Positions 1-64,000 of a DNA stretch of 64,000 nt are shown here, piece after piece (the first letter of the stretch is position 1; every line of letters begins with the position of its first letter). The DNA lies in assembly GCF_039555335.1 (NCBI RefSeq), contig NC_092635.1, forward strand, positions 51,294,052 to 51,358,051, given 5' to 3'. Both the position numbers and the translations under genes were made by a program. This DNA is from Amphiura filiformis. Lineage: Eukaryota > Echinodermata > Ophiuroidea > Amphilepidida > Amphiuridae. The notes below the pieces were generated by a model that was not told the DNA's origin, did no database searches, and worked only from the letters and a program-made list of their open reading frames with translations.

Positions 1-130
1 ATTGAAATATGTGTGATACCTTGCGTATAAAAAATTAGCTTGCGATTTGACATTTTGGACTCAACGTAGCATTAAAACGTACGTTCCACCATGGTTCCAC
101 GTGGAAATAGGCTGATTTTACCTCGAGTCT
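1..130. repeat. Partial dispersed repeat, cut by the window edge
   Basis: This stretch matches a second copy at about 56683-56805: both run from an ATTGAAATATGTGT word, through a TTTTGGA...CAACGTAG block, to a GCTGATTTTACCTC end. Both family members have ACGTACGT-rich sequence nearby (2850-2930 here, 57170-57235 there), ending in a CGTTTGGAA...ATCGCAAT block. The left border lies outside the window. No coding potential is visible. Confidence 0.5.
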
Positions 131-413
131 AGGTAAAGGAAACGTAGAGAACAAGTGTTTCTCTACGAATGTTATAATCAAAATATCATGTGTTTTTTGT
201 ACAGCTGAGGGGTGGTGCAATAACTTTGTGTATCCCCGAGGTGGTGAAGTATTATAGGGGGTGGGGGGGGGGGGCAAAGATTGGTTGACAGGTCAAAAGG
301 GGGGCAAGCATTTTTTGGCAGGTCGAAAGTTGGGTGGGGAGGGCAAGGAAATTTTGGCTCAGATATTTTAGGAACATTAGGAACGCGTTCAAATATGCAA
401 AATTCCTGATCGG
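131..413. other. Non-coding sequence with a G-rich tract
   Basis: I see no gene here. The notable content is a run of G around 257-275 followed by G-rich phrases (GGGGGGCAAG type) of a kind common in the repeats of this window. Confidence 0.4.
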
Positions 414-546
414 TTATTTATGTATTTATTTATTTATTTATTTATTTAGTTATTTATTTAGTTATTTAGTTATTTAGTTATTTAGTTATTTATTTAGTTA
501 TTTATTTAGTTATTTATTTAGTTATTTATTTAGTTATTTATTTATT
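414..546. repeat. TTTA/TTAG microsatellite
   Basis: A simple tetranucleotide array. It begins as pure TTTA units and changes into alternating TTTATTTAG and TTAG units, so it is a (TTTA)n tract diversified by one recurrent T-to-G change. It has no coding content. Confidence 0.9.
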
Positions 547-745
547 CTTTGAACCATAGATGTCAAAGAAAGGATGTTCACTTGCACCTATAAGATTAGT
601 ATTTTTGAAAAGAGCTGTATTGTATTCAATCTATGTTTGCAGACATACACAGGTAATTAGTGCAATCTGCTTGTGTTGGCATGGTTGGGCGATCTATTCA
701 AACATTGTATTCATCTATTGCGATTATTACGTCACTTCTTAACTT

Positions 746-925
746 ATAGAGGCCCTGCATTCTTTTATCGATTGGCTCCAAACAAAGGATTTGAACCGGT
801 GTCCTTCACCGTAGTTATGGCGGAGTGCAGTTCAACAAAAGCATGATTGCAATCAACCACGACATTTCGGCTCACACACATAAGAAATGCACTACGATAA
901 AACCGGTTGATGAAAACAGTGCAAC
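746..925. mobile_element. MITE fragment, GAGGCCCTGCAT family
   Basis: The left arm begins TATAGAGGCCCTGCAT and continues with sequence shared with the complete element at 3432-3682, including the ATGGCGGA block, the GCATGATTGCAATC block and the CACACACATAA block. No clean matching right terminus was found (a weak AAGCCTCTATC occurs near 1097), so this copy is truncated or rearranged. Confidence 0.55.
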
Positions 926-1258
926 AGAGCATTAATGCCCAAAATTGAAAAGCTGTATAATTTATAAACAATATACACTACACATAAAAAATACTACTAC
1001 AAGGGATTTTCAACATATAAGAATCCAAACAATCAAGTACCAACATGCACAGTTTTGTCCTTATATCACTTTTGGGTTTATAACAAAATGTTTTCAAGCC
1101 TCTATCGTGATTGGCAGCTGCATAAGACATCTCTTTGATAGCTGATAATGCCCATCTATTCACCAAGTGGCCATTAACTGATGAGCACTGTCATTATGCT
1201 AATATGAAATCATTGTTTATCAACAAAGGCGAGGGACTCGTCTGTCGATATGCTCAAA

Positions 1259-2378
1259 CCATGGAGGTATATAAATAAATGGAGAATGATCGCCAGAATT
1301 CTAATCTCTTAAGTGGAGATTATCCGATTACCTCTATTCAATGAGTCACCAAACTTGAATGACTAGCCACTTCAGCCAAGCTATTGATCTCCACGATGGT
1401 TATGAGACTCTACCATGGTTCATTGATCGTTACTCCCAAAATTTCCTCATAGGAATTGACCCTATATTGACCCGTACCGGAAGGCTTGTAAAAGAGACTG
1501 TATAATGACGTCAGCTAGTCAATTAGCTGTTCAAAGTCGCCAGTTTTGATAGCTTATAGTTTCAATGTATGATTGTGCGAAAACCCGATGAAATTTGGAT
1601 GTTCTGTTCTCAAGTTATGAAACTGTTTTCAACACTAGTTGTGCCGTAACTTGACAAATATACTTAGTTTTCATGTTCATATATTAAGCTTTTAAGGGGT
1701 CTGAGGGAGTTCAAATATAGTGCAAATGAAAGCAAAACGTTTTTACCTTCCGATTGTGAAAAAATTATGTTGGGCCAATTTGGGCCAATTGAGTTAAGAG
1801 CGAGTAAAATTTACCGGAAGTACTTCGGAATTCAGCTAAAATCTTTTCATCATCATTAAACTTCTCATTTTATAATAAATAATTATCAGTATTTAGGCCT
1901 AAATGATTATTAATATTATTAGGGGCCATCATTTTTTCTCTGGAGGGGGGGTTCCAAATAGGCCTATGCGGGGCGGGGGTCATAACTTTTGGAAAGAAAA
2001 ATAGGGGTCATAGCCTAATTTAATTTTTCAAGAATCATGACCAAAATGTAGGGGGTCACAATATGACCACAGATATAGGCCTACAGATAGGGTGTTTATT
2101 TTATTCAAAAAGAATGATTTCAACGCAATTTTTTGGCGAAAATGACATTTTGATATTAAATTTTCTGAAACATGAGCACTTTCCAATAAACATTATAAGT
2201 AACTGCATTTAGCACCCCATTGAAATAAATGACCAGTGAAACAGACTTAACAATGTAATCAGCTTAGCATAATCAATATCCCCTGAAATTGCCTATTCAA
2301 CAATAATTGGTCATAACCAACGTAGTACAAAAGATGCTTGGCTAGATCATTCTCCATTTATTTATATACCTCCATGCC
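1259..2378. mobile_element. 1.1-kb segment bounded by a 32-bp inverted repeat
   Basis: A word starting CATGGAGGTATATAAATAA at about 1260 recurs as its exact reverse complement ending near 2377, 32 bp long. The interior has no open frame of note; it holds AT-rich sequence and GGGGGTC-rich phrases near 1940-2060. No convincing target-site duplication is visible, so the element class is unknown. A non-autonomous DNA transposon is the simplest reading. Confidence 0.5.
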
Positions 2379-2386
2379 CTGACCAA

Positions 2387-2480
2387 ACTACGATGCGTAC
2401 GCACACTGCAGGGCAAAGAACAATGGAAATTGTCATAATTCGCGCGCATACTGCCGGGCAATGACGTCACATGTCAAGTG
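2387..2480. repeat. Dispersed repeat shared with 15782-15850
   Basis: The block with an ACAATGGAAATTGT core and flanking GCGCGCATACTGCC words is matched in inverted orientation next to exon 2 of gene A (15782-15850). It lies directly before the Pol III-type unit at 2551-2650 and could be part of the same retroposon. Confidence 0.5.
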
Positions 2481-2550
2481 GTCTATACCCGATCAATGTT
2501 GGAGTTGTCTATAGCCTATATGTTTAAAATTCAATATGGCTACCGAACTG

Positions 2551-2650
2551 TCATGTGGTCCAGTGGATTAGTGCGCTGGACTTCTGTATTCTGTATGTAG
2601 CAGCGGCGTGGGTTCGAGGCCCACCTGTGCCGAACTGAAATTCCTTTTTT
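2551..2650 (+). ncRNA. tRNA-derived Pol III unit (SINE-like)
   Basis: An A-box-like word (TGGTCCAGTGG) near 2564 is followed by a canonical B box (GGTTCGAGGCC) near 2613. The B box lies in a perfect 5-bp T-arm stem, GTGGG/CCCAC. The D-arm also pairs (GTCCAG/CTGGAC), and a TTTTTT terminator follows near 2645. The acceptor ends do not pair and the anticodon region is too long and irregular for a functional tRNA, so I read it as a tRNA-derived SINE or tRNA pseudogene. Confidence 0.6.
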
Positions 2651-3431
2651 AAATTTAATATTAGGGAAATGAGACTGGGCGAATTTATGTATGACGTAGA
2701 GAGGATTAAGATCCCTTTATTGATCCCTGCCCCCCACCGACTACCCCGGGCTGATTTCATGCAAAACAAATCACCAGATGACTGACTATAGGACATAGCG
2801 CCACAACACGAGCGTTGGTAAAGTATGTGGCCTCACTGCAATACATAGCTACGTAAAAACGTACGTGTTAACGTACGTAAAAACGTACGTCCTACGTCTA
2901 CGTTTGGAAAATCGCAATCTCTCTATTCCGCAAAAACCAACTTAAGCGGTGAGTTCCTTCGAACGAGACAGATTTGGCCTAGAAAAACGTCATGAAATGA
3001 GATGTGCCCGCTATGAGAAAAGGGACTATAAACGCACTCAATGGACAGAACGTATACTGTTGTTGTTCACAGAAAAAAAAACTCTAAAAAGTATTAAAAA
3101 TTTAATGGTTTTTAAACATATGGATAAAATCAGCCGCTTCTTTTTTATATATTAGTAAATTGTGGTATTACAATTCATATGTATATCAATATCATGAGAA
3201 ATATTGGGCCTAAAAATAAATAAATAATTTGAGCTTAGAATTTCATCTGAGACTAGCATATAAACCGTAGTCCACAAACTCATGCAGCTATTATAGTTTC
3301 AGTTGGATGAAATATTACAAAGCAAACGCATAGTAACAAAAGTGTGCATATTGTTATGCAGCATTGTTATGGTAAATGATAGTACAACTCATTGTTGCTA
3401 ACTTGCTAATGTCAAACTTGTCAAAGTGATT

Positions 3432-3682
3432 GTTATAGAGGCCTTGCATGTGACGTATCATCCCGTAAATATGGCGGACTACTCAAATGCATTCAGCAAA
3501 AGCATGATTGCAATCTACCGTGACAGTTCGTCCCACACACATAACCATGCACTACGATCAAATAGGTTGATGACAACATTTGATTGAATGGACTACACTC
3601 CGCCATAACTACGGTGAAGGACACCGGTACAAATCCTTTGTTTGGAGCCAATCGATAATTTGATGCAGGGCCTCTATTGTAT
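3432..3682. mobile_element. MITE with GAGGCCYTGCAT inverted ends
   Basis: The ends are TATAGAGGCCTTGCAT on the left and ATGCAGGGCCTCTATT on the right, an imperfect terminal inverted repeat about 250 bp apart and flanked by TA-rich sequence. The interior matches the fragment at 746-925. It is non-coding and non-autonomous. Confidence 0.75.
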
Positions 3683-3918
3683 GATGAGAGCATGGTATAG
3701 TAGTGTCCGCTTCATTTACCTGTGTCATCAGCCAAACGGGGGGAGAACACATACGCTTCAAACGGGGGAAGAACACGTACGAGGCTGAACTTTACCCACA
3801 CAATTTCTCCTTTTTAAGGAGAAATACGAAATAAAAAATTGCAACAAGTGTCAACTTATAATGTAATAATTATTCTCTTCAAATAGAGATAAACTTCTTT
3901 TTGCAATAGACCTGACCT

Positions 3919-4584
3919 TTAAGGGATCTAGAATGAGCGTTTATTGCGTTTCGACAGTATTTTTTGTGGGACATGAGAGCACCTCAGTCCTATCGAATTG
4001 CATTCTGAATACGAAGCATGTCTTTCTGATATCAAATAATTTTCATTTTTGAAAATCACAATATAATACAAATTTTATGACAAATTATAAAAATTTGATA
4101 TTTTTCAAATTTTTGATATATAACAGTCCTCGAAGTAAATTATATAAATCTAATGATATATTTTAAAGTGTATGTAGCTGGGAGGAAAAGCCGACGGTCA
4201 ATTGAAAATTTTGACCTTTCATATTGAAGATATGGATTTTTTTCCCAAAAAGACCTAATTTTTTTTTGGTTTTTTGAAAAAAAAATCCATATATTCAATA
4301 TGAAAGGTCAAAATTTTCAATTGATCGTCGGCTTTTCATCCCACCTACATACACTTTAAGTATAAATCATCCGATTTATAAAGTTTACTTCAAGTATTGT
4401 TAAATATCAAAAATATCAATTTTAATGATTTGCCATAAAATGTGTATTACATTGCGAATTTCAAAAATCAAAATTATTTGATATCAGAAGGACATTCTTC
4501 GTATTCAGAATGCAATTCGATATGTCTGATGTGCTCTAATGTCCCACAATAAATACTGTCCAAACGTTCATACCCCTTCCTTAA
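3919..4584. mobile_element. Fold-back element, TTAA family A, copy 1
   Basis: A 666-bp element bounded by TTAA (3919-3922 and 4581-4584). It is almost one long palindrome: each arm of about 300 bp carries the same words in order (GACAGTATT, GGGACATGAGAGCAC, TCGAATTGCATTCTGAATACG, TATTTGATATCAGA, AAAAGCCGACG, GACCTTTC), with a short A/T-rich loop near 4250. The same family recurs at 11746-12402, 26985-27178 (half), 28680-29017 (half), 40492-41245 and 54222-54883. TTAA duplication points to a piggyBac-type source, but no transposase is present. Confidence 0.85.
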
Positions 4585-4774
4585 GGTAGCTATGAATAAT
4601 TAATCAGGTTACATCAAATATTCGATGTCAAATATTCGGAGTCTGGTGCGGCCTTTATTGCTGTCCTATAAAGCTGTATCGAAGGGTAATTTTATCAAAA
4701 ATATGGACCCATATCTAAAAAGAATTTTGGTTACTTAAGGTCCAATAATACTTAATAAAGATTTTACGTTAGGG

Positions 4775-4988
4775 ACCGTTCACAAAACTTGTAAGGGGGG
4801 GCCTGATGTAAAAAAATTCATCGCTTTACAGACCTCAAAAATTTCAGGGCCCCTTTTTGACATGAAAATTTTGAGTCAACCCCATGGAAAAGCATATAAA
4901 CTTAATTTTTCCAGGAAAATTTGAGGTCATTTTTTCAGCCCCCCCTTTTTGCATCAGACCCCCCCCCCAACAAGTGTTTGTGAATGGT
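4775..4988. mobile_element. Short MITE, ACCGTTCACAAA inverted ends
   Basis: An ACCGTTCACAAAACTTGT terminus on the left is mirrored by ACAAGTGTTTGTGAATGGT on the right, with C-rich and G-rich inner arms. Only about 214 bp and non-coding. Confidence 0.65.
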
Positions 4989-5139
4989 ATAGTACGTACA
5001 TGTATATCACCTTGATTTTTCACTGGGTGGGGACTGAACTTCACTGAAGGATATTGAGATCAAGGATCATCTTAGCCTAGGTCGGATGAGGTAGGCCTAT
5101 ATAATGCACAATACTAAAAATCCATTTTCACTTATTACA

Positions 5140-5745
5140 ATATTACCAAAAGACCAAAACATTTTAATTTACACGCAATAGTACAGAATGTATGAAACTA
5201 CAAATATATCAACCAATACATGACCAAAATAAGTGCTACAAGGTTTTACAAATTTTAATGGAAGATACAACATTTTGGGACATGGCCAAAATAGGCGCTA
5301 CAAGCTGCTACAGGCGCTACAAAGTTATAATAACGATAAAATAGAATAATAACAACAATGAAATTAAGGAAGATGCAGCATTTTGGGATGTGGATAATGT
5401 ACATTAAAAACTACCCTGTTTACACAGTTTAATCCAATGATCATTAACTTATATTATTTGACTTTAACTTATATTAATTAACTTTAAACCTGTGGCCTGT
5501 TAATTTTGTTGGAACTTTTATATATTTTACTTGTATCTCACACGAGATCCAGGCCCACTCTCTGGCTTGTTGTTGTTTGCAGTGCATCTGTTGTTTGCCC
5601 TTATATTAATTGAAAAGTTTGATGTGGATGGATATTCATTAACAGATTTATCAATCAATACTTTTCTTTCCTTTTCACTAAAACGTTTACATAACATAGG
5701 CCTAATGAAATCCATCGCCAATAAAAAAAAATCACACTGCACTTT
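5140..5745. repeat. Dispersed repeat shared with the 9.1-11 kb region
   Basis: Phrases such as AAACTACAAATATAT, GCGCTACAAAGTTATAATAA, GATGCAGCATTTTGGGATGTGG and GGATATTCATTAA occur in the same order at 9280-9600 and 10140-10700. Shorter versions occur in the 31-34 kb array. There is no credible coding sequence; this is an old locally amplified repeat. Confidence 0.6.
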
Positions 5746-5747
5746 CC

Positions 5748-6973
5748 AGCAAACACAAAAATTATCTTAAATTGTTTATTAAAAAAGTATTTTTTAATAA
5801 TAACATTTAAATGCCGTGTTATATATATAAAGGTCATGAAAATGTATTTGAAATGTTATTGTTATATATTTTGGGCAAACATTTTTGCAAAATATTTTGT
5901 CAACACTTGCATAAGGCCCATTCCATGTCAACTCCAGGGATGTGCACCGCAGCACCTCTTCAATTTGTTTCTTTTTCTGTGAGGTGGTAGATATTGATGA
6001 GAAAGTAAAATCCTGAAAATTTGAGCTGCATACTCCATTTCGTTTTTCCGTGGCATCAATTTGAAATTTTAGGTCAGCGTAAAAAATGTGTCCACGCGAA
6101 AAGACGATGTTGGAGTCCATAAATGTATAAACACCCTTTTGATTTTGCATGTATAATGATTTAATGTACAACTCTATGGAGAAGGCAAAACTAACTGATG
6201 TGTTAAAGACATCGAGACCCAAAGCCAATATCTCTCAGAAATGTTGTCCAAGAACATATCTTCAACATACCTGAAGTTGATGGGGGGGCAAATTGTCTGA
6301 CATTGGTTTTCAGGGGGTCAAATGTAAAAAAGTGGTTTTGTATGGGTAATATCTCAGCTAAATGTATTATAATATGCTCAATATTGGAGAAGAGTAATGT
6401 CCTACCAAAGGGCTCTGACTGGCAAAAAAATGGACGCTAAAATTATTTTTACTTTTGGAGTTCTGACCCCCCCAAAGTTGGTCCTGGTTGGACGAAGTTG
6501 CATTTTGAGGGCCCTATATCTTTTAAAGTAAAGGAGTTACAAGTTTTCTGATAGAAGATTTGAATTCTACACCAAAAAGTACCCCAGGATACATACTTTT
6601 CAAAGTTTTAAAGGGTTCCCTTTATACATTTATGGACCTCCAAACATCGTCTTTCGCGTTGCGACACATTTTTTACGCTGACCCCCCTAAATTTCAAATT
6701 GATGCCACGGGAAAAACGAAATGGAGTATGAAGCTCAAATTATCGGGATTTTACTTTCTCATCAATATCTACCAACACAAAAAAAAAAAAAAAAATTGAA
6801 GAGGTGCTGCGGTGCACATCCCTGGAGTTGACATGGAATGGGCCATAACACATTCTGTTTAGAATGTTTTCCCATCAGGTTTTCAAAAATGAGATTTGAA
6901 TGTTATTAAACCACAGGTTTTTCTACCCTTTACATAACCAGACATTTAAACGTTTTACGTTATATGTTTGCTG
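5748..6973. mobile_element. MITE with CAGCAAACA ends, split by a nested element
   Basis: The outer ends CAGCAAACA (5748) and TGTTTGCTG (6973) form an inverted repeat. The halves carry the family words ACATTTAAATGCCGTGTTATATA and, on the other side, AACCAGACATTTAAACGTTT, as in the uninterrupted relative at 30749-31034. The middle is occupied by a different element (5915-6844). Confidence 0.7.
5915..6844. mobile_element. 930-bp fold-back element nested in the CAGCAAACA MITE
   Basis: Begins GGCCCATTCCATGTCAACTC and ends with its exact reverse complement; the inverted arms extend about 250 bp with slight divergence. The host sequence is duplicated as ATAA on both sides (5911-5914 and 6845-6848). 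Removing the element and one ATAA recreates the uninterrupted family sequence seen near 30900. Open frames in the arms are only mirror images of each other and do not resemble a protein. Confidence 0.85.
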
Positions 6974-7936
6974 AAGGTGCACGATAGCCCCTTCTTCCAA
7001 CTAATAAGTTTATTTTGAAATTTATCAACAGGACCAATAGCTTGTTTTTTTTACCATTGTTTACAGTCAATGAAATAATCTTCTGACAAATAAAACAAGG
7101 AAATCAAGAATGGTTCAAGGACATCAAAGCCAACCAACCATCTCTCAACAAAGACAGGGGTCGGTTCAAACTTTCAGGAGTCTACGAGTCTGTTATCAGG
7201 TCAAAGGTCAAGAAAATCTCGACCTGATACAGTCACTCACTCGCTGATGAAAGATGGAGTACCATCTGAAAATTCTGAGGTAGGAATTATTTCCTTGTGT
7301 TTGGATCAAAAGTTTAAATCAAAATCAAGAATGGTTAAGTTGTCAGCGTTTACACCCATTTGCAAAGACCTTTTGCACTGCCCGATTTGGCACAGTAGTT
7401 CTTTTTCCGTGATCGGTCAGCCATTGCGAAAGGTCTTTGCAAAATCGTGTAACTAGTGTAGTAGTGTATCACATTTTTAGTATAATGAAATGATTTACCC
7501 AATCTTGAGGAATAACACATGTATCAGGCCCGTAGCCAGGATTTTTTTGTGGGGGTGCTGATTTTGAAAAGTGGACTTTTTTCCAAAGGGGGGGGCAATT
7601 CTGTGAAAAGTGGACTTTCTTCCCCAAATTTAGATTTTTTTAAACCAAAAAAGCTTAAAAAATCAAATTTTTTGGCTCGCTGTGCTCACAAATTCTGAAA
7701 TTTTTGGACTTTTTGTATACTTTTGCAAATTTGTACCAAAAATCTGGGTACAGGCCTGACATGTATCCAGAATAAGATTGAACAACATATCATTTATCAG
7801 TGGCGTATAGATTGTGGGGATGAGGTTGTGGACAATTTCTTGAAGTAGGCCTATAGTGACTGCAGTGCCCACCTTTTGGCGACCGAATAAGTGTATGGTA
7901 CAAAAGCGCGCGAAGCAGGCGAAAAATTTTGGCATA

Positions 7937-8262
7937 TTAAGGTGGTACTTCACCCCTAGATAAATTTGTGATTATTTTTGCAATTTTCTAAAAAATAATA
8001 ACACACTGGTAACAAAAATTATGTATATTATAGGGGCAAGGAATCCAGTTACTACACTGGAATTTCAGTGACTCAAGACAAGCATGTACCTAATTTCTTA
8101 ACATATATAATGGACCACTTGTCTTGAATCACTGAAATTTCAGTAATAATTGGATTACTTGCCCCAATAATATACATAACTTTTGTTACCAGTGTGTAGT
8201 TATTTTTTGAGAAAATGCTAAATTAGTCACAAAATTTATCAGGGGGTGTAATACCACCTTAA
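7937..8262. mobile_element. TTAA family B fold-back MITE, copy 1
   Basis: A 326-bp palindromic element bounded by TTAA, with ends TTAAGGTGGTAC and its complement. Arms carry TATGTATATTATAGGGGCAAG and its mirror. Related copies: 16861-17218, 49804-50166, 54943-55301. Non-coding, probably piggyBac-type by its TTAA target. Confidence 0.85.
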
Positions 8263-8279
8263 GCTCAGCTAAACTGAAA

Positions 8280-8460
8280 TATGGTGCAAAAGTGGAATAA
8301 ATTTGTGCGGAGCGCGCAAAAATTGGCCCTTTTTAGGCTAAAATGGTCAAGTATGAGGTTAATTTGGTCAGAGACCCACATACAGGTGTCAACATGGGGA
8401 ATGATTGTTTGGACCACCCACTATCAAAATATTGGGGTGTTTTCCCCCCCCCCCCCCATC
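8280..8460. repeat. Dispersed repeat shared with 51530-51690
   Basis: Words such as TGAAATATGGTGCAAAA, GGAATAAATT, CCCACATACAGG and TCAACAT...GGG recur in order at 51530-51690. It abuts a TTAA family B element here. No gene is seen from here to about 9060. Confidence 0.5.
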
Positions 8461-9079
8461 CCCCTGCACACCGACACCGCCTGGCTAATAATTATTTGGT
8501 GCAGCAGAGACACTAAAATGAATACATGGGATCGATACACGTGAATTGCTATGCACGATTTTGATATCAGACGAAAATCTTCGTATACCGGGTTAGAAAA
8601 TGATGAATATCTCCCGTAAATGATTTTTTCTCAAGAAACCAGATGTGGTCTCATACACTTGAAAATACGTGTTGAACAGATATGATAGTCGCTAGAATGC
8701 GCTTTGAAAATTGGCCGTGCGCTTTGAACTCAAAATTTGACCAAAACTCTAATTTTATATTGCGTTGGTCCTGTAGCGTGTAGCGTGGTACTACAGCGTG
8801 TAGTACAGCTGCACTCACTACTAGACAGTATAAAAGTCGATGACCATTGACCTCAATGGGGTATACAAGCTTATTCACGCACAACCAAGATCAATTACCC
8901 GGCTATTGTGTGTAGCCTTAGTCATGTCCCTCGACTAATTCTTCGTCTCAAAGAGCTTCAAAGGTCTGAACCAAATGGCCAATCGTGGCTGTGGATTCAA
9001 CCTACCATGGCGATTTATGCCATGAAGATATAGGGTCGATGACACTGTGCCCTGGATCTATGCCTATGACATTTATAAC

Positions 9080-10960
9080 ACTATTTCACTGTTTATTTAT
9101 TAGCATTTTTTAAAAGTAGCAATAACATTGTAAATCAGATGAGTGTCATTTAATCTAATGTGTAGGCAAGAGAACACTTGTCCCATGCATGACACCGAAA
9201 AACACTAAAAATCAGGATTGTCAGTTTCTGATCCTACAATATTTTGAATGTTATTACAAATCAAGACACAAAATCATTTCAACTTATGTACATTATAACA
9301 GAGAATGTGTAAAACTACAAATATATTAACCAATAAATGGCCCAAATAGGTGCTACAAAGTTATAAAGCAACATTTTTTAACATGGCCCAAACAGGCGCT
9401 ACAAAGTTACAATAACAATAAAATAGAATGACAATGAAATAAAGGCGGATGCAACATTTTTGGATGTGGATAATGTGCATTAAAATATACCCTGCTTACA
9501 CACAGTTCAACCAAATGATTACCTTTTGAGTTGAACAGCTGATCAAACTTGGTTGTGGACGGATTATTCATTAAAAATATTTTTAATATCTTTTTCTTTC
9601 ATATTTAAAACTCATTTCCATTATCATTTCAATCACACTTATTGCAGATGCCGGAGTATAAGGAAATATTGAAATAACTGCCGGCCTCAACAGGTAAATT
9701 AAATTACTATTACATTACCGTACATTCCTACAACTTGCAAACAATCTTTGGCTTCCAGTGCATATTGAACATTAACTTTGTAAAAAGAAAAACAAATCTA
9801 TTTGTATGGAAATGTTACAACATGGCTTTAAAATTTCTTTTTTTTTTATTTACAATTAAGAAATATAAGGATCAGACTTATTAGTATATTTAGAAAATAA
9901 ATATTGTAATTCACATGAGTGTAATTTCATTTGCTAGTTGCTACTTTGCTTAGGAACACTTACACTGTGTACTCAAGTCCCATGCCCCCCCCCCCCCCCA
10001 CACACACACACACACAATTTATCAGCACCATGACAATGAACATTAGAAAATAAACAATGAAAATCGGAATTGTCAGTTCCTGATCCTCTAAATATTTTCA
10101 GTAGTGTGCTTACAAAACAAGATACACGACATTTCATACATTCATGTAATAATAGAAGAGAATGTGATGGCTAAAATATGTGTTACGAAGTTATAATAAT
10201 GATACAATAGAATAACAAACTGCTTAAAAGGGCATTTCGTGATCCACAGCCTCATCCCCACTTTTCTCAAAAAAAGTTGAGATTTTATATCACTGGAAAC
10301 CTCTGGCTACATAATGTTTATGTACAAAATATTTCTTGCAGATTAATTGGTTTAGCAAAGATATTGTGAAATTTGAATTTCGTTCTGGTGCACCAGAACA
10401 AAATTACAACGTATTGTCTATGGAGCAGTGTAATACACATAATCATGCATAACTCGCAAACGCAATATTGGAATCAACTGAAATTTTAGGAACATGCTTT
10501 TTTCGTGGATATGTACTGAAAAATGTCATAAAAAGAGGATGCTAGGATCACGAAATACTCCTTTAAGGAAGATGCAACATTTTCCCATGTGAATAACAAG
10601 TACATTAAAAGGCCCCATGCAGTTTAATAAAATGATCATTACCTTTTGAATTGAACAGCTGATCAAATTTGGTTGTGGACGGATATTCGTTAAAATATTT
10701 TATAACCATTTTTTTTTTCATGTTTAAAATGACTACATAATATAATGTTCACAATGAAACTCGTCTCAATATCATTAAAATCACACTTATTGCATATGTT
10801 TGAGTTCAAGAAAAGAAAATAACTTCCAGCCTCAACAGGTTCTTTACTAACAGTAACATTCATATACATCTTGCAAATAATTTTTTGCTTCAAGTGCATA
10901 TTGAACATTACTTTATAAATAACTGATACAAAACTGGGTCATTCTATTTTGTCTACCTGT
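9080..10960. repeat. Two diverged tandem copies of a roughly 0.8-kb repeat
   Basis: The first copy covers about 9080-9890 and the second about 9900-10960. Both hold, in order, a TGAGTGT..ATTT start, a GGA.TTGTCAGTT.CTGATCCT block, a GCTACAAAGTTATAATAA-like block, a GATGCAACATTTT block, and a GAACAGCTGATCAAA..TGGTTGTGGACGG block ending CCTCAACAGG. The second copy is longer because a TTAA-flanked MITE is inserted in it. A CCCC then CACACA simple tract sits at 9984-10016. Confidence 0.65.
10224..10566. mobile_element. TTAA-flanked MITE (CATTTCGTGATCC ends)
   Basis: Ends AAAGGGCATTTCGTGATCC and GGATCACGAAATACTCCTTT form an imperfect inverted repeat, with TTAA on each side (10224-10227, 10563-10566). 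The first copy of the surrounding tandem repeat (near 9430) lacks it and shows the uninterrupted site. A partial relative lies near 41767-41840. Confidence 0.75.
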
Positions 10961-11050
10961 ATGTAGAAACCTCAAGAGAAACTGGTTCTTGAACATTCAT
11001 AAGTTCATCTGGCCTTTCCAGAACCCTTTGGGCTTCTTCATAAAACCATT

Positions 11051-11308
11051 TGTGATGCGATCAAGCAAAATCAGTCCGAACTCGGAAATATTGATTTCGA
11101 GATAGCGCCAAAGAAAGGTAATATTTCCTTTTGTTTCCTGTTGTTTTGGAAACTCTTTAATTACTCATATATTTGGAACTGGTTGTTCAATTTCAATGGA
11201 GTTGTCTGCACAATGCAGCTTTTTATGCTTTTTACTATCATATAAGAAAATCAAAATTTAATGTTTCCGAGTCCGAGTTCCGACTGATTTTGTTTGATAG
11301 CATCACAT
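11051..11308. mobile_element. MITE with TGTGATGCGATCAA inverted ends
   Basis: The left arm (TGTGATGCGATCAAGCAAAA, then TCAGTCCGAACTCGG) is mirrored on the right (CCGAGTTCCGACTGATTTTG, then ATAGCATCACA). About 258 bp and non-coding; the open frame inside it merely follows the arms. Confidence 0.7.
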
Positions 11309-11745
11309 TTATGGTTCTACATACAAGACAGCTAAGTAACATATCTGTGGAACATATTTAAGGTTCTATTTAGCACAAGTTTTTCTAAGAGTGTATTATT
11401 CTGAGGCAATCTGAGCCTGGCTTTGCAAGTGGTAAACAACCATGTGATCAACACATAAATCTCATGCCAGTAGTCCAGTACCATTGTAGTCTACATGTAT
11501 ATCAGATACAAAAATATCAGATCCCAACAACCAAGCATTGACACACACCTACAAGCAATCCACACCCCACCCAGTGCCCCTCTCTCTCTGCTCTCTGAAA
11601 CACACCCACACACCTCCTGTTCATATTAGCCCCCCCAAAAAAAAAAAAACCCCAAAAAGAAAAGCCCAATTGTTTGCTTGCCCTTCACCGATTGACCCAA
11701 AATTGGCCAAAATCAGGGCTGACCCTTTGGTCAACAACATTTTTC

Positions 11746-12402
11746 TTAAGGGCTGGGGTATGAACGTTTGGACAGTATTTATTTTGGGACATTAGAGCAC
11801 ATCAGACATATCGAATTGCATTCTGAATACGAAGAATGTCCCTCTGATATCAAATAATTTTGATTTTTTGAAATTCGCAATTTGATACACATTTTATGGC
11901 AAATCATTAAAAATTGATATTTTTAATATTTAACAGTACTTGAAGTAAACTTTATAAATCTGATGATTTATACTTAAAGTGTATGTAGGTGGGATGAAAA
12001 GCCGACGATCAATTGAAAATTGTTACCTTTCGTATTGAAGATATGGATTTTTTTCCCAAAACACCAAAAAAATTAGGTCTTTTTGGGAAAAAATCCATAT
12101 CTTCAATATGAAAGGTCAAAATTTTCAATTGACCGTCGGCTTTTCCTCCCTGCTACATACACTTTAAGAATATATCATTAGATTTATATAATTTACTTCG
12201 AGGACTGTTATATATCAAAAATTTGAAAATATCAAATTTTTATAATTTGTCATAAAATTTGTATTATATTGTGATTTAAAAAATGAAAATTATTTGAAAT
12301 CAGAAAGACATGCTTCGTATTCAGAATGCAATTCGATACGTCTGAGGTGCTCTCATGTCCCACAAAAAAATACTGTCGAAACGCTCATTTTGGATCCCTT
12401 AA
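11746..12402. mobile_element. Fold-back element, TTAA family A, copy 2
   Basis: 657 bp between TTAA at 11746-11749 and 12399-12402, with near-complete inverted symmetry and the same ordered words as the copy at 3919-4584. From 12403 to 12992 I see no gene, only AT-rich sequence. Confidence 0.85.
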
Positions 12403-12992
12403 GAAGAAAATTGTTACTGTAAACTCATAACATTTATAACTATCCATTCATGCATCAATGTTTCCAATAAACTTGGCGTCTCATGCTTGTAAGCATGCAG
12501 TCGTTCTGATTGAATCAATTTCTATGGTGTATCTTGCATATTCTGAAGTCTGAAGTGAAGTTTAGATGTATCTTTCAGTTATAACCAATGTTCATTGCCT
12601 ACAGGTGAGTCATTAAAAAAAAAATATATTTTTCTGACCGACTGACCCCCGCCCCAAAAATCCCACTGGAGGGCAAGCAAACATTTTTTTCTTGGCCCTA
12701 ATGCAACAAGTTGCAGAAACAGGAAAATAGGCTTTATAGGTGATAAGACAGACACTGTTATTTTGTATCAATATCACATGTTAGGTGGTTTAAAGCACAT
12801 GAGCCGTAGTAGATCATGAAAGTTGCAGCAATCATAAACTTCCACAGACAAACCAGGACTCTCACTTGTATATGAAACTTTTGTGTTAACAATGGATACC
12901 TAGGTCCACTGTTCATACTATACATGGTGTTTCTAAATCTAAACCAGTATAAGGTTAGTAACAAAAATCAGTAGTAATTAAAAATGTAAGTA

Positions 12993-13462
12993 CAGGGGCA
13001 TCTATTCTTCGGTTATTCGCCTCCAAAGGGGAGGGAACAAAATTTACCCCTTTGGTGAAGAATTTTGTGTTTTGAATAAGAAGAAAAAAGAGGAAAAGAC
13101 AGAAAATAATAAATCACAGCCCTGAAAATAATCAAGAGCCTAGGTGGTTGACATTCTGAGTCTGGTTCAGTGTCTAGACTGAACAAGCTTGGGGAAGAAT
13201 TTGATGTTTGTCAATTAATTAACTCACAAGTTTCTGGGTCTGAGTTACAAATTTATACTCACCTATTTTCAGTCAGGATCCATGGAAGTGGAGATAACAA
13301 GAAAAATAAGGAAAAGTATATGTAGATAGCAGCAAGTATAAAATTTCCCTTTTGGGTCCATTTTTGTGGGATTCCAGCTGGGGAGGAATCTGGGGAAGGA
13401 TGTGACACACCGCGGTAGGGTGAGGGAATAATTTAGATTTTCTGGAAGAATAGACACCCCTG
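12993..13462. mobile_element. hAT-like MITE downstream of gene A
   Basis: Ends CAGGGGCATCTATTCTTC and GAAGAATAGACACCCCTG are an inverted repeat. The flanking 8-mers TGTAAGTA and TGCAAGTA differ at one base, consistent with an old 8-bp hAT-type target duplication. It ends about 220 bp beyond the gene A stop codon. Confidence 0.75.
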
Positions 13463-13680
13463 TGCAAGTACTAATTAAACACAACCACTCTTGTAAAGTT
13501 AATCCAGGTGATAAGTCCCTGATACTCCACTGTAACTTTCACAGTTTTGTTGTAGCCTCGTATCATTGTATTTTCATGTTCGTAATATGTACTACACAAT
13601 AGTGCCTATAGTAAATTTATGTTGCTTACAAAAGTATCAAACATTGTCTGATCTTAATCTAAAGACCTTTGTGATCGATC

Positions 13681-15644
13681 TTAAGGAAAATGCCATTCCA
13701 GCATTCTGTCCATTCCACGCGTCTGGTTCACGCTGACGCGAGCTTTGAGTCTATATCGAAATGGAACAACCTTGTTGGAGTTGCCACGTCGAAAGTCACG
13801 CAGTTGTAGCCCTTCACTTTGCTTCACCTTCTGGAATGACGGCGGTTTTGTAGACTGCGAATCTTTGTTAACTGCCAGATATTCCGCTCTTAAGTAGCTA
13901 ACAAACCAACTCATGTTGTTGAAGTATTCTTGCACGTAAAAATACACGTGATAAATATCTTTATTGATTTCCTCCACCATTGCCTGCGGATTTGAAAGTC
14001 TTGTTATCATCTCCATGTCATCACTGTGGGTATCAAGCGCTGACAAACGTACATTCGAAGCTATGCACACGTCATCATAACGATCATCATAGGGGCCAAG
14101 TAAATACCAATTCCAGTGTTGCGTAATGATCGTTGAGCACCTGTTCTCACGATTAAGAAGCGGCTTCATCACCTTCAACAAAGCTTGCGTTCCTGAATAA
14201 TCAGCAATGTTAGACGTGAATATGCGATCAAATTGATACGATTTGAAATGTGCCAATTGCAATAAGTTGAGACAGTTGCATACAATGACGGATACACTTT
14301 GAGCCCCAGCCTTTATGCTTGCGATAGTCCGTTTGATCTGATCCGATATGAAGGAATGAAACATCACAACCATTGACTTGTTGTAATGGTGCTTCTTCAC
14401 TTTCAGGTAATCCCATTCACTAAATGGCATCAGATGATATTCGGTGCAATAAACAAATCTACCAGACATAAGGATACGTGTGATTGATACGATTTGAAAT
14501 GTGCCAATTGCAATATGTTGAGACAGTTGCATATCATGACGGATAAGCGTTGATTCCCGGCCTTTATACTTGCAATAGTCTGTTTGATCTGATCCGATAT
14601 GAAGGAATGAAACATCGTAACCATTGACTTGTTGTAATGGTGCTTCTTCACTTTCAGGTAATCCCATTCACTAAATGGCATCAGATGATATTCAATGCAA
14701 TAAACAAATCTACCAGACATAAGGATACGTGTGATTGCTGGGGTAGCGTTCACATGGGAGTCTTTCCCCTGTGTAAACAAGTAACCCGTCAATGTGGGAT
14801 TGTCGTACGGAAGACTACAGGCATTCACACCTGGAATGAAATTGCCGTGTTTATCATACTCATCATACGATGGAATCAACTCACTTGGCAATCCCTTACG
14901 GTACATTCTCTGACCTTCTTCCAATTCTTGATATTGGTACAACAATCTCTTGCGCTGTTCTTGGAGATCAATGTAATTTGGATAACCCTTCCTACATTCT
15001 AACTCCAGCCACCCTTTCCATACCGGTCGCATGACAATCATATCTATTTTGGTAAGAAGTTTTAAGGCTCCTCCAGTAACCTTATTAAGATCCTCTGCTG
15101 AAAGACCTAGGAGTGCTCTTAAGCAATCTACCAAAAACGTGTAGTCTTCTTCAGACAAATGAAGAGAATACCAGATGGTGGTGATTCTTTCTGCAATGTT
15201 GGGGTCATCAGAGTACATTATCATCATGTACAGTTGTAGTACATTTCTAGCTTGCACATATGGATCGAAATCATTGAGAACAGTGTGCAAGGTGCCTTTG
15301 AACTCGTTCGGTAAAGACGCAATTGTGTGAATCCAGTTTCTGAGGTTACCGCAGCCTGCAGACAGAATGGAATAACTCCCTTCCAGTGGATCTTGCTTTG
15401 GTGTCTTGGTTGACTTTACATCCTCACTGCATAATTCATTGCCAGGTAGATTCAACAAATCAATAGCTAGTGCATTGCCGACATAGTATGGACATCTCAT
15501 TACCTGGTTCTGAAGATTAACCTTGAGTGATGCAACTGTTGCTTTGATTTCTTGCGTGCATTTTTGACAACTTGGTTTGTGCTCTTTCCAGTGTTTACGT
15601 TGACAGGTTTCTCCGCAGTACCAGGCATTGCAACATGCCGTACA
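13681..15644 (-). pseudogene. Gene A exon 2: MYND/DUF4470-like protein, frameshifted
   Basis: Main exon of the first paralogue. The acceptor is TTTATCACCAG before 15644, and the exon starts in phase 0 with the second half of MYND finger 2 (C-x2-C, YC-x3-C, HWKEH, C). A DUF4470-like domain follows, with SAGCGNLRNW and VLNDFDPYVQARN, then the shared motifs YDNPTLTGY and FSEWDYLKVKKHHY. Going down the minus strand, the frame breaks inside a 251-bp tandem duplication (14232-14733). Reading on, the protein would stop at 14430, giving about 472 residues with exon 1. The remaining C-terminal part (FDRIFTSNIADY, FRRGNSNKVVPFRYR, RGMDRMLEW) is intact in another frame down to the stop at 13681. One 251-bp unit too many accounts for the shift, since 251 is not a multiple of 3. 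I call it a pseudogene or truncating allele; an assembly fault is possible. Confidence 0.8.
14232..14733. repeat. 251-bp direct tandem duplication inside gene A exon 2
   Basis: Two head-to-tail copies, 14232-14482 and 14483-14733, joined at a short ATTG overlap. They differ by roughly 6-7% by eye, mostly in one cluster (14285-14345 against 14535-14596). In that cluster the first copy looks more like gene B than like its neighbour. The duplication shifts the reading frame of gene A. Confidence 0.9.
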
Positions 15645-16420
15645 CTGGTGATAAACAAAACAAAAAAGAAAACCAAAATAAAGATATTATTATCCACTTG
15701 GGAGAAACCAAAAGTAATATTGAACTGACCTACTTAGTATAGTCTTTCCTGATAACTGGATCTACTAGTAGTATATTGAGGGATATTGCCTGGCAATATG
15801 CGCATGCATCATCACAATTTCCATTGTTTTTTGCCTGACAGTATGCACGCGCATCATATTTTGTTCAAGGCTTGTGCTTTTAAAACTATCGGCACATCAT
15901 AAGAATGCTATTGAACAGTGTAGTGGTTGTATGCAGTTCACTCAAACATATCCATATACCAGTCCCTTGCATTGGTTGATAAACATTGAGGTCAACTCAT
16001 CTATAGGCAATTAACATTTTCTGCATCTATATTGCACACACAATTGTACAGCTAATAGTGTTATACATGGTAGCTATTGCAGATAGATCCTTCTTGCGAA
16101 AGCAATTGATTCCATTCATTGCTGTAACAACTGAAATCTGATAACTGCTTCAGGCAAGTGTTTAAAATTTCTCAGTCATTGACCAGGCTGATAAATTTTC
16201 CAAATTGCGAAGGAGAGTGAGGGGGGAGGAGCGGGTGGAGGAGAGGAGATAGGAGGGAAGAGGAGAGAAAGATAGCAAGTAGAAGAAGGAGGAATTGACC
16301 GAGGTTCCCAATTTCACTGTTACCAAGTACTTTTTTCAAACTCATTTCTATTCAGCTTATTTTAATTTTTTTCCATTTATTGATCATACTGATAAAGTTT
16401 GCAAATTGAGAGTAATAGTT
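15645..16420. other. Gene A intron, 3' part
   Basis: The intron of gene A runs 15645-20124 (4480 bp), read on the minus strand from a GTACGG donor to a CACCAG acceptor. This acceptor-side part holds the inverted relative of the 2387-2480 repeat (15782-15850) and a purine-rich GGAG/GAGA tract at 16205-16290. No other gene is visible in it. Confidence 0.6.
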
Positions 16421-16429
16421 CAAGAGATT

Positions 16430-17632
16430 TCAGCTCATATGCACTACAATCGTGCAAATTGTGTTAAAGTTGCCATATTTGGCAGAGTTATAGTACTTAT
16501 AGAGGTGATTAATCTAGGCTGTGGACTGGAACCATTTCAACAACACCCCTCATTTAGTGGAAAAAGGTCATTGAACTTTGAAAAGGAGGTCAAGTTCAAA
16601 GTTATTCAAACTTGCTCAGCCTCAAACCCACACCATCGTCATCCTGTGGCCATAAGGATTCAGAAAAAGTATACTTTGACCTATCTATGACGTGCGGTTA
16701 TGCCGTAATGGGCAAAAATGTAACATTGTGACGTCATGTCTAACTTTGGCTCTGCAGGGGGCAAAAATGAATATTTGTCTGATTTTGTTGAAATTGGTCT
16801 CAAATTATTCGTCTCATTACAGCAAAGGAGAAAAAGAATAGTCATAACTCTGTAAGAGTATTAAAGTACTACACCCTAGCCAATTTTTGCTTATTTTTGC
16901 ATTTTCTCAAAAATTATAGCACATTGGTGACAAGTAAGATATGTATATTATAGGGGCAAGGACTACAACTACTGCATTGAAAATTCAGCAACTCAAGGCA
17001 AGTAGTTATTGATTTATTGATCAAATATTGGTTTTCCCTCATTTTTGACTGTAATTCCACAACAGTTGTCTGTGCTGAAATAAAATTTCCATCCAGTGTA
17101 GCAGTTGTAGTCCTTGCCCCTATAATATACATATCTTACTCGTTACCAATGCTATATAATTTTTGAGAAAAATGCAAAAATAGGCACAAAATTGGGCAGG
17201 GGTGTAGTACCCCCTTAACCAGGTAACAACAATTGTCACGGTCAAATTGACTCGATATAGAATTCAATGCGACTCAGTGGATATTGTCCTATTTTGCTTT
17301 ATTACCAAGGTAACGAAATATCCTGCAGAGCAGAGGGAAACTATTCTTTTTCTGATTTCTCATGACAAAACAAATAGTTTGAGACCATTTTCAACAAAAT
17401 CAGAGCAATTTTCATTTTCGCCCCCTGTCATGCCTGTGGAGTCCAATCAATTTTGAACTTAACCACTGTGTAAAAGTTCAGTGACCTTTTCCCACAAAAT
17501 ATGGGTGCTGTTGAAATGGCTCCATAGCCTATAATGATTAGCTCTATAAGTACCGTATCTCTGCCAAATATAGCAAATTTAAAATGATTTGCACTATGCT
17601 TACGGCAATCTATTGGACTATAAAATATCACA
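16430..17632. mobile_element. Large fold-back element interrupted by a TTAA family B MITE
   Basis: Arms of about 400 bp pair across the region. The left arm has TATTTGGCAGAG, TACTTATAGAG, CAACACCC, AAAAGGTCATTGAACTTT, CTGCAGGGGGCAAAAATGA and TTGGTCTCAAA in order, and the right arm mirrors these words. The interior between the arms is taken by the TTAA element at 16861-17218. A related but shorter fold-back lies at 39450-39893. It sits inside the gene A intron and is non-coding. Confidence 0.7.
16861..17218. mobile_element. TTAA family B fold-back MITE, copy 2 (nested)
   Basis: 358 bp bounded by TTAA, with CTACACCCTAGCCAATTTT at the left mirrored at the right, and the GTATATTATAGGGGCAAGGA word in both arms. 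Inserted within the larger fold-back of the gene A intron. Confidence 0.85.
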
Positions 17633-17639
17633 CACATTA

Positions 17640-18335
17640 AGCACATAAAGAAAGTTCAAAAATTATAAGATGACAAAAGAACAATTCAAAAGATAACAAA
17701 GAAAGACAAAAAAGAAATCAATAACACCAACACAACAGACTAAATAAGTGCATGAGGGGAAGAGACAGAAAGAGATTGGGCTGAAAGCAAAAGGAGAGGG
17801 AGGGGAAAAGAAGAAGAGGGAGACACGCATGATGCTTTTAGTCTCAAATCTTTTTAAAGTGTCACATAAATATGGACCAGTCTAACATCAAACTTGAGTT
17901 CGACCTGCTGTAGGCCTATCCTGCCAGTAAAATCTAATAATACGATGAGAGACATGAGCAAGAAGGGCGCTTAACATTTCAAACACAGGTTTTCCACATA
18001 TCTTGTCTTATCCAGCTTTTATTGACAGATATGAGTATGATTATGTAACAATGAGATCAAGTCACAGATCAAGTCACAAAATCACTTGCGCTGTTGTTTC
18101 TGAACGATAAACTCCCAGAAACTTAAGATATAAATAAAAAAAGACCCTTACTATGAGTATTATGACTCAAAACGAAAAGGTTATCAAATATTTTGAGTGC
18201 AATGCCGTTATTTGTTAGTATGGTCGCTGCTTGCACTCAGTGAATTGCCTAGGACATTTCATGGATTATATACAATCAGTTTATAGTAATTTGGTATTCA
18301 CCATTTGCATAGTGGCATGAAAAAAAATTGAAATA
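17640..18335. other. Intronic non-coding sequence with purine tract
   Basis: Nothing gene-like. A long A/G-rich stretch lies at 17640-17830, followed by AT-rich sequence up to the LINE remnant. Confidence 0.4.
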
Positions 18336-18339
18336 ATAA

Positions 18340-19385
18340 TTGTGCAGGCCAGAAAGACTATCTCAGTTTGAGCCATCATCAGCATCAATCTGCTGCAGAG
18401 CAGGCTACAACAAACTTTCTTCAACTGTTGTGATCTTGGGCAAGCAAAGCAATCCCACTTGGCTGCAGAATCCCTCCAGTATCTCCCAGGAGGCACTGGA
18501 CATACTGCAAGCACAGTGTGGGCGGCCATCCCGGCCTCCCCATCCCATGTGGTGGAACACAAAGGGCACCCTCTTTCACCTGCCTGTTGTCTGCAAGATG
18601 CAGCACATGGCCAAGAAACCCGAGTCGATGAATCCTGACTCCGGCAACCAGTGGAACGGCGCTGGTCAGACTGCAGATTGTATCATCTGGAATCCGATCC
18701 ACATGCTTCATGTCCAGCATGACTCTGCAGCAAGATGACACTGTTGCAAAGGCACTGATCTTGCCCTCCGTGCTCCGGTGACCACCTACGACACGCACCT
18801 GCAGAGAAAGACATCAACACATGCTATCCCAAACAGCTTGTCTCCTGCCCCTCCAAAGGCACCCATTCTCCAAAATGCTGCCCAAGCCAGTGCCCCTCTT
18901 CTCTCCAGTCTCCAACACCAGAGCCCACCCAAGCATTTGAAGTCAGCGACATGGTTGACGGCACCACCACAGATCTCAAGCGCTGGCCGTGGGCATCACA
19001 GCACGCAGTCACACATTCTTTCCCAGGCGCGCCGATGACAAGGCTCAGACCCGTCGCTGCAGCTGCAGTTCCGGGCATGGAAGATTCCAACAGGGCAATA
19101 TCATCAGCAAAATCCAGGCCACTCAGCATCCCAGCAGGACACCTTCCCGACTGATGCAGGCAGGCAACCAGCATCAATTTCAGAAGTTGACCTCTTCAGA
19201 TGGCAGTCTACCCCGTGGAGCACCTGCATAGCATTGACCAAAACCTTTGGTATTCCATAATGCCGCAGCACTGAAAACATGATGGACCAGCTGATGGAAG
19301 GTTTTTTTGAAGTCCACAAAAGGGACTGTCAAGGGAAGTTGGTACTCCTTGAAGCCTTCCAATATCTCCAGTTCGGGCCAGAAAG
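18340..19385 (-). pseudogene. Decayed non-LTR retrotransposon (reverse transcriptase part)
   Basis: This GC-rich island in the gene A intron carries reverse-transcriptase signatures on the minus strand in several shifted frames. In order they are TVPFVDFKKTF (palm motif A, normally FVDFKKAFDSV), VLRHYGIPKVLVNAMQVLHG, GLDFADDIALLESS (the [Y/F]xDD catalytic motif, here FADD), and a C-terminal RIHRLGFLGHVLHLADNRQ / GRPGWPPTLCLQYVQ segment. Frameshifts separate every block, so it cannot make protein. It is a LINE; the clade is not certain. It is interrupted or bordered upstream by the MITE at 19386-19786. Confidence 0.85.
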
Positions 19386-19786
19386 CAGGGGTGGAATTTC
19401 GTAAAGTGCCACAGGAATCCAAGTGGATTCTCGCAAGAGAGTTTTGCGAGAGTCCATGGATTCCCGTAAATGGATTCTCGTTGTACAATCTTGCGGTAGT
19501 CCAAACGGTATTAGGCCTACGTAAAATGCATTCAAACAAACAAATAAACTAACAAAGTTAAGTTTTTAATATATGTGTCATCACACTCTCACTTCCATAT
19601 GTCATTGCATCTTTGGCGACTTTTCCTTTATATTTTGCAGGCTTTGAGTTTTGGCGTGTTGAACTTAAACATAAGTTCGCTGAGCCGATCATTTCCAGCG
19701 GGAGTCCACATGGACTCTCGCAATAGACTTTTACGGGAGTCTCTGCGAGAGTCGACTCTCGGACTCCCGCCGAAATTCCACCCCTG
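19386..19786. mobile_element. 401-bp MITE next to the LINE remnant
   Basis: Perfect 16-bp inverted ends CAGGGGTGGAATTTCG. GAAAG is present directly on both sides (19381-19385 and 19787-19791), a possible 5-bp target duplication. The ends look hAT-like, but that group usually makes 8-bp duplications. Internal TGCGAGAGTC-type words repeat in both orientations. A small palindrome (CTCAACTCATATCATGAGTTGAG) follows at about 19793. Confidence 0.75.
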
Positions 19787-20124
19787 GAAAGTCTCAACTC
19801 ATATCATGAGTTGAGGCTTTCTGGCTAACTGCAATTTGCTATGGAGATGAGGCTATTAAGTAGAATTGTTCTATATCTGCAATATGAAGTTTGATTGGAA
19901 GAATCTGTGGTTGCTGGTGATTATTTTGGTACTAAAATGTCAAAATGGCCAAAAAGTGAAAGTTCACCACAAAATAAGATAATGATTTACAAGCCTAGAG
20001 GTTTGTCATTGCACGTTTTATATATCAAGAGTTGTGCAGTTCAAATTATAAACAGGCAAAACATTAAAAAAAAATTTAGGGAAATAATAAATATCAAATG
20101 TTACAACATAACTTAAACCCGTAC

Positions 20125-20328
20125 CTCTTTTAGTTGCCCAGACTCTTTGCAGCATTTTGGATTTGAGCACTGCTTCGGTTTCCATTCTGCACATTGCGGC
20201 TTGTGTCTCCACTGATCACGAAAACCACATATTTCGCTGCAGTACTTGGCTTCACCGCAAACATCACAAGGAACTTCCTTTTCGATTGGGTTTTCACATC
20301 GCCAACAGCAACCAAGTTGGACATCCAT
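20125..20328 (-). CDS. Gene A exon 1: MYND finger 1 and first half of finger 2
   Basis: Encodes 68 residues starting MDVQLG, the same start as genes B and C. The ATG has a purine at -3 and G at +4. Finger 1 is complete: C8, C11, C21, C24, C30, C34, H42, C46, the usual MYND spacing. The second finger begins with CSNPKCC (C54, C59) and is cut by the intron after LKE, in phase 0, at a GTACGG donor. MYND fingers bind proteins and are typical of adaptor or co-repressor proteins. Upstream in-frame codons add an alternative ATG 11 codons earlier (20361), but conservation favours 20328. Its partner exon 15645 onward is frameshifted, so a full protein is unlikely. Confidence 0.8.
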
Positions 20329-20484
20329 TACCGTATATCTAATATTAGGAATAATAAACACACAAAATAATCAACTAGATGGCACAGCTGTGTTTGAGCA
20401 AACACGGATATCTATGCCCGTGTGTTCCACCCTAACAAACCTTAACCCACCACGACACCCCTTAGCCTGCCCACCCTAGCACCC

Positions 20485-21065
20485 TTCATGAAATTTGCCA
20501 CATTTTGGTACTAAGGATGATACACTTTCGACAACATTTGAGCATTTTTATGCTAATTAGGTAATTTGCATATAACTCAAAACAGAAGCGTCCAATGAAA
20601 AAATAAAGCTCCTATGTGTTGTTGCTCATGAAATTTGCCACATTTTGGTACCAATGACGATACACTTTGAACAAGACTTAGTATTTTTATGCTAATTAGC
20701 TAAATTTTATACATATTGGTCCCTGTAGCTTATGACCTTTGACCTCTGGGTCGAGGCTATCACAGAAATATCTAAGGGTCACGGGCCATCATTGTTCCAA
20801 GTATGAAACCTGTGGGGGCTGTAGTTCTTGAGCTAGAGCTATTTCAAATTCATATTGCCCCCTGTAGTCTGTGACCTTTGACCTCTGGGGTCGAGGGTAC
20901 CCTAGGAATTTTCTTGGGGTCATGGGCCATCATTGTACAAAGTATGGACCCGAGGCTGCTTTAGTTCTTGAGCTAGAGGAGTGCAAAGAAGTGGTCTTAA
21001 GGAGAAGGAGAAGAAGGCGAAGACGAAGGAGAAGACTAATAAACACAACAAATACAATAGGAGCA
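20485..21065. repeat. Short tandem repeats upstream of gene A, retroposon-like tail
   Basis: A block with CATGAAATTTGCCACATTTTGG is repeated at about 20487 and 20627. It is followed by two copies of a CCTGTAG..T.TGACCTTTGACCTCTGG block (about 20722 and 20861), each with GGGCCATCATTGT and TAGTTCTTGAGCTAGAG. The segment ends in a GAAGGAGAAGAAGG-rich tail (20998-21036). Such a purine tail is seen at the 3' ends of some retroposons, so this may be a LINE or SINE tail. It includes two TGACCTTTGACC words. Confidence 0.6.
20733..20883. promoter_or_regulatory. Two DR1-type nuclear receptor half-site pairs (candidate)
   Basis: TGACCTTTGACC occurs at 20733-20744 and 20872-20883; read on the other strand each is a direct repeat of GGTCA-type half-sites with one base between, the DR1 layout. 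They lie about 405 and 545 bp upstream of the gene A start. Because they are inside a repeat, the regulatory role is only a possibility. Confidence 0.25.
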
Positions 21066-21247
21066 TAGCGGGTTTTTTTTATAATGCCACTTCCGATGCT
21101 GATCGGCAGAGCGACTGATGACACCTAATCGATAAATCGCTAGCCATTTATGTGGACAGTGCCATAAACAAAAGACCTATGACCTAAAGACCCTTTTTAA
21201 GTCAATGTCCACGTAATGGCATACTGACTGAGCGTCAACAAAACATA

Positions 21248-21397
21248 AAATCACTAAGTCATATATTTACCATATCCTAATCTTTTACACTCCTGTTTTA
21301 ATAAGTCAATCGCACAATAGGGTTTGGGGCTATTGCGCTATTGACTGGTTGAAAAAAGTGAAAGATTAGGTTGACGAATATATAATGACCTGTGATT
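21248..21397. repeat. Palindromic hairpin element
   Basis: Inverted arms: AAAATCACTAAGTCATATAT near 21248 against ATATATAATGACCTGTGATTTT at the right, with an inner CCTAATCTTTTACACT / AGTGAAAGATTAGG stem and a GCGCAATAG-like loop. Flanked by short direct repeats of CAATGTCCA...GGCATACTGA type (21198 and 21435). Confidence 0.55.
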
Positions 21398-21615
21398 TTG
21401 GTTTTTCACATGTCTTTCTGCTTTGATTTTTTAAGGCAATGTCCAATGACATACTGAGTGTCAAGTCGCAAGCCAGCTGACTTCAAGGTAACTTTGATGC
21501 TGCGACTCTTGCAGCAATAACATCATCAGCATTCGATCATTATTGATATTATTGAATCGCTCACTGTGACTGCTAGTAGCAGTATGATAATTATACCCTT
21601 TTAATCAGGTGCATT

Positions 21616-21878
21616 CAAGGGTAGCGCTAAGTTGCTTTTTGGGGTCCCGGACCCACCAAAATAGAGTTGGGACCCCCTGTTTTTAAATTTTCTGCAAGTT
21701 CAGGGGTCCCTGCAGACCCCCGGTTTTTCAATCTAGCGCTATTGCAGATATACTATTTATGCTGCATTTGTGCAACTGGGACTCACCAAACTCTACTCCG
21801 GACCCCCTACTTTTAAATTTTTTGCAAGTTCGGGGGTCCCTGCGGACACTCGAGTGTTTAGTTCTAGCGCTACCCCTG
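21616..21878. mobile_element. hAT-type MITE, copy 1 (263 bp)
   Basis: Ends CAAGGGTAGCGCTA and TAGCGCTACCCCTG, with an exact 8-bp duplication GGTGCATT on both sides (21608-21615, 21879-21886). The interior has paired blocks GGACCC..TTTTTAAATTTT and its mirror. An 8-bp duplication with CAGGGG ends is the hAT hallmark. A same-length copy lies at 23197-23459 in the opposite orientation. Confidence 0.9.
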
Positions 21879-22083
21879 GGTGCATTCCAGAACACAAGCA
21901 ATCATCCTACATAAAATTGTAACCAGTGACTTTTTGTGTTTTTTTACAATCAGTTTCCATTGAAAATGGATGAGTGTGACACATCAAAATTCAACGTAAT
22001 TAAGATCCAACTGATTTGTAAATTAATTGTAAAACAAGTCAAACTATACATTCTGGACATAAGTACAGAGAACCTCTCCTTAA

Positions 22084-22388
22084 TGTTCCCTCCGTTTATC
22101 ATCTGAAAAACTTCTCAGGACCCCGCGTGTTAATTTATCATCTGCCGGTATGCATTCCTTTTATTATGCTGCCCCTGTAGCTTGGAATTCCCTTCCCAAC
22201 ACCATCCGCAATATCACTTCTCTCGCTCAATTCAATTGTAGTCTTAAAACTCATTTTCCCCAACATGCTTTCCCTGAATCTTAAATTCTTAAGGTTTTTC
22301 AAGTTGTGTTTCAATCTGTGTCCTTTGCTTTTTTGTTTTCGCGCCCTGAGATCTTTTAGATGAATTTTTGCGCGGTATAAATACGCTC

Positions 22389-22425
<37 letters not shown>

Positions 22426-22434
22426 GTTATTATT
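22084..22434 (+). mobile_element. 3' end of a non-LTR retrotransposon
   Basis: An open frame from 22084 to a stop at 22284 encodes the C-terminal tail of a LINE ORF2, with the recognisable stretch YYAAPVAWNSLP followed by SLAQFNCSLKTHF (family pattern: AAPxLWNSLP..SLxxFKxxLKTHLF). A 3' untranslated part with CGCGGTATAAATACGCTCC follows and ends in an (ATT)n tail at 22391-22434, the normal 3' terminus of such elements. The copy is 5'-truncated, as is typical. Confidence 0.85.
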
Positions 22435-22495
22435 TTAAGAATATCCACTGTTGTATTTGGAACAGGCATGCTTTTCAATAAAAAACAAAATTCAT

Positions 22496-22522
22496 GTACC
22501 AATCATTTTGATACACTCTGCA
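22496..22522. mobile_element. Solo end of a TA-type transposon
   Basis: TACCAATCATTTTGATACAC followed by TCTGCA matches the inverted end of the element at 27834-29577 with one or two changes. No second end is visible nearby, so it is a remnant. Confidence 0.5.
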
Positions 22523-23109
22523 TGATTTAGAAAAATTTATACAACTTGATCGGATCATTATGAATTTTAAATTGAACATGGCCGCTATCTTGGATTTGGC
22601 CCCTTATATATACCCCATCATAAAAATTGGCACCATATATCATTTGATTGTCCGTGTAGATTTGATTTCATTTAAAAAAACAAAATGAAAATGAAATGCA
22701 TACAAATTTACATATTATGCAAATAATATAGGCCTAACACTTGGCTGAGCTCAGTGTATCATAATCAGAGCCATAAGGCTGCTTTATTTTTTGAAAACGA
22801 TTGATCCTTGCATCATGCCAAGTGGCCCATAATATTTAACATTTACCAGGTGTCCCCCCCAAAAAAAAAAGTAAAATGTAGATTTTTTTAAATAATCCAA
22901 TGTTAACAAATATACATTCCATTTCATGGTATAATCTATATGTACCCCTTACTAGTACCTTTGTGAATGTCATGGGCAGGGCCGGATTTACCATTGGGCC
23001 AGATGGGCCCGGGCCCAGGGCCCCCAAATTTTGGGGGACCCCAAAATTGGACCGGACCATGGACTCCAAAATTGGACTCCTGGACCATCATTACCACTTA
23101 TCTACGATT

Positions 23110-23962
23110 AGTTACCACACTTAGAAAGGGTGGGTTTCGGAGTTTTGGTATAAAATAAAAAGGGTGGGTTTATAATAAAAAAGGGTGGGTTTGTATCAGG
23201 GGTAGCGCTAGAACTAAACACTCGAGTGTCCGCAGGGACCCCCAAACTTGCAAAAAATTTAAAAGTAGGGGGTCCGGAGTAGAGTTTGGTGAGTCCCAGT
23301 TGCACAAATGCAGCATAAAAAGTATGTCTGCAATACCACTAGATTGAAAAACTGGGGGTCTGCTGGGACCCCTGAACGTGCAGAAAATTTAAAAACAGGG
23401 GGTCCCAACTCTATTTTGGTGGGTCCGGGACCCCAAAAAGCAACTTAGCGCTACCCTTGGTTTGTATCACCACTGGCAACTATGGAAGCAGATGATATTC
23501 TTATTATTGTTTGCCAAAATCACTTTCAAAGCACCCCCACCCTCAGCTTGCCAAAAACTGCTTGACCCCCCCCTCAGGTGGCAAAAAATTCTTGCCCTCC
23601 CCCAATTATACCCTCACTTCAGGGCTCATAATTATTGCACAGCCCCTTGTGGCAATTGTGGCAAAAAATAAGCGGTAATGAAGGTTCATGATAACTTACT
23701 CGAGAAGTCATCACTTTTAGATGACCAAACACTACAGGATAGGATTTCAATGTTTTTTGTGTTTCATTTTAATAGTGTCATTCAATCGGAAATTACAGTA
23801 AGCTTTGAGAAATCTTGCAATTGTTGACTTCTAAACTCACCCTTTTTATCAGTGACCACCCTTTATATTTGGACACACATTTTAACCAGAAATTTTTCAA
23901 ACCCACCCTTTTAAGCATTTTGTGGACCTCTCAAACCCACCCTTTCTAAAGCGTGGGTTACC
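23110..23962. mobile_element. MITE with AAAGGGTGGGTTT arms, split by a hAT-type MITE
   Basis: The left arm TTAGAAAGGGTGGGTTT (near 23120) is mirrored by AAACCCACCCTTTCTAAAG (near 23933); shorter AAGGGTGGGTTT and ACCCACCCTTTT words repeat inward on both sides. The hAT-type MITE at 23197-23459 is inserted in its left half. Non-coding. Confidence 0.6.
23197..23459. mobile_element. hAT-type MITE, copy 2 (263 bp, nested)
   Basis: Ends CAGGGGTAGCGCTA and TAGCGCTACCCTTG, exact 8-bp duplication GTTTGTAT (23189-23196 and 23460-23467). Same length as the copy at 21616-21878 and inverted with respect to it. Confidence 0.9.
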
Positions 23963-24133
23963 AACAGTGGCTTCAGCACACACTGAGCCACGATCATGCA
24001 ATGCTGAATGCATGAATGTCCGTATCACATGCACAAAACATGAAAATCATCATTCGTACTTGTATGAAAATTGAAATATGAATACAGAACTTCAACTTTC
24101 ATGACTTTATATGAGTTTTGATTTGACTATTGA

Positions 24134-24609
24134 TAAGGGGGGATGTCATTTTCTTCGGCAGGGGGGTCATGAATATGTCGGTGACTGGAGTAATTTATCT
24201 TGGGTCAAAAAATTTATGACCCCCCCCCCCCCTTACGCTGCACAGACTCAAGACAAATTATTCATTGTCGGAACAAAGGCGAGGAGCGCACCAAAACTAT
24301 ACTAGACTGAAGAAAGTGTGCGGAGTGGGTTAATTTGATCGCGTGTGTAAAGAAGGCGCGCAGAGCGCTCAAAAATTTAGCATTATATATTAACGAAAGA
24401 TTTTGCGCACATTTTGATTGTTAAATTAAAAGAATGCACGCACAGCACGCGAAAATTTTGAGTCACCAGCCATTAATAATTCTATAACCCCCCTATTTTT
24501 GGTGTTCAAAAACCCCCTATATTTGGTCTAGAAATTCTATGACCCCCACCCCCCAGTATATTCATGCCCCCCCTTCCGGGCCCCTTCCGAAGAAAATGAC
24601 AGCCCCCTA
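24134..24609. mobile_element. Fold-back MITE, TGTCATTTTCTTCGG arms
   Basis: The left arm (TGTCATTTTCTTCGGCAGGG, then GTCATGAATAT) is mirrored by the right (ATATTCATGCCCCCC, then CCGAAGAAAATGACAGCCCC). The interior holds GCGCGCAGAGCGC-type phrases. Non-coding. Confidence 0.65.
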
Positions 24610-24768
24610 ATCAGGATCATGACACGAGTCACGACTATCCTAGTCATGCTAGTATCAAGACTATGCAGCCTATCACTCAATCCCTCATGCACTGTTTATT
24701 AGTAACATAGACAACGTATAATAAGTGTATTTCCAACTTGAATAACTTAGAGGCCTATATTAGTATAA

Positions 24769-25146
24769 GGCCAAATAAAATAAAAAACATGTTTCACGTC
24801 CGGGTTTTTGAAAAAAAGGAGGAAGAGGGGGCTTTTTTATTTTTTATCGCAAAATCGGTGTAAATACCCATAATTAGAGCTATTTTAGCGTATACAATAA
24901 TGCCTGGAAAGAGGAGGAGGCCTCTTTTTATTTGTTGTTCTGAGAGATAGGCCCCCTCTAACTATCACAAAACCTTATAAAAGTGTTTCTTGTATATTAG
25001 CAAGGCTATAGAAAGCACCTCTACTTCCTAGACATATTTTGTGAAAAGTTATAACTGAATTTCAAAAAAAAAAATAAAATTGAAGAAACCTCAAAAAAGG
25101 AAGCGGGAGGGGACGTGAAACATGTTTTATTTTTTATTTGGCCTAA
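24769..25146. mobile_element. MITE family C, copy 1 (ACATGTTTCACGTCC ends)
   Basis: Left end AGGCCAAATAAAATAAAAAA then CATGTTTCACGTCC, mirrored on the right by GGACGTGAAACATG and TATTTGGCCT. The inner arms share CGCAAAATCGGTG and AAAAGGAGG words with the copies at 48838-49240 and 52193-52597. Non-coding. Confidence 0.8.
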
Positions 25147-25389
25147 TAACTTAGACAATGAATGAGGAAGATTGGATATGACTTACAGTTTTTAAGCTGT
25201 TTTACAGAAGCTTCAACTTTTAAAGAGTTTTGACTGCACCGCGAAGTTACTGTACGCTGCCATGGAAATGCTGCGATAGTTGTGATTTCTCTCACCTAGT
25301 GGAGCACCACCAAGGAAATGACCATGGGATATGATGCATGCATGCAGTGCAGCAGCTGCAGTGCAGTGCAGTGCAGCCGTGGTACGGTG

Positions 25390-25800
25390 GTGTATACTAT
25401 GGGGGAATTAAATCCCCCCAGTGGCGTACCGTGGCCGCCCCTTCCCGGGGGGCTGAAGAAAATACAATTTTGCCGCCCCTTCCTCAACAACCCGAAAAGG
25501 TTGCCCCAATTTTTTTTACGGTCGTTTGAAAAAGTGAGGACCCCACAAAAGCAACTAATTTTTTCAGATTTTCCGCCCTTTTTTTTTTACTAATTCTTTT
25601 TGCCGCCCCTTCTTCTTCCGCCGCCCCTCTTTTTGCCACCCCTTCTTCTTCCCGCCGCCCCTTCGAGTTTGCCGCCCCTTGCTTTGACCGGGGGGAAACT
25701 AGCCCCCAAAGCCCCCCCCCAAAAAAAAAAAAAATACTGCATGCCCCCAATATGGGATGGGGGAATTAAATCCCCCCAATATTTTCATAGGTCCATCCAT
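25390..25800. repeat. CCGCCCC/CTTC-rich repeat bounded by GGGGGAATTAAATCCCCCCA
   Basis: GGGGGAATTAAATCCCCCCA, itself a short palindrome, occurs at about 25401 and 25759. Between them lies a low-complexity stretch of CCGCCCCTT and CTTCTTC words with poly-T/poly-A runs. Open frames through it are low-complexity and not believable as proteins. Confidence 0.5.
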
Positions 25801-25921
25801 ACATTCATCTGATGCAGCTGCAGTGGCTCCGGAACCGGGCGGGGGGCCTGGGGGCCCGGACCCCTCAATAATTTTGGTGAGGTGGCCCCAAGTACCCAAG
25901 AGCGCCCCCCCCAATAAAATG

Positions 25922-26205
25922 AGGTAAAATTCCGTAATTTTAGGGTAAAATTCCGTAATTTTAGGGTAAAATTCCGTAATTTTAGGGTAAAATTCATAAT
26001 TTTAGGGTAAAATTCATACCGGTAATTTTAGGGTAAAATTCATAATTTTAGGGTAAAATTTATAATTTTAGGGTAAAATTCATAATTTTAGGGTAAAATT
26101 CATAATTTTAGGGTAAGATTAATCAATTTTAGGGTAAAATTCATAATTTTAGGGTAATATGCATAAATTTTAGGGTAAATTCGTAATTTTAAGTTATAAT
26201 CCAAA
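25922..26205. repeat. About 20-bp minisatellite containing TTAGGG
   Basis: Roughly 13 head-to-tail units of 20-21 bp, close to AATTTTAGGGTAAAATTCAT, degrading at the right end. Every unit contains the hexamer TTAGGG, the animal telomere word, but spaced by AT-rich filler, so this is an interstitial minisatellite and not a telomere tract. Confidence 0.85.
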
Positions 26206-26880
26206 ATGTAAGGTACCGTACAATTCATGTAAAAATGTATGCATTTCAAAAGGTTCCGCGCTTCTCGCGGGAGGGGGAACCACCCCCCAATTCAGCGTTT
26301 CGCGCCTTGGAGCAGGTCAAAAATGTTGCCCCCCCCCCCCAATTTTCAAAATCTTCCGGAGCCTCTGTAATGAAGAGTGCCCATTTTTGCGCACTTTGCG
26401 GGAATTTATTTCACGGTTGTTCAACAATCATGACCATAGGTCTATCTTCAAAATGGCGCATTTTTGTACCACTGATCAACTTATTTTTAATGTGTGATTC
26501 AAAAGAAATCTACGCCACTGGCTGAGCCTGAGATCCGGGGGGGGGGCACTTAACACAACATTTCCATACGGGTACCCTATCCGAAGAGACCCGCCTTCTT
26601 TTTAGATTTCGCAGCTCAGTCCGAAAGACCCCTAAATTTGACCAAACTAGCTCCGAGTAAGACCACTGATTTGAATTTTAGGCATTATAGGGCCTATTGC
26701 TCATTCCTCACATTTCTGATTTTTTCAGGCAATTTTCAACGAGAAAGCCAAGAAAGACCCTTGATTTTGACTATTCGCATTGAGCTCCAAAACACCCCTT
26801 CACTTGTTCGCAGCTCTAAAAGACCCCCTTCTATTGGTACGCCGTCAGCTCCCAAAGTCTGGGGGAAACTCACTACAACA
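26206..26880. other. Non-coding, fragments of C/G-rich repeats
   Basis: Contains GGGGGGGCAC and ATACGGGTACCC words that resemble the terminal arm of the element at 48202-48728. No gene seen. Confidence 0.35.
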
Positions 26881-26984
26881 AAATTTTTAAAATGTTTTCA
26901 AAATGTTATTGTAAACTATTTTTGCAAACATTTTTTGCCAAATATTTTGTCAACACTTAAATAACATTTATATATCAACTTTAT

Positions 26985-27178
26985 GTGAAAAATATCAAAT
27001 TTTAATAATTTGTCATAAAATTTGTATTATATCGTGAATTTCAAAAAATTAAAATTATTTGATATTGTAAATTAATTAATCAAGACATTCTTCGTATTCA
27101 GAATGCAATTCGATATGTCTGATGTGCTCTCATGTCCCACAAAAAATACTGTCGAAACGCTCATTCCAGATCCCTTAA
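26985..27178. mobile_element. TTAA family A, right half only
   Basis: Matches the right arm of the complete family A copies and ends CCAGATCCCTTAA. The left arm is missing and a fragment of the CAGCAAACA family (26880-26975) precedes it. Confidence 0.75.
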
Positions 27179-27186
27179 ATAACATA

Positions 27187-27616
27187 ATATGTGACGTGTC
27201 ATGTCAAAAGGAGACACTTTTGGGCAGGATCGTAAATGGAGATATAGCCAAAAGTCTGCCCGGGGGTGATTTTTTCACAATTTGGGATTGTTGCGAATTT
27301 GTAATGTTATTAATGTTAAAAATATTGTCTGATAATTTCAGGCCGGAATATAACCGGCATCTTGTATTTTTTGAGACATTTTTCAAGGTAATTCCTACTC
27401 TCATCATTGTCAATAATATTTTTAAAGACCGATATCTCAATTTCCAATTTTATAATAACATAACTTACGAACTCAATATCTTCGCTTAGGAATGTCCGAT
27501 TACATTTGGGAAAACGGCGTTGTGGAGCAAAATATCTCTATATTTAAGATATGTAAAAACCTCAGAATTGATAACCTGCCCAAAAGTGTCTCCTTTTGAC
27601 ATGACACGTCACATAT
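27187..27616. mobile_element. Fold-back MITE, GTGACGTGTCATGTC arms
   Basis: ATATGTGACGTGTCATGTCA continues into AAAGGAGACACTTTTGGGCAG on the left, and the same sequence is mirrored at 27575-27616. The inner part with CGAACTCAATATCTTCGCTTAG is shared, inverted, with 44960-45060 and its duplicate near 47510-47600, so fragments of this family exist elsewhere in the window. Confidence 0.8.
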
Positions 27617-27626
27617 GATATTTGCA

Positions 27627-27720
27627 CCCAGCAAACACAGAAATGTTCATAAAATGTTTTTTACAAAACGTTTTAATGACATTTAAATGTCGGGTTATAT
27701 AAAGGTCATAAAAACGTCAC
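27627..27720. mobile_element. CAGCAAACA-family fragment
   Basis: Begins CAGCAAACACAGAAATGTTC and contains AAATGTCGGGTTATATAAAG, the signature of the family at 5748-6973 and 30749-31034. Only the left part is present. Confidence 0.6.
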
Positions 27721-27833
27721 AAAAGGCATTTTCTTGAGGAGATATGATAAAAAGAACCATCAATGGTGAATTTAGGGGATAATGTCCACTTTTTACATCG
27801 AACCGATTTCCTCGAAAAAACAGGTAGCCTGCC

Positions 27834-29577
27834 TACAGGGTGTATCAAAATGATTGGTACCGGACTATGTGACATTTTCAAAAATATATCAAAAATATAA
27901 AATTGCTAATTAATATAGTTTTTGTACTATAAATAGAAAGGGGCATATGTTAACTTATTGATCTATTAATCTGAAGTTGATAGGTTGATGCATCTGGGAG
28001 CTATTGTCATTTAAACGAAGATCGACGTAATCATGGTTTGACTTACACAACACAAGATGAATAGGTTCACTGCTTGAACCATTTATTGCATACATTCTCC
28101 TCAGTATACATAACATAAAACTGCTTTACACATGCTTTTAGAAAGATAGTTCCTGAAGTCCCTGCCTTACAACTCTTACGAGGTGAAATAACTTGAAAGA
28201 ACTTAACACGTGGGATGGGTCCATTCTGTAACTGCCCATATCACATTTTGAAACATTGCAAGTTATAGCATGTTTGCATGGGATATACGCCTTGCTCTTA
28301 GAAACTGTCTCCTAAATCTTCTCTGTACTTCTCCGTAGATTCGTGTCGACTAGTGATTCTTAACTATTAATCCACACCTATGACGTCGCGCTATTGTTTT
28401 ACCGCTCCATTATTTTCCACGAATGGAGCGATGATCACAATAACACGCCATTCGTAAATGCCTTTCTCTTTTCTCTGAAAAGCAAATACTTTTCAGGGAA
28501 AAAGTACTGGCATTTACGAATGTAGTGTTAATATCAATTGCACTTTTGAAAAGCAAGTATTTGCGAAAAGTGCGGTATTGTTATCATCACTTCATTCATG
28601 CAAAACAATGATACGAAAAACAAGAAGAAAATGATTTGCATTAATACAATAAATTGAGGAAGCGGATAGCAACATTTGCACAGTATTGTCATGGGACCTG
28701 AGAGCACATCAGACATATCGAATTGCATGCTGAATACGAGGATTGTCCCTATATCTAATAATAATAATAATTTTGATTTTGTGAAATTCGCGATATAATA
28801 CAAATTATTAAAATTTCATATTTTTATATTTTTCCAAATTTAACAGTCCTCGAAGTAAACTTTATAAATCTAATGATATGTAATTAAACTATAGGCCTAT
28901 GTAGCTGGGATGAAAAGCCGACTCAATTGAAAATTTGACCTTTCATATAGAACTTAAACATTTGTTTCCAAAAAGACCTACATTTTTTAGTGTTTTGAGG
29001 AAAAAATCTATATGGAATACTGTGGAGCCACTCCAATAACTTTAACCAGGTCTAAACTAACCTACACTGTCTACACTCTATAGCCATTCTGCCACACCAT
29101 CTACTTAGTAATCTCAATAATACAATTTAAATTACCGCCCTGGATGGTGTTGATACACAAACTTCTTTCACCCCACCTGAATTATTCAAGTCAATAATAT
29201 TACTCTCAAGCAATAAATATTGATTATAACATTTATATATATTATGAATGAAGAAAAAGGCAAGGAAAATATTAAACATTTCCATGATTTTCAACATATC
29301 ATCCTCAGAAGGTATTTGCAGTAAAATAGAGCTTTGAAAATGGTGCGCTACTGATCCAGCGTTATGATGAAAAGTGTAAAAACACCTACTTTCCTTTAGA
29401 ATCATGTATCTTCTGCATAGAATGTGCTATCTTTATGATCTAAAATTCTTAGAGAAGATCAAACTTCTATAATTACAAATATTTAAACAATTAAGCCCAA
29501 ACTGGCACAAAAAATAGTAAAAAAAATCGGCAAAAAATGAGAAGTCTTCGGTACCAATCATTTTGATACACCCTGTA
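27834..29577. mobile_element. 1.74-kb TA-flanked element with 28-bp inverted ends
   Basis: TA then ACAGGGTGTATCAAAATGAT...GTACCG at the left, mirrored exactly at the right before a TA. The TA target and ACAGGGTGT end are typical of Tc1/mariner-like elements. No transposase frame is seen, so it is non-autonomous or very decayed. A perfect 14-bp inverted word (CATTCGTAAATGCC, 28449 and 28509) forms a hairpin inside, and a TTAA family A half-copy is also inside (28680-29017). Confidence 0.75.
28680..29017. mobile_element. TTAA family A, left half only (nested)
   Basis: Carries the family A order CAGTATT, GGGAC.TGAGAGCACATCAGAC, TCGAATTGCAT, GATGAAAAGCCGA, GACCTTTCATAT and stops after the loop region; the right arm is missing. 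Confidence 0.7.
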
Positions 29578-29579
29578 TA

Positions 29580-30200
29580 CGATATGGAAAATCCAAACGC
29601 CTGAATGACATTAATTACTGCTGCCCATTTACCCTGATTGAGGGCACACAAAAAATAAATTGCCACCAGCCTTATTTACCTCCATGTGCCGAATTGATTT
29701 GCGGATAAACCATTCATAAACTAGCAAGGGCCTCAGGGGCCCATGGACAATGCGGGGCCCTTTAACACCTCATTTACCTACTTCATTTTCGCTTTTGCTC
29801 TGGACCCATGGACTTCGTCTCTACCCTATCCACCCGCGTGCTACCGTAACGCCCCTGCCAGTGCCGCCGAGAGCCATTGCGGGCCCGGAGGTAAAATGAA
29901 CGTCGGGCTCCTTTTTACGGACCCCCTGAGGTCTCTTTTCTTTGGTTTAATGGGCCCATTAAGGTATATTTCCTTTATTTTTACGGGCCCCTATGACCCC
30001 GGGCCTGGGGGTAACGCAGCCCTCAACCCCCCTGTCGGCAGCACTGGCCCATGCAATTTACCACTGATAGTTTTTCCCCCCAAAAAATGTTTTCTATCAA
30101 CACTGTGTATAGTCAATGAATGCACTATAAAATCGCTAGCCTTATCACCTTTATTTTTATATAATAGAAAGGTAAAGCAATTTAGCCAATCTTGTCTCAA
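29580..30200. other. Non-coding, GGGCCC-rich stretch
   Basis: No gene. Repeated GGGCCC-type words (29735-30010) give a proline-rich open frame of low complexity that I do not regard as coding. Confidence 0.35.
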
Positions 30201-30201
30201 A

Positions 30202-30696
30202 TAAACTGGCCTCACAAGGTCATATCTTAAAATCCTCTCCATAAAAATGAACAAAAATTGCACACATGATTACTTCAATACTCTACTCATGATTACTTCA
30301 ATACTCTACACATGTCAATAACCAAGCAGTTGTCCAACTGACACACAGGATAACTTTAATACTCTACTCTAAACACATGTCAGTATAACCAAGCAGTTGT
30401 CCAACTGATATAACAGCAAAATGCACTGACATGGAACACCTTCCTGGACCAAAATTCACAGCCCAACAGATTTCTTTTGTTGGGTTCCAATTATTCGCCT
30501 GTGAATGTACTCCCGGAAGCTGTTCCGTGTCAGTGCATTTTACTGTTCTGTCAGTAGGACAACTGCTTGGTTACTGACATGTGTTTAGAGTAGAGTATTG
30601 AAGTAATCCTGTGTGCAATTTTTGTTCATTTTTATGGAGAGGATTTTAAGATATGACCTTGTGAAAAATTATACGTTTCTTTTTGAGGCCAGTTTA
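30202..30696. mobile_element. Fold-back element, TAAACTGGCCTCA ends, copy 1
   Basis: TAAACTGGCCTCA at the left, TGAGGCCAGTTTA at the right. Long arms pair, with AAGGTCATATCTTAAAATCC, CATAAAAATGAACAAAAATT, and GTCAGT.AACCAAGCAGTTGTC mirrored in order. A second copy of 607 bp lies in the gene B intron (38728-39334). TA at the borders suggests a mariner-type source. Confidence 0.8.
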
Positions 30697-30748
30697 CATG
30701 TACTATCCAGAATTAAACGGAATAACTTAACATAAACACTTGCTAACC

Positions 30749-31034
30749 AAGCAAACATGCATGAAAATGTTCTTAAAACGTACGTTTATTCAAAACGTTT
30801 TACTACGTATCAATTAAATGTCGGGTTATATAAAGATCCTGAACACGTTTTGCAAAATATTTTGGGCAAACATTTTTGCAAAATATTTTGTCAAAAGTTA
30901 AATAACATTCTGTTAGAATGTTTTGCATCACGTTTTCAAAAATGTTTTATGAACGTTATTAAAACGTTTTATACCCTTTATATAACCCGACATTTAAACC
31001 TTTTTTTGTAAAAAAAAATGTTGTGTGTTCGCAT
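30749..31034. mobile_element. CAGCAAACA-family element, uninterrupted copy
   Basis: Palindromic copy with AAATGTCGGGTTATATAAAG in the left arm and CTTTATATAACCCGACATTT in the right; the centre reads GGGCAAACATTTTTGCAAAA. It is the reference for the interrupted copy at 5748-6973. Confidence 0.7.
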
Positions 31035-31079
31035 GGAATATAATAGCAGGTTTGTTTCAAAAGTTGATTTAAAACCTGA

Positions 31080-34000
31080 TCATAACCATGTGCTTTGTTG
31101 TTCTTCAATTTACATGTTAAATTTCATCTTCTTCAGTAAAGAGGCATCAACCAGCTTAAACTTGTACACATATACAATAGCATAAAATGTGTGAAAATAC
31201 AAATAGGATAGGCCTATATAAGTAATGGCCAAATAGGCCCTACAACGCTACAATAATGATGATAAAAAAAAAATTTAAAAAAATAACTGATACAACGGTA
31301 GACACAGACAAAAACAATCTGGATCATTCTAGATTTAACTAAATTTGTCAACGGTATGCCTAAACGTTCTACATGTAATTCACCTTACACCATATTCGAA
31401 CTGGTACAATTTTTACGCTATCAAAAGAATTGATCGAATTTTCAAATGCAATTTTTCGTTTTGATTTTCGATCTTACAACCTCAATAAAATTGGAACTAC
31501 AATGTAGAGTTAAAACTGAGTTTTCCTTCATGTAGTTTAACTAATAAATGGCCAAATATGTCCTACAAAGCTATATAATTATAGAAATGAAATAACATTT
31601 GCTTTGTTGTTCTTCAATTTACCAATACAATGTTAAATTTCATCTTCAGTATTAAGAAGTAAGAGGCATCAACTTGTACGCGTGTGAAAATATAAATAGG
31701 TTAAATAAGTAAATATGCCAAATATGCCCTACAACGCTACAATAATGATGAAAATGAACTATGCCTATACGTCTAACCATGTTCGAACTGGTACGCTTTA
31801 AAAAAAAATTGTACAAAACTTGAAATGCAATTTTTCGTTTCGTTTTTCGATCTTATAACCATAAAATGAAATTGGAACAAGAGTTTTAATTGAGTTGTCC
31901 TAGGTTAACTAAAAATGGCCAAATAGGTCCTAAAAAGCTATAAAAATAGAATAACATGTGCATTGTTGTTCTTCAACAATGTCTAATTTGATCTCCAGTA
32001 AGAGGCATCAACTTGTACATACAATAGCATAAAATGTGTGAAAATACAAATAAGTAATGGTCAAATATGGCCTACAACGCTACATAATAATGATAAAAAT
32101 AAAATAAAAACAAATAACTGATACAACTTTAGACACAGATAATATTATTATACAAATAATCTGGATCATTTTAGATTTAACTAAATATGTCAACGGTATG
32201 CCCGAAACGTTCTACATGTAATTCACCTTACACCATATTCGAAGTGATACATTTTTACGCTATCAAAAGAATTGTACAAAATTACAAATGCAATTTTTCG
32301 TTTTGATTTTCGATCTTACAAGTTACAACCTCAACAAAATGGAACAATAGTTAAAAACTGTTTTCCTGCATGTAGTTTTAACTATTAAATGGCCAAATAT
32401 ATCCTACAAAGCTATGATAAAATAAGATAACATGTGCTTTGAGCTGGTACATTTTTACGCTTTCAAAAAAATTGTACAAAATCTCAAATGCATTTTGTCG
32501 TTTCGCTTTTCGATCTTACATCCATAATGAAATGGGCTATTCCAGATAAATTATGCCCTCCAGCTCGGATTTCCAGTTTTTCAGCAAAAAAAAAACAGTC
32601 AGGAATTCCGAGTTTTTTAACCATTGAAGTCTGGATTTCCAGACAATTTCCAATGTTTTTTTTTAAATATTAAACCCATAGAGGAGTTTGGAAATCCGGT
32701 TACTTTTTTTCCCCTGGGCTTTTTTTATTGTTATCCACAATCTTTTGGAGAGATGAATGTTGACATCCTCTATGGGTTGATGGCATATTTTATCTGGAAT
32801 TCCAGACTTTTTTACTTTAATCAAATGGAAATCCATACTTTTTTACTGAAGAAATCTATCTCCTCAGTCCCTGTGAATTTAAATGGGCACTTGGAATTCC
32901 AGACTTTATTGATGGTTGACGTAGGATTTCCAGACTTTTGTAGTGTTGTTAGTTGACATCCTATATGGGGGGAGGGCATATTTTATCTGGAATAACCCAA
33001 TTGGAACAAGAGTTAAAACTGAGTTTTCCTAGTTTAACTGAAAATAGCCAAATAGGTCCTAAAAATAAAATAGCATGTGCTTTGATGTTTTTCTATTTAC
33101 CACTATAATGTTAAATTTCATCTTCAGTAAGGGACATCAACAAGTTGTACATGTATACAATAGCATAAAATGTGTAAAATACAAAGTCAACTAAGTAATG
33201 GCCAAACGGGCCCTACAACGCTATAATAATGATAAAAATTAAAATAAAAACAAATAACTGATACAACTTTAGACACAGACAATATTATTTAAAAACAATC
33301 TGGATCATTTTAGATTTAACTAATTTTGTCAATGCCTAAATGTTCTACATGTAATTCACCTTACACCATTTTTACGCTTTCAAAAGAATTGTACAAATCA
33401 CAAATGCAATTTTTCGTTTCGATTTTTGATCTTGCATCCATAATGAAATTGGAACAAGAGTTAAAACTGAGTTGTTCTAGTTTAACTAAAAAATGGCCAA
33501 TAGGTCCTAAAAAGCTATAAAAATTATAAAAATAAAATAACATGTGCATTTGTAGTCTTTGTAGTTCATCAGTTTACCAATACAATGTTCAATTTCATCT
33601 TCAGTAAGTGGCATCAACTTGTACATACAATAGCATAAAATGTGTGAAAATACAAGGTGAACAAATAACTGATAGCCTACAACTTTAGACACATACATTA
33701 TAAATAAACAATATCAGGATCGGTCTAGATTTAACTAAATTTTCTTTTAAAAAAACCGTCCTAATCCACCGTACATGTTCCAACTGGTACATTTTTACAA
33801 AAGAATTGTACAAAATCTCAAATGCAATATTTTGATTTGAATTACAACCATAATGAAATTGGAACATGAGTTAAAGCTGAGTTGTCCTAGGTTAACTAAG
33901 AAATGACCAAATGGGCCCTACAACGCTATAATATAAATGATAAAACTAAAACAACAAGAAACAACTGATACAAATTTAGAAACAGCCACAGACAATATTT

Positions 34001-34640
34001 TTTTTTAAATCTTGATCCTTCTAGATTTAACTAAACTATGGCACAACAGCGGCGAACAGGGTAGCTAGTGCCTCCCCCCACCACCACAAACACACACTTT
34101 TTCGACCGGGGGCCTGTCCACCCATTGTAATGAAACCCATATTAAAATGTGCCTGTGTCACATATGTCTGGGTGAACATAAATAATAAGTTCTCTTACTA
34201 TATATGTACACCTTGAAAGAAAGTTGAAGTGATGTTTTTCACTTCTGAGGGGATAATTCCCCTTCAGCATACATCCCCTTTTCGCTTATGATTTGGCCAC
34301 CCAACACTATATGTATGCATAATTCATACAATAATAGTGAAAACGAATGGCCTTCATTTCATCAATAATTGGGCCTTCATTTTGTTTCTCACTTCTCCTA
34401 GGCCAAATCACTTACATTAGTACATCTTGTAACAATGTTTTGCTTATAAAACATTACTCTATAAATAACTGATTAGAGTTTAGAACCATCCCCACTGACA
34501 ACATAAAAACAAAAACGGGATCATTCAAGGATTAACTAAATTTGCATGCCTACACGTATAATACACCATATTCGGACGGGTACATGTACATTTTTCGATT
34601 AAATATGAAAACTGCCGAATCTGATAACCATAGTACAACT
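31080..34640. repeat. Diverged tandem array of 0.3-0.8-kb units
   Basis: The phrase GATCATT.TAGATTTAACTAA or a close variant recurs near 31321, 32162, 33302, 33718, 34014 and 34519. Between occurrences the same ordered words return: GCATAAAATGTGTGAAAATAC, ATGGCCAAATAGG, CCTACAACGCTA, AACTGATACAAC, GCAATTTTTCGTTT, AGTTAAAACTGAG. Unit lengths differ by deletions, and one unit carries the MITE at 32534-32998. AT-rich and without credible coding sequence. Confidence 0.75.
32534..32998. mobile_element. 465-bp MITE inserted in the tandem array
   Basis: Ends GGGCTATTCCAGATAAA and TTTATCTGGAATAACCC. AAT is duplicated at both sides (32531-32533, 32999-33001), and a neighbouring array unit near 33440 shows the empty site ATGAAATTGGAACAAG. 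The interior has several GGAATTCC-GAGTTTTT-type words. Confidence 0.85.
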
Positions 34641-34850
34641 TGAAAAATGGTTCAATCAGACGGAATGAGTAGAATACCTATATTATAAACATGGATCTAC
34701 ATCATCTGCCCCTTATAATAGTTGTCAGCACGGCGTCTATCACCTTTGTTTAATGTTTGGTCACAGGTTTAGTATAGTACTCAGAATGATTGATCAAGCC
34801 ATGTACAGTACAATACATATTACAATATATATTCTATCATGTCTATGGTG

Positions 34851-35081
34851 TCAAGGTCACTGGGCTTTGTTGCCCTGCGGGCCCCTTCTATATTGAACTC
34901 ACTTGGAGTGTGTAGTCGTCGTATGGTAGTCTTAGGCCTCGGGCCTACCGGCCCTACGGCCTGATTCTTTTTATTGATACTGGGGGCCCAGGACCAGAGA
35001 CTCCCATACGACGATTAAACACTCCCTAGTGAGTTCCAATATAGAAGGGACCGCAGGTTCAAGAAAGCCCAGTTACCTTGA
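34851..35081. mobile_element. Fold-back element, TCAAGGTCACTGGGCTTT arms
   Basis: The left arm (TCAAGGTCACTGGGCTTT, CCTTCTATATTGAACTCAC) is mirrored on the right (GTGAGTTCCAATATAGAAGG, AAAGCCCAGTTACCTTGA). The loop is rich in GGCC. Non-coding. Confidence 0.7.
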
Positions 35082-35286
35082 CAGCGTAGGAATGTGAGGA
35101 CATCAAAATTGTCCTCACATTTTTTACTGCCCTCACATTGTACATGTTGTATAGAATATTGTCCTTATTTACTTTGGTTTACGCTATACATGCGATAAGT
35201 CCTTCATAATACTCCATTGCAACGTAACTTTTAGTCTCCTCGTGGTAACATTGTATTTCCCTGTTCGTTATATGTACATATACTAA

Positions 35287-36199
35287 TACAGGGTGTCCCA
35301 GAATGATCTATACCGGGAAAGATGGAATTTTTTAGGTATGAAGGGCATGTTGAATGGTCATATTGTTTTACATTTTAAGTTCTACATATATTTAGCTTTC
35401 TCAGATTTTTTAGATTTTAAAAATCGGACGTTTATTCTAGTAGAAGTTATAGAAGGTTGCGTAAAAATGGTGAATTCTAAGTTTTGACAACGCAACCTAT
35501 TTTGAAAATCTGTAATATTACTAACTGTTCAGCACAAAGTTATTTGGAAAAGGTTATGCAGGTATTTTAGTTATGCCCTGTTCATATTTCCACTAAATAG
35601 CCGATATCTATCTATTATTTATGACGTTACGAAGCAATCATTATATGGAATTCAGGATTTGTGGCCTAATCCAATTCTCTCTTTGGCGGTAGTTTTAAAT
35701 ATAGTTATTGTAGTGTGAGGTCCATGTCATTTGAAATGCTTGCAGAAATCGAACTGGTTGTGGTACAGAAAAGACGGCTCCTCAATTTACTGTACAGTAG
35801 CGTGGATTTCTTTCAAAATCTTACTGGCAAACCGGCAGCTATGTTGAGACGCAGAGTGAAGCTTCAGGTGCTCAGAACTAGAGCGAACATTGCAGCTGTC
35901 CGGCAAGCTTTAAGGCGCAACCCCAACAGTAGTTGTCGTCGAAATGCGGTGCCAAACATCCCACGTTCTTCATTTAATCATATCGTGCCATTTTTCAAAG
36001 GTATGCGAGTCGTTTTTCATCGATTTTACATTATTGCATGCCACGCCAAAACAAATAAAGGTAGCGTGCTGAAATTAACAGAATAGGTAGGAGACATGTC
36101 CATCATTATAATGCTGGTATCAAAAATAGATACACTGCCCGTCTTCTATTTTTAGTTATTTTTGCAAACACGGTACAAATCATTCTGGGACACCCTGTA
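35287..36199 (+). mobile_element. Internally deleted mariner-like element in the gene B 3' flank
   Basis: Bounded by TACAGGGTGTCCCAGAATGA and its complement ending CCCTGTA, with TA at both borders (913 bp). An open frame at 35724-36086 (ATG at 35724) ends with a block RTRANIAAVRQALRRNPNSS followed by a PRSSF-type segment. This resembles the helix-turn-helix N-terminus of mariner/Tc-like transposases (pattern RTPENIAAVRxxI..P..S.RRRS..LGIP). The catalytic DD[E/D] region is missing, so it cannot move by itself. It splits sequence that is contiguous in the 3' flank of gene A. Confidence 0.8.
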
Positions 36200-36290
36200 C
36201 ATTGTACACAATGGCGCCTAAAGTAAACTTCTGTTGCCTACAAAGGTAGTAAACATTGTCTAATCTTAATCTAAAGATCTTCGTGATCGA

Positions 36291-38042
36291 TTAAGCAAGA
36301 TGCCATTCCAGCATTCTGTCCATTCCACGCGTCTGGTTCACGCTGGCACGAACACTGCGTCTATAACGAAAAGGAACGACCTTGTTGGCGTTGCCACGTC
36401 GGAAGTCACGCAGTTGTAGCCCTTCACTTTGCTTCACCTTCTGAAATGTCGGCGGTTTCGTAGATTGTGCACCTTCGTCAGTTGCCAGATATTCCGCTCG
36501 TAGGTAGTTGATGAACCATATCATGTTGTTGAAGTATTCTTGCAAGAAATAATAACCTCTATATATGTCTTTCCTGCATTCCTCCTTCCTTACCAACGGA
36601 ATTGCAAGTCTGTATAACATCTCGATGTCATCACTGTGGATATCAAACGCTGCCAGACGTTTATTCGAAGCTGTGAAGATCTCATCATCACGGTTATAGT
36701 AGGGACCGACAAAATACCAATTCCAGTATTGGGTAATGATGGTGGAGCACTTGTTCTGACGATTAAGAAGCGGTTTCATCGCCTTCAACACCACTTGCGT
36801 TCCTATAAAGTCAGCAATGTTTGACGTGAATATGCGATCAAATCGGTACGATTCTGACGATTCTCCATATTCTTCGTTGATATATCTTGATATGTGGACG
36901 CAGTTGCATATCATGACGGATACACGTTGAGCCCCAGCCTTAATGCTTGCGATAGTCTGCTTGATCTGATCCGATATGAAGGAATGAAACATCACAACCA
37001 TTGACTTGTTGTAATGGTGCTTCTTCACTTTCAGGTAATCCCATTCACTAAATGGCATCAGCTGATATTCGATGCAATAAACGTATTTACCAGCCACCAT
37101 GAAACGCACGTTATCTTCGAGAATGGTCTCGGTGGTCCCTACGCCTCTTGATTCGCCCTCTGTAAACAAGTAACCCGTCAATGTGGGATTGTCGTACGGA
37201 AGAGGTCTGCCATTCACAGGAGGAATGAAGTTGCCGTGCTGATCGTACTCATCAAACGATGGAATCAACTCACTTGGCAATCCCTTACGGTACAGTCTCT
37301 GACCTTCTTCCAATTCTTGATATTGGTACAACAACCTCTTGCGCTGTTCGTGGAGATCAATGTAATTTGGATAACCCTTCCTACATTCTAACTCAAGCCA
37401 TGCTTTCCATACCGGACGCATGGCAGTCAATGTTCCTTGGGCGATGTGTAGGGCTCCTCCAGTAAGCTTATCAAGGTCATCAGCTGAATAACCTAGCAGG
37501 GCTCTTAGGCAATCTGTCAGAAGCTTGTAATCTTTTTCAGGCAAATGAAGGGAGTACCAGATGGTGGTGATTCCTTCTGCAATGTTGGGGTCATCACAGT
37601 ACTTTATCATCATGTACAGTTGAAGCACATTTCTAGCTTGTACATATGGATCGTAATCATCTAGAACGGTGTGTAGGGTACCTTTGAACCCGTTTGGTAA
37701 AGACGCAACTGTGTGAATCCAGTTTCTGAGATTACCGCAACCTGCAGACAGAATGGAATAACTATCTTTCAGTGGATCTTGCTTTGATGTCTTCTCTGAC
37801 TTTACATCCTCACTGCATAATTCGTTGCCAGGTAAATTCAACATATCTATGGCTAGTGCATTGCCGATATAGTATGGACATCTCAAATTTACGTAGTAAC
37901 TGTTGTACCGTAGAACAACTTTAAGGGGTGCAACTGTTTCTCTGATTTCTTTTGTGCGTTCGTGACAACTTGGCTTGTGGGCTTTCCAGTGTTGACGTTG
38001 ACAGGCTTCTCCGCAGTACCAGGTATCGCAACACGCCGAACA
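36291..38042 (-). CDS. Gene B exon 2: second MYND half plus DUF4470-like domain
   Basis: Intact main exon, 583 codons plus stop, giving 651 residues with exon 1. It starts at a TTTTTAAACAG acceptor, in phase 0, and completes MYND finger 2 (C69, C72, Y77-C78, C82, H90, C94). The DUF4470-like domain follows at about residues 125-240, with SAGCGNLRNW (167-176) and VLDDYDPYVQARN (194-206). The first resembles the glycine-rich loop of a Rossmann fold and the second the acidic end of strand 2. Later shared blocks are YDNPTLTGYLF, FSEWDYLKVKKHHYNKSM, FDRIFTSNIADF, QYWNWY, FRRGNANKVVPFRYR and RGMDRMLEW at the end. DUF4470 occurs in DNAAF3, a cytoplasmic factor for axonemal dynein assembly, and in many fungal MYND proteins. 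No signal peptide or membrane segment is seen. Enzymatic activity is not shown. Confidence 0.9.
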   Translation of the reverse strand, partial: CSACCDTWYCGEACQRQHWKAHKPSCHERTKEIRETVAPLKVVLRYNSYYVNLRCPYYIGNALAIDMLNLPGNELCSEDVKSEKTSKQDPLKDSYSILSAGCGNLRNWIHTVASLPNGFKGTLHTVLDDYDPYVQARNVLQLYMMIKYCDDPNIAEGITTIWYSLHLPEKDYKLLTDCLRALLGYSADDLDKLTGGALHIAQGTLTAMRPVWKAWLELECRKGYPNYIDLHEQRKRLLYQYQELEEGQRLYRKGLPSELIPSFDEYDQHGNFIPPVNGRPLPYDNPTLTGYLFTEGESRGVGTTETILEDNVRFMVAGKYVYCIEYQLMPFSEWDYLKVKKHHYNKSMVVMFHSFISDQIKQTIASIKAGAQRVSVMICNCVHISRYINEEYGESSESYRFDRIFTSNIADFIGTQVVLKAMKPLLNRQNKCSTIITQYWNWYFVGPYYNRDDEIFTASNKRLAAFDIHSDDIEMLYRLAIPLVRKEECRKDIYRGYYFLQEYFNNMIWFINYLRAEYLATDEGAQSTKPPTFQKVKQSEGLQLRDFRRGNANKVVPFRYRRSVRASVNQTRGMDRMLEWHLA

Positions 38043-38727
38043 CTGTTTAAAAACAAAAACAAATTAAAGGTTAGTACCCGATGCTACCCGGGGATGCCAC
38101 TTGAACTGATCTTTTATACAAAACGATACATTCATCACTCCACGGCTTTGTAACTCGGGAGTGTTGCCGCTCGTGACGTATGGCACATGATACAGTTTTT
38201 GGCCAATGAACACGATGAGCAAAGGGCGATAACACTGCCTGGTTTTCAGCCCGGAGCACTCCCATATATTGGGACACATCATGTTCCTGTAAAATTACCT
38301 TTTTGTTTTTAGAAATTTATAGCAAATCTGACAAATTTTCCGCGGTTCGATCGCGCGCATTTTGAACAAATTTAACATTTTTGCTTGTAGCCTCATTTTT
38401 GCAAAGTTTTAATTAGCCCAGCCTTTTAGCCCAGCACATTTTAGCCCAGCCTTTTTCACGGTCAATTACACCCCCATTTTAGCCCAGCCTTTTTAGCCAA
38501 GCACATTTTGGTCCAGCCTTTTTTCACGGTCAATTACACCCAATTTTAGCCCAGAATTTTAGCCAAGCCTTTTTCACTGTCAATTACACCCAATTTTTAG
38601 TGTTCCCACACCTACTGATAGACAGTGTCGTACTCCGGTAGGCACAGGTACGTTACTTTCATATTCGAGTGCCCCCCCCCCCCCAATATAGTTCTACTAT
38701 AGTCAAAAAACTAAAGACACGAACATA
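38043..38727. repeat. Gene B intron 3' part with AGCCCAGCC minisatellite
   Basis: The intron of gene B is 38043-41259 (3217 bp). At 38412-38598 there is an irregular tandem repeat of TTTTAGCCCAGCC and TTTTTCACGGTCAATTACACC words, about 60-70 bp per unit and three units. A GGTAGGCACAGGTACG...GAGTGCCCCC fragment (38635-38685) resembles one end of the element at 48202-48728. Confidence 0.65.
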
Positions 38728-39334
38728 TAAACTGGCCTCAAAAAGAAACTTATAATTTTTCACAAGGTCATATATTAAAATCCTCTCCATAAAAATGAAC
38801 AAAAATTGCACACAGGATTACTTCAATACTCTACTCTAAACACTGGTCAGTAACCAAACAGTTGTTCAACTGACACAACAGCAAAATGCGCTGACATGGA
38901 ACACCTTCCTGGACCACATTCACAGCCCAACAGATTTCTTTTGCTGGGTTCCAATTATTCGCCTGTACATGAACAAAAATTACACACAGGATTACTTCAA
39001 TACTCTACTCTAAACACATGTCAGTAACCAAGCAGTTATCCAACTGACACAACAGTAAAATACACTGACACGGAACAGCTTCCGGGACCACATTCACAGG
39101 CGAATAATTGGAACCCAGCAAAAGAAATCTGTTGGGCTGTGAATGTGGTCCAGGAAGGTTTTCCATGTCAGTGCATTTTGCTGTTGTGTCAGTTGGACAA
39201 CTGCTTGGTTACTGACATGTGTTTAGAGTAGAGTATTGAAGTAATCCTGTGTGTAATTTTTGTTCATTTTTATAGACAGGATTTTAAGATATGACCTTGT
39301 GAAAAATTATAAGTTTCTTTTTGAGGCCAGTTTA
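38728..39334. mobile_element. Fold-back element, TAAACTGGCCTCA ends, copy 2
   Basis: 607 bp, same ends and arms as 30202-30696, with an internal segment (around ACTTCAATACTCTACTCTAA) repeated. Lies wholly within the gene B intron. Confidence 0.85.
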
Positions 39335-39449
39335 CATTTTCTGCGTGTACAAATTTCTACGTGGACCCATTGAACCCATTCAAATCAGGGGTCAAATTCG
39401 CATGAACCAAAAATGTCGAACAACACATTGATCAGGTCATAAGGTTTCG

Positions 39450-39893
39450 GAAAAAGTATAGTTTGACCTATCTGTGCTGAACCGTTTTTCGAGCAAAAGG
39501 TCGAGTTTTGCCCTCCATAGGGGTAAAATTTGAAGAAAAATGGTCTGCTTTTTATCAAAATGGTCTCAAACTGTTCATCTTAACATAAAAATTCAAATAA
39601 CAATAGATTTTATATTATAGGCCTATAAGGTGTTTGGTTTCCAATGTACATTGTATATGCAGGAAATGAGGCATTAACTCCTTTTGACTAGGCTACATGC
39701 ATCGTTAGAGAAGAGGAACAATTTGAGACCATTTTACAAAATCAAAATCTGAGCATTTTTTCAATTTGTAACCCCTGCAGAGCCTAAAATTTGACAGTTT
39801 ACCCCCGAGTTTACCATTTTGCTCAAAAACGGTATATCACATAGGCCTACATGTAGGTCAAACTATTAACATTACCTGAATCCGTATGACTTA
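39450..39893. mobile_element. Fold-back element related to the gene A intron element
   Basis: Arms share AGTATAGTTTGACCTA, ACCGTTTTTCGAGC, TTTGCCC and TGGTCTCAAA words with their mirrors. The same words occur in the arms of 16430-17632, so both introns carry members of one family. Confidence 0.55.
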
Positions 39894-40188
39894 AGGGACG
39901 CACCATTTGATACTCAGGGGGGGGTAGGAAGTTAGGGTCGGGGAAGAAATTTATTTTTTTTCGCCGCCGAAGGCGGCTGAAGTTTTTTTTTTTTTCGCCG
40001 CCAAAGGCGGCAAGTTTTTTTTTTTTAATTTCATGCATTATACACAGTTAGGTGGGGAAGGTTTTTGTTTGTTTTTTTAGTGTTGGTGGGGAAAGTTGTT
40101 TTTTTTTTGCTCATGTAGTGGGTGAAGTTTTTTTTTTTTTGAAAAACTTCCTACCCCCACCCTGAGAATCTAATGGTGCGTCCCTAAG
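39891..40188. mobile_element. MITE, TTAAGGGACGCACCATT ends
   Basis: AGGGACGCACCATTTGATAC then TCAGGGGGGGGTAGGAAG at the left is mirrored by CTTCCTACCCCCACCCTGAG and AATGGTGCGTCCCT at the right. The interior contains two CCGCC..GGCGG mini-hairpins in poly-T. Confidence 0.75.
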
Positions 40189-40491
40189 GGATACTAAAGT
40201 AAGCCGGTGTGGTTTTTAACACACTCCGAGCACTGTCATTTTTGTGTATCTGAATGACCTTTAAGATTTCCAGAAGTGGGTCATTTTGGGCCTATTTAAA
40301 AATTGATCGCTTAGATAGAAGGACGCCACATGCCTAACTTGGTGCATTTATCCACTCTGTCACCATCATAATGAAATCGACCTTTATTCTGCCTAACTAT
40401 AAACTGAACCAGTTGTGTTAAACGAAATGAATTTTTTGATTGTGTTAGACACTTTTCGATTTATTTTTAAAATTCTTAGAGGGGAACTCAT

Positions 40492-41245
40492 ATTTAGGTG
40501 TGGGGTATGAACGTTTGGACAGTATTTTTTATGGGACATGAGAGCACATCAGACATATCGAATTGCATTCTGAATACGAAGACTGTCTATATATACCTTC
40601 TGATATCAAATAATTTAGATTTTTAGAAATTCGCGATATAATACACATTTTATGGCGAATGATTAAAAATTGATTTTTTTTAAATATTTAACACTCCTCG
40701 AAGTAAACTTTATAAATATAATGATATGTACTTAGCTGAGATGAAAAGCCGGCGATCAATTGAAAATTTTGAAGTTCGTGGATTTTCCCCCCAAAACACC
40801 AAAAAAAAGGTCTTTTGGGGAAAAATGTATTTAAAGTGTATGTACCTGGGATGAAAAGCCGACGATCAATTGAACAGTTTGACCTTTCGTATTGAAAATA
40901 TGGATTTTTTCCCAAAACACCAAAAATAGGTCTTTTGGGGAAAAATACATATCTTCAATGAAAAGACAAAATTTTCAATTGATCCTCGGCTTTTCATCCC
41001 AACTTAATACACTTTAAGTACATATCATTAGATTTAAAAGTTTACTTCAATTCGAGGACTGTTGAATATCGAAAAATATCAAATTTTAATAATTTGTCAT
41101 AAAATTTGTATTATATCGCGAATTTCAAAAAAATCAAAATTATTTGAAGGACATTCTATCGTATTCAGAATTCAATTCGATACGTCTGATGTGCTCTCAT
41201 GTCCCACAAAAAATACTGTCGAAACGTTCATACCAGAGCCCTTAA
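40492..41245. mobile_element. TTAA family A, copy 4, abutting gene B exon 1
   Basis: Family A ends (GGGGTATGAACGTTTGGACA at the left; GTTCATACCAGAGCCCTTAA at the right) with an extra internal repeat of the loop-side segment (GATGAAAAGCCGRCGATCAA occurs at 40740 and 40850). The right TTAA ends only 14 bp from the exon 1 donor of gene B (GT at 41259-41258). Confidence 0.85.
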
Positions 41246-41259
41246 ACACATAGGCCTAC

Positions 41260-41463
41260 CTCTTTTAGTTGTGCAGACTCTTTGCAGCATTTTGGATTTG
41301 AGCAACGTTTTGGTTTCCATTCTGCGCATTGTGGCGTATGTCTCCACTGATCACGAAAACGACATATTTCACCGCAGTACTTGGCTTCGCCACAGAAATC
41401 ACAAGGAACGTTCCTTTTGATTGGGTTTTCACATCGCCAACAACAACCAAGTTGGACATCCAT
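41260..41463 (-). CDS. Gene B exon 1: MYND finger 1 and first half of finger 2
   Basis: Encodes residues 1-68. The start is MDVQLG; an in-frame TAG lies two codons upstream (TAG AAA ATG), which fixes 41463 as the first possible start in this exon, with A at -3 and G at +4. Finger 1 has all eight ligands (C8, C11, C21, C24, C30, C34, H42, C46). CSNPKCC supplies C54 and C59 of finger 2. The donor is GAG|GTAGG in phase 0. Reading on into the intron adds only five residues before a stop. It differs from the gene A exon at about nine residues. Confidence 0.88.
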
Positions 41464-42533
41464 TTTCTAAATAGGAAAAACAGATTTGATTTCATTTACA
41501 CTTACGAATCAAAATAATATACGAAATGGCATAAGGGGCTTGCAATAACTATGAGACCCGGGGTAAAATTTCCGTAAAACGCCCGTCAAAAATCGCCCCC
41601 CCGAGCGTAGCGAAATGGGACAATTATTGCATATTAAACTAGCATTTCCATGCTGTTTTCACAAGCCTTTTCAGAGCGTTTTATTTAACAGCGCCCCACG
41701 AATATGTGCCAAAACTCGCTTGCCCCACCCCCTCTCAGCTGGCCAAAAATTGCTTGCCCCTAATTTATATTAGAGCGGCTTTTCGTGATCAATAGCCTCA
41801 TCACCCCTTTTCTGGTTGCAAAAAAATTATTGCAGATAATGCCAATATTAATGGGGGAGGCTTTGGGGGCGCGAGCCCCCGGGAAAAACTTTTTTAAAAA
41901 ATTGGAACTATTACAAGCCTAAACAAACTAAGCAAAAACAAGTTTTAGGTCGAAATTCGCCCAAATATCTTTATTAGATAAAATTTTTGAATGTCCAAAA
42001 ATGATGTCAAAAGTGTTATAGGTCGAAATTCACCAAAATAACGAAATTTCCAAACAAGAAATGTCTTTAAAAAGACAACGCCATGGATGAAGATCATGTT
42101 TCATAATTTTGCATTAATTGCAAGTACTTGGAAAGCTAGTAAATTTGAATGTTTGGCACAACTAACCGGGTGCGAAATATTGGCATTTTATTGGTAAATA
42201 CCACCAATGACATACTAGGAAATACTCAAAATTTTCATGTCGAAAGCTGAATTGGAAAATGTGTGCTAAATTGGTCTACATTTAATTCATACTTGTAACA
42301 AACGGCTCAATTGAAATCACATCCTCTGAGTTTTACAACAATCCAACAATCTATATTCAGATAACCTTAAGAATGTTTGCTGCTTAATTAAGGGATTTCA
42401 TATCAACCACATTTCATGACAATCCAATTATCTATTATCAGTAACTGTTAACCTTGATATTGAAGCATAGTAATTAATTTTAGATATATTTATTCGCAAT
42501 GTATAGTTTACTGGTAGTTACAATCACATCATA
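41464..42533. other. Upstream of gene B: no gene seen
   Basis: AT-rich sequence. A fragment related to the MITE at 10224-10566 (CTTTTCGTGATCAATAGCCTCATC) lies at about 41767-41840, followed by a GGGGGCGCGAGCCCCCGG palindrome near 41865. I could not identify a core promoter. Confidence 0.35.
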
Positions 42534-42810
42534 AGGCCACTAACAGTCAATTTTGAGTTTCCCGTCACATAATTTCTGAAAACAAGTGAGGTAACTTTTT
42601 CATTATTCATTATTTTTCTGCCTTTCGTTATATGACTAACACGAATGTAAAATGTGTTGTTATTTGCCACTCATTCACTTGAAGATGGATGTTTAGCCCT
42701 AATGAGATTCAAAAGTATATTAAAAATAGTCACAATAATGAATTCAAGTGAGGGTCAGAAAATGAAGTGAGGGCGGTGACGGGAAACTCAAAATCGACTT
42801 TCATTGGCCT
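42534..42810. mobile_element. Fold-back MITE, TTTTGAGTTTCCCGTCAC arms
   Basis: AGGCCA...AGTCAATTTTGAGTTTCCCGTCAC at the left is mirrored by GTGACGGGAAACTCAAAATCGACT...TGGCCT at the right. Non-coding. Confidence 0.7.
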
Positions 42811-43290
42811 AATCAAAAAGACTGATTACTCAATCCCAGGGATTACCGGTTGCTCTACACGTACCAAAAATGTATAAAACCAAAGCCACTATCTACCCCA
42901 ATTACTGGTATCCCCCCCTCGACGACTAGTGTCACTCCCAACATCAATTAGTGTTGGTAGTAGTGCACTATTTATACCCAGCTCTGGTCAGATCAGGGAA
43001 TGGTCAGATAATGCTCATCATTATTGTTTAATTAGTGGTCACACTTTACTTGTCAATGCTTGTTGACAGCTTATCAGTAGTCAGATCAGCAGGGGTGCAG
43101 TATCCTTTTTCATAGAGCAAAATTGTTCAAAATGTTCTAAAAACCTTATTTTTGAACGGATTTTAATCGTCAACAAAGCAAAATGTATGTTTAATATATT
43201 AATTATTTCATTAATAGCAATTTCCTAAATTTCCATCCATAAATAACCACAGAGCATTATCTGTTTACAAAATAAGTGTTTATTTTCAAT

Positions 43291-43392
43291 TAGCCATCTT
43301 ATCAGTAAAACTGATAGGAGGCCAAATTATAGTCAAATCAATTAGCCATCTTATCAGTAAAACTGATAGGAGGCCAAATTATAGTCAAAAAA
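43291..43392. repeat. 52-bp direct tandem duplication
   Basis: Two near-identical units starting TAGCCATCTTATCAGTAAAA at 43291 and 43343. Each holds a small stem (CTTATCAGT/ACTGATAGG). The near-identity indicates a recent event. Confidence 0.9.
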
Positions 43393-43660
43393 CAGATTCT
43401 TTGTCTGGTAGTCCCGGCAACCCAGTATATATGTGGCTCAGTTGTAAACATACACAACACAAACTGACTGTGAAGGAGCCTATATGCACGTAAACAACTT
43501 TCTAGTACATGTATAATAAAATCCGTTTTTGAGTATAATAAAGAAAGTCATGCATTGGCAACATGAAGGAAATACCTATTGCTAACTTGGTAAAATGCAT
43601 ACTCGTAGCCCAATCTTATACATCATAGCACCCAGTTTGGGTTTGTAGTTTCGAAATGTT

Positions 43661-46200
43661 GCATTTAAACATTAGTTCTTTCAAATATGAAACGCTAAAA
43701 CACAAATCTAGAACAAACAATCATTATATTTAGAAAGATATAGCAAACTTTCCATGATAGAGATTGGACCCAAGACAAAGTACACCCAAATTAGGTGACA
43801 ATTCGGAATTCAGCCATGGCTGGAAAAATGGTGTCAAAATACTCTAGTACACTTGATCGATACATAAAGGTGGTTTTTCCCTTTTCGCCAGCCCATTCGG
43901 GGCTGGTACCTGTTTCAGGTTTGGGGTCAGTTTACTCAAGAGATTATATTTTAGTGGTATTGGAATGATTTTTTTTTTACTTTTTGTGGTTAAATTTTTT
44001 TAAATATTTTAATTCGATTTGTTAGGAAAAGTAAGTATGTTTTGCCGTTTCAACGAACGAAAACGAGTGAGTATTACCAAAGTTATGTTTGAACTAATTA
44101 ATTATGACTTTAAAAGTTTAAAGGCCTAAATGTAACAATAATAGTTAATATATATAGCATCATATGGTCAGCAGAAGAAAATCTGACATCACCTATGATG
44201 TCATATCAGTGTCCTTGACCGGGGTCCTTACTCCTTGACCACTGAACAGCGTGATATCATGTTGATAACAGATCTATAGAATCAAAATCTTCATCCTATC
44301 CCCGGATCATATCACAGATTCTCAACAATCTGTGATCATATGGACCATATTGATGTGAAAGTAGTTATCTATCATATCCTGTGTCGTTTTATGGATAAAA
44401 ATGACTCAAAATGTTATTGATGAAATGGTTGCTATCATAAACATCAGTTTTGTCTTTTCAACGGGAAAAATCCGATGCAAAATAAAGTTTTTAGGGCCTA
44501 GCTATAATATGGGCATAATTTATGCATATAGTATTGAACAATGTACCCCATTTGACATGCACTTATAGATAAATAAATTGTCTTACTTTATTAATTTAAT
44601 AACTTCTTTATTATAAATAAAATGACACATAACTATTTGATTCATAAAATTACATTCAACAAAATGATTGAAGAGAAAACACACAAGGCACTAGGCAGAC
44701 TGTTATAGAATGGAGTATGTAAGATGCCATGTCCATAGCTTCGCAGGAGTTTCCGACTAGCAATCAACATGATCAGCACATTCAGAAAAACACAGTTTAA
44801 GAGTGAAGATTGTAGTGAGTAACCAGTCCTTTATAAATGTGCTGGCCACTATCTATTATAATATAGTAGGCTTAAACTATACATTGCTAATTAATTAAGT
44901 TATTTTAAAATAAAATGTACATGTAAGTTAACTCAAACCGGCAGTGTATATATCGAAAGCAGTGAAATCGGACATTCCTAAGCGAAGATATTGAGTTCGT
45001 AAGTTCTGGTATTACAAAATTGGAAATTGAGATATCGTGGGTAAAAAGCTGAAAAGACAAAAAAAACCAACGACAACAACAACAACAACAAAACAAACAG
45101 ACCAGAACAATTTGGAGTACATGTAATGAATTAAAAGAGTTGACATGAGATTAGGAATTAATGTTTTCTGCTGCATCAGTGTGCATGTTCTCACCGTTGA
45201 TGGTTTGGTGGACTGTCATGTAGATGTAAGCGTGATCCTAAAAATGCCTTTCACATTGACCAAAACTAATTACAAGACCTCTTCTACATTGAGGCTGGCT
45301 CTCCCTTTTAAAGGGAATTTTTATTAGAGGGTTTTCTATTTGTTAAAATTTAGGGTCAGTGCAGTGTCAGTGAGGGACACTTGCGTAATCTAATTAAAAG
45401 CTCGTTAGCAACGGCCGATAAAGCGCATGTCAACTTGCAACAGACTGATGTCATAAATTCATATACATTTGTTTATAAACGGGCAAAATAGCCAATGGGG
45501 TTTCTATAACTACTTTGTTGTTCTCATGGTTTATTATTTCGGCAAGAAACCTTTTCCATTCCAATATAGTTATTACTGATCATGTTAAGGTTAGCAACTA
45601 TTTTAAACTGTTGCGATTTGGTAGTTAGCAGCATGTTGCGAGTGGTATAGTCCCCCGGGGGGGGAGGGGGGGAGGCACTCAACATTGGAAGTGACGGTAT
45701 GTGCCTGTCAATAGGCCCCCTCTTTTGAAGTCGACTATACCCGATGACCCCCTTTTTTAAAAGTCATACCCGATGACCCCCCCTTTTTTTTAGTTGCGGC
45801 TACCCAATGACCCCCTTTTTTTGGTTGCGGCTACCCAATGACCCCCTTTTTTTCTAGATTTTAAGAGAGCATCATCAAAATGCAACAAACAAATGCCGAA
45901 ACTTTCAAATTTTGCTCCATTTTTTCAAGATTATGCCGAAACTTTCAAAATTTTGCTCCATTTTTTCAAAAATGTTTCTACCCGATGACCCTTTTTTTGA
46001 AATCTTATACTCAATGACCCCTTCTTTCAAAATATTATACCCAATGACCCCTTTTTTTTATTTTGTTTGTACCCAATGACCCCCTTTTTTAAAATAGCGC
46101 TTTGTTACCGATAGGCCCCTACTTCGCGACACCGGTAGGCACATACGACATACCCGTCAGTTCTAAAGTTGAGTGCCCCCCCCCCCCCGGGGGGGGGGGG
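43661..46200. repeat. 2.54-kb tandem duplication, copy 1
   Basis: Sequence from about 43661 recurs from 46201 with an offset of 2540 bp and only scattered single-base and homopolymer differences. It holds no gene: contents are AT-rich DNA, a 10-bp perfect stem (ATCACAGATT, 44311-44336), a CAA microsatellite near 45073, a fragment of the 27187-27616 MITE (44960-45060), and an element starting at 45652. The junction to copy 2 is a C13G13 palindrome at 46176-46201. Confidence 0.9.
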
Positions 46201-46201
46201 G
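45652..46201. mobile_element. CCCCGGGG-ended element, copy 1 (right flank lost)
   Basis: The left end follows GGTATAGT (45644-45651). Inverted arms GGCACTCAACATT..TGACGGTATGTGCCT and AGGCACATACGACATACCCG..AAAGTTGAGTGCC enclose an irregular minisatellite of TACCC(G/A)ATGACCCCCTTTTTT words. The right end runs into the duplication junction, so the second target duplicate is missing. Confidence 0.75.
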
Positions 46202-48728
46202 CAATTAAACATTAGTTCTTTCAAATATGAAACGCTAAAACACAAATCTAGAACAAACAATCATTATATTTAGAAAGATATAGCAAACTTTCCATGATAG
46301 AGATTGGACCCAAGACAAAGTACACCCAAATTAGGTGACAATTCGGAATTAAGCCATGGCTGGAAAAATGGTGTCAAAATACTCTAGTACACTTGATCGA
46401 TACATAAAGGTGGTTTTTCCCTTTTCGCCAGCCCATTCGGGGCTGGTACCTGTTTCAGGTTTGGGGTCAGTTTACTCAAGAGATTATATTTTAGTGGTAT
46501 TGGAATGATTTTTTTTTTTTTACTTTTGTGGTTAAATTTTTTTTTAAATATTTTAATTCGATTTGTTAGGAAAAGTAAGTATGTTTTGCCGTTTCAACGA
46601 ACGAAAACGAGTGAGTATTACCAAAGTTATGTTTGAACTAATTAATTATGACTTTAAAAGTTTAAAGGCCTAAATGTAACAATAATAGTAAATATATATA
46701 GCATCATATGGTCAGCAGAAGAAAATCTGACATCACCTATGATGTCATATCAGTGTCCTTGACCGGGGGTCCTTACTCCTTGACCACTGAACAGCGTGAT
46801 ATCATGTTGATAACAGATCTATAGAATCAAAATCTTCATCATATCCCGGATCATATCACAGATTCTCAACAATCTGTGATCATATGGACCATATTGATGT
46901 GAAAGTAGTTATCTATCATATCCTGTGTCGTTTTATGGATAAAAATGACTCAAAATGTTATTGATGAAATGGTTGCTATCATAAACATCAGTTTTGTCTT
47001 TTCAACGGGAAAAATCCGATGCAAAATAAAGTTTTTAGGGCCTAGCTATAATATGGGCATAATTTATGCATATAGTATTGAACAATGTACCCCATTTGAC
47101 ATGCACTTATAGATAAATAAATTGTCTTACTTTATTAATTTAATAACTTCTTTATTATAAATAAAATGACACATAACTATTTGATTCATAAAATTACATT
47201 CAACAAAATGATTGAAGAGAAAACACACAAGGCACTAGGCAGACTGTTATAGAATGGAGTATGTAAGATGCCATGTCCATAGCTTCGCAGGAGTTTCCGA
47301 CTAGCAATCAACATGATCAGCACATTCAGAAAAACACAGTTTAAGAGTGAAGATTGTAGTGAGTAACCAGTCCTTTATAAATGTGCTGGCCACTATCTAT
47401 TATAATATAGTAGGCTTAAACTATACATTGCGAATTAATTAAGTTATTTTAAAATAAAATGTACATGTAAGTTAACTCAAACCGGCAGTGTATATATCGA
47501 AAGCAGTGAAATCGGACATTCCTAAGCGAAGATATTGAGTTCGTAAGTTCTGGTATTACAAAATTGGAAATTGAGATATCGTGGGTAAAAAGCTGAAAAG
47601 ACAAAAAAAACCAACGACAACAACAACAACAACAACAACAAAACAAACAGACCAGAACAATTTGGAGTACATGTAATGAATTAAAAGAGTTGACATGAGA
47701 TTAGGAATTAATGTTTTCTGCTGTTTCAGTGTGCATGTTCTCACCGTTGATGGTTTGGTGGACTGTCATGTAGATGTAAGCGTGATCCTAAAAATGCCTT
47801 TCACATTGACCAAAACTAATTACAAGACCTCTTCTACATTGAGGCTGGCTTTCCCTTTTAAAGGGAATTTTATTAGAGGGTTTTCTATTTGTTAAAATTT
47901 AGGGTCAGTGCAGTGTCAGTGAGGGACACTTGCGTAATCTAATTAAAAGCTCGTTAGCAACGGCCGATAAAGCGCATGTCAACTTGCAACAGACTGATGT
48001 CATAAATTCATATACATTTGTTTATAAACGGGCAAAATAGCCAATGGGGTTTCTATAACTACTTTGTTGTTCTCATGGTTTATTATTTCGGCAAGAAACC
48101 TTTTCCATTTAAAAAGAAGTTATTACTGATCATGTTAAGGTTAGCAACTATTTTAAACTGTTGCGATTTGGTAGTTAGCAGCATGTTGCGAGTGGTATAG
48201 TCCCCCGGGGGGGGAGGGGGGGAGGCACTCAACATTGGAAGTGACGGTATGTGCCTGTCAATAGGCCCCTCTTTTGAAGTCGACTATACCCGATGACCCC
48301 CTTTTTTAAAAGTCATACCCGATGATCCCCCTTTTTTTAGTTGCGGCTACCCAATGACCCCCTTTTTTGGTTGCGGCTACCCAATGACCCCTTTTTTTCT
48401 AGATTTTAAAAGAGCATCATCAAAATGCAACAAACAAATGCCGAAACTTTCAAATTTTGCTCCATTTTTTCAAGATTATGCCGAAACTTTCAAAATTTTG
48501 CTCCATTTTTTCAAAAATGTTTCTACCCGATGACCCTTTTTTGAAATCTTATACTCAATGACCCCTTCTTTCAAAATATTATACCCAATGCCCCCCTTTT
48601 TTTATTTTGTTTTTACTCCAATTGACCCCTTTTTTAAAATAGCGCTTTGTTACCGATAGGCCCCTACTTCGCGACACCGGTAGGCACATACGACATACCC
48701 GTCAGTTCTAAAGTTGAGTGCCCCCCGG
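46201..48728. repeat. 2.54-kb tandem duplication, copy 2
   Basis: Near-identical to 43661-46200. Visible differences include CTGCTGCATCAG against CTGCTGTTTCAG, a longer CAA tract (47617-47641), and poly-T/poly-A length changes. No gene. Confidence 0.9.
48202..48728. mobile_element. CCCCGGGG-ended element, intact copy
   Basis: 527 bp with GGTATAGT directly repeated at both sides (48194-48201 and 48729-48736). An 8-bp target duplication suggests a hAT-type or related mover. The interior is a TACCCGATGACCCCC minisatellite; no transposase. Confidence 0.8.
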
Positions 48729-48837
48729 GGTATAGTGAGCTTAATTGGCAAATCATTATAGCAAGTGTGTATAGAAGAATTCAAATATCATAGATTGTGT
48801 TGTAAAGAGGGCCGAAACACTTTTGTAAAATGTACAT

Positions 48838-49240
48838 AGGGCCGAGTAAAAATACATGTTTCTTGTCCTCGCCCTCCTCCTTTTTGAAGATTTTTAAAAT
48901 TTCTTTTTATTTTGTAAACTTTCAGTTATAACTTGTTGAAAAAGATGTTTCTGAAGTTGAAACTCATTTTACGGCTTTGTAAATCCATAATACATCATTT
49001 AAGAAGAGTTTTGTGATCACTAGCATGACTAGAGGGACCTACCTCTCAAAACAATAAAATAAAAAGGGACTCCTCCTTTTTCTCAGATATCAATCTGTAC
49101 GTCGAATACCCAAAATATGGTGCCAAATACAGGTATTTAGCGTCATTTTCCAATAAAAAAAATAGAAAATAAAAAGCCCCTCATTCTCCTAATATTAAAA
49201 AAACCCGACGAGAAACATATTTTTATTTTTACTTGGCCTA
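48838..49240. mobile_element. MITE family C, copy 2
   Basis: Left GGGCCGAGTAAAAATACATG then TTTCTTGTCC; right GACGAGAAACAT and TACTTGGCC. Same arm words as 24769-25146, more diverged. Confidence 0.7.
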
Positions 49241-49803
49241 ACTCATTACAACAATAAATCAAGCAAGTTTTCAAAGTATATGATTTTGAAGATAATAAAA
49301 ATCGATATTTGGCTGCTTTGACCAACAATAGGCCTACCTCGTAAAAGTCCCATTCAGTGATCCCTCCACAAGTGTTAAAATAATATTGTTTATAAATTGC
49401 TTATTGGATAAGTCATTCAAATTGTCATTATTTTGGTATTTATGAAATGAAAGCTGGCAAATCACGAAGAAAACGGCAGTATTGACAAGGTTGCAGCCCC
49501 AAGATCAAATACAAGATGTAGCTAATTATAGGCCTACTGTCTATAATCAATTTCAGATTCCTATATAGGCCCTAAATGCTATATTTAGGCTGAACCACCA
49601 GCAGGCTATGTTAGCACATCTACAATGACAAAGGTATACCAAAATCTGAATTTTGATGATTTTTACGATCGTCCGGATGAGCAAATCACTCTTATTTTAA
49701 GTTCAAGTTTGATGGAAATCGTAAAATATGACTTTAAAGAAACATAATTTTGGAAGCACACACTGCAATTACTCATTATGTTAGAAAATATTTAAACCTT
49801 AAG

Positions 49804-50166
49804 TTAAGGTGGTACTACACCCCTTGATAAATTTGTGACTATTTTCGCATTTTTCTCAAAAAAATAATAAAACACTGGTAACAAAAGTTATGTATATTAT
49901 AGGGGCAAGGCATCCAGTTACTACATTGGAATGTCAGTGACTCAAGACAAGTAGTTATTGATTTATTGATCATATATTTGTTTTCCCTCATTTTTGACTG
50001 TAACTCCACAACTGTTGTCTGTGCTGAAATAAAATTTTCAGTGCAGTTATTGTTGTACAGTCCTTGCCCCTATAATATACATATCTTACTTGTCACCAAT
50101 GCGCTATAATTTAGGAGAAAAATGCAAACATACACAAAATTTACCAGGGGTGTAGTACCACCTTAA
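49804..50166. mobile_element. TTAA family B fold-back MITE, copy 3
   Basis: TTAAGGTGGTACTACACCCC at the left and GGGGTGTAGTACCACCTTAA at the right form a perfect 20-bp inverted end pair; 363 bp. Confidence 0.9.
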
Positions 50167-50256
50167 AGTCATATCTAATACAAATTATTTGAATGATATT
50201 TTTTGGGTTCCAAAAATAATTCGCTATGAAAAATGATCAGCTTTTCACATCAGCCA

Positions 50257-50336
50257 TGGGTGTTACTGTTAGTAAAACGAGCCTCGTTTTTCACGTCGAG
50301 CCTCAGTTTTCGAGACTCGTTTTACTAACACCCCAC
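50257..50336. repeat. Hairpin, GTTAGTAAAACGAG arms
   Basis: GTTAGTAAAACGAG at about 50268 is mirrored by CTCGTTTTACTAAC at about 50316, with an inner GAGCCTC..GAGACTC part. It could fold into a strong stem. From here to about 52190 I see no gene, only AT-rich sequence and the repeat shared with 8280-8460 (51530-51690). Confidence 0.6.
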
Positions 50337-52192
50337 AATCAAACCATGTTTCTGAGAATCATCATCTGGCGAAGATCAAGTTGAACTGAACTAAAAATCA
50401 AGTTCATACGATTCTAAACAAGTGATCGATCGACGATCGATCCGAATAACCAGGCTCGTATAGTCGGGTGGTGCATGGAGCTAAAAAAGGGGAAAGCTTT
50501 CCTTCCAAAAAGGGCTATTTCAATGTTTATCCCGAAGAAGAGGACCTGTTGGTTTTTACCCCCCCCCCAAAAAAATTGATATTTTCCGGATTATATAGGG
50601 GTGCGTCGCACTACGGTTCAGTAAACACATGCCTTATTGCTTTCACTTGTGCACATTGTAATTCTTTATATTTAAAGTAAAGTAAATAGTCAAAGGATCC
50701 ATGACCTTACAAATATGATCATAATAAACTTCACACCCAATTTACAAGTCTTGGCGAAAACCAATCTCTTTTCTAAGGAAGCTAATTTACATAAACAAAC
50801 AGAGCAACTGGTTCTGGGCTACTAGTACTAGACTGAACACAAATGAATGAATCTAAATGGTAAAATCATGGAAGAAAGAGATATGAATTATCTCTTTCTT
50901 TCATAAAATTAAGGCCTACTTTACTCGACTCACTCACTTTGTTGATTTAAAAAAAAAACTTAAAAATTCTCTTAGAAAATTTTTAAGTACAAGGACAAGG
51001 TATGACATAATTATTCTCACTAGAAAAGATGAGGAGAGAGTTTGATGCTTTACAAAATATAGGCAACACACATGACATAAAAGACCAACTCAAGTACCTC
51101 TTCAAGTGGCAATAAAAAAGAATGATGAATGGGTAATAGCAGGAAAGTTTCAACTTTCCTGGTGATAGTTTATGCGGTGAACTCTCTATTCTCATCTTCT
51201 CTGGTAGTAATGTACTAGTAGTAACATGAACATATAAGGCGAGTAGGAACCACCACATTTTGGAAAAGTAGACCTATTTTGTCTGAAAATCTGCCCTATC
51301 TTCAAGTTTGAGACATCTGTCAACTTGTAGAAAAGTGTCATAACCAACTCCAGCTCCCTGGAACTGACTGTTTTGATAGTTGGTAAATCAGTGGCGTAGA
51401 TTTCTTTTTGACATTGGGGGATGGGGTTGGAAAAAAACTTCTTGCAGTATAGTGAATTCAGCATCTTTTAGTGACATATTAATAAGTTTATTGTACAAAT
51501 GGAAACATTTTACCATTTTGAAACTAAACTGTTGAAATATGGTGCAAAAATGGAATAAATTCGGGCTAAAATGGCTAAATATGAGGTCAGAAAGTAAAGT
51601 TATAGAAACCCACATACAGGCGTCAACATTGGGGGGGGTGATTGTATGGACCATCCCCCTCCCCTGGCAAAATATTGGGGGATTTACCCCCATCCCCCGG
51701 GATCTACGCCTATGTTGGTAATATGAAACTTCAATCAGAAATCACAATGCTCTCTCAACACCCGGTCTCAACATAGCTCAGAAATGTTGTGAAGAGACAA
51801 ACTCATTGAATAAACGTTAAGGCAATAATATTAAACATCATGGAAGCAAAATGAGAGCAAGTTATTAGTATTTTAATACTTAAAAGTAACAAAATAAAGA
51901 ATAAACTGTTCTGACATAGGCCTACCTGTAGAGGTGGTGTCTTCGATGTGATGTCGACAACAAGGTGTACCGCACTGCACAATTGTCAGTAGGCCTACTG
52001 AGCAGCAGGAAATTGCACGGCAACACAGTCTGATTCTTCACAGTGTCAGCTGAATTCTGGCGAGGTACTGGGCGAACTGAGGTACTTGAGATGTGGTGGA
52101 CGGATTAGGTCATCAACTACACGGTCGTTATCCATCATGTTCTTCTGGCAGCGATGGTCATGATCATGATGATGGTGCATGGTGAGTATTGG

Positions 52193-52597
52193 GCCAAGCA
52201 AAATAAAAAAACATGTTTCACGTCCTTGTTTTGCCACAACAAAAAAATAATGAAGAGGGGCTTTTTTATTTTCTAATTTTTATTGCAAAATCGGTGTAAT
52301 TAGGCCCTACCCATACTTTCCATTCTGGATACAATAATGCCTGGAATTAAAGGAGGATGCCTTTTTATTTTGTTGTTCTGAGAGGTAGGCCCCCGGCCTC
52401 TATGTTCACAAAACCTTCCAAAAGTATGTCTTGTATATAATTAATAACAAGGCTATAGAACGCATCTCAACTTCCTAGATATATTTTTTGAAAAGTTATA
52501 ACTGAATTTCAAGAAATAAAATATAATTGACATGATTGAAGAAACCTCAAAAAAGGAAGCAGGAGGACGTGGTATATTAGTTTTTATTTGGCCTTAG
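52193..52597. mobile_element. MITE family C, copy 3
   Basis: Left GCAAAATAAAAAAACATGTT then TCACGTCC; the right end GGAGGACGTGGTATATTAGT and TATTTGGCC is partly decayed. Inner words (GCAAAATCGGTGTAA, ACAATAATGCCTGGAA, TTGTTGTTCTGAGAG) match 24769-25146 closely. Confidence 0.8.
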
Positions 52598-53124
52598 CGA
52601 GAAATTGATAGGGCCTACATACATGTAGTACTGTCTAGTGTCTACATAATACGCTGGCGAAGTGACGTAATAAATTGGATTAACTACCATAGCAATCACA
52701 CTGCAATAGGTTAAAACAATTTTAAATATATTGCGCTGCACTATACCAGAGACTATACCACCGGGTTGCACTCATGACCTGTGTATGTCTGCAATCATAA
52801 ATTGAATACAATACCGGTCTTTTCAAAGATATTAATCCAACGCACTGAATGGTCTATTGTTCTATTGTGTCCGATTTGAGCGCTGACATATTGAAAAATG
52901 TTGCCAATCAATATTCATGAGAGTGTACATTCAACGTCCAATTTTCGAAATTGGGTGACTTGTGCTTGGCAGGTGTAAAATACATCTGACTGGGCGTTTT
53001 AAATACGTAACGCATAAAGGCATTGACATCATCGAATGGCTGCCTTTAGTGCTGTTAGTGTTGGGCCTATGTGGGGGGGGGGGGCTGTGTTTAGTTTATA
53101 ATAATTATTATAAGACCTACATTT

Positions 53125-53400
53125 ATTTGTCATTCCTTTCTTTTCCTTTCTCTGTACTTATTCTTTCCTTGCTAAAGTATCACTCCCTCTTCTTATCACC
53201 CTTACCTTCTCCATCACCTCTTACTTTTTGTCCCCTCTCATTCCTATCATTTTCCTTACCTTTCTATTTATTTACATCTATTTATTTATTTCTCTTCATT
53301 TCTTCCTCTTTCTCACTTCCTCCAGTCACCCTCTCATTCTTCATATCCCCTAGTAACTCCCTCATCCCCTCCCAAGACCTCTCACAGAAGAGCTGCCCCC
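53125..53400. repeat. Pyrimidine-rich low-complexity tract
   Basis: Long run of TTCC, CTTTC and CTTC words on the + strand. The open frame crossing it (52962-53447) is leucine/serine/phenylalanine-rich because of this composition and is not taken as a gene. Confidence 0.6.
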
Positions 53401-54221
53401 TTCAGTACGCCACTGATTATGACATTCTCCTTCTTAAAATAAAATAAAATGTCAATTTGTGAAACAACTTTTATATAGGCCTATACCGGTATACTTATTA
53501 TATGTTACATGTATACGTAGCTATTACCATTATACAGTACTATAGACATGCAGACATGGCAGCCTCGATGTGTAATCATTCAGCAAGCGCATTCAATTTA
53601 TTTAAATGAACCACCTAAATTCAGTCGATTGACAACGATGTGTGCCTTTTGTGCTTACGGCTACTCAATCACACCCTTGGGTTTATGGTAACAATAGGTA
53701 CTTTTCGTTCCAATAGGCGCTTTCACGCGACTTTCGTTTGATCACTTATTGACAGTAGCCTGCTAGGTAAAGCGTTAATACACTGTCGGGCCAGCTTACC
53801 GATTTAAAGGCGGAAGCTCTTTGTCCCAAACAAAAGGTACCTTTCGATGAATAGCTTGTCAGATTTCAAATCGGCACAAGTGAACAATGCGTTACATAAT
53901 CTATTGCTTCTCCATCTTTAATAGCTCCATGTATTAATCTAACAGGTGCGAGTGATCAACATGATATGGTTCAATGCAGAGTGTGAACGTACCAGTGAAG
54001 CGCGGTATATTCAAAAATTGTTTTCACCTTTTATTGCTATGGTAGTTAATCGGATTATTACATAACTTCGCCAGCGTTTTTCTTTACCCAATTGGTGCGC
54101 ACTTTTGCAGTTTGCACTCCATTTTGAAAGTTGTGGTGCAATTTCATCTGATGCGGAGCAATTTGAAGGGAAGTCTCAGAACAATCAAAATAAATTTACA
54201 ATTGTGAAGGAGTCAAATAGG
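53401..54221. other. No gene seen
   Basis: Mixed sequence without visible repeats of this window or any recognisable protein. Confidence 0.3.
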
Positions 54222-54883
54222 GAAAGGGGTATGAACGTTTAGACAGTATTTATTGTGGGACATTAGAGCACATCAGACATATCGAATTGCATTCTGAATA
54301 TGAAGAATGTCCTTCTGATATCAAATAATTTTGATTTTTGAAATTCGCAATGTAATACACATTTTATGGCAAATGATTAAAATTGATATTTTTGATATTT
54401 AACAGTACTCGAAGTAAACTTTATAAATCTGATGATATGTACTTTAAGTGTATGTAGGTGGGATGAAAAGCCGACGATCAATTGAAAATTTTGACCTTTC
54501 GTATTGAAGATATGGATTTTTTTCCCAAAACACCAAAGAAATTAGGTTTTTTGGGGAAAAAAAAAGCCATATCTTCAATATGAAAGGTCAAAATTTTCAA
54601 TCCATCGTCGGCTTTTCCTCCCAGCTACACTTTAAGAATATATCATTAGATTTATAAAATTTACTTCGAGGACTGTTATACATCAAAAATGTGGAAAATA
54701 TCAAATTTTAATAATTTGTCATAAAATTTGTATTATATCGTGAATTTCAAAAAATTAAAATTATTTGATATCAGAAAGACATTCTCCGTATTTAGAATGC
54801 ATTATTCGATATGTCTGATATGCTCTCATGTCCCACAAAAAATACTGTCGAAACACTCAAAACGCTCATTCCAGATCCCTTAA
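54222..54883. mobile_element. TTAA family A, copy 5
   Basis: Left end GGGGTATGAACGTTTAGACA, right end CGCTCATTCCAGATCCCTTA. Near-complete palindrome with the loop around 54540. A family B element begins 60 bp further on. Confidence 0.85.
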
Positions 54884-54942
54884 ACATAGGCTTAAATATA
54901 AGGAAAGCCTATGGAATTTAACACGGCCTGTAAAGTATTTTG

Positions 54943-55301
54943 TTAAGGGGGTACTACACCCCTAGCCAATTTTATGCCTATTTTCGCATTTTTCTCAAAA
55001 ATTATAGCGTATTTGTGACAAGTAAGATATGTATATTATAGGGGCAATGACTACAACTACTGCACTGAAAATTTCAGCAACTCAAGGCAAGTAGTTTTAA
55101 TTTATTGATCAAATACTGGTTTTCCTCATTTTTGACTGTAACTCCACAACTGTTGTCTGTGCCGAAATAAAATTTCCAGTGCAGTAGTTGTAGTCCTTGC
55201 CCCTATAATATACATATCTTACTTGTTACCAATACGTTATAATTTTTGAGAAAAATGCAAAAATAGGCACAAAATTGGGCAGGGGTGTAGTACCCCCTTA
55301 A
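54943..55301. mobile_element. TTAA family B fold-back MITE, copy 4
   Basis: TTAAGGGGGTACTACACCCC and GGGGTGTAGTACCCCCTTAA are perfect inverted ends. Closest in sequence to the copy in the gene A intron (16861-17218). Confidence 0.9.
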
Positions 55302-55473
55302 GTCTTTTTGAAAAGTCTCTTTAGGCCTACTCTCTCGTAAAATTTGTCCGGCGAAGGGTACTTGAATTATTTTTCATAAGTTCGACTGGGACCGACCAGA
55401 GCGGCTCGAGTTTCCGAACCTTACTCATAGTTTCCAAGGGTAATTTTCAAAAAAAAATCACAGGGACCCATAT

Positions 55474-55941
55474 TTAAAGCCATATTATAACATTTGCTGA
55501 GGAAGACGCCTTCACTGAATTTTTAAAATTCCTTTTTTTACACAATTAAATTGTACTTTATTAAATCAATATACCCTGCAAAAATCAAGACTCAAGGTGC
55601 TGTAGTTTTGTCAAAATCCGAGATTTTGAATAAAACGCCGGCGGCGCTTTATTATTACGATGGAATTATTAGTCGAACGCATACACGATGTTATAACACA
55701 CAGTACGTACACGGCGTGCAGGACGGTGATATACACAACAAAGGGTCGTACGTACCACAACATGACCGAACGAGTGGTACGTATTGGCGACATGTGCGCT
55801 GGTAGTAAATTCCAATTTTCTTTGCTTTGCCGTAGTTGTTCGGCTCAAAAATAAAAGGGATATATCTGACAGTAAAAGCTAACATTTATGGCAAAGAAAT
55901 GCTAATCTATTTTGTTTGAAAATGTTATAATATGGCTTTAA
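55474..55941. mobile_element. TTAA-flanked MITE, AGCCATATTATAACATTT ends
   Basis: TTAAAGCCATATTATAACAT at the left and ATGTTATAATATGGCTTTAA at the right, 468 bp. The interior (55640-55800) has a GTACG-rich stretch with short open frames in both directions; none is recognisable. Confidence 0.8.
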
Positions 55942-56682
55942 GGAATAAGGATTATACATGTAAGTATACCGTCAGGGTTCAATTGCCGGTAGTGGCAGGA
56001 TAGAATTTTTTTTCTTTTCCTATTCATTTTTAACTCAAAACTCTATACTTCCATTTGAAAATGTACATATTGCACTGGAAAATATATTTTGTTTCCTTTT
56101 TTTTGGAATCTGTACAGCATGGGTGTGAAAAAGAGCCAAAAATGCAGTTTGGAAAACCCAATTCTACGTTCTATTTCCGGGTCTATGGTTCAACGTAGGC
56201 CTACGGGCAGTACAGCATGTTGTCATCACTGTGTGTTTTGCTTTCGATATTCGCTATTATATTCTATCAAGAATGATAAGAGAAACATGAAAAACATAAG
56301 ATCATGCCACTCCTTCAAAACTGGTAGTGGGGAGTGGTTTGTTACTAATCATGCTTATAGAGAGATTGCGATTTCCAAACGTAGGTATCGGAACGATGAT
56401 CTATTCAAAACCACTCTCTATCCTGTATGGAAGCGAGGTCACGTATTAAGCCAGTTTTCAGTAAAGATTTTCCACGTGCGAAATAAACGTCGTTGAAAAT
56501 GCACAAAATTTGTCCATTTCACAATATGTTAAAGACAGTCAATGATCATTAACATACGAAGGAAAGTTTAATTACTATTATGGTCCTTTTTGTTTGTAAC
56601 AAATCGTTATAATAAAGGTACAGCGATGTGTTGAAAATCGACTAAATTTATACGCGATGTCCATACGCAGAGATTTCCCATT
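55942..56682. other. No convincing gene; repeat-like words
   Basis: An open frame of 135 codons spans 56089-56496, but it has no recognisable motif. It contains AGAGATTGCGATTTCCAAACG, the inverted form of a word in the repeat at 2890-2935 and 57215-57235, so it is more likely repeat-derived. Confidence 0.35.
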
Positions 56683-57240
56683 GAAATATGTGTCATACTT
56701 TGCTTTAAAAAAAATGACATTGTGATTTCCCATTTTGGATTCCAACGTAGTATAAAACGCAGATGCTACGTTGAAATATGCTGATTTTACCTCATGTCGA
56801 AGTTCATGCAACGCGCCCAGGACGAAAAAGTCTCATTTTTGAAAGTAAAGTCATGATATATGGATGTAGTGATCTTTAATCTACCAAAATATATGTTTTT
56901 GGGCAACTATAATATTTGGGGAGCACACAAATTCAATTAAGTTTAAGCAGCATGTTAAGTCAAAATTTTAGTCAAAATCAAAAGCGGGCTGTTTGAATTA
57001 GGCAGAGTCTCAGTAGCCTGCTCTTATACTGTTAATTTTTCAATCACTATGCCCTCTATCGACCTAGATTAGATTAGATCAGATTTATAGTATTTATTCC
57101 AGCCGACTTGTTCTCCTTCATGACGGATGAGCTCAATCCAGTTTGGAACTGAGACTACCAATATTTAACACCGTAAAAACGTACGTGAAAGCGTACGTTC
57201 CACGTGCTGCGTTTGGAACATCGCAATATCTCTAATATCA
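56683..57240. repeat. Dispersed repeat related to 1-130 and 2850-2930
   Basis: Left part matches 1-130; the right part (57173-57235) has GTAAAAACGTACGTG and CGTTTGGAACATCGCAATA, as at 2870-2925. The two ends may bound one element type, with the copy at the start of the window enlarged by insertions. Confidence 0.45.
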
Positions 57241-58008
57241 GTTTATATGGACATGCACGAACGGGAATAAGGCACATCATGTTGTTTGCCAGACCAGAAT
57301 GCAATTCTGTCGTCCTAAAAACACAAACACAATGAATTTGGCTGAATCTAATTAGGTATAGTAAGTCGAGACATATACATATTTACAAAAAGCGAAAAAA
57401 AAGTTTGAGAAAATTGCCATAACTCATTTTAAAATATGATACATTGAGGGTTTAATAAAATGATTGACTTTTTGGTACAAAAAATTATAAGCAGGTAGCA
57501 ATACTACCAAATCTGAATCGACATGATCGATAAGTTTTAATTTTAGTCTACATTTGGGTTTGGGTAAAGAACTGTAAGCCTACAGAACTACTTTTACTTT
57601 CTTCTATAACTAAAACTGCATATCAGTGATATTGTTCATATCTTAGTTTCGTGGTTTCGCTTAAAACCTTCCAAACTAGTTTAATTGTATTGTCTTGCTG
57701 TATTATACTGTTTACATTCTCTGCATAATGAGCCATGTTTATGCATCTTCAAAGTTTATAAATGTCGTTGAATGTATTTAAATTATATTTGATATTATCT
57801 TTGAATTACCGTATTATCTTATTATTATTAGATTGATTGATGGATTGATTGATTGATCTTAGGCTATAAATGTCATTCAAATTATTTACAAATCATCATT
57901 AATCAAAACGGTTTTTATAATCATTATACTTATAGGAAAATTTGGAAAAATGTTGATTCTGTACTAGCATTGTGTTTGCTTAACATGCTTAAAAGCTCTT
58001 AAAGATTA

Positions 58009-58221
58009 AGCACCGCCAGAGCAGTTCTTGTGAGGATGAACCAAACCTGCCTGTTATCAAATTAATCAATAACAGGGCTCTGAATTTGACAAGTGCTAAT
58101 TGATGCAAAAAGATTAAAACATAAATTAGCACCTGTCAAATTCAGAGATAACCTTATTACTGATTAATTTGATAACCAGGCAGGTTTTGTTCACCCCAGA
58201 AGAACTGCTCTTGTGGTGCTG
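58009..58221. mobile_element. Compact fold-back element (hairpin of about 95-bp arms)
   Basis: GCACCGCCAGAGCAGTTCTT, GAACCAAACCTGCCTG, TATCAAATTAATCA, TCTGAATTTGACA and GCTAATT follow in the left arm and are mirrored in the right arm, leaving a loop of only about 20 bases near 58115. Transcribed from either strand it would make a long double-stranded hairpin. Confidence 0.8.
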
Positions 58222-58886
58222 TAAGGGATTTTTCAGTTTGGATCCTGTTAAACAGAAATAGACAAATTCAGATCATAAAATCAACCCATAAAAAGATGCG
58301 TCTACTTATTTTATACAGGAATAGTTTGGTGAGTATAATAAAATCTGAATTTACTAACCAGCAAATACAAAACGTTTTGGACATCATTCGCAAAAGGTGT
58401 GAAAAGGTTTTCAGAAAACGTTTAAATGTCGGGTCGGCTACTCTTTAGTAAACTACGCAAAAAAAGTTTCTTTATGGTTAGGAAATTTACCCACTGTTAA
58501 AATCTAGCAACTACTTTTGTACGTTTGCTAAATAATCGCATGCGGGTGATTTTCCTGCGTATTTTGACACCTCAATCACTACCCTACGACACTCATGAGA
58601 AAAGATATGAATGTTTAAGTAACATAAGGTCGAAAATTTAAATTGCAAAGAAGCCTATTCAATGGTTTTAGAGCTGATTCACTGATCGAAGACGGTTTCA
58701 TTATTCCCGCCTTTTCAATTTGAATTTAAAGCATTTTCCTTGATGCATGTTGGATAATCCTTTGCTTATTGTGCAGATGAATGATCAAAAACAAAGGTGA
58801 GTGGGTACTAAGATATTTACGTTTTGAGGTTTGGAAAGGGATTCAAAACAGGTCATGATTACAGCAGTTTGGAAAATACTGTATGT

Positions 58887-59123
58887 TCAATATCTTCCCA
58901 AGCCAGAAGCCCTGATCTTAACCCCTTGGAGAACCTTTGGGATCAGCTTAAGAGACGAGTCAAAAAGAAGATAAAGGCAGATACAACTCTGGTGGGATTG
59001 CGTCGCATCGTTATCAATGAGTGGAACGTGATTGAGCAAGGTAACATTCGACGCCTCATTAGAAGCATGAGACGCCGCGTGGCTGCTGTAAGGGAAACCA
59101 ACGCTGGACACACAAAGTACTGA
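58887..59123 (+). pseudogene. Tc1-like transposase, C-terminal fragment
   Basis: Encodes about 79 residues. It includes RSPDLNPLENLWDQLKRRV, the diagnostic block around the third catalytic acidic residue of Tc1 transposases (the E of NPLENLW, codon 58929-58931). A LRRIVINEWNVI..IRRLIRSMRRRVAAV tail follows to a stop at 59123. The first two catalytic aspartates and the DNA-binding part are absent, so it is inactive. The parent element is non-autonomous. Confidence 0.88.
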
Positions 59124-59370
59124 AAGAAAAGAGATTAATCTCAAGTGAAGTTGGAAGCCGCTGCAGTATGATGCCTGAAATGTGCTCAGCAAGTAAACAA
59201 AAAATGTTATCTGCATGTTTTTTTTGTGTGTGTTCTTTTATGCTGAAAACTTGAATAGGCCTTTTAGGCAATTTTTATTTTTCGACCTCGTGTTACTTAA
59301 ACATTCATATCTTTTCTCAGGAGTATCGTAGGGTAGTGATTGGGGTGTCAAAATGCACAAGACAATCACC

Positions 59371-60587
59371 AAGGGGGTGACACTAAATTCACGGTTGTTC
59401 TATCAAGCACGCAAACGAATGACAAATCCCGTTGGTTTGCTATCTAGAAAATGAGGCCAGTTATCGATCCGTTATGAACCATTATGAATAATTCATATTC
59501 GACCCCATGATCAAGTTGGCGAATACTGACGCCGTTAGTTTTACGAACTTTGTCTGTTCAATGAGAGTATAGCGCGCCCCCAATACATCTGGGCACAAAA
59601 CACTCGAAAACAATCCGATTTAATGAAATGGCGGACAGGCATTTCCCATCAGGCATCGTGATATGTTTTTCAAAGAAAGTCTACTAAATTAATTTGGAAA
59701 TGACTGTTTGCAATAGTAGTGTCGAAATAAGGACTTGCTGTCAGTAATGCGAAGAAAATGCGTGACAGGTGTAAGGTATGAAATACATGTAGAATTTGAA
59801 GTATAGAAAATATTTGACATCACATCTGACCTTCCATTTTGGCGCCATTTTGAATGTGTGTTTCTATTCGTTTCCTTGCGTGATAATAATTATCAATCTG
59901 CAATTATCAGACATATTTGTACTTGGCTTCCGGAGTGAATAAGTATTTTTAAATGTATGTAAAGAATTTCACATCATAGTGCCATTTCAGCTATGCATAC
60001 ACAACACCAAAATGAACCAACTTCTGATTGGTCACAGTCTGCGTATTCCGGAAATCGAATAAATTAATGTCCTTGAACATTTTAAGATCCATTGTTGCTT
60101 TGACATAGCTGGATGACACTGTGTACACTCAATTATATATCATTGTGAATTAACATGTCTTTTAAATGCAGACGAACCGTGTTTGCTTCTAATGTATTCG
60201 ATAAAATTCCATATTATTGGGATAGGATTCTATGATGCAGCCGGGTGCAGCCACGCGTTGCCACCAACTGGCTTTAGCTGTAGTTTCAGTCGCTGGAGCT
60301 CCGCACTTCAAAGGCATGTAAATCTCAAAGTGTATAGCCTACACTTGATACATTAATATGCCTTTCTTTTATAACGAAACGGTATACGAAATATACCAGC
60401 TTATAGTTAATAAAGAACGGTGATTATACGTTTTCACTTATCAATTTGGCATGGATGCAGGCCCCGTCTGCATAACATGACTACCGCCCGCAATACGCCA
60501 GGGCACAAATTTGAATAACAATACGCTATTTACATATCAATGCGCCTCATGCTAATGAGTTGAGCCCTCTCCGGGAATTGCTCTATG
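59371..60587. mobile_element. Unclassified 1.2-kb insertion with 8-bp repeats at its borders
   Basis: CAATCACC occurs at 59363-59370 and again at 60588-60595, and joining across it restores the continuity of the Tc1-like inverted arm. The inserted DNA starts AAGGGGGTGACAC and ends TTGCTCTATG, with no inverted ends and no protein I recognise. A CC.CAATAC..C.GGGCACAAA phrase occurs twice in direct orientation (59578 and 60488). Confidence 0.6.
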
Positions 60588-60768
60588 CAATCACCCGCAA
60601 AAATTAGTCGCTAGATTTTAATAGTGGGTAAATTTCCTAACCATATAGAAACTTTTTTTGCGTAGTGTATATAAAGGGCATATAAAGGGTATAAAATTCG
60701 CTAATACGCATAACTTATAGATTAACTCATAATTCTTAACATGCTTATTGATGAAAGATCATAAAATG

Positions 60769-62592
60769 TCATGGGATGTACCATTCCAACATCCGATCCA
60801 TACCACGAAGTAAATTTACTCGCCGTACATTTCGTCGGTACCGAAAAGGGACGACTTTGTTCAGTTCCCCACGTCTGAAATCACGTAATATCAATCCTTC
60901 TCTGTGTTTCACCTCCTGAAAGGGTGGTGGTGGCGCTGCCTTGACGGTGGTTGAGGCACCCACTGGTGCCGCTTTTGGAATACAGGCTACGTCTCGTCCT
61001 AATCCTAAATGCTCAAGTGCGTTCTGCATGTTAACAACATTTCGTAACTCACCGCTGACGTCATCAAGAGGTTCGTTGAATGCTACGTACTCTGCTCTCA
61101 AATAACGGACGAAATAAATCATGTAATTGAAATACTCTTGAAAGAAACACGACCCTCGTGTCATTGCTTCAAAGATGTTCAAAGGTGCTTCCTTTGCGTC
61201 GACGTTGATGTCTTTGACGGCTGCAAGGGCACAATTGAAGATGACTTCACGGCGACCTTCGCCTGAAGATTCAGGGCCGGTTATCCTCGCATCTGGAAAC
61301 ATACCATACCAGTTCCAGTACTGAGTGACAATCACCGAGCATTTATTTGCGTGATTCAGGTAAGGCGTCATGACTTTGAGCAACGGCTGTGTTCCCGCGT
61401 AGTCCGCCATGTTGGACGTGAAGATGCGATCAACTTTGCATAATTCAGGATTGAGTCTTACAGGTAGCTCGAGGCAATTCCATACGATGAAGGAAACGGT
61501 AAGAAGATCAGCTTTTAAGCATCTCAACGCTTGCTGTATCTGATCCGCGATGTATCCATGGAACATAACTATCATTGATCTGTGGTAGTGGTTCTTCTTC
61601 ACTTTCAGATAATCCCATGAACCAAATGGAGTCATATCCTCTACAATGCAATATACAAACTCTAACTTCTTCGGCGATGCGAGAATCCTCTGTATTTCGC
61701 TAATATCGATCCCTCCAAGGGGCGGAAATTTGTAGCCAGTCAACGTTGGATTGTCGTATTGAAGATCATCACGTTTTGATCCAAGTGGCTGGAAGTTTCC
61801 AGTTGCAAGATAATCGTCATACGATTGCACAAACTCATCTGGAAGCTCTTTCTTGTACACAACGATACCTTGAGCTGCATCTGGCGAGTTTCTAAACCCT
61901 TCCTGCCTTTGTTTGTGAAGATCAATGTAGTTGGGATGACCTTTGCGGCATTCTAGACTGAGCCATGATTGCCATACCTCTCGCATGGGAGCCATATCTG
62001 CCTCTGTTAGCCGTATGATGCCTCCGGTTATCTCAATCAAACTAGAGACTGTAAGATCTTGAAGTGCCGTAAGACAATTCACAAGTAAGTTGTAGTCCTT
62101 TGCAGATAGTTTAAGCGAGTACCAGATATTGGTGATACTTGTGGCTATATCAGCTTCATCTTGGTGTATGACCATCATGTAGAGTTGCAACACGTTTCGG
62201 GCTTGCACAAATGGATCAAAATCATTGAGAAAGGTGTGCAGCTTGCCTGAAAACTCTGCTGGTAGAGACGCTACCGTATGGATCCAATTTCGTAAATTAC
62301 CACAACCGGCTGATAAAATGAAGTAGTCGCTTTTCAGAGGATCTTTGTCATCTGGTTCCTGCTTACTACTGCACTCATTTGCCTGAACGTTAAGCATGTC
62401 GACTGCTAGGGTATTACCGAAGTAATATGGAACACCTAAAGGAGTACCACGCCGCTGTTGAAAATAGCTCTGTAGGGCTGCACCTTTGGTGCGTACTTCT
62501 TGGGTGCGTTCCCGACACTTGTGTTTGTGGTCTTTCCAGTGTGTCTTTTGGCAAACTTTACCGCAGTATGAAGCTTCGTTGCAAGAGGAACA
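60769..62592 (-). CDS. Gene C exon 2: second MYND half plus DUF4470-like domain
   Basis: Intact main exon, 607 codons plus stop, giving 676 residues with exon 1. The acceptor is TTATCTCTTGCAG, a good pyrimidine tract. It completes finger 2 (CSSCNEASYC, then VCQKTHWKDHKHKC). The DUF4470-like domain follows (about residues 130-240), with SAGCGNLRNW at 163-172 and FLNDFDPFVQARN at 190-202. Blocks shared with A and B: YDNPTLTGYKF, FGSWDYLKVKKNHYHRSM, VDRIFTSNMADYAGTQ, QYWNWYG, FRRGELNKVVPFRYR and RGMDRMLEW near the end. It differs by an extra alanine/proline-rich linker (around VKAAPPPPF) before the C-terminal block. It is the most diverged of the three, perhaps 55-60% identical to B by eye. Function as for gene B is inferred from family only: likely a soluble MYND adaptor or assembly-type factor. 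Confidence 0.92.
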   Translation of the reverse strand, partial: CSSCNEASYCGKVCQKTHWKDHKHKCRERTQEVRTKGAALQSYFQQRRGTPLGVPYYFGNTLAVDMLNVQANECSSKQEPDDKDPLKSDYFILSAGCGNLRNWIHTVASLPAEFSGKLHTFLNDFDPFVQARNVLQLYMMVIHQDEADIATSITNIWYSLKLSAKDYNLLVNCLTALQDLTVSSLIEITGGIIRLTEADMAPMREVWQSWLSLECRKGHPNYIDLHKQRQEGFRNSPDAAQGIVVYKKELPDEFVQSYDDYLATGNFQPLGSKRDDLQYDNPTLTGYKFPPLGGIDISEIQRILASPKKLEFVYCIVEDMTPFGSWDYLKVKKNHYHRSMIVMFHGYIADQIQQALRCLKADLLTVSFIVWNCLELPVRLNPELCKVDRIFTSNMADYAGTQPLLKVMTPYLNHANKCSVIVTQYWNWYGMFPDARITGPESSGEGRREVIFNCALAAVKDINVDAKEAPLNIFEAMTRGSCFFQEYFNYMIYFVRYLRAEYVAFNEPLDDVSGELRNVVNMQNALEHLGLGRDVACIPKAAPVGASTTVKAAPPPPFQEVKHREGLILRDFRRGELNKVVPFRYRRNVRRVNLLRGMDRMLEWYIP

Positions 62593-62848
62593 CTGCAAGA
62601 GATAAAGAATAATAAATATCAGAATATAATCAAAGGATATTCAACATCCAAAAATGTATGAATCTTTCTTGAAAACTACATTTCAGTGTGGCCTTCAAAT
62701 TGATGATTCATTAATCGCATATTGGGAAGATATTTTCTGATTTGTTTTATCTTCCATTTTTTTACGTTCTTCGTGATCATCAACATAAGAAAAGGAGCAT
62801 AATACTTACACAGCATATCAGTTATACAAAGATTGATGCGTCTCTTAC
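62593..62848 (-). other. Gene C intron (256 bp)
   Basis: Short phase-0 intron with a GTAAGAG donor and TCTCTTGCAG acceptor, at the same protein position as the 3.2-kb and 4.5-kb introns of B and A. No mobile element inside, so it is probably closest to the ancestral form. Confidence 0.85.
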
Positions 62849-63055
62849 CTCTTTCAATGCCTGACGAGAATCGCTGGTACATGTTGGATTACTGCATCGT
62901 TTTGGTCTCCATTCCTCACACTCTGGCTGATGCCTGTATTGATCTCGACGACAACATGTATCTGAACAATACTTGGCTACACCACATTGACGACAATTCA
63001 CTTCTCGTGCGATGGCATTCTCACATCGCCAACAATGACCAATTACAACGTCCAT
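62849..63055 (-). CDS. Gene C exon 1: MYND finger 1 and first half of finger 2
   Basis: Encodes residues 1-69, starting MDVVIGHCWRC in a strong context (AAC ATG G). Finger 1 ligands are C8, C11, C21, C24, C30, C34, H42, C46. CSNPTC opens finger 2, and the exon ends after LKE in phase 0 at GAG|GTAAGAG. Without splicing the frame would add eight residues and stop. The motif spacing is identical to genes A and B, one residue longer before the intron. Confidence 0.9.
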
Positions 63056-63489
63056 GTTGGCTCTGCAGACTGGTATCTAGCTCAACTATCACATATCTGG
63101 AGTAAAAATATGCATATCGATTTGTTACAGATAAAGCTGAGTTATATTCGGCTTCGGGTAACTTTAGCAGAAATGCGGGGTAATTGTGCAAGGAGAAATA
63201 TTTGAAGATCATTGTGCAGGCTTCTGTTAAATTCGATACTTTTTCTGCGTACATGCATTGTACAAGACGTCTCTTACAGAACTGTAACGTCGTTATTGAG
63301 GAATAAAGCAGCCACCACATACTAGTAGTTTGAATTTCGAAAACTGACCTCTCTGCTCTTGAATTATGACAATTTGAAAATCGCACCTATTCCACCATGT
63401 CCATGTGTAAAAAAACTAGAGCGATAACCGCACCATAGCTGAACCATGTGGCTTTGGCAGTATATTGTGGTAGGCCTATACCACTGTCA
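63056..63489. other. 5' region of gene C
   Basis: Non-coding upstream sequence. I see no clear TATA box at a defined distance or other core promoter motif, and open frames across it are unsupported. Confidence 0.35.
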
Positions 63490-64000
63490 TCATTGCATTT
63501 AAATTTCAGCTCAATTGAAGCATTTTGAAACTTGACATTTGACACCTCTATTGCCCTTAATGACCTAAAATGAATTTTAAAATATTTTAAACATGTTAAG
63601 AATGTCATAACGATCATTGCGTTTAAATTTCAGCTCAATCGGAGCATTTTGGAAAGCTTGACCTTTGACCCATTTATGACCCCTTAGTGACCTTAAATGA
63701 ATCTTAAAATGTTTTTAAAATGTTTAGAATGTCATAAAGATCATTGCATATAAATTTCAGCTCAATTGGAGCATTTCGAAACACTTGACCTTTGACCCCT
63801 TTATGACCCCTTAATGACCTTAAATGAATTTTAAAATATTTTTAAATGTTTACAATGTCATAAGGATCATTGCATTTAAATTTCAGCTCAATTGGAGCAT
63901 TTTGAAAACCTTGACCTTTGACCCCTTTATGACTCCTTAATGACCTTAAATAATTTTTTTAATGTTTTAAACATGTTTAAAATGTCATAAGGATCATTGC
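63490..64000. repeat. 126-bp tandem array upstream of gene C, open at the window end
   Basis: About four units with a period of 124-127 bp, marked by ATCATTGC ending at 63620, 63747, 63873 and 64000. Each unit has AAATTTCAGCTCAAT.GGAGCATTT, then TTGACCTTTGACCC, then TTATGACCCCTTAATGACCT. The leftmost unit is the most diverged. The array continues beyond the window. Confidence 0.9.
63658..63923. promoter_or_regulatory. Repeated DR1-type motifs (candidate)
   Basis: TGACCTTTGACC occurs at 63659-63670, 63786-63797 and 63912-63923, one per array unit, about 600, 730 and 860 bp upstream of the gene C start. On the minus strand this is GGTCA-A-AGGTCA, the DR1 arrangement bound by RXR-type nuclear receptors. 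The same word lies upstream of gene A. It may simply be repeat sequence. Confidence 0.25.

Follow-up and report, generated by a model that had tools for sequence, protein, structure and literature searches.

A tandem array of three double-MYND, DUF4470-containing genes in Amphiura filiformis, one of them with a frame-breaking internal duplication

The 64,000-nt stretch of Amphiura filiformis DNA analyzed here (the window) carries a tandem array of three paralogous two-exon genes, all on the minus strand, whose products combine two MYND zinc fingers with a DUF4470 domain. The genes, termed A (13681-20328), B (36291-41463) and C (60769-63055), had been noted in a preliminary description of this DNA, the coordinates and common strand of which prove exact, as do the protein lengths of 651 residues for B and 676 for C, neither of which has an internal stop. 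The array is real, its domain-level naming is correct, and it represents a fairly ordinary tandem gene family. B and C are open throughout, whereas exon 2 of A, as sequenced, is not a single open frame as a result of a 251-bp duplication that had been overlooked. MYND-MYND-DUF4470 is a little-studied domain combination, and together with a copy A that bears a single lesion it keeps some interest.

Exon 1 of gene A (20125-20328, minus strand) contains the start codon, the first MYND finger (residues 8-46) and the first ligand pair of the second finger, and is followed by an intron of 4480 bp and by exon 2 (13681-15644, minus strand), which encodes the remainder of finger 2, the DUF4470 domain and the C-terminal region, with the frame broken by the duplication. 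In gene B, exon 1 (41260-41463, minus strand) is placed by the gene model and Pfam and is separated by an intron of 3217 bp from exon 2, a full open frame that extends through the stop codon (36291-38042, minus strand). The corresponding parts of gene C are exon 1 (62849-63055, minus strand), placed on the same basis, an intron of only 256 bp and a full open exon 2 through the stop codon (60769-62592, minus strand). The three introns have GT..AG sites in phase 0 and interrupt the protein after residue 68 in A and B and after residue 69 in C, separating the first ligand pair (C-x4-C) of MYND finger 2 from the second. As finger 2 is whole only once the transcript is spliced, and this is common to A, B and C, exons 1 and 2 are tied together, and the alternative that they belong to separate genes is ruled out by the shared point at which the intron splits the finger. 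A chance open frame is likewise excluded: given the local frequency of stops, a stop-free run of 584 codons has a per-start log10 P of about -16. Acceptor-like sequences, read by eye, precede the ATG at 20328 in A, 41463 in B and 63055 in C by a few to some 40 bases, which suggests a 5′ non-coding exon.

The proposed order of two MYND fingers and a DUF4470 domain is borne out by Pfam, which finds PF01753 twice and PF14737 once in each of B and C above the Pfam cut-offs; both the DUF4470 domain and the second finger, on which the proposal had been made to hang, are thus present. Matches to PF14737 (DUF4470) have E-values of 7.3e-15 in B, 6.3e-17 in C and 4.7e-18 in the 5′ open frame of A, with scores of 55.3, 61.9 and 65.6 bits, respectively, against a curated cut-off of 25, and span profile positions 2-95 or 2-96 of 97. 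Converted by hand from the Pfam residue positions, they are located on the minus strand at 15162-15482 in A (residues 69-175 of its 5′ open frame), 37548-37868 in B (protein residues 127-233) and 62110-62421 in C (protein residues 127-230). For zf-MYND (PF01753; cut-off 22.7), the whole-protein scores are 36.4 bits for spliced B and 41.9 for C, with two stretches each, and the pieces of A, each searched apart, reach 24.4 bits with exon 1 and 25.6 with the exon-2 frame. Exon 1 of B alone falls narrowly below the cut-off at 21.8 bits, whereas the spliced protein passes. The C4-C2HC zinc-ligand pattern occurs twice in each of the three paralogues, the second copy starting with C-x4-C. The C-terminal 420-450 or so residues that follow DUF4470 in B and C match no Pfam family at E-values up to 1, and at the same threshold there is no match to DUF4471 in B, C or the A frames and none to a SET domain. 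In the 3′ frame of A the sole match, to PF24820, is at chance level (13.9 bits; cut-off 28.1), and a search of NCBIfam returns a single match for the B exon-2 frame (E 0.24; 10.1 bits, where the cut-off is 233) and none for C.

The lesion in gene A is a tandem duplication within exon 2 in which copy 1, the 5′ one in the gene (14483-14733, minus strand), and copy 2 (14232-14482, minus strand) differ at 16 of 251 bases. With a unit of 251 bp, not a multiple of 3, the duplication leaves exon 2 as two open frames that overlap, 15686-14430 and 14667-13681. By comparison with B, 10 of the changes are confined to copy 1 and six to copy 2, the end of the stretch aligning poorly to B. Outside the duplication both parts of A are stop-free, and amino acid changes polarized with C as outgroup number 17 in A and 19 in B among 445 aligned codons of the 5′ part (59 ambiguous; up to four codons past copy 1 are included out of frame) and 17 in A and 14 in B among 255 aligned codons of the 3′ part (39 ambiguous), with the duplicated stretch entering both counts since copy 1 is assigned to the 5′ part and copy 2 to the 3′ part. 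The protein of A therefore evolves no faster than that of B. Simulations of neutral decay (n=300), in which both duplication copies are counted in the coding sequence of A and indels are ignored, predict about 2.9 stops in A at 3.2% divergence per lineage, with zero stops in 5% of runs; at 2% the expectation is 1.9 stops, with zero in 13%, and at 1% zero stops are obtained in 42%. A gene long dead is rejected on the absence of stops, the constrained sequence, the rate similar to that of B and these simulations, and a recent lesion, joined haplotypes or an assembly error accounts for A more simply than an old pseudogene.

Three explanations of the duplication can be weighed against these data. 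That A is a recent pseudogene, its frame destroyed by the duplication and the remainder still undecayed, has a probability somewhat short of even. The unit length abolishes the frame, there are zero same-register GT..AG pairs that would remove exactly one unit, neither copy contains AGGT, and the absence of stops fits a young event, as in the 42% of simulations at 1% divergence. If the 16 differences date the event, however, the roughly 2.9 stops predicted contrast with none observed, an outcome seen in 5% of simulations, and the rate of A, no higher than that of B, also argues against a pseudogene; such dating is invalid if diverged alleles recombined. A less probable but still substantial alternative is that the duplication is artefactual, a product of assembly or of haplotypes, and that the true gene A is intact. 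The presence of one lesion only in otherwise stop-free, constrained coding sequence is consistent with this, and the 6% difference between the copies would fit the joining of two divergent alleles, whereas a 4-bp microhomology (CAAT) read by eye at the bounds of the unit is as expected for an ordinary tandem duplication. It is improbable that an intron gained from the 251-bp duplication masks the frame break by splicing. Intron gain by duplication of this kind is documented, also in cases lacking the AGGT signal (PMC4974935). In a scan of A for positively scoring sites and introns of 60-500 bp, 66 donor-acceptor pairs within 15000-14000 restore an open frame, and the top two donors score 9.00 and 8.59, near the 8.78-10.26 of the real donors, the site weights being approximate. 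Against such an intron stand the missing AGGT and same-register pairs noted above, a best acceptor of 4.33 among the 15 of 66 pairs listed, below the 4.82-7.57 of the real acceptors, and the position of the best donors upstream of the duplication, so that on our reading conserved residues would be lost as well.

Substitutions among the paralogues show purifying selection, and B and C are under purifying selection. Between A and B, dS is 0.365 and dN/dS 0.34 in the 5′ part and 0.312 and 0.52 in the 3′ part, and between A and C the 5′ part gives a dS of 2.0 and a dN/dS of 0.19; the 3′ part of A-C and the B-C comparison are not estimable, with C saturated or nearly so in dS against both A and B. 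In each of the five comparisons synonymous changes per site exceed nonsynonymous ones, with Fisher p values of 1e-3 to 5e-58 on rounded counts. Protein identity is 359/454 (5′ part) and 189/267 (3′ part) for A-B, 242/447 and 133/253 for A-C, and 339/620 for B-C. The suggestion of possible functional diversification is less well supported, as dN/dS values of 0.19, 0.34 and 0.52 point to conserved function rather than to diversifying selection, and the family was overstated as locally expanding, given an A-B dS of about 0.31-0.37, near saturation of C and a broken frame in one of three copies. The longest identical codon run between A and B, 22 of 386 codons, has a length that 35 of 5000 shuffles reach or surpass, and may be a conserved patch or the product of gene conversion.

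Homology between A and B at the DNA level is nearly confined to exons, the exceptions being 86 bp directly after the stop codon (86%), another 33 bp farther downstream and three intron scraps of 39-46 bp, and no intron or flank homology of C to A or B is found in the window. The dS values together with this scarcity of non-exon homology indicate that the array is old, with A and B as the younger pair, and a recent amplification is rejected on the same two grounds. The array would most likely have originated by successive gene-sized duplications, the intron and intergenic DNA having later been replaced through transposon turnover. No more pieces of the family occur in the window, as tblastn with B and C (E up to 10) returns only matches of E at least 2 beyond the three genes, one weak match (C residues 80-139, E 2.0, 20251-20009) overlapping A exon 1.

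The claim that these are the only host genes in 64 kb is supported but not proved. In a codon-usage scan trained on most of the same exons, the top seven of the 30 segments listed are the exon pieces of the three genes, with a lowest score of 23.6 against 19.3 for the next segment, which is in the A intron. Ranks 8-10 are taken by a GC-rich stretch in that intron, a stretch antisense to B exon 2 and a transposase remnant, and the Pfam search outside the three genes covered 10 other open reading frames of the window. Four pieces of the GC-rich stretch (18281-19548, minus strand, and hence the same strand as A) were searched with Pfam and none matches; by eye, its residues resemble those of reverse transcriptase. 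The remnant (58812-59123, plus strand) is Mariner/Tc1-like and matches PF13358 with 24.7 bits, below the cut-off of 28.6.

Elsewhere the window resembles spacer DNA rich in transposons. One repeat, about 640 bp long and MITE-like by eye, aligns with itself in both directions and is present at 40493-41258, 3918-4585, 11745-12402, 54224-54884, 28654-29013 and 26968-27179; alignments of its copy in the B intron stop at distances of 1-2 to about 13 or more bp from the donor of B exon 1. Between B and C, 43661-46181 and 46201-48726 form a 2.5-kb direct tandem duplication, 98.3% identical, that is either recent or an assembly or haplotype duplication. ARAGORN reports a tRNA-Gln (CTG) at 2556-2633 (plus strand) that is absent from Rfam at gathering score, a threshold at which Rfam gives zero matches in all, and which is perhaps a tRNA-derived repeat. 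A 127-bp satellite-like array occupies the window end (63489-64000), upstream of gene C.

With regard to function, the alignment of the three paralogues contains an invariant glycine-rich motif, ILSAGCGNLRNW (the GCG motif), in one of the longest invariant runs, and a conserved acidic motif, N/D-D-Y/F-D-P (D-x-DP), about 26-28 residues past its second glycine. Read by eye, the two resemble class I methyltransferase motifs I and II. The proteins would accordingly resemble class I (Rossmann-type) S-adenosylmethionine methyltransferases, with a cofactor pocket in the DUF4470 core formed by ILSAGCGNLRNW and the acidic motif, and the paired MYND fingers would bind a partner or substrate peptide, on a logic like that of the single finger in SMYD enzymes, and so tether or guide the methyltransferase-like domain. 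This arrangement of methyltransferase-like domains guided by MYND fingers is considered, by analogy with DNAAF3, the best explanation of the MYND-MYND-DUF4470 proteins, with an even chance of being correct. Recent papers (PMC12633730, PMC11020789) describe DNAAF3 as similar to SAM-dependent methyltransferases and as a requirement for the methylation of dynein.

Nearly as likely is a role as non-enzymatic adaptors, in which the fingers and a catalytically dead DUF4470 scaffold gather partners such as chromatin or chaperone clients. MYND fingers are established protein-binding modules, and DUF4470 could be a domain that binds without a cofactor. With a profile built from the three paralogues, PDB sequences give 38 matches at E up to 10, none of them to a class I methyltransferase: 37 run through the MYND finger (SMYD proteins included), and the remaining match (E 1.1) is to a different protein; B alone retrieves 13, of which 11 are through the finger and two unrelated (E 0.67 and 1), again with no class I methyltransferase. 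The AlphaFold model of the exon-2 parts is unusable for the fold at a mean pLDDT of 34.5. The invariance around the glycine-rich motif would exceed the needs of a dead pocket and argues against an adaptor. A much bolder and quite unlikely extension is that the array represents an animal double-MYND family of DNAAF3-like methyltransferases, apart from DNAAF3 itself and long kept in tandem, that would carry out an undescribed peptide-directed protein methylation, with A perhaps surviving by means of a duplication-made intron.

In the literature searched, DUF4470 and PF14737 are very rarely named, no paper was found on DUF4470 together with MYND, and none of the titles listed concerns such a family. 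Candidate relatives in contig collections did not hold up, with 0 of 42 pattern matches confirmed in the viral collection and 0 of 41 in that of prokaryote genomes. Among characterized proteins, the SMYD (SET and MYND) lysine methyltransferases are similar in joining a MYND finger to a SAM-dependent domain, the latter a proposed one in A, B and C, and the three-paralogue profile reaches SMYD3 among PDB sequences via the MYND finger only (E 0.07). The SMYD enzymes differ in having SET, to which A, B and C show no match (E up to 1); SET and DUF4470 are unrelated domains, and the proposed catalytic fold would likewise be unrelated. Fungal proteins that combine MYND with DUF4470 have the latter domain in common with A, B and C. 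One DUF4470 (PF14737) cluster, marked +2, is included in a gene content evolution table for the fungus Chondrostereum purpureum (PMC6396904), in a paper whose main text has zero occurrences of MYND. A third comparison is with DNAAF3 (PF22, axonemal dynein assembly factor 3), the domains of which are given as DUF4470 and DUF4471 in PMC8565470. A, B and C have DUF4470 (PF14737) in common with it and differ in the two N-terminal MYND fingers, where that source names the two DUFs, and in lacking any match to DUF4471 with E up to 1; judged by the pairing of DUF4470 with DUF4471, they would not count as DNAAF3 orthologues. As DNAAF3 has lately been proposed to be a methyltransferase, a two-exon MYND-DUF4470 family of this kind, in which DUF4471 is not detected, would offer a compact setting for asking whether SAM is bound by DUF4470 alone and what this domain modifies.
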